In this document: positions 1 to 64,000 of the stretch, piece after piece
Position numbering within the stretch: position 1 is the stretch's first letter
Layout: each line of letters begins with the position of its first letter
Assembly (NCBI GenBank): GCA_963924555.1
Contig: OZ004583.1
Span: forward strand, 7,454,582-7,518,581
Origin: Crambe crambe
Taxonomy: Eukaryota; Porifera; Demospongiae; Poecilosclerida; Crambeidae
Length of the DNA: 64,000 nt
Reading direction: 5' to 3'
The notes under the pieces: generated by a model
Seen by the model: the letters and a program-made list of their open reading frames with translations, nothing else
What the model was told of the DNA's origin: nothing
Database searches by the model: none
Made by a program: the position numbers and the translations under genes

Positions 1-244
1 TGCCATACATTATCAGTGCCTCCAACCTGTGAACTTTGACTTCAGTACAAAGTGCTTTTTTCAACCATTAAAGTAATGCTAATATAAAATGTGTGAGTTT
101 GCCTAATTTTGAAAATTCTTCAGTATTCTTGGTCTAATTTTATACTGATGGTTAGAGGTTCTGCATTATAGCTACTCCATAGCTACACATGATAAATGCA
201 AAGTGAAAAAATAGTGTGGCTATACATCTATTGATCTAACTCAC

Positions 245-3037
245 TACTCTGAGATGAAGAAGGTCCTAATGGGTTTGAAGCTGTGACGCTGACATTGTAA
301 TTTTGATGCGTGTCGGACAAAGGCACTGTTATGGAACAGAGTTGATCACTGCAGCTGTAAGAACTGACTATCCTCTGAATTCTCGTTCTGCTAAGTATGT
401 TCACTTGGTAGTTGATAAAGGAATTAAAGGAACATTGTAGCCTGGAGATCTCGAATGATAAAGAAAATAGAATCATTGCATTAATACTTATTGTTAGAGC
501 ATAATTATAGCTAACTTGATCTATTCTCCACTCTACTTTCATCCGCTTCATTCTGTCATGATAATATATATAAGATATGAAGAGATTATAAATCCTAGGA
601 GCTGCATTCAAAAAATAACAATAGAATAAAGATACGTAGATACAGTCTTACTTCGTGGATAGGCAGTTAAGGTGTCTCTGGTTCCTTCTTGGCTTCCACA
701 GAAATTGATAGCACTGACTTCTAAAGTGTGTCTCCTTCCCCTGGTCAAGTCAGAGCAGCTGTAATGCTCACTGGGTCTCTGTAGAGGACATAACGAGCAT
801 GATGTTTGTAGAGTGCGTAATTATAAAGTAGCCCATTCTGATTGGATCATGCCATGGATTTATGTTTTTAGTATCCGAAATAATTAACGATGCCCTAAAT
901 CTAATCTTTAGAATGGTAGCTATCAGCACAATTTGTATGGATCAAGTGGGCTGCTTTGAATTCTATATCACATTAACTAGTTTAACGACAAGTGGGCTTG
1001 CTTTGAATTCTATCACATTAACTAAACGACATTAATCCACCTTTATCTGAATTCTAGGGCAGGAGGGGGTGGCAGGATTTAAGATAACACGATATGTCTC
1101 CACATCATACTGAGCACTAAAAGTGGGGGACCACAGGATGGAGACGCTGATCTTTGTATCTTGAGAATTGGGGGAAAGATAGCATGCAGTAGCAGATTGG
1201 AAGGGAGAAGGAGGGACTACAAGAAAGAGGAGTTTAAAGTCAAACAATATAATTATAGCATGGAATAATCATGCAATGTTTAAGTATACAGTGGAACAAC
1301 CTTTGTAATTGTATCCCCTGAGAAAGGCCTGAGCACCAGGCCAAAATGTCAGATGTAAAAAAAAAAGAAGAGTTTTTAAAAAAACTAGTATCTACATAAC
1401 CTCTAATACTATATGTGACAGTCGACAAACTTTATTCATGCTTTCTACTTTTGAAAAAAATGTTTGAAAGGCAGAAAATTTCAGTCATGACAAAAGTAAA
1501 CTTTGACTAAAACGTGAATAAAGTCTGATTCTACCCTAGACTGTCACACATATGAAACAACCTCCAGAAAGAGGACAACATCTCTATAAGACAACATCTC
1601 TATAAGACAACATCTCTATAAGACAACATCTCTATAAAGGACAAAAATAATGTTGGGTCCCAATAAGTGTGTGCTATAACTATACGTACTGTAGGAGGTT
1701 CCACTGTATTGGGCATCCATTTTTCTCTATTATGTCTATAACTCATGATTGCTTTGTTCCCTGTCATTATAACAGTTTCATCAAAGCATGAATGAATGGG
1801 ATTATCATGAGCGAAGCGAGTCCCTCTCTATGGTGTACAAACTGGATAGTGGTATGCATATTATTATGTGCATCAAGCTCTGAGGGTAAAATACTGTGCA
1901 TGCACAAAATAGCTAAAGAAATGATTGCAAAACTTTTCGCTAACGATGGAAAGTGAAGCAAATGAACACTGCTCCAAAACTGAGCAGCAAAAAAGAGCGT
2001 GGTTAGACCGAAGGAATGTGAAGGGTAGAGCCAGGAGAAGCTCTGAATCAGATCCTGGAACAAAGAAGGTCAAGGGAAATGAAAATAGAGAAGAAGAAAA
2101 CGACAAGGAGAGCCTGAGGATGAAGAAATGAAAGAGAGAAAAAAGAAGAGCATGCGGAGTCTGAAGGCTGGACAGGTGGAGATTAGATTCAGAGTCTGCT
2201 GAACAAAGAGAAGCTAGGTTAGTAGTATCAAGGGCTTATAGAGAACAGATGCTATTCCAACTAGGTAACAATAATTTAAAGTTTTTGCAAAAGCAAGCTG
2301 TGTTGCCACGCTCGCCTTCTGTGCTACGAGCACATACGTAACTAGTTAATAATGAGTTCTGCATGAATGGGATTGTCATATCTAATACATGTAGCTACTT
2401 ATAACTACCTGGAACTGAAAAATTATAACTTGCAAAAGCAGATGATACATCCAAAGAAGTACAGACGATTCTCGATCTGTTTAGATAAGATACACTAGCA
2501 GTCAGTGTAGATCTTATATTGGCACTCATCAAATTGCTCGTTGGAAATTGAACAGTGGTGATATGGATATGAAGACCAGGTGTGTAATATAGAGATATCG
2601 GGAATACACTTCTTTGTGGCCCCTGGTTATATGCAAGATAATTAGCAATCACGCTGTCATTAATTTTCCAAGCCAAGCTTGGCACTTCAGTGCCAATGCA
2701 AGTGAGTGTATCATCAACTCCAGGACACCTTTCTCCATTTGAAGTTATGGAAAAAGAAACCACTGCAGATAAAATAATTATTATAATAGCTGGCTTATAA
2801 CAATAATTATAATAGCAAGCTGAAAATGAGTCTTATACCTAGCTAGAGAGCTCTAAGGCCTACTCATGGTCAGAGCCAGACCCTATACGAATGGTGAATC
2901 AGAAAAAAAAAATTGAATAGCTATTTGCTAGCTAGCTATTTATATGAATAATACAAACTAGCTAGCTAGCTAATAAACTTACAATTGACACTCCCAGCAA
3001 ATAATATAAGCAGAACAGCAAACAATATCAACATCAT
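245..3037 (-). CDS. Gene 0: Ig-FN3-FN3 receptor, 3' part outside the window
   Basis: Type I surface protein of the Ig-FN3 family. Exons on the minus strand: 3037-2983 (signal peptide, MMLILFAVLLILFAGSVN), 2762-2409 (Ig-like, with CPG, a Cys before the core Trp and a Cys near the end), 1216-1039 and 778-652 (one FN3 split over two exons), 601-516 and 449-245 (second FN3). All have GT/AG borders and phases that close (phase 1 between modules, phase 0 inside each FN3). The first FN3 opens VPPSPF and contains ILWSPTFSAQYDVETYRV; the second has the family CSDQLCSI pair. By analogy with gene 1, a cysteine module and membrane exons should follow to the left of base 1. It lacks the extra FN3 and cysteine module that follow the Ig domain in the plus-strand genes. 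The 1.2 kb intron carries a foldback element. It starts 621 bp downstream of the gene 1 stop in the same direction. Confidence 0.75.
1289..1706. mobile_element. MITE with CAGTGGAAC termini and TA target duplication
   Basis: Non-coding insertion in the long intron of gene 0. It begins CAGTGGAACAACC and ends with the inverted complement GGTTCCACTG, each flanked by TA. Inside lie a tandem array of about four 16-bp units (ACAACATCTCTATAAG, roughly 1575-1635) and a second inverted repeat (ATATGTGACAGTC near 1411 against GACTGTCACACATAT near 1540), suggesting a nested foldback. The same termini occur at 31275-31440. TA duplication and short inverted ends suit a Tc1/mariner-type non-autonomous element; no transposase is seen. 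Confidence 0.6.
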
Positions 3038-3658
3038 TATAGCTAGCTAGCTCCAAAATGTAAGAGGCAACTACGTACTCCTATCCTCCTCACCCATAAG
3101 AATGAGAAAAGAGGGAGTTAGCTAGTGACCTTTGATTTTAAGTTGGAGTTAAATCAGTTACTGCATGCAGAGATAGTGTAGCAGGCAACAATATCGGGTA
3201 AAGGGTCACGCTCATAGCGTCCCCAATTAAATTTTAGACTGGTCACGCGCACGCGTTAGCGCGCGCCTAGGATCTAGCATAGCGAGTAGAGACTAGACGA
3301 AATCGGTGACTCTGAGCACAGCTAGGCTAAGTACTTGAGATGGAGAATTCATGACATGTAGCTTGCCTCATACTTTAGATCTGGGTACAAACTAGTCTCG
3401 TGAACCTGCAGACTAGGTACGAGCTACATTGTATAACCAGTCCAAGCAACACAACATCTTAGCTATTATTTTATTATTGTAATAAAAATTTATAGTCAAA
3501 ATAATTAGCTATCTGCTATATTTTAGTTCATGAGGTCCATAAAAAGTGACTTTTGAATCAGGAGGTACACTCCCAATAACATCTGAAGAAAAAAGGAGAG
3601 ATTTCCATGGACTTTTTAGCTAATAGCTAACAATAACTACATACAGTAACTCACAATT
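3038..3658. other. Intergenic region between gene 1 (3' end) and gene 0 (start)
   Basis: This 621-bp stretch holds the 3' flank of gene 1 and the presumed promoter of gene 0. Around 3244-3270 there is a short CpG-rich patch (CACGCGCACGCGTTAGCGCG) in otherwise AT-rich DNA. I see no exon in it and no clear TATA box at a defined distance. Confidence 0.4.
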
Positions 3659-10591
<6,933 letters not shown>

Positions 10592-10844
10592 TTTGACTGT
10601 AGGTACCGTGGTGGCTGATTCATGAAACTGTCACGAAGACACGTAGTATTATCATCAAAGGCCACTCAGCCATCAGTATGCGGCGCGGCACATGCACAGC
10701 GTGTGAAACTCCGCGCATGCGTATGAATTTGTCGGCGCTAGCTATGAGATTTGAGATTATTTTTCTGTGTTTATTACATTATAGTTGACTATGACAGCAA
10801 GAACTGAGGTAGCTATAATATTTTAAGTTATTGCTCTCTAAATA
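10592..10844. promoter_or_regulatory. Gene 2 to gene 1 spacer with NRF1-like site
   Basis: A 253-bp spacer between the gene 2 stop and the gene 1 start. It contains the palindrome-like GCGCATGCG at 10713-10721 inside a CpG-rich island. The same core recurs upstream of A/gene 2, B, C, G and H, which suggests a shared promoter element. NRF1 recognises GCGCATGCGC in other animals; the link to this factor is inference. Confidence 0.5.
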
Positions 10845-13089
10845 TCATACTATCTCCATTCTTTTATTGTTTGCAAATTTCCGCCTTTGACCTCCAGCTC
10901 CTATTCTTTCATATCTTCCCTCTGAGTTCGCACGTATCACTTCAGATTCCCTAGCAGACTTCACTGGTATGATCTTCCAATTCTTCTTCTTTTTGAGTAA
11001 GATATAAGTGAAAAATATGACGAGAGTTATCACCGTTACAAGAATTAAAAAGATACCGATACTGAACATGATTATAGGCACTAGTTCCAATATTATTTTT
11101 GAAATGGAGCGACCTATAAATGAAGGAAAGAATAGCAGCATTATGTAAGTACAGTAGATCAATTGAGAGGCTGCTTGATCTATAGACTGTAAGTTAGTTA
11201 TAACCCTAAACCAGCTAAGACCTACAATAATTATGTCATATAACTATATAAAATCTAAATCTTCAACAAATTAAGGCTTTTAGCTCTGCACTCATGGCCT
11301 ATAGGCTTAATTATGTTGCAGATATAATATTATAGCTACGTATAGGTATTCTACAAAATATGCTGGATTTCAAACAACCATGCATAATATTATTAGCTAT
11401 TATGATTTAAAAGAAGCTGTATAGCTATAAGAATTATTCTGGAATCAGAGTGGATCTCAATTATTATTATAGCACCATATAGCTAACCTTGATCACGATG
11501 ACATTTGTGCCTTGTTGGGTCTGGATTCCACTGGCCACTATTGGTGCAGGTAGCTGTTCTCTGGTCAGTGGGGGAAAATCCACTATCACAATGGAACACT
11601 GCCATTGATCCCATCATGGTAGTGTTGGAAAGAACCTTGATTTTCCCATTGGGTGGAGAGAGAGGCACACCACATTTAACTATAAAGATAATTATTACAG
11701 TTAGCTAGCTAGCTATAAAAATTATAAGTTTGCATGCATGCAAGAAATAAAAAAAAAATTATCTACTGCATTACAACACAAGCATTACATAAATATACAG
11801 ACACACACATAGATGTGCAGTGTACACTTTGAATTCATTTTTTGCAGTGTATGATAGACCTTATTTGTAGCTAACTGAGGTGAATTTTATGGATGATGGC
11901 ACCAAATTGACATGCTATGTACACAGCTACAAAGTAAATTAATATTGACATACTATATTGAACTCTCATCGTTAATGGGTGACTCTTTCCAGCACATCCC
12001 TCTACAGTAAGCCTCACTGTATACATTACATTATAATTCAAGGTCACACTCAAAGGTGGGTAGTTGACCACAGTGGAAATAGGATGAGATAAAGATCGAG
12101 GGGTTATTGCAACTTGGTAACTTTCTGACATCATGATATCTGGATTATTATTCTGTAGTGTGTTCCAATCAATGGTGACCATGATATTAGAAGCTGCTTC
12201 ATTTTTCTTGGCTATGCTGAAGCCAGTAGGTGAGCGTGGCACTACAAAATGGGACAGAAAAAAAACTGCTGTAGTTGTATCAGTCACACATAAGCCACTG
12301 TGTGTGTAATGATAATTTTTGCAGTGTTAAAGCTTAGCTACAACGTTATTTGTATTGGGTTGCTAGTTAATTCTGATAAAGATTGATATCTTAATGGACC
12401 TTTCCCATTCGACCCTATAGTTGATGCGATTTTACAATCCATCTACTGTGGCTGTGATTTTACAGTCTATATCGCTTCTATTATACTACTATCAATCCCT
12501 TCTGCAACTGTAGATTATCCTATTAATGTCAATTAAGCCTGTATGGGAAGGGATGGGCCCCGCCAAGGATTAATTGTCACAATTATGTTGATAATGTAAG
12601 AAATATAATTATTTATGTGTAACTATGTACCTGAAGCAAAGATATTGACTTCTTCTGATTGATTATTCAGATCTCTACCGCTGCATTCTAATCGAACACT
12701 CCTCATGCCAACACTTCTTAGTACTGTCAGTGTAATCACTGACTCAATGTACTCATTGGCTATATACTTGGTTAGAGTAGTACTAATGTTCCTATCCAAG
12801 TGATCCGTTCTGTTGAGAGCAGATGAGTTGTCATACATGATTTGTATGGGTGCTCTATCTGGAAAATTCACACGCCATGTCAAATGAAGATCCTTGCTAT
12901 TGGAGTTTATGGAACAGTTGTATGAAATAGTGTCTCCTGGACAGTCACTGTCCATAAAGGTAGAGTTTTGATCTTGAAAGGAGAGTGTAACAAGTGCTGG
13001 GGAAATCAAAAATCATTCATTCATTGATGTTGTATTAGCTACATAGCTGAATAGCAGCTAGAGAAAAGCAAAGCAATAAGATAAGCATG

Positions 13090-13128
<39 letters not shown>

Positions 13129-16100
13129 GGCAGGCAGGACAGAATGTATAACAAAGAATTCATGCTTAAATTTAAACCTGCTAGAGAGCAGTTGAGAAGC
13201 TGTGGTGGTGGATCCCAGTCACCCTGCCTCCTACAAGTGGCACTCATGACAGAGGAAGGGATAAAACCTTCATCACAATGGTAGGTGACATAATCCCCCT
13301 CCTTTGTGCCGTTGGTTGCCATGAAGTAGCCATCAATGGGAGGCATAGGATCACCACAATCAACTAATAAGGATATAATAATGGTGATTCCACAATGATT
13401 ATTGTGTAACTGAATTAATGGACCTGGCACTAGCTACAGCTATGAATTACAATTAGCTTTGTTCTGATGGTAGTTAACTTAGGTAGGTAGTCAAACAATA
13501 TTATCTGAGATTCAAGGTGGTGTTATAGCCTCGTCCCCGGCCAGGCTCTAATTTTGCGGAGGCGGACTAAAGATTTTTGGTGCATGCGCAAACAGTTGGT
13601 ACCAGGCTCTATTTTCCGCCTCCATATAATTTTGGAGCCTGGGGACGAGGCTAGGTACGTGGTGTTATACGTAGCACTTATAAAGGGATGCCCTCTAGCT
13701 CAAAGATGATGATCAGTTACGTATAGTCAATCTACTGTGCATTAATTACCGAATGTGATGTTTGACAATGTCTGGGGCCTGCTCTCTCCAGCACAGTTCA
13801 CCGCCACAAGAGTGACTGTATATTCCACGTTATATCTCAAAGTGACATTCCATGGAGAAGAGTACACGACAATGGCTGTAGGATACGGCAGTGAAATGGA
13901 CTCAATCATGATCCTGTAGCTATCTACAACAGCCTCCGGGCCATTGCCAGGTGGTGGGTTACACTGGAAGGTAACGGTGGTGTTTGAGAGTCTGTTGTAG
14001 TTCCTGGAAATTTTGAAGCCAGTTGGCTCAAGTGGTGCTACAGAGCATGAAAGAAGTTGAGTATAGAAAATAATATACTTCCTTGAAATACCAATATTTC
14101 ATGTCATAATAATGTGGCTTGTAGCATATAGCTAAGTTAACCTTCATGTTAATTCATTTTCGTTGTTACAGTTGTTGTACAAGGTAATCAAATTTCATGT
14201 GATTATTGTTGAACCACGAGCCAACAACAAAAATTCCCAATCTATGGTAACATTACCTACGTAGCTACCATATTTTTAAAAATCATACTTTCATATAATT
14301 TTGCTAGTGTACAGTATACCAAGAATAAAAATGTGTATTAATGGTTATTAAAGCTTATACCTGATGTATCGAATAATACAATCAAACTTTCACTGTTGAG
14401 ACTTCCAATGCTGCATTCCAACTCAGCTTCATTCATAGTAATGTTACCAAGCACCCTGAATGTGATAACTGATTCAATATATTCACTGGCTCTGTAATCT
14501 GTCAAAACTGTGCTGATATCGAAATCAAAGTTATTCTTAGTGCCAAGCATGGATGAGCTGTTATATGAGATGCCGATGGGACTAAATCCAGCGAAAGTTA
14601 CCTGCCAAATTAAGTGCAGGTCACTGCTATTGGAATGTATGGAGCAATTATAAGACACACTGTCACCAGGGCAGTCAATATCAGGTGAAGTCATATTCAT
14701 ATCGGCCAGGGTCAAATTGATATTGACAACTACGTATATAAAAAATACATGTACAATGCATCACGGTACCAGTAATAGATACATAGCTATGTATGTATCA
14801 TTGCCAGAGTTACAATTACCTTCCATCGATGTACATTTATAACTTCCTGGCGCTGGAGTCCATGTTCCACTGTTAGTACACATAGCTGGCATCATGGCAG
14901 AAGGGACGAAACCTTCATCACATTGCATTATAAGATGGTCTCCAACTTTGGTACCAGAGTACCGTACTATCCTGGCATTCACAGATGGTGAAGGAATACC
15001 ACAGTCAACTGTACAATATATCACAAGACATATCAGAAAATTAATCATGTGGTACTTACGTATAAATCATTATCAATGCTTAAACTGTTGTAATGTGTTA
15101 TCTTACTATACTCAATATCTTGTAATGTAAATGGCCTGCTCTCTCCAGCACAGTTGATAGCAGAAATATTGGCTGTGTATTCCACATTGTAGTCCAGAGT
15201 TACATTCCAAGGTGGGACATGGACGACATTGGTAATTGGATGAGATAATGGAGCAGGACTGATGGAGATTCTATAGCTGTCCACGACAGTCTCTGGATCC
15301 CACTGGAATGTGACAGTAGTGTTAAATGTTGTGTCATATCTTCTTGAAATGTGGAGATTGGCTGGTATGAAAGGTACTAATATATATAGAAACCATAAGT
15401 AACTAGCTATTCATAGCAGTAATGTGTAACATGTTTGTAGCAAGCAATGGCTTACATACCTGAAGAATTAATATTAAGAATCTCTGTATCATTATCGAGA
15501 TTAGTAATGCCACATTGTATTTCGGTCCCACTCAGGATGAAATTATTCCACAGTGTCAATTTCATGACAGACTCTATTTGCTGGTTGCTCACATACTTTG
15601 TAAGAGTTGCACTGATATTTCTACTAAAATTCTCCATGTCATTGAGAATAGATGAGCTGTTGTAAGTGATGTGTACTGATTCATTCCAAGGGAAAGTGAC
15701 TCGCCATGTTAGATGCAGGTTCCTGCTATTGGATAGTATTGAGCAGTTGTAAAATACAGTGTCTCCTGGGCAGTCAATAACAGAAGACGAAGTGTGTCTG
15801 CCTGTCAGTGTCAGAGTAACTGAACCAACTAAAAAGGTACGTAAGTATAGATGATAATAATGCTAGTCAATCTTGTAGTCTCTTGGCTAGCGTAATTACT
15901 ATGAAGGGGGGTTCCTTTTCTCCATGGTCCTGAAGCCCAGCTTATATATGTGCATCGAATTAGTATACCTTCAATAAGTGTGCAGGTTAGTGTTGCTGGC
16001 TCTGGACTCCACCTGCCAGTGCTAGTGCATGTGGCTGACATTACAGTTGAAGGGGAAAACTCTTCATTACATTGGAACGTGATATTGTCCCCCAGTTCGG

Positions 16101-16421
16101 TACCATTATGAGACACACTGCCATCAAGAGGGGGCACTGGTACACCACAGTCAACTGTTGCATAATGAAAGAATAGCTACATCCACCATTATCTCTCCGT
16201 GAAAGTTAGCTATGCTGTATACATATTATGACATTAATTTTGATGCTGGCCCCCATAAATATTTTAGAGAGGGAGGAATATGGGATATCTTGTACGCATA
16301 ATTATATAAACCACGCCCATTACCAGCCTTAATTATTATGATCCTTACTGCCAAGTGCGGAGGAAAGGAGTGACAATCCAATGGCCACAACAGTAACATA
16401 GCTAATGGTAAGCTGCTTCAT
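10845..16421 (-). CDS. Gene 2: (sushi-Ig-FN3)x3-sushi single-pass receptor
   Basis: Twelve exons, one whole module per exon, all joined in phase 1; about 1014 residues. Minus-strand exons: 16421-16349 signal peptide (MKQLTISYVTVVAIGLSLLS); 16154-15969 sushi; 15828-15460 Ig-like; 15376-15107 FN3; 15008-14820 sushi; 14729-14361 Ig-like; 14037-13750 FN3; 13363-13178 sushi; 12996-12631 Ig-like; 12241-11954 FN3; 11679-11488 sushi; 11113-10845 membrane segment and tail. The sushi modules show the DCG...P...G...G..v...C..GF.PS...C...G.W.P.P...C pattern with four cysteines. The Ig modules share DCPGD(T/S)xxYNCS and HL(T/I)W. The membrane segment is IIMFSIGIFLILVTVITLVI, followed by a basic stop-transfer KKKKNWK and a short tail containing RYERIG. 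Sushi modules are typical of complement-type and adhesion proteins. Function is not identified. It shares a 146-bp head-to-head spacer with gene A. Ragged copies of its exons lie near A and B. Confidence 0.82.
13086..13128. repeat. (GACA)n microsatellite
   Basis: A run of about ten GACA units in the intron of gene 2 just past the third sushi exon (on the minus strand). Confidence 0.9.
13526..13653. mobile_element. Small foldback element, TAGCCTCGTCCCC termini
   Basis: A 128-bp inverted-repeat element in the intron between FN3-2 and sushi-3 of gene 2. The left arm TAGCCTCGTCCCC...GGAGGCGGA is mirrored by the right arm TCCGCCTCC...GGGGACGAGGCTA, apart from small gaps. A similar but much shorter hairpin (TAGCCTCGTTCC / GGAACAAGGCTA) lies at 18538-18576. 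No coding content. Confidence 0.6.
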
Positions 16422-16567
16422 CTTATTTCTTCTATTATAGTAGCTAGCTATGATTATTATTATGCCTAGTCGCGTCTGACTCTTTCGCATAATAATGCGC
16501 ATACGCATAAAAGCACAGTAGACGCCTCCAGCTGGCTAGCTAGCTAGCTAACTCCTGGATGTGAATA
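16422..16567. promoter_or_regulatory. Head-to-head shared promoter of gene 2 and gene A
   Basis: Only 146 bp separate the two start codons, which point away from each other. The spacer contains ATGCGCATACGCAT (16495-16508), then AAAAGCACAGTAGACGCCTCCAGCT, and ends in an AGCTAGCT run. Almost the same block, with a perfect ATGCGCATGCGCAT (22574-22587), lies upstream of gene B. A bidirectional promoter centred on an NRF1-like site is the simplest reading. Confidence 0.6.
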
Positions 16568-19500
16568 ATGAGAAAGTACTTCCTTATCGGCATTCTGGTA
16601 CTGCTTATTTTCGAAGGTATAGCAATGGCTAGATTGTGTTGGAACTTTGTGTTTATGTGCATATAATTATGTAGCCTCCAGTGACTTTACATTGACATCT
16701 GATCCCTCTCCCTTGGGAGCTACTCTTTGCCCTGGACGACATGTCCGATTGTTCTGTAATGCTACCAACATTCGAACTTATGCTGTCAGATGGTTCTTTG
16801 GTGATTCCACAGAATATGCAAACAGAGCAATTGAACGAAATGAAGTTCTCCCTGAAGTAGTTCCTGTGCTCACCTCAAATCCTCCTATTCCTGGAGTGGA
16901 GATCGTATTAATCAAGTCATCTATTAATGCTCAAATTCAATATACCAGTTATGTATCAACTTTAACTGTTAATATATCAGTCTTCAATATGGAAGGACTG
17001 AGTTTCAAATGTGGAACTTTTGCAAGAAAGAGTAACACTATTGCTCTAAATTTCAGAATTTTAGGTTAGTGCTCTAAAGTATAAGAACAGTATAATGAAG
17101 AAAAGTTGTCATGAGGTAGTCAGTTAAGCTAGTATGATGCTTTTACTGTAGCTATACAGCTACTGTGTATAATTGTTAAACCATGCCCGAGGGCAGAGCC
17201 TGAGGGCAAATTGGCTGTACAGCATGAGGGTGAGGCATGGTCTATAACTGTTTTTAAAGCCTACAATGGAAATGTATTGGCTTCCTGTTATTGTCCTAAC
17301 TGCATCCTAGATGATATGAATAATACCTCGTACCTCCTTTGTTGGCTCAGCTAGACTATGTAATCCTGTATGTAGAGCAGTAGCCATGGTACCACAAGTA
17401 GGTTAAATAGCTTCATTGCTTGTCTAGCAAGTTAAGTATTACTATCGATTCCTAATTAATTGACAATGAACTTTACTGTTATTGAAGCACCCCGAGATCC
17501 ACGTCCCAATCGACTGATTCCAGTTTATAACAATTCTTATCAGCTTATTTCTCTCACAGCTACCTGGAGACAACTAATTGTGAGCAAGCAAAGCCAGCAT
17601 GTTTTATAGTTATATAATATTACATTCAAGGTGCTAATATCAACTTCTAACATGCTCAGTGAGCTTTTTTTTTTTGTCACTTATAAAATATTACCCTTGC
17701 AGCCAGAACCATGCCAAAGTGCATATCTCTACTACATCCTCATAAAAAGGAATAGAGTTTTTGAAGCTGAAAAGTTTGTTAGAGCGGCTGATGTGTGTAG
17801 TAACTCAGTGTGTTCGACTGAATTTCAAATTCATTCAGTTTCACAGCAATCAGAGGATTTATCTGTTAGCATTAAGAGTGGGGATATATTAAACCGTCAC
17901 GATGGAAGACTTTTGTCCTTTTCAGACACACTCAGTGAGTATTGATTACCGTATAGCGCTTTATTTTCGAGGTGCTTTATTTTCGAGGTTTTCGTGGATT
18001 TTGCTCAAGAAACAAAATTGTTGCCTCGAATAATTTTGCTTAGGCTAAGTAGCTAGCCACGTGTCTATGTACACGTATGTGCAATGCGTAAACTGTAGTA
18101 CAGTGCAGCTGTCATGACTCTCTGTCGTTATTTTAGCTCTTCAAAGCAACATACAAACCTTCCACTACCAGATCCTAGTGGTACAATGTCACTGACAGTT
18201 CATCCTCTTCTATTGAAGCAGTAAACTCTTTCGGAAAGTCTCCACCGTTTTGAAGCAAGATTTTTGTCAAATAAAAAGGCTGAAATAGGAAGAAGAGCAG
18301 TAGAACCTCCACTACGCTGGCAAATTCTCGGAGTGAGACAGCTCAAGGGGAGCTACAAAAGCATTCAATTCTATGTGTGTGCGCGCTATTAATTATTATT
18401 TTCATTTTTAGGCGGGGTTTAAAATTTTAATAATCCTTGAAAATTATTCCGCGAAATATTTAGAAATAGCTATCCTCGAAATATTAGTGCCTCGAAAATA
18501 GAGCGCTATACAGTATGTAGCTGAATGGTAACTCACCTAGCCTCGTTCCAAAAAAATAGGCCTGGGAACAAGGCTAAATCTCACCATGCAAGTGTGTGTG
18601 GCATCATCGTTTCCATAATTATATCATTATTCCTGTCTGACATAGATGCTAAATATCACCATGCAAGCATGTGTGGCATCATCGTTTCCATAATTATAGC
18701 ATTATTCCTGTCTGATATAGATGGGAACGATGCTAAATATCACCATGCAAGGCATGTGTGGCATCATCGTTTCCATAGATGCGTATATGCAGCTCTGAAA
18801 TTGTGCTACAATATCCATTTTTTATTTAATAGCTTACTTTTTCTCTTATTAATTTCTTCCAAGCTTCTGTTTATGGCTACACAAAATTTCCAGACTATTA
18901 TTATGGCCACTATAATTATAGCTACGTAAGTAGTTGTGAGTTAAGGTGAGCCAGAGTTTACAAAGTGGGAAAAAAATGGATATACTGTATCTATTCGACT
19001 TTAAACCAAACAATCAAACTGTAGTTATAATAATCACCCTTTGTTGTTGTCATGCTGTTGTTATGTTTTCGTTATTGTTGTTGTAATCCTGCAGAAAGTT
19101 CCATTAGCTCTAGCTTGAGGTTTTCGGTTATTGATGATGGTTGTACTGCTACACTTCGGTGTTCATACTTTACTACGACTGGGTGTACATTACAGTACAC
19201 TACAGACTCTTCATATGAAGACCTTATTGGTTCTCCACTTAGTGTCCCATTTGATGGATTAACCCTTCACAGACAATCCAATACCTACTTCTTTCAAATT
19301 ACAGTAAGCGTCAGAGCTACCTTGAGAATCCTCTATCAAGGAACATTCACCTGGATAACAGGACCTGGTAAAATCCTTAATTTTCATAGTGCTCATGCAG
19401 ACTCTATAATGTAGCTATGCATGATAGCTAACTGAAGTCTATTTGCATTCACCTTGCCCCTTTATAACTGCTTAGATTCTTGACCAAATTTCAGACTCCA

Positions 19501-20210
19501 GCAGAGAGAGTGGATAATCAGCTCTCTGTTAATCCAATGAACTAAAAGTTATAACAGTTATAATAGTGAATGATCAAGGGGCAAGGTGAGCTCTGTAATA
19601 CTAGTAAACAACATTTGTATGTACCAAGAAGTGATATTTTTTTGTATAATTATATGCACAGTTCCCGTGATTGAACTCATGCCAATATATGAGAATGGAC
19701 AATTGAATCAACTGAGAGTGCAGTGGAGGCAACAAGTGAAATTAACTTGCTAACTACATAATTATAATGGCTGATCTTATGACTACTTTTTATCCTTCAG
19801 GTTGGGTCTCCATCTCCATCTAAGAGATGTCAAATACTAAACTACACAGTGGTCCTGGAGAACAGCACAAGGGTGAGGGTGGATATGAGGATGATCAACT
19901 CTGACAGCTGCAGTGATGACCTTTGCTCCATATCCTTCCCCATCTCCTCACCAGACCAAAGGTATTTTGTCACTGTTAATGTTGAAGGAATCTATGGATC
20001 AACTAGCAACATGACATCTCTAAGTGAGCATGATTTTTTTTATATTACAGTCATGTTCATTTTGTCACTGTTAATGTTGTAGGAGTCTCACGATCAACTA
20101 GCACCACAACACCTCCAAGTGAGCATGTTGCGAATTCATTAGCCATGCCAACAATTTTAATTGATCTAATCACCCCTGCCTATATGTTCCTTCAGATATC
20201 AGTTCCCTGA
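16568..20210 (+). CDS. Gene A: Ig-FN3-module-FN3 receptor with altered C-terminus
   Basis: Eight exons, about 486 residues: 16568-16616 signal peptide (MRKYFLIGILVLLIFE); 16675-17064 Ig-like (LCPG, LFCNAT, VRWFF, LSFKCG); 17488-17579 + 17703-17934 FN3 (opens APRDP, then TWRQLI); 19095-19367 cysteine module (CSYFTTTGCTLQY, SSYEDL); 19662-19735 + 19801-20023 FN3 (CSDDLCSISFP); 20083-20210 tail. All phases close. Compared with gene B, the tail exon has lost seven codons and gained two bases (CCTATATGTTCC against CTTATGTTCC), so the frame ends FLQISVP-stop before the hydrophobic anchor. A might be secreted, or an alternative acceptor (CCTTCAG before ATATCAG) may restore an ending SSLILMIGGLLLTVAY. 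It lacks the first two membrane exons of its relatives. The intron after the first FN3 carries a MITE and a tandem repeat. Confidence 0.72.
17949..18513. mobile_element. MITE with TATAGCGC termini inserted in gene A intron
   Basis: A 565-bp element whose left end CCGTATAGCGCTTTATTTTC and right end (reverse complement CTGTATAGCGCTCTATTTTC) form terminal inverted repeats flanked by TA. The equivalent intron of gene B (near 23999-24012) has the uninterrupted sequence, an empty site. No open frame of note is inside. Confidence 0.75.
18538..18576. mobile_element. Miniature hairpin related to the TAGCCTCGTCCC foldback
   Basis: TAGCCTCGTTCC and GGGAACAAGGCTA face each other across about 14 bp. The termini match the larger foldback at 13526-13653, so this may be a deleted relic of the same family. 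Confidence 0.45.
18578..18780. repeat. About 70-bp tandem repeat, three units
   Basis: The unit starts ATCACCATGCAAG and includes GTGTGGCATCATCGTTTCCA and TTATTCCTGTCTGA. Three copies lie in the gene A intron; gene B has a single copy at about 24063-24130. The expansion therefore followed the A/B split, or contracted in B. Confidence 0.75.
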
Positions 20211-20640
20211 TTCTGATGATTGGTGGACTTCTTCTGACAGTTGCTTACTAATAAAGAATAAACATGAATAATAAAGCAAATAATGCTGTGCTATATGTAG
20301 CTAGCTATATAGGGATGGCAGCATGTGTGTAGGGTTCAAAAAGTTCATGAACAACAGTTCCTGATTTCAATAACCTCACCCACCTTACCCAACTAGCGAA
20401 TGAGCTAACTGCAGTCCAGCCACATTCCAAGGAGAGGCATGGCACGTAAATGGGACAGAGCTGATATGGAGATTCTGTATAATTATGTAGCTTTCCACAA
20501 CAGTCTCAGGGCCACTGCCTTGTGATGGGTCCCAACTATTAGACGGAAGGCTAAAAATATGGGAGTGTGGCTAGTTACTTACAATACAGCACACAAAAAA
20601 ACAACAAAAAAAAACAACTATATATAACAAAGAATTCATG
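20211..20640. other. Downstream flank of gene A with a gene 2 FN3 fragment
   Basis: The 3' flank of A. Bases about 20395-20550 on the minus strand resemble the FN3 exons of gene 2 (a Pro-Glu-Thr-Val-Val-like start and a SPWNV-like piece) but are interrupted. The same flank, including the fragment, recurs after gene B at 25680-25950, so it was part of the A/B duplication. Confidence 0.5.
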
Positions 20641-20847
20641 CTTAAATTTAAACCTGCTAGAGAGCAGTTGAGAAGCTGTGGTGGTAGATCCCAGTCACCC
20701 TGTCTCCTACAAGTGGCACTCGATCATGACAGAGGAAGGAATGAAACCTTCATCATAATAGTAGGTGACATAATCCCTCTCCTTCGTGCCATTGGTTGCC
20801 ATGAAATGGCCATCAATGGGAGGCATAGGATCACCACAATCAACTAA
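20641..20847 (-). pseudogene. Sushi-module fragment copied from gene 2
   Basis: The minus strand from 20847 reads VDCGDPMPPIDGHFMATNGT, nearly identical to the third sushi exon of gene 2 (13363-13178). A conserved Cys is replaced (YYYDEG in place of YHCDEG), and a small insertion near 20720 (CACTCGATCATGAC against CACTCATGAC) breaks the frame. No signal or membrane exon is linked to it. Confidence 0.75.
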
Positions 20848-21105
20848 TGTAAGGTTCAACATAATTGTTATGTAACTGAAGTCTATGGATGTTCTGATAG
20901 TAGTTCTGATGGTAGTAAGTATGTACGTATTAAAAGGTAATCCATGCCAGTCAAACATATATAATTATAATCTGAGACAATTCTAGGTGTTATAGGGATG
21001 CCCTCTAGTTCATTTCCATTATGGTAGGAGATTCATAAAAGATGAACCTCAATGATGATCAGTTACGTATAGTCAATCTACTGTGTATTAGCTACGTAAT
21101 TACCG

Positions 21106-21320
21106 AATATGATGTTTGGCAATGTCTGGGGCCTGCTCTGCAAAGTGACATTCCAAGGAGAAGAGTAAACGACAATGGCTGTAGGATACCACAGTGAAAT
21201 GGACTCAATCATGATCCTGTAGCTATCTACAACAGCCTCTGGGCCATTGCCAGGTGGTGGGTTTAAGAGTCTGTTGTAGTTCCTGGAAATTTTGAAGCCA
21301 GTTGGCTCAAGTGGTGCTAC
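21106..21320 (-). pseudogene. FN3 fragment copied from gene 2 with internal deletions
   Basis: The minus strand matches the FN3-2 exon of gene 2 (14037-13750): APLEPTGFKISRNYN, then NPPPGNGPEAVVDSYRIMIE. It has lost the strand between SRNYNRL and NPPPG and a second stretch after SPWNVTL. The remaining frame joins SPWNVTLQ to a non-homologous end. Confidence 0.7.
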
Positions 21321-21487
21321 AGAACAGGAAAGAAGTTGAGGTACGTACGTAGGCAGGTAAAGATCAGGTACAGGGGAGATGGGAATGGAGATACTGTTGA
21401 AAAAGGTCACTTACCCACCGTGTTTCGTTTTTACTTTCATTGTTAATGTACGTGCCAAAAATGAAAATGTAGTTATTAAAAAGCTTA

Positions 21488-21660
21488 TACCTGATTTATC
21501 AAATAATACAATCAAACTTTCACTATTGAGACTTCCAATGCTGCATTCCAGCTCAGCTTCATTCATGTGGTCCCACTGGAATGTGACAGTAGTGTTAGAT
21601 GTTGTGTCATATCTTCTTGAAATGTGGAGATTGGCTGGTATGAAAGGTACTAAAATTATA
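21488..21660 (-). pseudogene. Chimeric FN3-Ig fragment of gene 2
   Basis: On the minus strand, the beginning of an FN3 exon (VPFIPANLHISRRYDTT... TFQWD, as at 15376-15107) runs directly into the end of an Ig exon (MNEAELECSIGSLNSESLIV, as at 14729-14361). The two halves come from different exons of gene 2 about 1 kb apart and in the wrong order, so this is a recombination scar rather than a working exon. Confidence 0.7.
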
Positions 21661-21739
21661 TAGAAACCATAAGTAACTATGTAGCTATTCATAATAGTAA
21701 TATGTAACATGTTTGTAGCTAGCAATGGCTTATATACCT

Positions 21740-22645
21740 GAAGAATTAATATTAAGAATCTCCAATCACTAGAAGAGAAGTGGTGTTATTGCAGAAGGGG
21801 TGAAGATGTAGGGGATATGATCATGTGAAAGCAAGAAGTGTGCGATAGAATGGTTTCATTTTTCGTGTCAAAGCCAAAGGGAAAATGATACTACCATAAT
21901 TGTAGGGAAACTGTAAAATAATCAGTTGTATTTGTATTTCAGTTGTGCCACCAATATTACAAAAACAAACAAACAAAAAAATTTAATAACAACAAAAAAA
22001 CAACAATACAATACAATGTGACAATAATAATGTATAGCTAACATGTTCAATCAAAGGGTACAACCGACTTGCAATAATTACATAAAGCACAACAATTTTA
22101 TCAATTGTACTAATGTCTGATTCGGGGGGGGGGGGGGGGGGGGGGGGGGGGTCATTATCATGTTAATTGGAATACTGAGTTGATCGTATTTTTGCCTCAA
22201 ATATCAGCTGATGACTCGTTCCTGTATTCTAAACCGACTTGACAATTGTTTTTTTCCTTTATTTCTGCATAATAAAACCCGACTGATTCTTGGACATTAA
22301 AGTTAAAATTCCCTATCGATCTAGTCACCAGCACAACCAACCACAACCAAGAGTGCTCAGTAGGTTGCCAGCTCTTTCTGTTGGTAGCTGCAAGCCACAA
22401 GGATCTTCTGCTGTAAAAACTGACACCACAGTCTCTGTAGGATAGCCTAGACCAACTGCACAAGCATAGCCGCCACTCAGCATGGCCGGCCGGCCGCGCG
22501 TATAATGATTACATCATGCGTGACGTAAATCGAATAAGGTCTAGTCGCGTCTGACACTTTGCGACGCATAATAATGCGCATGCGCATAAAAGCGCAGTAG
22601 ACGCCTCCAGCTAACTAGTTAGCTAGCTCCTCGATGTGAATAAGT
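21740..22645. other. Upstream region of gene B with poly-G tract and CpG-rich promoter
   Basis: Mostly non-coding. It contains A-rich low-complexity DNA (21960-22015), a poly-G run (about 22123-22151), CCGGCCGGCCG near 22486, TGACGT near 22521 and the NRF1-like ATGCGCATGCGCAT at 22574-22587. The last 100 bp match the spacer upstream of gene A. No exon was recognised. Confidence 0.45.
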
Positions 22646-25645
22646 ATGGGAAAGTACTTCCTTATCAACATTCTGGTACTGCTTATTTTCGAAGGTATAG
22701 CTAGCAATGGCTAGATTGTGTTGGAACTTTGTGTTTATATGTGCATATAATTATGTAGCCTCCAGTGACTTTATATTGACATCTGATCCCTCTCCCTTGG
22801 AGGGAGCTACAGTTTGCCCTGGACATGTCCACTTGTTCTGTAATGCTACCAACATTCAAACTGATGTTGTCAGATGGTTCTTTGGTAATTCCACAGAATA
22901 TGCAAACAGAGCAATTGAACGAAATGAAGTTCTCCCTGATGTAGTTCCTGTGTTCACGAGCTCAAATCCTATTCCTGGAGTAAAGATTTTATTAATCAAG
23001 TCATCTACTGCTCAATTTCAATATACCAGTTATGTATCGACTTTAACTGTTAATATATCAGTCTTCAATATGGAAGGACTGAGTTTCAAATGTGGAACTT
23101 TTGCACAAAAGAGTAACACTATTGCTCTAAATTTCAGAATTTCAGGTAGCTAGTGCTCTAAAGTATAAGAACATGCAGTGTAGCTAAGAAAAAAGTTGTC
23201 ATGAGGGTAGCTAGTTAAGCTAGTATGATGCTTTTACTATAGCTACAGCTACTGTATTATGATAGTTAAACCATGCCTGAGGGCAGAGCCTGAGGGGCAA
23301 AGGCTGTACAGCACGAAGGCATGGTTTAACTGTTTTTAAAGCCTACAATGGAGATGTATTGGCTTCCTGTTAACCGTATCCTAGGTAATATGAATAATAC
23401 CTCACACCTCCTTTGTTGGCTCAGCTAGACTAGTATGGCATAATAATTATTATAGAGCAGTAGCCATGGTACTACAAGTAGGCTTTAAATAGCTACTTTG
23501 TATTACTATCGATTCCTATTATTGACAATAAACTTTACTATTATTGAAGCACCCCGAGATCCACGTCCCAATCGACTGATTCCAGTTTATAACAATGCTT
23601 ATCAGCTCATTTCTGTCACAGCTACCTGGAGACAACTAATTGTGAGCAAGCAAAGCCAGCATGTTTTATGATAATTATTATATTAAAATCCAAGGTGCTA
23701 ATATCAACTTCTAACATGCTCAGTGAGCTTTTTTGTCATCTAATATTTCCCTTGCAGCCAGAACCATGCCAAAGTACATATCGCTACCACATCATCATAA
23801 ACAGGAATAGAGTTTTTGAAGCTGAAAAGTTTGCTATAGCGGCTGATGTGTGTATTGACTTAGTGTGTTCGACTGAATTTCAAATTCGTTCAGTTTCACA
23901 GCAATCAGAGGATTTTTCTGTTAGCATAAAGAGTGGAGATATATCTAACCGTCACAATGGAAGACTTTTGTCCTTTTCAGACACATTCAGTGAGTATCAA
24001 TTATTGTGTAGTTGAATGGTAACATAGCTAGTGTGTTAAAATCCAAACAGGAGAAAGATTAATTTCACCATGCATGTATGTGTGGCATCATCGTTTCCAT
24101 ATAGCATTATTCCTGTCTGACATAGATGCGTACATACAGCTCTGAAATTGTGCTACAACATTTATGCTTAATAGTATTTACTTTTTCTCTATACTATTAT
24201 TAATTGCTGATGCTTTGATTAATTTCTTCCCAACTTCTGTCTATGTCTACACAAATTTCCAGACTATTATTATGGCCACTATAATTATAGCTAAGTAGTT
24301 GTGAGTTAAGGTGAGCCAGAGTTTATAAAGTGGAAAAAAATGGATATACTGTATCTATTCGACTTAAAAATCAAACAATCGAACTGTAGTTATAATAATC
24401 ACCATCTGGTATAATAGTTGTTGTCATGCTGTTGTTGATGTTTTCGTTATTGTTATTGTAATCCTGCAGAAAGTTCTATTAGCTCTAGCTTGAGGTTTTC
24501 GGTTGTTGAAAGTGGTTGTACTGCTACACTTCAGTGTTCATACTTTACTACGATTAGGTGTACATTACAGTACACTACAGACTCTTCATATGAAGACCTT
24601 ATTGGTTCTCCACTTAGCGTCCCATTTGATGGATTAACCCTTCACAGACAATCCAATACCTACTACTTTCAAATTACAGTCAGCGTCAGAGCTACCTTGA
24701 GAATCCTCTATCAAGGAACATTCACCAGGATGACAACAGGACCTGGTAAAATCCTTAATTTCCATAGTGCTCATACAGACTCCATAATAGCTATGCATGA
24801 TAGCTAACTAATGTCTATAATCATGCATTCACCTTGCCCCTTGATCATTCACTATAACTGCTTATAATCAACTCTCTGTTGATCCAACAAACTAAAAGTT
24901 ATAGCAGTTATAGTGAATGATAAAGGGGTAAGGTGAGCTCTGTAATACTAGTTAACGTCATTTTTACCAAGGAACTGATATTTTTTTGTATCTTTCATAT
25001 AATTATACGCACAGCTCCACAATCTCCCATGATTGAACTCATGCCAATATATGAGAATGGACAATTGAATCAACTGAGAGTGCAGTGGAGGCAACAAGTG
25101 AAATTAACTTGCTAACTACAGTCATAATTATAATGGCTGATCTTATGACTACTTTTTTATCCTTCAGGTTGAGTCTCCACCTAATAATCCATCTGATATG
25201 TGTCAACTCCTAACCTACTCAGTGGTCCTGGAGAACAGCAGAAGGGCGAGGGTGGATATGAGGATGATCAACTCTGATAACTGCAGTAATAGCCTCTGCT
25301 CTATATCCTTCCCCATCTCCTCACCGGACCAGTATTTTGTCACTGTTAATATTGGAAGCGTCTATGGATCAACTAGCAGCATGACATCTTTAAGTGAGCA
25401 TGATATTTTTTTTTATATATTACAGTCATGTTCATTTTGTCACTGTTAATGTTGTAGGAGTCTCTCAATCAACTAGCACCACAATATCTGCAAGTGAGCA
25501 AGTTGCGAATTCCTTAGCCATACCAACAACAACTTTAATTATAGATGCTACATCAGATGGTCTAATCACTCCTGCTTATGTTCCTTCAGATATCAGTTTC
25601 CTGATTATGATGATTGGTGGACTTCTTCTGACAGTGACTTACTAG
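22646..25645 (+). CDS. Gene B: Ig-FN3-module-FN3 receptor with C-terminal anchor
   Basis: Tandem copy of gene A, about 510 residues. Exons: 22646-22694 signal peptide (MGKYFLINILVLLIFE); 22759-23145 Ig-like; 23550-23641 + 23758-23989 FN3; 24470-24745 cysteine module; 25015-25097 + 25168-25393 FN3; 25458-25645 tail. The tail is Ser/Thr-rich and then PSDISFLIMMIGGLLLTVTY-stop. The end has no basic cytoplasmic residues, as in a GPI-attachment signal or a minimal tail anchor. The segment resembles membrane segment 3 of gene C (SGISFLITIGGLLFAVAHN), so B appears to descend from a three-pass ancestor that lost segments 1 and 2. The first 30 bases of the tail exon repeat the end of the preceding FN3 exon. 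Confidence 0.8.
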
Positions 25646-26298
25646 CTAATAAAGAAAAATCATGAATAATGCTGTGCTATAGCTAGCTATAGGGATGGCA
25701 GCATGTGTGTAGGGTTCAAAAAGTTCATGAACAACAGTTCCTAATAACCTCGCCCACCTTACCCAACTAGCTAATAAGCTAACTGCAGTCCAGCTACATT
25801 CCAAGGAGAGACATGGATGACATTGGTAAATGGGACAGAGCTGATATGGAGATTCTGTGTATGTAGCTTTCCACAACAGTCTCAGGGTCATTGCCTTGTG
25901 GTGGGTTCCAACTATTAGATGGAAGGCTAAAAATATGGGAGTGTGGCTAGTTACTTACAATACAGAAATGAAAACAAACAAAAACAAACAAAATAAATTA
26001 AATGAAACAAATTTTAAAAAACCACAGAAATACATGTAACATGATTTTGATACTAGCTAGTAGCTAGCTAGACAAATAGACATAATTTATTATTATGCAG
26101 TCCACCTGGATGGTTCTTAAAAAACTTTCTACAGACTAATCTGCGCATGCGTAGACAAGGCGTTGAATAATACCATAATTATTCAACGGTAACGGACCAA
26201 TCAGATTGCTTGAATCCAAGTGTATAATATTACGCGTATTAATATCTATGCTATGGCAACCTCTTTCACGCGAAAAATTAATACGTAAGATCATAGCG
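25646..26298. other. Intergenic B-C with gene 2 FN3 relic and promoter of C
   Basis: Bases 25780-25930 (minus strand) are a broken FN3 piece from gene 2, the sister of the one after gene A; it retains the SPWNV-like and ETVVES-like stretches. Then comes A-rich sequence (25965-26035). GCGCATGCG at 26143-26151 precedes the gene C start by about 150 bp, the usual position for this motif in the array. Confidence 0.5.
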
Positions 26299-29200
26299 AT
26301 GAGAAGGTACTTCCTTGTCATCATTCTGCTGGTAGCACTGATCATTGAAGGTACCCGGCTAGTGTATTGGCTTTATTAGCAACCTTCATTGTCCATTATT
26401 ATAGCCTCCTTCGGTGGCTTTTCATTAACATCTGATCTTAACTTGGAGGGAGCTACAGTTTCCCCTGGATATGTCCAATTGCTCTGTAATGCCACTAGTA
26501 TTCGAACTGATGTTGTCAGATGGTTTTTTGGTAATTCCACAGAATATGCAAACAGAGCGATTGAACAAAATGAAATTCTCCCACAAGTAGTTCCTGTACT
26601 CACCACAAATCCTATTCCTGGAGTGGAGATTGTATTAACCAAGTCATCCATCAATGCTGAATATCAATACACCAGTTATGAATCAACTTTAACTGTTAAT
26701 TTATCGGTCTTCAATGTGATGGAAAGATTGAGTTTCAAATGTGGAAGTTTATCACAAGAAAGTAACACTATTGCTCTAAATTTCGGAGTTGAAGGTAAGT
26801 GTATTGGCTTTATTAGCAACCTTCATTGTCCATTATTATAGCCTCCTTCGGTGGCTTTTCATTAACATCTGATCTTAACTTGGAGGGAGCTACAGTTTGC
26901 CCTGGATATGTCCAATTGCTCTGTAATGCCACTAGTATTCGAACTGATGTTGTCAGATGGTTTTTTGGTAATTCCACAGAATATGCAAACAGAGCAATTG
27001 AACAAAATGAAATTCTCCCACAAGTAGTTCCTGTACTCACCACAAATCCTATTCCTGGAGTGGAGATTGTATTAACCAAGTCATCCATCAATGCTGAATA
27101 TCAATACACCAGTTATGAATCAACTTTAACTGTTGATTTATCGGTCTTCAATGTGATGGAAAGATTGAGTTTCAAATGTGGAAGTTTATCACAAGAAAGT
27201 AACACTATTGCTCTAAACTTCGGAGTTGAAGGTAATCAGCTATAACAGCTAATATCTAGCAGAACAATGGAGTGTCCTGACTCCAATACTGAAGGGAAAG
27301 CAGCTTCAGAGGTAGCTAGGTAGCTAATATAGATAGCATGGCCCGGTGCAGAGGTTCATATGTTATATACACAAGCTGGTTACAAGGTTCTACGTATGTA
27401 GCTATCATTTCATCATCATCTTACTAACTTGTTTAAAATAGATAGTTAACTAAACTTTACTTTGTCTTTTAATTTATTATAGCACCTCAAGACCAAAGTT
27501 CCAATCAATTGATTGCACTCTATAACAGCTCTTATCAGCTCATTTCTGTCACAGCTACCTGGAGACAACCAATTGTGAGCAAGCAAAATCATATACATAA
27601 TTATCTTATACAGTGAGCATTACTGTCACCTAAAATGACTGTTTCCTTGCAGTCAAGACTATGCCCAGGTGTATTTTTCTACAACATCAGCCTTAGAAGG
27701 AATGGAAATTTTGAAGATGAAAAATTCATCAGATGCAGTAACTCAACGTGTTCCGCTGAATTTCAAATTGATTCAGCTCAATATCAATCAGAGGATATGT
27801 TTTCTGTTAGCATAAGATTTGGAGATAGGTTCAATCATTATAATAGAAGCTATTCAGCCTTCCCAGAAACATTCGGTGAGTATTATCACATTATAATCAG
27901 CGAAATACAATCAAGCTAGAGGGCATGACTTATGTGTACAATATGGCCAATGATTAATTCATATACGTAGCTAATTCCAGTCATTTAAACATACACCATG
28001 CATAATGCATGCCATAAGCAATCAAGCTGTACAGAGTTCTCCACTGAAAAACTGAGCACATTTAGCCAGTAACTAGCTAATTAGTAAAAAATCTATGAAT
28101 GCATTAAAAAGCAATAATGATGGATGCATGCATGTCAGCTCATTAGTATATTTTGTGTAGGGAGCCTGTAAGGAATTGTTGTTAATGTTGTTATTGTGTT
28201 GTAATCCTGCAGAAGCTTCTATTAGTAATAGTTTGAACTTTTCGGTCACTGAGGAAGATTGTACTACTAGACTTCATTGTTCGCTTAATGAGACTGGGTG
28301 TATGATACAGTACAGTCAAGATCCTTTATATGAAGACCTTGGTCCTCCACTTGTCATCCCACTCAATGGATTAGACATTCACAGGCAATCCACTGCCGAC
28401 TACTTTCAAATCACAGTCAACACCGAAACTACCCTAAAAATCCTATTTCAAGGAGTATTCATCAGGACAGAACTTGGTAAAATTCTTTCATAAGAATCAC
28501 AGTATATGAATAAAGATTCGTAGTAAGCATAAGAAAGTAATGCTATAAGGGTGGTGATACAGAAATGTTGGTAAGGGTGTAGTCTTGGTAACTCAGAAAC
28601 TTATAGTATACCCTAGTGAGTTTTTGTGACATGTAGCTAACATGGTCTCTTCTAACAAAGCACACTGTCAACTCAAACTCCCCCTCCTTCCTTCCCTCCC
28701 TCCCTCCCTCCCTCATTCCACCCCCCTCCTTTCCTCCCTCTCCAAAATAATATTCTATCAATAGAACTTCCTCCTTCCCCTTCTTCTGCTACCTGTTCTC
28801 TTATCCGCACCACTGGAGGTCCAGAGGTCTCCATCCAATGGTCCTCCTCCTTCACCTCTCAGTATGTCGTGGAGATGTATCATGTAGAAGTGAACCCTGC
28901 CACCCCCTCCTGTTCCAGTAACCAGACAATGGTGAGTGATTCTGTGTTGGACTATTTTAAGTACAAAGTGACTAAAATTATAGCTGTATATTAAACGTAG
29001 CTGGCTGCATGTATCTGAAGGGCAGATCAGAAAAAAGGGCCAGTAAAATTACTAGGGAGTCACCCCCATTATTACCACATAGCTATATAATTTATATTAA
29101 GATTTGAGGTACTGTACATCGTATTTATTTCCTTGTTTATGGTAGAAATCCAATGAGAGTTACAGGTGCTCTGGTCTGGTCCTGGGGACACACTACTCTT

Positions 29201-31761
29201 TCAGTGTCAGTGCCATCAATTGTGTAAACGAAGAAGGAGACATAGACAATTTTATGATCCAGTTACGAGGTACCAGAGTTCAAAGAATATTAGTAGTAGC
29301 AACCTATAACTATGCATATCCCCTTTTAAAATTGTTGACTGCAGAATTCGTCTAGCATAGCTAGTTACGTACATAGATTGCATACTACAATAGGTGAACT
29401 ATAAAATTAAAATGCAGCTCCTGCTGACGTTATAGTTTTCCCTGAGTATGATCTGGATGGACAATTAGATAAGATGACAGTGCAGTGGATGCGGCAGGTT
29501 AGCCATGTATAATAATTATAGCACAGCTTTACTTCATATATATATTCATTCAGACGGACTTTTCTGATAAATGCTCTTTTAATCAACTCCTAAACTACAC
29601 AGTTGTCCTGGGGGGAAGCACTAGGGAGAGGGTGGATCAGAGGATGATCAGCTCTGACAACTGCAGCAATAACCTTTGCTCCATCTCTTTTCCTTCCTTC
29701 TTCTCAAATCAATCAGACCCAAGCTATTTTGTCAGAGTTAATGTTACAGGAGCCTTTGGATCAAGTAGCACCTCTACATCTCTAAGTGAGTTGTTTTGTT
29801 AAAGTGCATATCATGACTTTACCTGTGTGACCAATCAGATCCTCTGAAATGAAGATATGAATTTATTTTTTAGTGCACACTTTTGTGAAAAGGACTCAAT
29901 TGACACTTTTGTGGTTTAATTATATAATTATTTATGCATGAGTCGTGCGGTTGTATTGTGTGTGAGATTTTCTATACCAATGCATTTTTCCCTATGTTAG
30001 TTGAGTTTGTATAAAAGTAGCTAGCTATAGGTACGTGCGTAGCAGAGAGAGTCTTAGCAAGTGGAACACTTGGAATTAACTTGGTTGAAATGCAGCTAGC
30101 TAGCTATAGAACGTACGTATGAAGTTAAGTGTTCCATAATGTTCCATGATACACCCTTATTCCCTACGTAGATAGTAGCTATGGGATAATTACGAACATT
30201 TTCTCAAAATTTATTACTTATTATTAAATTTTTGGTGGGAAAGTGTATTTCAAGAAAGTGCTCCACAATAGCTACCTCAATATTCAGTCCCTTATATATT
30301 ATTTATTATTTTTTGGCTGACTAGACGCTAGTAGTATCCCACCTTCCTTTGATATTTCCTTCTCCTCTGCGGGCTGTATGACTTCTGTCCTCTGTTCCTA
30401 CTCTAAGAGAGGAGAATACTTCTTCCAGTATGGCCGTGACTCCTCTTACCGGGACCTGAGCCCTTCATTGTCTGCCACTTTCAATTACTATCTCCAAATA
30501 AACCTCTCAGATTCTGATACAATCTATTATTATCAGGTGACTGTCAGCACTTCTTCTCTTAATTTTCGGATCAGAGGAAACTTCACTTCTGGTAAAGGTG
30601 AGTTGGCATGGCTAATTTCTTGAAGTGCATGATGATATCATGTGTTTGTGTGTGTAGGTCCACGGTTGACATCTACCAATCAAGGTCTGGTGGTTGTGGG
30701 TGTGATAGCATTAATATCTGTGGTCATTATACTTGCAGTGACCATAACTTGGATGCTAATTCATAAAGGTATGATTTGCATAGCTAGCTACGTAACTAAG
30801 ACTTTATTGCTTTGTTTTCTTCTCTATAGGACCATGGCTATCTCTGGGTCTCGCTGTGACAGGATTCAGTTTAGCATTGGTATCTCTTGTGTTGTGGATA
30901 GCAACGGGATTATATGTTGCACTGCAAAAAAGTAAGCAGTAATTTTCTCAGGTTATAAGAACCATTATAATCTTATATGTACGTACATGCAGATACATGT
31001 GATGCTTCTTGGCAGTCTTCTATAGATAAACTCGTCATCTCGGCCCATGTTTTCTCAGGCATCAGTTTCTTGATTACAATTGGTGGGCTACTTTTTGCTG
31101 TTGCTCACAACAAATTGAAAGGTGACACAATTAATTAACTATTAGTGACTGGCTATAATTATAATGTCCAAAAGTGTAACACTTTAGACACATGTTCGTG
31201 TAACTATTGAACATGCCTACTGTAGCTAAAATTTGAAACACCCCACTAGCTAAATACGTACATAGATGGATGTACAGTGGAACCTCTAAATGCGGACACC
31301 TTTGGGACCAGCGAAAAGTGTCCTGATTAGATAGGCGTCCCTATTTCAGGGGTTAAATTATACACATGTATATTGTGTTGGGACAAGAAAAAATGTCCTG
31401 ATCAGAGAGGTTTTTGAGTCCACATTTAGGGGTTCCACTGTATACGGAAATAAGAAATCATCTTACCCCAATTAAAAGTAGCTAATGACATCACTATTAT
31501 TATGTATCCAAAGTTATGCCCATTAGCTGTCATGATGAGTATTTTGATGACACAGCTTGCACTCATGCATTGATGACTATAAAATTAATAGTTATCTTGA
31601 CTTAATTAGTTATGCCTGATGCTATAGGACATGGATATGATTCCAGCTTGGCAAGCTCAGGCCCACGTGCAGGTAGATATAAGACGAATAATAATCAGAT
31701 TCATGATGGCAGCAGCAGCTCCCATGCTTCTTTAACCATGATGGACATGATGAAGAAATAA
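26299..31761 (+). CDS. Gene C: double-Ig, triple-FN3 three-pass receptor
   Basis: Fifteen exons, about 920 residues: 26299-26350 signal peptide (MRRYFLVIILLVALIIE); 26405-26794 and 26842-27231 two nearly identical Ig-like exons; 27483-27574 + 27653-27875 FN3; 28213-28476 cysteine module; 28765-28931 + 29146-29269 FN3; 29418-29497 + 29554-29785 FN3; 30325-30597 second cysteine module; 30658-30768, 30830-30931 and 30993-31121 membrane segments; 31628-31761 tail. The segments include LVVVGVIALISVVIILAVTI and LAVTGFSLALVSLVLWIATG; the loop before segment 3 has TCDASWQSS. The tail is GHGYDSSLASSG... with a Ser-His run and ends SLTMMDMMKK. Long CT-rich tracts precede the 28765 acceptor. The first Ig copy has Ser where the second has Cys (VSPG against VCPG). 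Confidence 0.8.
26361..27234 (+). repeat. 437-bp tandem duplication of the Ig exon in gene C
   Basis: The unit runs from GTGTATTGGCTTTATTAGC through the Ig exon to its donor; the copies are offset by exactly 437 bp and differ at only a handful of bases. Both exons start and end in phase 1, so both can be spliced in, or either one skipped, without changing frame. Confidence 0.9.
31275..31440. mobile_element. 166-bp MITE with CAGTGGAACC termini
   Basis: The termini CAGTGGAACCTCTAAATG and (reverse complement) CAGTGGAACCCCTAAATG are flanked by TA. It lies in the intron between the third membrane exon and the tail exon of gene C. It is of the same family as 1289-1706. No coding content. Confidence 0.75.
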
Positions 31762-32695
31762 TGGCAGAGACATAATTATGACTGAATTAAGGCATGGACA
31801 GTGCCATACCTTAATTAATTAATAATTATTAGTAAGTAATAATGACTACGATTACTGATGAGGGGGAAACATTTCTGTGAAATGAAAAAAAATTTTGTAG
31901 GGATGACCATTGCTCAGAAACAAGGGTAGGGATGTAGCTAGGATGGAAATGGGTTGTTGAGACAACAATCCCTACATTATACATCCATTACTGCATGCAC
32001 TTTTATCTGAAGCTACCCAAAGTGATTGTTTGCTGGATATACAGAACAAAGATGATCCCATTTCCATTGTTTCATTACTTTTTGAGCAATGGTCATCCCT
32101 ATATTTCATGGAAATATTCTTTCCCTCACTTATTCTGGTCTTTTCTACTCTCTTTATGGTTTTTAGTATGTATGTATTCATAAATGCAAGAGTTCATTCT
32201 TCTGTGCATAATACAGGGACAGATGAAATTCTGAAATTAGCAGGGTATAGTACTTAGTATACTACATATCAGAGAGTAACTACTACAAGAGACACTGCAA
32301 TCATAAAAAATAACTCAAACAATATTAATTACATGAGCACAAAAAGCTAGCTAGCTAGAAAATAAAAGCATTGATCTTGTTGTGTTATTAACCAATAGAT
32401 AGCTTCTTTTTTACTGCTGCACATCACCAAAAGATTACTTTAGCTGTATAAGTCTAGGTACAAATATCTGAGTCCGTGAGCTTCCACCTGTAAAGTGTAA
32501 TCTTCGGTAGAAAGGAAGGTAAAGGGTCGTCAACTGCGCCAGGATCTAAGCATTATAAAAACGCAAACGCTGACGCGGCGGCTGCATGCATACGTGCAGC
32601 ACATAGCTAGACTGGAATAGTATAGTTGGCCAGGGTAACTGTATCTATGACAATAACAGACGCCTCCTTCCGCCTTCATGTCGACAAGCTTAGCT
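31762..32695. other. Intergenic C-D, promoter of D
   Basis: No exon recognised. The last 300 bp (about 32395-32695) are shared with the regions upstream of E and F: a stretch around CTGCTGCACATCACCAAAAG, then GGTAAAGGGTCG, CGCTGACGCGGCG and ACAGACGCCTCCTTCC. This block is the likely D/E/F promoter; it lacks the GCGCATGCGC motif of the other genes. Confidence 0.45.
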
Positions 32696-35600
32696 ATGAA
32701 AAATTACTTCCTCATCAACATTCTGCTGGTACCACTGATCTTTGAAGGTACAGCACGCTAAATAGCTTGCTAGTTACTATTGGCTTGCATGTATTGGATT
32801 ATTATAGCCTCCAGTGACTTTACATTGACATCTGATCCTTCTAACTTGGAGGGAGCTACAATTTGCCCTGGATATGTCCGATTGTTCTGTAATGCCACTA
32901 GTATTCGAACTGAATTCGTAACATGGTTTTTTCATAATGGCACAGTTTATGCAACCAGAAGACATAGAGTCAATGAAGTTCTCCCTCAAATAATTCCTCC
33001 TCGAAACTCTATTCCTGGAGTGGAGATTGTATTAACCAAATCATCCACTGATGGATATCGATACACCAGTTATGAATCAACTTTGATGATTAATTTAACA
33101 CTCTTTAAGAATGTCAGGGAAAGATTAAGTTTTAAGTGTGGAATTTCTACACAAAAGAGTGACTCTATTAATCTGAATTTCTATGTTGCAGGTTAGTGCT
33201 TTAGCTAACAATAGTAGAACAATGGACTGCTTCAGAGGTAGCTAGCTAGCTAGACGGTTCATTACAGCTAGCTAGCTAGCTACATGCTTTAACCATACAT
33301 AGCTAGGTAATTGGCAATAAAGTTTTCGTTCATTATAGCACCTCGAGATCCAAATCTAAATCAATTGATACCAGTGTATAACAGTTCTTACTTGCTCACT
33401 TCTGTAAAAGTTACCTGGAGGCAACCAATTGTAAGCAAGCAACCATGTACTAATAATGATGTAGCTAGTCAATACATTACATATGATTGTATAAAAGCAA
33501 AAGAAGAAGAAGAAGGAAGTATAGGGTGTTTTTGTCTTCTCAAAATATAAAAATTAATGTTTCCCTTGCAGCCAGAACTATGCGCAAGGGTATTTTACTA
33601 CCAAATCTACATATTCGCTGGACATTTTGTAGTTGAAAACATCGTTGGAGCTAACAATTGCCATAACTTAATATGTTCCACTGAATTTCAAATTGCATTG
33701 ATAGATCGAATCCGATTGGAAGATGTAATATCTGTTGGATTAACGAGTGGGGATATATATCGCCATAACTCGGGAAACAGATTTCTAATTTTTATGAATA
33801 CATTCAGTAAGTATCATAATATTAGCTAGTGATCGAAACCCAGAAAGGTTGCAGGTGATGGCTAGTTTTCCAGTATGTATGCAGTGCGATGATAAGAAAT
33901 TGATATTGACCGGACAATCACATGATGTCCCCACAAAGTATAACAAATTATTTGTCCTAACATTTAACTGGACATACGTAGCTGGGTGTCTTTATTCGGT
34001 GGAATGGAATGGTGGAATGGAATGGAATGTTAAATTGAGCATTGAGCATGTGCAGTAGTCTAAACTATTACATAGTTACAGCTCAGCCACTTTAAGCATG
34101 GATACAATACACTGACCAAGATTGGAAACAAGTCACATGACCTCACTGAACTAGCTAATACAATTCCTTGTGTGCAATGCATGTTTTGCAATATGCAAAT
34201 GCAATGGTGTGATAAGGAAGCGAAGAGAGTTTGTGTAACTAACAAGTACCATGAAGCCAGACAGCTTAGGAATAGCAAGCTATAATCACAATTATGCTAT
34301 AACACAATCGAACATAAAGCGTCAAATCTAATCTTTATACTGTAGCTATCTGTGACTCTGTCTGTCATTATGGCCTTCAGTTTAAGCCCACAGCTATCTA
34401 TCAAATAATCAAGCACCAAGAGTGGCAAGAATTTACCCCAGCAAGATCATCACAATCAATAGTAATGTTTGCATGTCTCCTGTGTTCAAGCGAGATGTCC
34501 ATACTTTCGACCTTGTATGCTTCATAATTACAAACTTTATTATTTATCATTGCACATGTGCAGCAATACAGCCAATGAGGGCAAGACTATAAAGTTTGTG
34601 GTGAAAGATGAGAATATAATAGCTACAGCGTAGCTAAATGGTGCTCTTGACTAGCCCATTCCATTCCATTCCACTGTTCCATTCCACCATTCCATTCCAC
34701 TGAATAAAGACACCCATACGTAGCTACGTAGAATGTGTATTTTGACAAGTACTTTTGTCCTGACAAACAAATAATGTCCAGACATAATTATACCAATATT
34801 GGCCAGAAAATGTCAGATGTCAGGCTGTATGAGCTTGTGTGTACGTGTGTACAGCTGTTTGAACTTGTTGATCACTATAGGGCTTACCATTAATTTTGTT
34901 CGTTTGTTTTTTAGCTTAGCTATAGGTGAGCTGAAGCATTGTAGCTAGTGAAGATAATGATAATTGCTGGTCCATTTTTTGACATCCTAGGGCTAGGGCT
35001 AGGGCTAGGGCTAGGGCTAAGTAACTCCCAAGTTGTATAACATATTATTCAAGTAGTAATTATCAGCTATCGAAGCATTATGGCAACGTGCATGAGAAGT
35101 AGAGAATTCAAGCATAATTATTGATCATCCATTATAATTCTAAAATGAGACAATTATAATATGTGACATGTGATATAAATACTCGTGTTACATGCCTGCA
35201 TATGCACATAAATTATTGTTATGAGAAATGGCAGTAAGGTTTGCTAGTGTTAGCGAGGATGAAATCGAAATATTCCTGTATGATAAAGATAGTGAGAACA
35301 CCAAAAAGATCTACTAAGCTTGCAGTAGGAATATTCAAGAGATGAACCGTCCTTGTCCCATCAACCACTTGCACTCCAAGAACCTCTCCTGGTCCATTTT
35401 AGGATAAATCAATATTATTATTGCACCCTTCATTATGGAATACCATAATAATTATGGTATTCCATTGAATCATTGCTATTGTTTAGCTAAATGCTAATTC
35501 CACAGATGTTTCTATTAACCCTGGCTTGAACTATATGATCACTGAGAACACTTGTAATACTAGACTTCATTGTTCATACTTTAATAAGACTGGGTGTCAG

Positions 35601-36448
35601 ATACAGTACAGTCGAAACCCTTCATATGAAAATCTTGGTTCTCCATTTGACATCCCGAACAATGGATTAGAACTTCACAGGCGATCAACTACCAGCTACT
35701 TTCAAATCACATTTGATTATAATCCTGGTCTCAAAATTCTATATCGAGGAGTACTCATCAAGACAGAACTTCGTGAGAAATATAATTACGTAGATAAGTA
35801 TGCTGATGATAGCACAATAGTAATGTGATATTAGCTAGTAATCCTGGTGACTCAAAAACTTCACTATGCTCTACATGTTTTATGAACATACCCTTCAGTT
35901 TTAATCTTTTAACTAACTCCAAGTAGTCAAAGCACACTACCCCTCCCTTTCCCTTCCTACGTACCTCCTACTCTCCCTCCTACTCTCCCTCCCTCCCTCC
36001 CTCCTCCTCCCTCCTCCTCCTCCCTTTCTATCAATAGGAGCTCCTCCTTACCCTTCATATGCTACCTGTTCTCTTGTCCGCACTACTGGAGGTGCAGAGG
36101 TCTCCTTCCGGTGGTCCTCCACTTTTTTCATCCCTCTGTATAACGTAGAGATGTATCATATTATCATAGAATCGAGCCGTCGAACCTCTGCCACCCCCTG
36201 TTCCTATGATCAGACAATAGTAAGTCTGTTCTTGTCTGTACAGGAGTATTATGTATAATAACAAGAGAGGCTGAGCAATTCTGAAGTATGAAGTGACAAA
36301 ACTGTAGTTATAGTTGGCTGCATACACTAAACTATAGAAGCATGCTTTTGATGGGGAATTAATTATTACTGTTATAATTCTAGCTGTACCCATTTGTTTG
36401 TTTGTTGTTTGTTTAGGTTATTGGTAATTTGTTGTTGATTTTTGTTTG

Positions 36449-36481
<33 letters not shown>

Positions 36482-39078
36482 TTCTGTAGCTATCATACAT
36501 ACAGAGCTGTGTTTCATTTTTTTGTATTATCTTCATAGAGATCCAATGAAAGATACAGGTGCTCTGGACTGCACCTGGGGACAAACTACAACTTCTATGT
36601 CAGTGCCATCAACTGTGATGGTAGAGAAGGGGCCAGCAACATTTTCCAGATCATGCTTAAAGGTATCCAGAATTTAAAGCTAATAATTATGTATGTCCCG
36701 CCCCCTTTTTACATGAGTGCAAAAAATTCTTCTAAGATGTTAGCGAATGAATTCAACATCCTTCCCTCTTCTGTGTACGTAGATGTAGTATTTCATTGTA
36801 GCCTTCTAAGAACCTGTAGAGTAAGGGTAGAAGAAAAAGAAGATTATACGTACACTATGGCCTTTGACCCACCATCCCTATACTTATAGAGCTATAGAGA
36901 TATAAAAATTTTAAATGCAGCTCCTACTGATGCTAGAATTTTTCCTGTGTATGGTCAGAATGGACGACTAAGTAAGGTGACAGTGCAGTGGATGCGGCTG
37001 GTTAGACACACTGTGTATAGCAGCTTCAGTGTATACCATAAATCACATTTTCCCCCTTCAGGCACGCTTTTCTGATAAATGCTCTTTGAATCAACTCCCA
37101 GACTACAGAGTTGTCCTGCATGACAACACAAGAGAAAGAGTGGATCAGAGAATGATCAGACCTGATAGCTGCAGTAGTAATAACCTCTGCTCCATCTCCT
37201 TCCCTTTCTCCTTGTCAGATCAACCAGACCCAATCTATTCTTTTAGGGTTGATATTACAGGAACCTTTGGATCAACTAGCACTTCCACATCTCTAGGTGA
37301 GTTGATTTATAAACGTGCAGGTCACGTGTGACCAATCAGATCCTTCAAAATATTATAATCAATGTGCATGTGTATCAATCAAGAGGAACTGTGCTGGGCA
37401 AACAGGAATTTAGGACCACCTGGAGCCTCTATACAAATCAAAAATATAGATAAACCTCGAACAAACTCTGAAAGTTCGAAAGGCTACTTAGCTAATCAGC
37501 CATAAAAGCTTCATGCACAAAGAAAGAATCTAACTGAAGAGTCATTAATATTTTGGAAACACTAGAACTTTGAGGTAGGCTTCCCAACTAAGCTATCTAT
37601 GCTACCTTCAGTACCTGGAGTTTCCTATAGGAGCTGTCTCATGCATCAATGGAGCACAATAGAAGTTATACCATTAAATCTGGTCACACAATTATAAGCA
37701 TACATTCCACAGTGTTTCCAACGTGTATTTTATACATAGCTAACTGTGACATTATGGTAGCCCACTCATAGCACTCATTAGAACCACATAGGAATGTTAG
37801 CACCAACTCAAATCTGATTGTGCAGTGTACATACATACATAGTAGCTGTATTAATTTGAAAAGCTGATACATTATTATTGATCATGAGACAACTGATTGA
37901 GTTGCATTTATAATAGGCCATGAGTAGGCACGATGGTGAGTATTACAACCTTGTGTATGTGCTGAGGGTTGTAATACAAGTGAACATTAGGTATTAATTA
38001 ATTGTATTGTGATTATTCCTTTACTGACTAGATGCTAGTAAAGTCCCATTTTCCGTTGATGTTCCCATCTCCTCTGAGGGCTGTGTGACATCCATCCTCT
38101 GTTCCTACCATATGTGCTTCTTCCAATATGGCCATAACTCCTCTTACCAGAACTTGAGCCTTTCATTGTCTATCTCCCTCAATTCCCTTCTCCAAATAAC
38201 TGTCACAGATGCTGCTACAATCCATTATTATCAGATGACTTACAATACTTCCATTTACGTTTTTCAGGTCAGAGGAAACTTCACTTCTGGTAAGGGTGAG
38301 TTAGAACATAATTATACATGCACATGATGACATCATGTTGATGTGTGTAGCTGTACAGTTAACATCTGCAAATCAAGGTCTGGTGGTTGTGGGTGTGATA
38401 GCATTAATATTTGGAGCCATTATACTTGGAGTGATCATTACATGGATGCTAATTAATAAAGGTATCATTCAATAGATATATGAATTCTGTTTGTTTGTTT
38501 GTTTGTTTGTTTGTTGTTGTTGTTGTTTATGTCATTGTTTTCATTTGTTTGTTTGTTTTTTCCTCCTCTAGGACCATGGCTATCTCTGGGTTTCTCTGTG
38601 ACAGGATTGGCTGTAGCATTGTTATCTCTTGCGTTGTGGGTGGCAGTGGGATTTCATGTTGGACTGCAAACAAGTACGTAAGCATTACTCTTTTTCTCAG
38701 GTTAGTATTAATTCCTTTGTGTGCATGCAGATACATGTGATCCTACTTGGCAGTCTTCTAGAAATGGTCTCATCAGCTCAGCCCATGTTTTCTCAGACAT
38801 CAATTTCCTGATAGCAATTGGTGGACTCCTTGTTTCTGCTATTCACTACAAATTTAAAGGTGAAACTGACGTGATGTGAACTTAAATGAAAGATGATTAG
38901 CTAGCTAGCTAGCTACTCAATTGACCAATAACTAAATTTTTGCCATTACAGTAAACCTACACTTGCTATAATTATTTGAATGGATGCAGGTAAACAATCG
39001 AAGAAAAAGGATCAGGTTTCCAGCCCCCCGACTTCTGTGGATGACCTCGGTAAACTTGGATGGAGAAAAACATATTGA
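32696..39078 (+). CDS. Gene D: Ig-FN3x3 three-pass receptor with short basic tail
   Basis: Fourteen exons, about 781 residues, all phases closing: 32696-32747 signal peptide (MKNYFLINILLVPLIFE); 32808-33191 Ig-like (ICPG, LFCNAT, VTWFF, LSFKCG); 33339-33430 + 33572-33806 FN3; 35506-35772 cysteine module (CSYFNKTGCQIQYSRNPSY); 36038-36219 + 36539-36662 FN3; 36921-37000 + 37062-37296 FN3; 38032-38295 second cysteine module; 38351-38461, 38572-38673 and 38731-38859 membrane segments; 38990-39078 tail. The loop before segment 3 has TCDPTWQSS. The tail, GKQSKKKDQVSSPPTSVDD..., has one terminal Tyr. CTCGGTAAAC inside the tail could act as a donor, so longer isoforms cannot be excluded. A 732-bp foldback element sits in the 33806-35506 intron. 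Head of the D/E/F duplicated block. Confidence 0.8.
33984..34715. mobile_element. 732-bp foldback transposon with 10-bp target duplication
   Basis: The element starts GGGTGTCTTTATTC and ends GAATAAAGACACCC, with GGAAT-rich arms (GGAATGG repeats on the left, CCATTCC repeats on the right). Both flanks read ATACGTAGCT, a 10-bp duplication. Genes E and F have the intron uninterrupted at the matching place (CATAGCTACGTAGAATG). Long inverted ends and a 9-11 bp duplication suit a Mutator-like non-autonomous element. Confidence 0.75.
34988..35022 (+). repeat. (GGGCTA)n telomere-like array in gene D
   Basis: About five units of CTAGGG follow GACATC. In E and F the text after GACATG is instead about 180 bp of unique intron, which D lacks. 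The repeat therefore sits exactly at a deletion or replacement junction. Confidence 0.8.
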
Positions 39079-39299
39079 AAACTTTTATTACTAGCTAAAC
39101 ACTTTCACGATTGTTTATGTCTCCAGCCCAGTCAGCAATCTTTTATACTTTATAGAATTGTATCACCTAATTATGTACGTATTATCTTATATGGTTATGA
39201 TTTATCTTGTGTCCTGATTGGTTGATTTGTGTGCTACTGTATATACCTTATGTAGCTACGTATGTGTGTTCATCTCTAGCTCTCTAGAGTCTTGCTTTT

Positions 39300-39635
39300 T
39301 GAAAGTCGTTATACATAGTGGAGGGCCTGTTACTTGGAAAAGCCAGAAACATAGCTGTGTTGCTCTCTCTAATGCTGAGGTTGAATACATAGCTATAGCT
39401 CTCTCAAGTGCAGCTCAAGAGCCAAGACACAGACCACAATTAATCAGTCTGCTATTGTAATACTTTAATTTCATGGCTGGGCCAAGTAATAATTATAATA
39501 TTCTTATTGACATCAAAGATTGAGTATTATCCACCTGAAGAAATGACTGCCGACATCTTCACAAAAAGTGTGAATCGTGAATACTTCAGAAACAAAGCTG
39601 GAATTGTCAAACAACCTCATTACATCAAAAAGTGA
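39300..39635 (+). mobile_element. Ty1/Copia 3' pol fragment (RNase H)
   Basis: The translation includes TWKSQKHSCVALSNAEVEYI, the standard Copia RNase H motif (W-x-S-x-K-Q ... A-x-S-x-A-E-x-E-Y), and then, in another frame, EEMTADIFTKSVNREYFRNK, the usual Copia pol C-terminus. Reverse transcriptase, gag and protease are missing and frames are broken, so it is dead. Confidence 0.8.
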
Positions 39636-40014
39636 GGGAAGAGTTTTGCATATTATAGATATCATTATTACTTGTATGATCAACTTAAGGATTTCACTTA
39701 TCTTTTGGAATGTGAGCATAAACAACACATCCAAAAACTCTTAAATGTTCAGTTTATCTGGCCACTTCTGGAAGTACTATACATACATGAGATTGTGCCT
39801 GGCTTGCAGAATTCTGGGTGGTGAGTCACTCATCCCTGCAATAATCCATCCAACTACCATAGGCATTCTTTCTTTGTCAGTGTCATTCCTTTATGGAACT
39901 CCCTTCTGAATCATAATAATATTAGCTAGTGTCATCACACTTGGGATATAAAAGCTGCATCCCTCCCACCTTTCTCTCTCTCTATCATTTCTTTTTTCTT
40001 TTTCTTTTTCCTTG

Positions 40015-40166
40015 GGTGCAAGAAAAATTCGACAGTGTGATCACTTTCACAAGGAAAGTATAAATTATTCAACCAAATTAGTTTACTGCCTCACTATTCT
40101 TCCATATGAAACGCAATGGTCCTGGAAACCCTCTTGTATGACCTATTGTATGACCTACCCTGTATT
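40015..40166 (+). pseudogene. Relic of a gene G-type cytoplasmic tail (after gene D)
   Basis: Reads ARKIRQCDHFHKESINYSTK, matching residues encoded at 60850-60910 of gene G (RKIQQCDHFHKESINYSTKL). A deletion after STKL removes GGSS-type sequence and shifts frame; the DNA match continues through TCACTGCCTCACTATTCTTC and CTCTTGTATGACCTA. It lies 0.9 kb beyond the gene D stop, behind Copia fragments. Confidence 0.75.
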
Positions 40167-40376
40167 TCTTTTTTACTGCTGCACATCACCAAAAGACTAC
40201 TGTCTAGAATAAGATTGAGTCCGTGAGCTTCCACCTATAAAGTGTAATCTTTGTTCGGTAGGGTAAAGGGTCGACTGCGCCAGGCGATAGCATGCAAACG
40301 CTGACGCGGCGCGGCTGTATCTATGACAATAACAGACGCCTCCTTCCACCTTCATATCGCGTCGACAAGCTTAGCT

Positions 40377-43300
40377 ATGAAAAATTACTTCCTCATCAAC
40401 ATTCTGCTGATACCACTGATCTTTGAAGGTACAGCACGCTAAATAGCTTGCTAGTTTCTATTGGCTTGCATGTATTGGATTATTATAGCCTCCAGTGACT
40501 TTACATTGACATCTGATCCTTCTAACTTGGAGGGAGCTACAGTTTGCCCTGGATATGTACGATTGTTCTGTAAGGCTACCAACATTCAAACTGAATTCGT
40601 AACATGGTTTTTTCATAATGGCACAGTTTATGCAACCAGAACACATAGAGTCAATGAAGTTCTCCCTCAAATAATTCCTCCTCGAAACCCTATTCCTGGA
40701 GTGGAGATTGTATTAACCAAATCATCCACTGATGGATATCAATACACCAGTTATGAATCTACTTTGATGATTAATTTAACACTCTTTAAGAATGTCAGGG
40801 AAAGATTAAGTTTTAAGTGTGGAATTTCTACACAAAAAAGTGGCTCTATTAATCTGAATTTCCGTGTTGCAGGTTAGTAGCTACTTTAGCTAACAAGAGT
40901 AGAACAATGGACTGCTTCAGAGGTAGCTAGCTAGCTAGACAGCTCATTACAGCTAGCTAGCTATAGCTACATGCTTTAACCAAATTGGCAATAAATTTTT
41001 TGCTTATTATAGCACCTCGAGATCCAAGTCCAAATCAAATTATACCAGTGTATAACAGTTCTTACTTGCTCACATCTGCAAAAGTTACCTGGAGGCAACC
41101 AATTGTATGCAAGCAACCATGCACTAATAATTATGTAGCTAGTCAATACATTACACATATTATGATTGTATAAAAGCAAAAGAAGAAGAAGGAAGTATAG
41201 GTGCTTTTATCTTCTCAAAATATATTTCCCTTGCAGCTAGAACTATGCACAAGGGTATTTTATTACCATATCTACTTATTCGCTCGACATTTTGTAGTTG
41301 AAAACATCCTTGGAGCTAACATGTGCCATAACTTAATATGTTCCACTGAATTTCAAATTATATCGATAGATCAAATCCGAATGGGTGATGTATTATCTGT
41401 TGGATTAACGAGTGGGGATATATATCGCCATAACTTGGGAAACAGATTTCAAATTTTTCCGAATACATTCAGTGAGTATCATAATTTATTAGCTATGTGT
41501 TGCTATAGTAATCAAAACCCAGGTGATGGCCAATAATAAATTTCCCTATAGCTAGTTTTCCGATATGTATGCAGTGCGATGGATGATAAGAAATTGATAT
41601 TGATCAGACAATCACACAATGTCCCCACAAAATATTATTTGTCCTAACATTTAACTGGACATAGCTACGTAGAATGTGTATTTTGACAAGTACTTTGTCC
41701 TGACAAACAAATAATGTCCAGACATAATATTGGCCAGAAAATGTCAGATGTCAGGCTGTTATCATATGAGCTTGTGTATGTACAGCTGTTTGAACTTGTT
41801 GATCACTATAGGGTTTACCATTAAATTTTGTTTGTTTATTTTTTAGCTTAGCTATAGGTGAGCTGAAGCATTGTAGCTAGTGAAGATAATGATAATTGCT
41901 GGTCCATTTTTTGACATGCTAAATCACACATAACTAGATTTTGCAGCATGTACGCTAGCTATAGCATACATGTAGCTGCAGCCAGCATTAATTGACTCAG
42001 CAACAAGGAATACTCAATGAACTCCCTCACTGGTCTGCTGCCTGGAAATAAGTCAATCAACCTTGATCTCTATTAGAAGACACTATTAAAGATTCCAACT
42101 ATAAGTGACTCCCAAGTTGTATAACATATTATACAAGTAACAATTATCAGCTATCGAAGCATTATGGCAACGTGCATGAGAATTAGAGAATTCAAGCATA
42201 GCATCCATTATAAATAATAATTTATTATTCTATAGCTCTCTAAAATGAGACAATTTGATTGGTCCATGTGACATGTGATATAAATACTCGTGTTACATGC
42301 CTGCGTATGCACATGAATTATAGTTGCCCTAGCCCTAGCCCTAGCCCTAGCACTCTAGCCCAGGGCAGTAAGGTTTGCTAGTTTTAGCGAGGATGAAATT
42401 GAAATATTCCTGTATGATAAAGATAGTGAGAACACTAAAAAGATCTACTACGTAAGCTTGCAGTAGGAATATTCAAGAGATGAACCGTCCTTGTCCCATC
42501 AACCACTTGCACTCCGAGAACCTCTCCAGGTCCATTTTAGAGAGCTATAGGATAAATCAATTAATGCACCCTTCAGTATATGGAATACCATGATTTATTA
42601 CACCGGTGGGGAATATTGCCCAACTCGTATGGTTACATACTGAAGGGTGAATATAATTATTATCATTGCTATTATTTAGCTAAATGCTAATTCCACAGAT
42701 GTTTCTATTAACCCTGGATTGAACTATGTGATCACTGAGAACACTTGTAATACTAGACTTCATTGTTCATACTTTAATAAGACTGGGTGTCAGATACAGT
42801 ACAGTCGAAACCCTTCATATCAAAACCTTGGTTCTCCTTTTGACATCCCAAACAATGGATTAGAACTTCACAGGCGATCCACTACCAACTACTTTCAAAT
42901 CACATTTGATTTTAATCCTGGTGTCAAAATTCTATATCAAGGAGTATTCTTCAGGACAGAACTTCGTGAGAAACATAATAATAATAATAATTAGAATATT
43001 ATTATAAGTATGCTGATGATAGTACAACTAACTAACTCCAAGTAGTCAAAGCACACTACCTCTCCCTCTCCCTTCCTACCTCCCACTCTCTCTCCCTCCC
43101 TCCCTCCTACTCCCTCCCTCCTCCTCCCTTTCTATCAATAGAAGCTCCTCCTTACCCTTCATATGCTACCTGTTCTCTTGTCCGCACTACTGGAGGTGCA
43201 GAGGTCTCCTTCCGGTGGTCCTCCACTTTTTTCATCCCTCTGTATAACGTAGAGATGTATCGTATTATTATAGAATCGAGCCGTCAAACCTCTGCCACCC

Positions 43301-46150
43301 CCTGTTCCTATGATCAGACAATAGTAAGTCTGTTCTTGTCTGTACAGGAGTATTATGTATAATAACAAGAGAGGCTGAGCAATTCTGAAGTATGAAGTGA
43401 CAAAACTGTAGTTATAGTTGGCTGCATACACTAAACTATAGAAGCATGCTTTTGATGGGGAATTAATTATTACTGTAATAATTCTAGCTGTACCCATTTG
43501 TTTGTTTGTTTGTTGTTTGTTTAGGTTATTGGTAATTTGTTGTTGATTTTTGTTTGTCTTTTTTTTTTTTTTTTTTTTTGTTCTGTAGCTATCATACATA
43601 CAGAGCTGTGTTTCATTTTTTTGTATTATCTTCATAGAGATCCAATGAAAGATACAGGTGCTCTGGACTGCACCTGGGGACAAACTACAACTTCTATGTC
43701 AGTGCCATCAACTGTGGGGGTAGAGAAGGGGCCAGCAACATTTTCCAGATCATGCTTAAAGGTATCGATGAGTAACAGAATTTAAAGCTAATAATTATGT
43801 ATGTCCCGCCCCCTTTTTACATGAGTGCAAAAAATTCTTCTAAGATGTTAGTGAATGAATTCAACATCCTTCCCTCTTCTGTGTACGTAGATGTAGTATT
43901 TCATTGTAGCCTTCTAAGAACCTGTAGAGTAAGGGTAGAAGAAAAAGAATGGCCTTTGACCTGCCATTATAGAGCTATAGAGATATAAAATTTTTAAATG
44001 CAGCTCCTACTGATGCTAGAATTTTTCCTGTGTATGGTCAGAATGGACGACTAAGTGAGGTGACAGTGCAGTGGATGCGGCAGGTTAGACACACTGTGTA
44101 TAGCAGCTTCAGTGTATACCATAAATCACATTTTCCCCTTCAGGCACGCTTTTCTGATAAATGCTCTTTGAATCAACTCCCAAACTACAGAGTTGTCCTG
44201 CATGACAACACAAGAGAAAGAGTGGATCAGAGAATGATCAGACCTGATAGCTGTAGTAGTAATAACCTCTGCTCCATCTCCTTCCCTTTCTCCTTGTCAG
44301 ATCAACCAGACCCAAGCTATTCTTTTAGGGTTGATATTACAGGAACCTTTGGATCAACTAGCACTTCCACATCTCTAGGTGAGTTGATTTATAAACGTGC
44401 AGGTCACGTGTGACCAATCAGATCCTTCAAAATATTATAATTAATGTGCATGTGTATCAATCAAGCGGAACTGTGCTGGGCAAACAGGAATTTAGGACCA
44501 CCTGGAGCCTCTATACAAATCAAAAATATAGATAAACCTCGAACAAACTCTGAAAGTTCGAAAGGCTACTTAGCTAATCAGCCATAAAAGCTTCATGCAC
44601 AAAGAAAGAATCTAACTGAAGAGTCATTTGGAAACACTAGAACTTTAAGGTAGGCTTCCCAACTAAGCTATCTATGCTACCTTCAGTACCTGGAGTTTCC
44701 TATAGGAGCTGTCTCATGCATCAATGGAGCACAATAGAAGTTATACCATTAAATCTGGTCACACAATTATAAGCATACATTCCACAGTATTTCCAACGTG
44801 TATTTTATACATAGCTAACTGTGATATTATGGTAGCCCACTCATAGCACTCATTAGAACCACATAGGAATGTTAGCACCAACTCAAATCTGATTGTGCAG
44901 TGTACATACATACATTGTAGCTGTATTAATTTGAAAAGCTGATACATTATTATTGATCATGAGACAACTGATTGAGTTGCATTTATATACTATAGGCCCT
45001 GAGTAGGCATGATGGTGAGTATTACAACCTTGTGTATGTGCTGAGGGTTATACAAGTGAACATTAGGTATTAATTAATTGTATTGTGATTATTCCTTTAC
45101 TGACTAGATGCTAGTAAAGTCCCATTTTCCGTTGATGTTCCCATCTCCTCTGAGGGCTGTGTGACATCCATCCTCTGTTCCTACCATATGTGCTTCTTCC
45201 AATATGGCCATAACTCCTCTTACCAGAACTTGAGCCTTTCATTGTCTATCTCCCTCAATTCCCTTCTCCAAATAACTGTCACAGATGCTGCTACAATCCA
45301 TTATTATCAGATGACTTACAATACTTCCATTTACGTTTTTCAGGTCAGAGGAAACTTCACTTCTGGTAAAGGTGAGTTAGAACATAATTATACATGCACA
45401 TGATGACATCATGTTGGGTGTGTGTAGTTACACAGTTGACATCTGCAAATCAAGGTCTGGTGGTTGTGGGTGTGATAGCATTAATATTTGGAGCCATTAT
45501 ACTTGGAGTGATCATTACATGGATGCTAATTAATAAAGGTATCATTCAATAGATATATGAATTCTGTTTGTTTGTTTGTTTGTTATTGTTGTTGTTGTTT
45601 ATGTTATTGTTTTCATTTGTTTGTTTGTTTTTTCCTCCTCTAGGACCATGGCTATCTCTGGGTTTCTCTGTGACAGGATTGGCTGTAGCATTGTTATCTC
45701 TTGCGTTGTGGGTGGCAGTGGGATTTCATGTTGGACTGCAAACAAGTACGTAAGCATTACTCTTTTTCTCAGGTTAGTATTAATTCCTTTGTGTGCATGC
45801 AGATACATGTGATCCTACTTGGCAGTCTTCTAGAAATGGTCTCATCAGCTCAGCCCATGTTTTCTCAGACATCAATTTCCTGATAGCAATTGGTGGACTC
45901 CTTGTTTCTGCTATTCACTACAAATTTAGAGGTGAAACTGACGTGATGTGCACTTAAATGAAAGATGATTAGCTACGTAGCTAGCTACTCAATTGACCAA
46001 TAACTAAATTTTTGCCATTACAGTAAACCTACACTAGCTATAATTATTTGAATGGATGCAGGTAAACAATCGAAGAAAAAGGATCAGGTTTCCAGCCCCC
46101 CGACTTCTGTGGATGACCTCGGTAAACTTGGATGGAGAAAAACATATTGA
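40377..46150 (+). CDS. Gene E: tandem copy of gene D
   Basis: Same architecture and length as D, about 781 residues. Exons: 40377-40428 signal peptide; 40489-40872 Ig-like; 41013-41104 + 41237-41471 FN3; 42699-42965 cysteine module; 43142-43323 + 43638-43761 FN3; 44004-44083 + 44144-44378 FN3; 45108-45371 second cysteine module; 45428-45538, 45644-45745 and 45803-45931 membrane segments; 46062-46150 tail. It differs from D at scattered codons, mostly in the Ig and first FN3 exons (for example LFCKATNIQT against LFCNATSIRT); the membrane exons and tail are almost unchanged. One FN3 donor is GTATGC rather than GTAAGC. It lacks the 732-bp transposon of D and has an 83-bp foldback at 42567-42649. 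No disabling change seen. Confidence 0.8.
42332..42357 (+). repeat. (CCCTAG)n telomere-like array in gene E
   Basis: About four CCCTAG units, inverted relative to the array in D and at a different point of the same intron. Gene F has only about two units at 49417-49430; gene D has none here and a different junction. Confidence 0.75.
42567..42649. mobile_element. 83-bp hairpin element in the gene E intron
   Basis: CACCCTTCAGTAT and ATACTGAAGGGTG are perfect inverted ends. Gene F has the same insertion near 49646-49731. In D the site holds only CACCCTTCATTATGG and a local palindrome. It therefore entered the E/F lineage or was trimmed in D. Confidence 0.65.
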
Positions 46151-47468
46151 AAACTTTTATTACTAGCAAAACACTTTCACGATTGTTTATGTCTCCAGCC
46201 CAGTCAGCAATCTTTTGATCATTATACTTTATAGAATTGTACCACCTAATTATGTACGTATTATCTTAATATGGTTATGATTTATCTTGTGTCCTGATTG
46301 GTTGATTTGTGTGCTACTGTATATACCTTATGTAGCTATGTATGTGTGTTCATCTCTAGCTCTCTAGAGTCTTGCTTTTTGAAAGTCGTTATACATAGTG
46401 GAGGGCCTGTTACTTGGAAAAGCCAGAAACAAAGCTGTGTTGCTCTCTCTAATGCTGAGGTTGAATACATAGTATAGCTCTCTCAAGTGCAGCTCAAGAG
46501 CCAAGACACAGACCACAATTAATCAGTCTGCTATTGTAATACTTTAATTTCATGGCTGGGCCAAGTAATAATTATAATAATTATTCTTATTGACATCAAA
46601 GATTGAGTATTATCCACCTGAAGAAAAAATGACTGCCGACATCTTCACAAAAAGTGTGAATCGCGAATACTTCAGAAACAAAGCTGGAATTGTCAAACAA
46701 CCTCATTACATCAAAAAGTGAGGGAAGAGTTTTGCATATTATAGCTATCATTATTACGTACTTGTATGATCAACTTAAGGATTTCACTTATCTTTTGGAA
46801 TGTGAGCATAAACAACACATCCAAAAACTCTTAAATGTTCAGTTTATCTGGTCACTTCTGGAAGTACTATACATACATGAGATTGTGCCTGGCTTGCAGA
46901 ATTCTGGGTGGTGAGTCACTCATCCCTGCAATAATCCATCCAACTACCATAGGCATTCTTTCTTTGTCAGTGTCATACCTTTATGGAACTCCCTCATAAT
47001 AATATTAGCTAGTGTCATCACACTTGGGATATAAAAGCCGCATCCCTCCCACCTTTCTCTCTCTCTCATTTCTTTTTCTTTTTCTTTTTCCTTGGGTGCA
47101 AGAAAAATTCAACAGTGTGATCACTTTCACAAGGAAAGTATAAATTATTCAACCAAATTAGTTTACTGCCTCACTATTCTTCCATACGAAACGCAATGGT
47201 CCTGGAAACCCTCTTGTATGACCTATTGTATGACCTACCCTGTATTTCTTTTTTACTGCTGCACATCACGAAAAGACTACTTTAGCTGTATAATAATGTC
47301 TAGAATAAGATTGAGTCCGTGAGCTTCCACCTATAAAGTGTAATCTTTGTTCGGTAGGGTAAAGGGTCGACTGCGCCAGGCGATAGCAAACGCTGACGCG
47401 GCGCGGCTGTATCTATGACAATAACAGACGCCTCCTTCCACCTTCATGTCGCGTCGACAAGCTTAGCT
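46151..47468. other. Intergenic E-F: second copy of the Copia / tail relic / promoter block
   Basis: Copia RNase H relic at about 46375-46720 (TWKSQKQSCVALSNAEVEYI, now frameshifted just after), a minus-strand integrase scrap to about 46850, and a G-type tail relic (RKIQQCDHFHKESINYSTK) at about 47097-47246. The E/F promoter block ends at the gene F start. Near-identical to 39079-40376. Confidence 0.7.
47097..47246 (+). pseudogene. Relic of a gene G-type cytoplasmic tail (after gene E)
   Basis: Translation begins ARKIQQCDHFHKESINYSTK, even closer to gene G than the D copy (Gln kept where D has Arg). It carries the same deletion and frame loss as the D copy, so the damage predates the D/E duplication. 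Confidence 0.75.
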
Positions 47469-50400
47469 ATGAAAAATTACTTCCCCATCAACATTCTGCT
47501 GGTACCACTGATCTTTGAAGGTACAGCACGCTAAATAGCTTGCTAATTTCTATTGGCTTGCATGTATTGGATTATTACAGCCTCCAGTGACTTTACATTG
47601 ACATCTGATCCTTCTAACTTGGAGGGAGCTACAGTTTGCCCTGGATATGTACAATTGTTCTGTAAGGCTACCAACATTCAAACTGAATTCGTAACATGGT
47701 TTTTTCATAATGGCACAGTTTATGCAACCAGAACACATAGAGTCAATGAAGTTCTCCCTCAAATAATTCCTCCTCGAAACCCTATTCCTGGAGTGGAGAT
47801 TGTATTAACCAAATCATCTACTGATGAATATCAATACACCAGTTATGAATCTACTTTGATGATTAATTTAACACTCTTTAAGAATGTCAGGGAAAGATTA
47901 AGTTTTAAGTGTGGAATTTCTACACAAAAAAGTGGCTCTATTAATCTGAATTTCCGTGTTGCAGGTTAGTAGCTACTTTAGCTAACAAGAGTAGAACAAT
48001 GGACTGCTTCAGAGGTAGCTAGCTAGCTAGACAGCTCATTACAGCTAGCTAGCTATAGCTACATGCTTTAACCAAATTGGCAATAAATTTTTTGCTTATT
48101 ATAGCACCTCGAGATCCAAGTCCAAATCAAATTATACCAGTGTATAACAGTTCTTACTTGCTCACTTCTGCAAAAGTTACCTGGAGGCAACCAATTGTAA
48201 GCAAGCAACCATGTACTAATAATTATGTAGCTAGTCAATACATTACATATTATGATTGTATAAAAGCAAAAGAAGAAGAAGGAAGTATAAGTGCTTTTGT
48301 CTTCTCAAAATATATTTCCCTTGCAGCTAGAACTATGCGCAAGGGTATTTTATTACCATATCTACTTATTCGCTCGACATTTTGTAGTTGAAAACATCCT
48401 TGGAGCTAACATGTGCCATAACTTAATATGTTCCACTGAATTTCAAATTATATCGATAGATCAAATCCGAATGGGTGATGTATTATCTGTTGGATTAACG
48501 AGTGGGGATATATATCGCCATAACTTGGGAAACAGATTTCAAATTTTTCCGAATACATTCAGTGAGTATCATAATTTATTAGCTATGTGTTGCTATAGTA
48601 ATCAAAACCCAGGTGATGGCCAATAATAAATTTCCCTATAGCTAGTTTTCCGATATGTATGCAGTGCGATGGATGATAAGAAATTGATATTGATCAGACA
48701 ATCACACAATGTCCCCACAAAGTATAATTTGTCCTAACATTTAACTGGACATAGCTACGTAGAATGTGTATTTTGATAAGTACTTTTGTCCTGACAAACA
48801 AATAATGTCCAGACATAATATTGGCCAGAAAATGTCAGATGTCAGGCTGTTGTCATATGAGCTTGTGTATGTACAGCTGTTTGAACTTGTTGATCACTAT
48901 AGGGTTTACCATTAAATTTTGTTTGTTTATTTTTTAGCTTAGCTATAGGTGAGCTGAAGCATTGTAGCTAGTGAAGATAATGATAATTGCTGGTCCATTT
49001 TTTGACATGCTAAATCACACATAACTAGATTTTGCAGCATGTACGCTAGCTATAGCATACATGTAGCTGCAGCCAGCATTAATTGACTCAGCAACAAGGA
49101 ATACTCAATGAACTCCCTCACTGGTCTGCTGCCTGGAAATAAGTCAATCAACCTTGATCTCTATTAGAAGACACTATTAAAGATTCCAACTATAAGTGAC
49201 TCCCAAGTTGTATAACATATTATACAAGTAACAATTATCAGCTATCGAAGCATTATGGCAACGTGCATGAGAATTAGAGAATTCAAGCATAGCATCCATT
49301 ATAAATAATAATTTATTATTCTATAGCTCTCTAAAATGAGACAATTTGATTGGTCCATGTGACATGTGATATAAATACTCGTGTTACATGCCTGCGTATG
49401 CACATGAATTATAGTTGCCCTAGCCCTAGCACTCTAGCCCAGGGCAGTAAGGTTTGCTAGTTTTAGCGAGGATGAAATTGAAATATTCCTGTATGATAAA
49501 GATAGTGAGAACACTAAAAAGATCTACTACGTAAGCTTGCAGTAGGAATATTCAAGAGATGAACCGTCCTTGTCCCATCAACCACTTGCACTCCGAGAAC
49601 CTCTCCAGGTCCATTTTAGAGAGCTATAGGATAAATCAATTAATGCACCCTTCAGTATAATGGAATACCATGATTTATTACACCCTCGGTGGGGAATATT
49701 GCCCAACTCGTATGGTTACATACTGAAGGGTGAATATAATTATTATCATTGCTATTATTAGCTAAATGCTAATTCCACAGATGTTTCTATTAACCCTGGA
49801 TTGAACTATGTGATCACTGAGAACACTTGTAATACTAGACTTCATTGTTCATACTTTAATAAGACTGGGTGTCAGATACAGTACAGTCGAAACCCTTCAT
49901 ATCAAAACCTTGGTTCTCCTTTTGACATCCCAAACAATGGATTAGAACTTCACAGGCGATCCACTACCAACTACTTTCAAATCACATTTGATTTTAATCC
50001 TGGTGTCAAAATTCTATATCAAGGAGTATTCTTCAGGACAGAACTTCGTGAGAAACATAATAATAATAATAATTAGAATATTATTATAAGTATGCTGATG
50101 ATAGTACAACTAACTAACTCCAAGTAGTCAAAGCGCACTACCTCTCCCTCTCCCTTCCTACCTCCTACTCTCTCTCCCTCCCTCCCTCCTACTCCCTCCC
50201 TCCTCCTCCCTTTCTATCAATAGAAGCTCCTCCTTACCCTTCATATGCTACCTGTTCTCTTGTCCGCACTACTGGAGGTGCAGAGGTCTCCTTCCGGTGG
50301 TCCTCCACTTTTTTCATCCCTCTGTATAACGTAGAGATGTATCGTATTATTATAGAATCGAGCCGTCAAACCTCTGCCACCCCCTGTTCCTATGATCAGA

Positions 50401-52479
50401 CAATAGTAAGTCTGTTCTTGTCTGTACAGGAGTATTATGTATAATAACAAGAGAGGCTGAGCAATTCTGAAGTATGAAGTGACAAAACTGTAGTTATAGT
50501 TGGCTGCATACACTAAACTATAGAAGCATGCTTTTGATGGGGAATTAATTATTACTGTTATAATTCTAGCTGTACCCATTTGTTTGTTTGTTTGTTGTTT
50601 GTTTAGGTTATTGGTAATTTGTTGTTGATTTTTGTTTGTCTTTTTTTTTTTTTTTTTTTTTTTGTTCTGTAGCTATCATACATACAGAGCTGTGTTTCAT
50701 TTTTTTGTATTATCTTCATAGAGATCCAATGAAAGATACAGGTGCTCTGGACTGCACCTGGGGACAAACTACAACTTCTATGTCAGTGCCATCAACTGTG
50801 GGGGTAGAGAAGGGGCCAGCAACATTTTCCAGATCACGCTTAAAGGTATCGATGAATAACAGAATTTAAAAAAATAATTAGCTAATAATTATGTATGCTC
50901 CCCCCCTTTTTTTACATGAGTGCAAAAAAATTCTTCTAAATAAAAATGTTAAGTATAGGGATATTAGCAAATGAATTCAACATCCTTCCCTCTTCTGTGT
51001 ACATAGATGTAGTATTTCATTGTAGCCTTCTAAGAACCTGTAGAGTAAGGGTAGAAGAAAAAGAAGATTATACGTACACTATGGCCTTTGACCCACCATC
51101 CCTATACTTACAGAGCTATAGAGATATAAAAATTTTAAATGCAGCTCCTACTGATGCTAGAATTTTTCCTATGTATGGTCAGAATGGACGACTAAGTAAA
51201 GTGACAGTGCAGTGGATGCGGCAGGTTAGACACACTGTGTATAGCAGCTTCAGTGTAATACCATAAATCACATTTTCCCCCTTCAGGTGCGCTTTTCTGA
51301 TAAATGCTCTTTTAATCAACTCCCAGACTACAGAGTTGTCCTGCATGACAACACAAGAAAAAGAATGGATCAGAGGATGATCAGACCTGGTAGCTGCAGT
51401 AGTAATAACCTCTGCTCCATCTCCTTCCCTTTCTCCTTGTCAGATCAACCAGACCCAAGCTATTCTTTTAGGGTTGATATTACAGGAACCTTTGGATCAA
51501 CTAGCACTTCCACATCTCTAGGTCAGTTGATTTATAAATGTGCAGGTCATGTGTGACCGATCAGATCCTTCAAAATATTATAATTAATGTGCATGTGTAT
51601 CAATCAACCGCACATTTCACATGTGGAACTGTGCTGAATTTAGGACCAACCTTTTACGCATTATAGCATACATTCCACAGTGTTTCCAACGTGTAATACA
51701 GAGATTTTATACATAGCTAACTGTGACATTATGGTAGCCCACTCATAGCACTCATCATAACCACATAGGAATGTTAGCACCAACTCAAATCTGATTGTGC
51801 AGTGTACATTACACATGTAGCTGTGTTAATTTGAAAAGCTGATATTTGAATTACATTATTATTGATCATGAGACAATAATTATTGATCGGGTTGCTAGGG
51901 CCCGAGTAGGCATGATGGTGAGTATTACAACCTTGTGTATGTGCTGGGGGTTGTAATACGAGTGAACACTAGGTATTAATTTGTGATTATTCCTTTACTG
52001 ATTAGATGCTAGTAAAGTCCCATTTTCCGTTGATGTTCCCATCTCCTCTGAGGGCTGTGTGACATCCATCCTCTGTTCCTACCATATGTGATTCTTCCAA
52101 TATGGCCGTGACTCTTCTTACCAGAACTTGAGCCTTTCATTGTCTATCTCCCTCAATTCCCTTCTCCAAATAACTGTCACAGATGCTGCTACAATCCATT
52201 ATTATCAGATGACTTACAATACTTCCATTTACGTTTTTCAGGTCAGAGGAAACTTCACTTCTGGTAAGGGTGAGTTAGAACATAATTATACCTACACATG
52301 ATGACATCATGTTGATGTGTGTAGCTGTACAGTTGACATCTGCAAATCAAGGTCTGGTGGTTGTGGGTGTGATAGCATTAATATTTGGAGCCATTATACT
52401 TGGAGTGATCATTACATGGATGTTAATTAATAAAGGTATGATTCAATAGATATAATATGACTTCTTCACTTCAGTTGGT

Positions 52480-52513
<34 letters not shown>

Positions 52514-53048
52514 ATTTTCGTTCATCTTATTGTTGTTGTTTTTTCCCTCTAGGACCATGGCTATCTCTGGGTTTCTCTGTGACAGGATTTGTAGTAGCAT
52601 TGTTATCTCTTGTGTTATGGGTGGCAGTGGGAGTTCATGTTGGACTGCCAAGTAAGCATTACTCTTTTTCTCAGATTAGTATTAATTCCTTTGTGCACAT
52701 GCAGATACATGTGATCCTACTTGGCAATCTTCTAGAAATGGTCTCATCAACTCAGCCCATGTTTTCTCAGACATCAATTTCCTGATAGCAATTGGTGGAC
52801 TCCTTGTTTCTGCTATTCACTACAAATTTAAAGGTGAAACTGACGTGATGTGCACTTAAATGAAAGATGATTAGCTAGCTAGCTACTCAATTGACCAATA
52901 ACTAAATTTTTTCCATTACAGTAAACCTACACTAGCTATAATTATTTGAATGGATGCAGGTAAACAATCGAAGAAAAAGGATCAGGTTTCCAGCCCCCCG
53001 ACTTCTGAGGATGTCCTAGGTGATCTTGGATCAAGAAAAATATATTGA
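47469..53048 (+). pseudogene. Gene F: copy of D/E with an in-frame stop before the membrane
   Basis: Exons: 47469-47520, 47581-47964, 48105-48196, 48327-48561, 49781-50047, 50224-50405, 50722-50845, 51145-51224, 51287-51521, 52006-52269, 52325-52435, 52553-52651, 52705-52833, 52960-53048. Splice sites and phases match D and E. In the second cysteine module, TGC (Cys in CSYHMCFFQYG) is TGA at 52089-52091, ending the protein after about 578 residues and before all membrane segments. Other changes: Leu to Pro in the signal peptide (MKNYFPINILL), a weaker FN3 donor (GTCAGT for GTGAGT at 51522), a lost codon at the end of segment 2, and a changed tail (VLGDLGSRKIY). It is either a pseudogene or a secreted ectodomain; decay by nonsense-mediated mRNA decay is also possible. 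Confidence 0.75.
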
Positions 53049-53689
53049 AAACTTTTATTACTAGCTAAATATTTTTATGATTGTTTATGTCACCAGCCCA
53101 GTCAGCAATCTTTTAATCCCTTTTTACATATAACTACTTTAATTAGAATTGTATCAGCATTATCTTAGTATGGTTATGATTTAATTATCAAATTGTGTCC
53201 TGATTGGCTGATTTACCTTATGTAGCTGTATGTGTGTTCATCTCTAGCTCTCTAGAGTCTTGCTTTTTGAAAGTCGTTATACATACCTGTTAGCTACTTG
53301 GAAAAGCCAGAAACAAAGCTGTATTGCTCTCTCAACTGCTGAGGTCGAATATAATAGCTCTCTCAAAATGCAGCTCAAGAGTCAGTGTGGCTCAGACAAC
53401 TTACTTCTCAATTAGGGAGCATTACCAATTAAGACACCGACCACAATTAATCAGTCTGCTATTGTAATGCCTTAATTCCATGGCTGGGCCAAGTAATAAT
53501 TATAATGACATCAGGAAGATTGAGTATTATCCAACTGAAGAAATGACTGCCGACATCTTCACAAAAGGTGAAACAAAGCTGGAATTGTAAAACAAACCTC
53601 ATTACGTCAAAAAAGTGAGGGAAGAGTTTTGGCTATCATTATCACTTGTATGATCAACTTAAGGATTTCACTCATCCTTTGGAATGTGA

Positions 53690-54037
53690 GCATAAACATC
53701 ACATCCAAAAACTCTTAAATGTTCCACTTTAGGCTTCTTCTTACCATGCCATGCTTCATAAGGTGTCATTTCTTTAACAGCTTTAATAGTAGGACATCTG
53801 TTCCTCAAGTAGACAGCAGTTGAAATGGCTTCGGCCCAGAACTCATGTGTGGCATCTAGCAGCATTGAACGAGACAGTTCGATTTATTCTCTCTGCAGCA
53901 TCATTTTGTTCAGGAGTCTTAGGAATGGTATGTTCATGATGTACCCATTCTAACTTCAGGTAGATTTCGAATCTTTTCGAGGTGTAGCTAGCTACGTACT
54001 CCCTTTCATTAGCTATCTGCATGAGTGTTCTCAACAC
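53690..54037 (-). mobile_element. Ty1/Copia integrase fragment
   Basis: Minus-strand translation in two frames: EWVHHEHTIPKTPEQNDAAE and ERINRT, the Copia integrase pattern (H-x-x-T-x-P-x-T-P-x-Q-N-x-x-A-E-R-x-N-R-T), then ATHEFWAEAISTAVYLRNRC and MTPYEAWHGKKPxV-like sequence ending VFGCDVYAHIPKDE. One frameshift separates the halves. It points against the RNase H piece at 53265-53610, so the parent element was broken and inverted. Confidence 0.8.
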
Positions 54038-54089
54038 ACATTAGAATGAACTAACTCAAGTGGAGCATGCATGCTGGGCCCTATATTGA

Positions 54090-54330
54090 AACATTTATTA
54101 GCTACTAGCTAAACACTTTCACAAAAACCAAGACTCTAGAGAGCTAGAGATGAACACACATGCATAAGGTACATAGCACACAAATCCAATAAGAATAGCA
54201 CACACAAATCAACCAATCAGGATAGGACACAAAATAGATCTAGAAGATGTATAACTGTATAACAAATAATTACATACGTATAGGTGATAGCTACATTACA
54301 GTACAATAATTAATGAGGCCATACGTAGCT
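54090..54330 (-). mobile_element. Inverted LTR-like segment
   Basis: The reverse complement contains TGTGTCCTGATTGGTTGATT-like sequence and CATCTCTAGCTCTCTAGAGTC, which also occur in direct orientation at about 39200-39295, 46295-46375 and 53195-53265 just before the RNase H relics. Its position beside Copia pol pieces suggests a long terminal repeat; the exact ends are unclear. Confidence 0.45.
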
Positions 54331-55263
54331 ACCTATTTGATTTTAGGCGAACTGGCTCTTGATATTGGGTCGGTACTTGGTAGGTACGTAGAAAATGAAA
54401 ATGATAATGATTCTCATTATCATGGTAACATTTAAAAAAAATAAAAATATTTAATTACTCCTTGGTGGCGGTGAGTTTGAGTTTTTTTAGCCATGATTAT
54501 TGTAGTTTGCCTGATTGTCTCACTTAATTAGTTGTCACACTGAGCCAAGCTACGTATATTGGAGAGTTAACCTTTGACCCTAAACTATCATTTCCATTTA
54601 AAAGTTTTTAAAAAATGGGTATGTAGGGCCCACAAAACACATAATCAAATTGGCATGGCCTGATAATACCCAACGGAACATTAAGCAGGATGCATGCATG
54701 AGGAGTGTTATAGCTATGGGTCCAATGCTATTACACATGTATCTTTTTCACTGCTACAACATCACCAAAAGACTACTTTAGCTGTATAGATCTAGCAAGA
54801 TACAAAAATATCTGAGTGCATGAGCTCTTCCACCTGAAAAGTTAGATATTTTCATCATGCTGACAGGAAGTGCCTTGCCCGTATGTCCTATGTTGGATTA
54901 ATATCAGTCCAAATACGTCTATCTCTTGGAGAGTGTCCAGTCTTTTGCAGCGAGACTTGCAACCAAGAACTGGTCTGCGTCTTGAGGGCTCAGCTTGGCT
55001 GGCCACTTCTGGAAGTACATGAAATTGTTCCTGGCTCGCAGAATTCTGGGTGGTGAGTCACTCATCCCTGCAATAATCCATCCTCAACTGTTTGACACTA
55101 CCATAGGCATTCTTTCTTTGTCAGTGTCATACCTTCATGGAACTCGCTTCTGAATCATAATATTATCACAGTGCCATCACACTTGGGATATAAAAGCCGC
55201 ATCCCTCCCACCTTTCTCTCTCTCTCATTTCTTTTTCTTTTCTTTTTCTTTGGGTGCCATTTA

Positions 55264-55594
55264 GCCAAGAAAAATTCAACAGTGTGATCACTTCACAAGA
55301 AAAGTATCAACCAAATTAGAAGGAGGAAGTTCACTGCCTCACTATTCTTCCATACGAAACGCAATGGTCCTGGAAATCCTCGTGTAGCTATGACCTACCT
55401 CAAAAAGAAGAAATTCCATCACACAAGTCTCCAAAGAGAAAATCCAATGTATAGCTGCCTCCTTCGAGAGGAATACAACCCCATCAAAGAAAAGGAATAA
55501 GAGAATCTGGTGTACAGCCTCCCTCGAGAGGAATACAACCGCTGTGTATTAAAAAGATCCTAGTGAAAAGGTATCTTCTAGCTATAGTAGAAAG
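55264..55594 (+). pseudogene. Longest relic of the G-type tyrosine tail (after gene F)
   Basis: Homologous to 60850-61267 of gene G: AAGAAAAATTCAACAGTG, then matches to the LEGGSSLPHYSSI region, then the Tyr-motif repeats (NPMYSCLLREEYNPI-like and VYSLPREEYN-like). It carries indels and a stop where gene G has Gln (AAGGAATAAGAGAATC against GAGGAACAAGAGAATC), and one Tyr unit is cut short. A MITE at 55597 splits its end. Confidence 0.8.
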
Positions 55595-55596
55595 TA

Positions 55597-56145
55597 GTCT
55601 CGCGGGCCCGACCCTTTACCAACCGCGAGGAAGGAAAGAGTCTGGTCAAATCCAATACATGATCTTGTTTCAATTGTCCAAAGATTTGGTGGCGGGCATG
55701 CGCGAAACGTCACGATACGTCACGGCTCTCAAACGGATTTTTTCGCGCGTGCACCTACAGAGCAGTCCTAACCAGCTGCTGCTTGTGCAGAGATCTGAGA
55801 GATCTCGTTGGTAGTGATCATAGGAAAAAGAAAAGGCTGCATGGTCCAGGGTGTGCATCAGCCAAAGAACTGCTCCAGGTACTTGCAGGAGTTGCACTGG
55901 AAAAATTTCCAACACTTTCTGACCAGAAAGCTGTTTCCAAGCCTCCTCCCACTCTCTTGAATAGCCGCCTCCAGTCTGTAGTCATATTCGTGTGGCGCTA
56001 AGAAATCCGGAGCGCAAAATTCGTGATGTATAATAACGTCATAGTCGCGCCCTTCCTTCCGAAGATTGCTGACTGTGCACAACAAGATGATTTGACCAGA
56101 CTCTTTCCTTCCCTCGCGGTTGGTAAAGGGTCGGGCCCGCGAGAC
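55597..56145. mobile_element. 549-bp MITE with long GTCTCGCGGGCCCG termini
   Basis: Inverted ends of about 57 bp (GTCTCGCGGGCCCGACCCTT... on the left, its complement on the right) flanked by TA. Gene G has the uninterrupted sequence GTAGAAAGGGTGAATGAAG at the matching place (about 61261). The inside has a minus-strand open stretch with HHEFCAPDFLAPHEYDYRLE that reads like protein but matches nothing I can name; it may be captured host sequence. Confidence 0.8.
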
Positions 56146-57378
56146 TAAGTGAATGAAGAAAAACAAGAGAGCGATATGAAGAACGTTATAACAGAGAACA
56201 AATTATTACTCCATGCACTGCTGTCATTATGACACGATTATTATCACATATTACAGGGGCGTAAGAAGATGTTTTCTGGTGGGGGGGCTGATGTATGTGT
56301 GCTGATCCGCGCGGGAAAATTTTTTGCTGACCACGCCCACTTTCCTTAACCACACCCATTTTTGGATACCAGCGTACCATCAACTGGCTCAACAGTGCAG
56401 AGGTGTTGGAAGCAAAATTCGATTGGTCAAGCCCAAAATTGAAACATACCAGAACACCGAAGTTCTACAGTTTGCTATACTTGAGCATCATATGTATTAA
56501 GTTATTGATTGATAGCCACATAATAATTAATTCCAAAATATTTTATTATTGATTGATAGCCACTTAATTGTTTTTCCCAAAATATTGGTCAGGCCTGACT
56601 GGCCTTACCTGTTCCACCGCCTATGCAGTGGCGTCAGTGCTTGTGATTGAGGTCTCTGAAGATGGACCAGCATCATCACTTGCAAATACAATAATTTTTA
56701 TTTATAATGTACATATGCAATCTTACATCGATAGTTACCTGTATCAATTTGAGAACTGAATTGGAGCGATGAATTCTCCTCTGTGCCATAGTAGAGCCAA
56801 GCTAACTGCTGAGTTAGGTGTTACTAATACTTAATTAACCAATGTCATCTCATTCTGTGATGTTAATACTTAGCTAGTAGGTGTTATTAATACTTAGTTG
56901 ACATGCAGCATCTATTTTTGCATATAGCTACTAATGCCTATGTGCAGGTACTATCCATTTTGACTTCTTACGCCCATGTCATAATAATCTTCATGTATCT
57001 TTGAATTTCCCGCTCAAAATTCAAAAATTTCAAAAATTTCATTGTAAAGCCCGCAAGGGATACATACAGAGAGAACATAATGTGAAATAACCAGGCTTGT
57101 GATGTGACATGATACAATAACTTGCTAGAGAGTTGTGTGCAATATTGTTCTAAGTGATAGTGCCTTTTCAAAGGTTTCCTCGCAAGGAGTTGTGAGAAGG
57201 TGCAGCAGGTGCTTGAGTTCGCAGCCGAGGTGAACCTTGACGATGTGATCCGCAGGAAGGTTGCTCCTGCCGTACTTGCCGCGAAAAACTGCGCATGCGC
57301 ATGTGTTTATCACAGCATGAAAGTACTTAAAACCCTGTACGCTATTAACTACGTAAATATTTACTGGACTAGATTCAG
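56146..57378. other. Intergenic F-G, part 2: old tail 3' flank, foldback candidate, promoter of G
   Basis: Bases 56146-56255 match the 3' flank of gene G (GAAGAAAAACAAGAG...), confirming that a whole G-like 3' end once lay here. GGGGCGTAAGAAG (about 56257) and CTTCTTACGCCC (about 56963) are inverted and may bound another element of about 710 bp. The promoter of G follows with TGCGCATGCGCATG at about 57290-57303, 75 bp before the start codon. Confidence 0.5.
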
Positions 57379-60300
57379 ATGGATGAGAAAAAGTGCTTTT
57401 TTATCTTCAATACCCTATTATCATTGATATTCAAAGGTAAAATAGCTAGTTTGCTAGTTCTAATGACTCAAGCTAGCTAATCATCCCCTGTATAAACTCA
57501 CTAGTTATATATATATAGTCACTATAGTTTTGAAGTTATAAACTCTGTATACATGTAGCCTCATGTAATTTTCTATTGACATCTGATCCTTCCCCCCTTG
57601 AGGGAGCATCTGTCTGTCCTGGATCTATTCATCTACACTGCATCGCCAGCAATGTCAATGTGGATGCTGTCCGATGGTTTTTCAGTAGGAATGCAATGAA
57701 TAGCATGGTCTTTGCAGACAATGCTTTTGATAACAATGAAATTCTCCCCAGACCAATTCGTTTAGTAGAAGTGGTTCCCGGAGTGGAAGTCATCCTGGCC
57801 AAATCCTCCATCAGTGATGATAAATATATTGGCTATGAATCGACCTTGACGGTCAATTTATCGGCTTTCAATGAAAGAGAATTGTTGAGTTTTACTTGTG
57901 GGACCTTTTCACAAAAAAGTAATAATATCTCTTTGAATTTCACAATTGCAGGTTGGTATTATGCAAGAGAGCTAGCTATAGCTATTGGTCAAGATGGAAG
58001 TCTAGATGCACCTGGCGATTGTAATTTCTGCTCCCCCACTCTATTTCTCCCTTCCCCCACGTCACCCTACTGTTATTGAATTAGCATAGTGGAATATACA
58101 CTCGCTAGCATTTAACGTTTCCCTCATTATCTAACCCCCCACTCTTTGAGTTCATCCTGCGTGGTTTGAACCATGTACCATACGTACATACTAGGCTACA
58201 TGAACCCATGGTATACGTATGCATGCAAGTTAGCTTAATTCTTGAAGGATTGAATTGTTATTATTATATATATCATGTTGCTTATCATAATTAAGATTTA
58301 GCAAGTTAAATACAGTATAGTGATATATAGCTGCATGGAATAAACTTTTTTTCACCATCATCATACATCATTGAAGCACCTCAAGATCCAAGTCCCGATC
58401 AACTCATTCCACTTTATAACAGCTCTTTTCTGCTCATTTCTGTCACAGCTACGTGGAGACAACCAATTGTGAGCAAGCATGTAATATGTAGCTAGCTAGT
58501 CAATTCAGATTGTTAAAAAGTGACGTTCTCAAGACAACAGGACCATATAGCAACCCAGCTAGTTAGATGTATAATATTATAATTGTAGTAAGAATTCAGT
58601 ATTGAATTTGTCACCTATAAAATGTTATCCCTTACAGCCAGAAAAATGCCCAAGTATTTTTCAATACCACATCCTCCTAAAAAGGAACGGGATCTTTGAA
58701 GACGAAAAGTTCATCAGAGCTGATGCGTGTAATGACTTAATGTGTTCCACTGAATTTCAAATTGATTCAGTTCAGTATGAATTGGAAGATATATTTTCTG
58801 TTAGCCTAAAGAGTAGTGATATATTTGGCAATTACAATGGAAGTTTATTCACCTTTTCTGATACATTCAGTGAGTATCATAGTGTATGTATATCATAGCA
58901 GTGTAGCTATTAACAATGAAAAATCCATGTTCTCAACGGTGAGCAATAACAGATGACTCCATGTGCTTACCCAACATGAAAACAATCTATAGTTTTGAAG
59001 GCATACTATTGTAGAAAAAGTAAACAGTACAATTTTTAAGAAATATCCATAGGTAATGCAATTTGAAATTCCCCCATGCACTCAGCACCTTTTGGCATTG
59101 TTGCTGTAATCATGTCATCATTGTTGACTTGTTGTAATCCTACAGAGAGTTCTGTTAGCACTAACTTGAACTTTTCATCGACTGATGACACTTGTACAAC
59201 TACACTGACTTGCTCATACCTTGATGAGATTGGATGTATGATACAATACAGTCAAAACCCTTCATATGAAGAAGACCTTGGTCCTCCACTTGTCATCCCA
59301 CTCAATGGATCACTAAAACTTCACAATCACAACAGGCAATCCACCACCTACTACTTCCAAATCACAGTCAACATCAGTGTTACCTTCAAAATTCAACTTC
59401 AAGGCCAGATAGAACTCGGTAGTTAGTGGAGTAGCTATACCTAGCCATATATATAGAGTTTGCATAACTTCATTATTCAGTGTGCAACTGCATGCTGGGT
59501 GCTCAGAAACAGATTCACTCCTGCAGTCATTATACAAAATATAATTAATTATACATAGCTAGCTACCGATGTTATTGATAATCATTATAGGTACGTATAT
59601 AAGTTGCTATTGATTCCTTTATCACTGATGCAGCTATTAATCGTCTCACCTCTTCCAATGAAGGATTACTGAGTGCTGGTGTGATTCTCCTCCTAATCAC
59701 AATTCCATTTGTCATTATCTTTCTCCTCTACTCATGGAGGATATATGGTCAAGGTGGATAGTATAATAATTATCACTAGTATTGTGCATTATGTAGCTAC
59801 ATAATACAGTACGGATAGTTCAGTATAGCAGCTAATAGTGTCAGCCTTCCTTATTCCCCTCCCTCCTATAATTATAGTAGAAAAACATTTTCAAACTGGA
59901 CTGATCATCTGTGCTGTTGTCAAAACAGTAGCTGTCATCTCTTGTTTTGTGTTGTGGATTGCCATTGGTCTGGTTATTGGACTGCAAAAAGGTATTATTA
60001 TACTGCACTAAAGAAAACCCTTTTCCATGTTGTTCTATAGCACATAAATCCTATTATCTATGGCTAGCTAAAATTGTTTTCTCTTTGCAGGTTCCTGTGA
60101 TTTGAGTTGGCAGTCCACTAGAAATGTCCTCCTTGCTTCTTCTTTTGTCTTTACGCTCGTCACTTTCGTTCTGGTCATGACTTCAATTGGGACAGCTTGT
60201 TCAACTCGAAGTAAAGGTGTGTTTAATATCATGCATGCTCTCAGCCTTGTCTATGGCTATAGCTGAATAGGATGAAAGCTGCAAACCACTATTAGCTATA

Positions 60301-61277
60301 AAACAAGTTCTTATCAACTATACATTGTCAATATAAAAGCTAATAATAATAATACAACTAGCTAGTTGTTATGTAGCTATAGCTCTAGCACAAGTCAAAC
60401 TATCTTTATGCTTATTGGAGCAGGTAGAATTATGTCCTTATTGAAGAAAATGAAAAGAAAGAAAATCTCTATTGATGAGACTGGCACAACAGCTGAAATG
60501 AAACCTCAAGATCACACCTCTGATTCAGAGCTCTCAGAAAGAAAGGGAATTGATTCAGTTCCTAATGAGAAACATGAAAGTGTAGATTTGGAGCTCTCAG
60601 AAAGAAAGGAAATCAAGGCTTTATATTCAGTTCCTAATAAGAAACATAAAAGTGTAGATTCAGAGCTCTTGAAAAGAAAGGAAAGAAAGGGAATTGATTC
60701 AGTTCCTAATAAGAAACATGAAAGTGTAGATTCAGAAAGAAAGGAAAGAAAGGCTTTGTATTCGGTTCACAATTCAGAGCTCTCAGAAAGAAAGGGAATC
60801 GAAGCTTTTCCTGAACATGAAAGTGTAGACGATGATAAAGTAATTCAAGCAAGAAAAATTCAACAGTGTGATCACTTTCACAAGGAAAGTATAAATTATT
60901 CAACCAAATTAGAAGGAGGAAGCTCACTGCCTCACTATTCTTCCATACAAAAAGCAATGGTTCTGGAAATCCTCTTGTATGACCTACCACGAAAAGAAGA
61001 AATTCCATCACACAAGTCTCCTCAGGAAGAAGAGATGATACAAGAAAATCCAATGTACAGCTGCCTCCCTCGACAGGAATACAACTGCATCAAAGAAGAG
61101 GAACAAGAGAATCCAGTATACAGCCTCCCTCGAGAGGAATACAACCCCATCAACGAAGAGGAACAAGAGAATCCGGTGTACAGCCTCTCTCGAGAGGAAT
61201 ACAACCCCATCAAGAAGCTGTGTAATAAAGATCCTAGTGAAAAGGTATCTTCCAGCTATAGTAGAAAGGGTGAATGA
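57379..61277 (+). CDS. Gene G: Ig-FN3 three-pass receptor with NPxY/YNxI tail repeats
   Basis: Nine exons, about 751 residues: 57379-57436 signal peptide (MDEKKCFFIFNTLLSLIFK); 57559-57951 Ig-like (VCPGSIHLHC, VRWFF, LSFTCG); 58377-58468 + 58638-58869 FN3; 59146-59418 cysteine module (CSYLDEIGCMIQYSQNPSY); 59634-59747, 59878-59991 and 60091-60216 membrane segments; 60424-61277 tail. It has only one FN3 and one cysteine module. The loop before segment 3 has SCDLSWQSTRN. The 284-residue tail starts with a basic stretch (KKMKRKKIS), then about four Ser/Lys/Glu units of the SELSERKGIDSVPNEKHESV type, then three 20-residue units with ENP(M/V)YS and EYN(C/P)I. NPxY binds PTB domains and YxxI motifs can bind SH2 domains or sorting adaptors in other animals. 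The unspliced tail is one open exon. Confidence 0.82.
61041..61220 (+). repeat. Three 60-bp coding repeats with tyrosine motifs
   Basis: Each unit encodes (Q)ENPxYSxxxRxEYNxI plus an acidic spacer (KEEEQ or NEEEQ). Period is 60 bp (20 residues), giving six tyrosines in regular spacing: NPxY, then eight residues on, YNxI. The DNA copies differ mostly at silent or conservative sites. Confidence 0.85.
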
Positions 61278-61521
61278 AGAAAAACAAGAGGGCAATATGA
61301 AGAAAGTTAACAGAGAACAAATTATTACTCCATAGATATACATGCACTGCTGTGACATTATCCGATTATTATCACATATACACTGCACCTTGGTAGTATC
61401 TTTTTGGATTTCCCGCGTAAAACTGCGCATGCGCATAATGGTTATCAGAGCAAAGTACTGTGCATAAAGCCCTGTGCGCGCGGTAGATGTATTAACGAAA
61501 TATTTGCTGGACTGGATTCAG
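61278..61521. promoter_or_regulatory. Short G-H spacer with NRF1-like site
   Basis: Only 244 bp lie between the gene G stop and the gene H start. GCGCATGCGC occurs at 61425-61434, about 90 bp before the start codon, matching the place of the motif upstream of G. Confidence 0.55.
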
Positions 61522-64000
61522 ATGGATGAGAAAAAGTGCTTTTTTATCTTCAATACCTTATTATCATTGATATTCAAAGGTAAAATAGCTAGTTCTAATG
61601 ACTCAAGCTAGCAAATCATCCTGTATAAAATCTGTATACATGTAGCCTCATGTAATTTTCTATTGACATCTGATCCTTCCCCCCTTGAGGGAGTGTCTGT
61701 CTGTCCTGGATCTATTCATCTACACTGCATCGCCAGCAATGTCAATGTGGATGCTGTCCGATGGTTTTTCAGTAGGAACGCAATGAATAGCATGGTCTTT
61801 GCAGATAATGCCTTTGAAAACAATGAAATTCTCCCCAAATCAATTCGCTTAGTAGAAATGATTCCCGGAGTGGAGGTCATCCTGTCCAAAACCTCCATCA
61901 GTGACGATAAATATATTGGTTATGAATCGACCTTGACAGTCAATTTATCAGCATTCAATGAAAGGGAGTTGAGTTTTACTTGTGGGACCTTTTCACAAAA
62001 AAGTAATAATATCTCTTTGAATTTCACAATTGCAGGTTGGTATTATGCATGAGAGCTATAGCTATTGGTCAAGATGGAAGACCTGGCGATTGTAATTTCT
62101 GCTCCCCCACTCTATTTCTCCCTTCCCCCACCCTACTGTTATTGAATTAGCATAGTGGAATATATACACTCGCTAGCATTTCACGTTTCCCTTATTGTCT
62201 AACCCCCCGGCCCACTCTTTGCGTGGTTAGAACCATGTACATACATGCTAGACTAGTTACATGAACCCATGGTATAATGCATGCAAGTTAGGTTAATTCT
62301 TGAAGGATTGAATTCTAGCTATATATTCACGTTGCTTATCGCGCATATCATAATTAAGATTTAGCTAGCAAGTTAAATACAGTATATAGTGATATGTAGC
62401 TGTATGGTTGGTAATAAACTTTTCTTCATCATCATACATCATTGAAGCACCTCAAGATCCAAGTCCCGATCAACTCATTCCACTTTATAACAGCTCTTTT
62501 CTGCTCATTTCTGTCACAGCTACCTGGAGACAACAAATTGTGAGCAAGCAAAACATATGTAGCTAGTCAATTTTAGCTACATTATGATTGTAATAAATTA
62601 TTTAAAAGTGGCATCTGGTTTGATGTATATAGTGAGAATTCAGTATTGAATTTATCACCTATAAAATGCTATCCCTTGCAGCCAGAACCATGCCCAAGTA
62701 TTTTTCTATACCACATCCTCCTAAAAAGGAATGGAAACTTTGAAGATGAAAAGTTCGTCAGATCTGATGTGTGTAATAACTTAATGTGCTCCACTGAATT
62801 TCAAATTGATTCAGTTCAGTATGAATTGGAGGATATATTTTCTGTTAACCTAAAGAGTGGGGATATATTTGGCAATTACAATGGAAATTTGAACTTTTCA
62901 GATACTTTCAGTAAGTATATCATAACAATGTATTAGTTTACGTGCCAATTCCATGCATGTTCTCCACGGTGAGCAATAACAAATGACTGTATGTGATGTG
63001 CTGATCCAACATGAAAGTAATCTATTAAAGACATGTACGTAGTTAGTTTTGAAGGCATACTATTGTGGAAAAAGTAAACAGTACAATTTTCATGGAATAT
63101 CCATATGTGTAGCTAGCTACATTGGTCCTATAAGGTAATGCAATTTGAAAATTTCCTTGTACACTAAACACCTTTTGGCATTGTTCTGTAATCATGTCAT
63201 CATTGACTTGTTGTAATCCTACAGAGAGTACTGTTAACACTAACTTGAACTTTTCATTAACTGATGACACTTGTACAACTACACTAACTTGCTCATACCT
63301 TGATGAGATTGGGTGTATGATACAGTACAGTCAAAACCCTTCATATGAAGACCTTGGTTCTCCACTTGTCATCCCACTCAATGGATCATTAAAACTTCAC
63401 AATCACATCAGGCAATCCACCGCCTACTACTTCCAAATCACAGTCAACATCAGTGTTACCTTCAAAATTCAACTTCAAGGCCAGATAGAACTCGGTAGTT
63501 AGTGGAGTAGCTATAGCTAGCTATTATAGAGTTTGCATAACTTCATTATTCATTGTGCAACTGCATGCTGGGTGCTCAGAAACCGACAAATAATCATGCG
63601 TAGCTACTGATGCTACTGACAATCATTGTACGTAGCTATATAGGTTAATATTGATTCCCTTATCACTGATGCAGCTATTAATCGTCTCACCTCTTCCAAT
63701 GAAGGATTACTGAGTGCTGGTGTGATTCTCCTCCTAATCACAACTCCATTTGTCATTATCCTGCTCCTCTACTCATGGAGGATATATGGTCAAGGTGGAT
63801 AGCTGATTGCATAATAATTATCACTTGTATTGTGCATCATGTAGCTACATATACAATGGGAATTAAATCATAGTTCAGTAATAGTGTCAGCTTAACTTAC
63901 CCTTCCTTATTCCCCTCCCTCCTATAATTATAGTAGAAAAACATTTTCAAACTGGACTGATCATCTGTGCTGTTGTCAAAACAGTAGCTGTCATCTCTTG
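61522..64000 (+). CDS. Gene H: tandem copy of gene G, cut by the window end
   Basis: Exons seen: 61522-61579 signal peptide; 61646-62035 Ig-like; 62448-62539 + 62682-62910 FN3; 63225-63494 cysteine module; 63675-63788 first membrane segment; 63934 onward, second segment, running off the window. The signal peptide is identical to that of G. Substitutions are denser in the Ig and FN3 exons (for example RLVEMIPGVEVILSK against RLVEVVPGVEVILAK) than in the membrane exons. The third segment and tail are not in the window. No disabling change is seen in the visible part. Confidence 0.8.

What the first reader, a model, noticed from the sequence alone, without database searches (positions are those of the whole stretch)
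16568..64000. Tandem array of an apparently undescribed Ig-FN3 receptor family with three membrane passes
Genes C, D, E and G (plus gene 1 on the other strand) combine an N-terminal Ig domain, split FN3 domains and a private cysteine module with three membrane segments instead of one. Segments 2 and 3 are joined by a loop with a conserved TCDxxWQS signature. Ig receptors with three passes are not a standard metazoan class that I know. Tandem copies, decoys and variable tails resemble allorecognition or immune receptor clusters such as cnidarian Alr or vertebrate paired receptors, but that function is inference.
Basis: partly seen in the sequence, partly recalled or inferred. Interest (0 to 1): 0.88.

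Follow-up and report, generated by a model that had tools for sequence, protein, structure and literature searches.

The report
Three-pass immunoglobulin receptor gene cluster
An animal genome, probably a sponge's, carries a dense cluster of cell-surface receptor genes whose antibody-like head appears to be anchored by three membrane segments instead of one, an arrangement otherwise described in a sea squirt's tissue-compatibility receptor.

Summary
Exons chain as: signal peptide, V-type Ig domain, FN3 domains split over two exons, one or two cysteine-bearing modules (tentatively FN3-like), three membrane exons, tail. In the window plus 200 kb downstream, 26 of 28 TM3 exons have TM2 and TM1 just upstream; TM1 and TM2 show strong selection to stay hydrophobic, TM3 weaker; a few copies are broken. 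The triplet recurs in divergent clades. Genome-wide, TM3 has 97 matches: 95 in 1.5 Mb of one contig, 2 on another. Those two precede a cysteine-less I-set and a tyrosine phosphatase domain: probable three-pass receptor phosphatases. Tails of about half the genes read carry tyrosine motifs. Three-pass anchoring is therefore likely and phosphotyrosine signalling plausible. Allorecognition is possible but untested; pooled dN/dS is below 1 and Ig loops are not more variable than strands. No RNA, protein-database or other-species data were available.

The parts
16568..20023 (+). gene A: signal peptide 16568-16616, Ig 16675-17064, FN3 halves 17488-17579 and 17703-17934, cysteine module 19095-19367, FN3 halves 19662-19735 and 19801-20023; no TM exon found (candidate soluble form or remnant)
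22646..25645 (+). gene B: as A; then only a TM3-like segment (25547-25642) without TM1/TM2 and without the TCDxxWQS motif
26299..31761 (+). gene C, complete model: signal peptide 26299-26350; Ig 26405-26794 and a near-identical second Ig exon 26842-27231; e2 27483-27574; e3 27653-27875; cysteine module 28213-28476; e5 28765-28931; e6 29146-29269; e7 29418-29497; e8 29554-29785; cysteine module 30325-30597; TM1 30658-30768; TM2 30830-30931; TM3 30993-31121; tail 31628-31761
30658..30768 (+). TM1 exon of gene C, phase 1-1
30830..30931 (+). TM2 exon of gene C, phase 1-1
30993..31121 (+). TM3 exon of gene C with the TCDASWQS loop, phase 1-1
32696..38859 (+). gene D; TM1 38351-38461, TM2 38572-38673, TM3 38731-38859; tail uncertain
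40377..45931 (+). gene F; TM1 45428-45538, TM2 45644-45745, TM3 45803-45931; tail uncertain
47469..52833 (+). gene G; TM1 52325-52435, TM2 52553-52651, TM3 52705-52833; stop codon inside the second cysteine-module exon 52006-52269, so a probable pseudogene or truncated form
57559..60216 (+). gene H, short form: Ig, one FN3 (two exons), one cysteine module, TM1 59634-59753, TM2 59878-59991, TM3 60091-60216; no signal-peptide exon found
60366..61277 (+). candidate tail ORF of gene H with three repeats around NPxY (two ENPVYSLxREEYNPI and one diverged ENPMYSCLPRQEYNCI); splice junction not verified
61646..64000 (+). gene I, short form like H; TM1 63675-63794, TM2 match from 63936; TM3 match at 64138 of the joined 264 kb, just outside the window; no signal-peptide exon found
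5727..10192 (-). gene M, divergent: Ig, two rounds of FN3 halves plus cysteine module, TM1 6191-6075, TM2 6012-5905, TM3 5852-5727; not every FN3 half was located, so its joined frame is incomplete

Best explanation
A lineage-expanded family of cell-surface receptors. The N-terminal V-type Ig domain sits on a stalk of FN3 and cysteine-bearing FN3-like modules outside the cell. The chain crosses at TM1, returns at TM2, makes a short outside loop with a conserved CDxxWQS motif, and crosses again at TM3, so the tail is inside. Tails of different genes carry tyrosine motifs (ENxVY/NPxY and EYDY; YLPL...YSAL cassettes), and in two genes on another contig the same ectodomain and membrane block lead into an I-set and a tyrosine phosphatase domain. 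Most likely these receptors recognise ligands, perhaps self/non-self or microbial, and signal through tyrosine phosphorylation, with the TM2-TM3 hairpin as a membrane-packing or partner-binding element. Shown here: exon anatomy, co-retention of the triplet, hydrophobic selection, tail motifs, the phosphatase exons. Inferred: surface location, orientation, simultaneous use of all three TM exons, ligand and pathway.
Against: No RNA. All three TM exons are phase 1-1, so skipping one, two or the TM2-TM3 pair keeps the frame and a one-pass isoform is possible. TM3 is the least hydrophobic (lowest best-19-residue mean 1.39) and its hydrophobic selection is weak (P 0.02). Broken copies: one stop inside TM3, two frame-shifted TM2; genome-wide 1 of 97 TM3 and 1 of 58 TM2 matches contain a stop. 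The TM2-TM3 segment is nearly as basic as the postulated inside segments (1.83 against 2.13 and 1.30 K+R), so the positive-inside rule only partly supports the topology. Omega is 0.91 for TM1 and 0.74 for TM3. No signal-peptide candidate for 12 of 34 Ig exons. Tail exons were mostly found as ORFs, splice junctions unverified; 13 of 28 genes gave no tail motif, and the motif patterns were chosen after reading the tails.
Confidence: 0.7

Rival explanations
1. The three membrane exons are alternatives: each transcript uses one, or skips the TM2-TM3 pair, so the proteins are ordinary single-pass Ig-FN3 receptors with isoforms.
For: All three TM exons are phase 1-1 and separately skippable. Fester, with the same layout, is reported to be alternatively spliced, although later bulk transcriptomes did not match the extent found by PCR (passages).
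Against: TM2 and TM3 are retained together with TM1 in 26 of 28 loci and in divergent clades. Skipping only one of the three would put the tail outside (parity argument). Gene B, without TM1/TM2, has also lost the loop motif of TM3.
Confidence: 0.2
2. Adhesion and microbe-sensing receptors of the innate immune system rather than allorecognition receptors.
For: Sponge immune repertoires with Ig, FN3 and SRCR domains are in print (passages of PMC4772301 and PMC6208332). Omega below 1 and no loop hypervariability fit ordinary pattern recognition.
Against: No ligand or expression data; compatible with the best explanation, differing only in ligand.
Confidence: 0.4
3. Largely a decaying repeat array: most copies are pseudogenes and the three TM exons survive by recent duplication.
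For: Gene G has a stop; one stop each in matched Ig (35 examined), cysteine-module (33) and e8 (30) exons; one stopped TM3 and two frame-shifted TM2 in 264 kb; A and B lack TM1/TM2. Retroelement-like remnants sit near copies.
Against: No stop in any of 26 TM1 exons and only the few above in TM2 and TM3, hydrophobicity selection, omega below 1, deep clades sharing the triplet.
Confidence: 0.12

Closest known systems
Fester / uncle fester family of Botryllus schlosseri (fuhc locus)
   Same: Extracellular Ig domain, three TM segments on exons 8-10, multigene cluster; uncle fester repeats the region of fester exons 6-11 on an unrelated 5' half, like the stable membrane block with divergent Ig head here (passages)
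   Different: Fester has a Sushi domain and a short tail, about 350 aa; here FN3 and cysteine modules, often tyrosine tails, in two genes a phosphatase. Sequence homology could not be tested (no Fester sequence held).
Fester co-receptors (FcoR) of Botryllus
   Same: V-type Ig head and a tail with tyrosine motifs
   Different: One TM, Sushi plus C2 Ig domains (passage of PMC12065747)
Hydractinia Alr family
   Same: Clustered IgSF recognition genes with V-set and I-set domains, 41 members (passages of PMC11999971)
   Different: Single-pass (recalled, not read here); no FN3 split exons or three-TM block known to me
Receptor-type protein tyrosine phosphatases
   Same: The two C9 genes carry an FN3 domain and phosphatase exons with HC followed by SAGIGRTG
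   Different: R3 RPTPs are described as single-spanning (abstract of PMC5336234 in the listings); the C12 locus L043 shows one strongly hydrophobic exon before its phosphatase exons; the C9 pair has three TM exons

Membership tests
Fester family | three TM segments on three successive exons | tested here: met
   genomic exons; Fester exons 8-10
Fester family | extracellular Ig domain | tested here: met
   Ig model close to V domains; invariant C27, W39, C110 in 10 window exons
Fester family | Sushi (SCR) domain between Ig and TM | tested here: not met
   Pfam scans of genes C, H, D and the C9 gene list no Sushi match
Fester family | sequence homology to Fester | not tested
   no Fester sequence at hand; protein database switched off
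Fester family | polymorphism and role in fusion or rejection | not testable with these tools
   one reference genome only
Immunoglobulin superfamily, V-type | V-set-like Ig fold with the Cys-Trp-Cys core | tested here: met
Fibronectin type III | fn3 match over the curated cut-off | tested here: met
   gene C 28.8 bits, C9 gene 32.4 bits (cut-off 25); gene D 24.7 just below; none in gene H
Fibronectin type III (cysteine module) | FN3 fold | tested here: inconclusive
Receptor tyrosine phosphatase (C9 genes only) | phosphatase domain with active-site motif | tested here: met
   PF00102 1.6e-55; HC and SAGIGRTG on successive exons
Receptor tyrosine phosphatase (C9 genes only) | single membrane pass | tested here: inconclusive
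   TM1, TM2 and TM3 exons precede the I-set and phosphatase exons in both copies, but transcripts are not available
Receptor tyrosine phosphatase (C5 cluster) | phosphatase domain | tested here: inconclusive
   no C5 row among those listed of 183 PF00102 matches (list cut, 150 of 601 candidates scored) and none among 73 I-set/juxtamembrane matches (150 of 188 candidates scored)
Hydractinia Alr | allorecognition function | not testable with these tools
   no functional data

The most novel reading that the evidence does not exclude
The cluster is a histocompatibility-type recognition locus of a sponge, built from three-pass Ig receptors with tyrosine-motif tails, and matched by three-pass receptor tyrosine phosphatases that carry the same kind of head: an activating/inhibitory receptor system. 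The three-pass anchor, seen also in Botryllus Fester, would be either an ancient animal recognition module or a striking convergence.
Probability: 0.17. Interest if true: 0.92.

Novelty: new variant of a known kind. Interest (0 to 1): 0.74.

Why it matters
Ig receptors nearly always cross the membrane once (general knowledge). A second lineage in which an Ig head is tied to three membrane exons, in a large clustered family and in two probable receptor phosphatases, makes the role of the extra hairpin a question that can be tested, and gives a concrete candidate locus for the genetics of sponge self/non-self recognition.

Tried and rejected
Considered and rejected: a truncated 7TM adhesion receptor (no 7TM Pfam match in C, D, H or the C9 gene; no fourth TM exon noted in gene C, not scanned systematically); chance hydrophobic ORFs (selection test with control exons); CDR-like hypervariability (entropy strands 0.84, loops 0.68 in 13 Ig exons of one clade). 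Of 86 matches of the loop pattern, 81 are on C5, 2 on C9 and one each on C6, C10 and C19; these three were taken as chance (own arithmetic, about two expected; the reversed-pattern control found none) and not pursued.

Led nowhere: protein-database search; COX1 to name the organism (machine not reached); profile of the membrane block against solved structures, 0 matches; Pfam gave only sub-cut-off matches to the membrane block. Paper searches for a printed account of an Ig-FN3 three-pass family; in the listings and passages seen, none described it (Fester came). In PMC4302439 (sponge GPCRs) the one passage seen lists Ig and FN3 domains on adhesion GPCRs only. Two of six homeobox loci were translated on the wrong strand and give no reading. 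The script stopped after TM3; its controls were run.

That held only for the BLAST-matched stretches; read to full length, one TM3 is stopped and two TM2 look frame-shifted. Confidence in the best explanation was lowered from 0.72 to 0.70 and the decay rival raised from 0.10 to 0.12 for that reason.
Full report
OBSERVATION. Exon-by-exon modelling gives a repeated gene plan. Gene C is the cleanest: signal peptide 26299-26350, Ig exon (present twice, nearly identical), FN3 halves e2/e3, cysteine module e4, FN3 halves e5/e6 and e7/e8, second cysteine module e9, TM1, TM2, TM3 and a tail ending at 31761. For the other genes the exon caller looked for splice sites at gene C's phases; none of the exons asked for failed. 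D, F and G share the plan of C. H and I are a short form (Ig, one FN3, one cysteine module, TM exons). M on the minus strand is a divergent member with a recognisable triplet. e4 and e9 match each other in the BLAST table.

SCALE. The window lies at G000:C5:7454582-7518581 of a 143 Mb, 119-contig genome. TM3 gives 97 matches at E up to 0.1: 95 on C5 between 6,638,315 and 8,147,763 (61 minus, 34 plus) and 2 on C9. TM2 gives 58, all on C5; 53 have TM3 within 450 nt downstream on the same strand. Of the 95 TM3 sites, 42 have no TM2 match at that threshold. Ten sites in the divergent regions were read (8 in L001-L008, 2 in L034), and all ten show TM1- and TM2-like segments upstream (by eye; L004 also by tblastn with queries from other loci).

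ARE THE THREE SEGMENTS REAL? In 264 kb there are 28 TM3, 28 TM2 and 26 TM1 matches; 27 of 28 TM3 have TM2 and 26 of 28 have both; no TM1 is unpaired. Exceptions: gene B's relic (25547) and 103630, which has TM2 but no TM1 match. The one unpaired TM2 match (131649) lies beside another at 131618 and is probably a second piece of a frame-shifted exon. Of the 26 triplets one failed exon calling. Within matched stretches no TM exon has a stop, but read to full query length one TM3 (197048) is stopped, B's relic ends early, and TM2 at 131618 and 135455 looks frame-shifted; genome-wide 1 of 97 TM3 and 1 of 58 TM2 matches contain a stop. In the 21-column core, polar or charged changes are far rarer than expected in TM1 and TM2, moderately rarer in TM3, and not rarer in three control exon types. 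Omega is 0.53-0.91 for all exon types, pairs with dS 0.03-0.6: no sign of pooled positive selection. Charges: 0.74 K+R before TM1, 2.13 between TM1 and TM2, 1.83 between TM2 and TM3, 1.30 after TM3 within the exon (23 triplets; the two with short TM2 calls dropped); only the first contrast clearly supports the topology. By parity, only one or three passes put the tail inside.

TAILS. Motif-bearing ORFs follow 15 of 28 TM3 exons within 2.6 kb, against 1 of 28 in the reverse-complement control; the motifs were chosen after reading the tails. Three kinds: ENxVY motifs, 9 of 10 such tails also with EYDY; ORFs with EYSAL behind 128143 and 248360, behind the latter seven in a row, six of them also with YLPL; and ENPVYSLPREEYNPI-type repeats behind H, 64138 and 69883. 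NxxY resembles the PTB-binding NPxY consensus and YxxL half an ITAM (both recalled). Splice junctions of tails were checked only for gene C and, by eye, for donors of the YSAL cassettes.

THE C9 PAIR. L033 (C9:2720500-2726500) has Ig, FN3 without intron, e8, cysteine module, TM1, TM2 and TM3, then an exon with a cysteine-less I-set domain and a juxtamembrane stretch, then tyrosine phosphatase exons with HC and SAGIGRTG on successive exons. Joined pieces score PF00102 1.6e-55 and I-set 1.8e-15. A second copy at C9:2949000-2956000 is 92.9-100% identical exon by exon in the same order. The I-set/juxtamembrane exon has 73 listed matches, most on C9 and C13 and none on C5 (150 of 188 candidates scored), while C9's TM2 at E up to 1 is found in two C9 and three C5 places. 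This suggests that a C5-type head and anchor were joined to a C9 phosphatase by exon shuffling. A C12 phosphatase locus, L043, shows one strongly hydrophobic exon before its phosphatase exons.

ORGANISM. Not named. Homeodomain matches number 30; the four readable of six loci look NK/Msx/Bar-like (class assigned from memory). This fits a demosponge, perhaps Amphimedon (recalled, unproven).

COMPARISON. Fester of Botryllus schlosseri: signal sequence, Ig domain, Sushi domain, three TM domains, short tail (passage of PMC12065747), exons 8-10 coding the TM domains (passage of PMC3549757). That is the same membrane plan, so 'works like' is plausible, but the Sushi criterion is not met and homology is untested. 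PMC11999971 (passages) gives Alr as a 41-gene family with V-set and I-set domains. Sponge Ig, FN3 and SRCR repertoires are in print (passages of PMC4772301, PMC6208332, PMC12723187) without a three-pass family in the passages seen.

VERDICT. The anatomy is real and unusual; three-pass use is likely though not shown at RNA level; phosphotyrosine signalling is plausible; allorecognition is a hypothesis. New variant of a known kind.

Noticed in passing
L033/L041 (C9:2720500-2733500) and L046 (C9:2949000-2956000): Two near-identical genes join the cluster's kind of head and three TM exons to a cysteine-less I-set and a tyrosine phosphatase domain: probable three-pass receptor phosphatases.
   Followed up: partly
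C9:2.62-3.41 Mb, C12, C13:3.59-3.87 Mb: Very large tyrosine phosphatase clusters in this genome (183 PF00102 matches; 73 matches to the I-set/juxtamembrane exon; both lower bounds).
   Followed up: partly
window:12623-16176 (-) and 20707-21785 (-): Minus-strand ORFs with Sushi-like, Ig-like and FN3-like stretches inside the receptor array (by eye); the second stretch looks like a broken partial copy.
   Followed up: no
window:26405-27231: Two almost identical Ig exons in tandem in gene C; the first has serine in place of the first cysteine of the CPG motif.
   Followed up: partly
window:52006-52269: In-frame stop in the second cysteine module of gene G.
   Followed up: partly
window:39218-39460 and similar ORFs behind F and G: Copia-like retroelement remnants downstream of D, F and G, apparently co-duplicated with the genes (class assigned from memory).
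   Followed up: no
window:4231-4524: Long GA/TC simple repeat.
   Followed up: no
264 kb joined region, behind TM3 at 248360 (minus): Seven successive ORFs with EYSAL, six also with YLPL, each followed by a donor-like sequence: a repeated tail cassette.
   Followed up: partly
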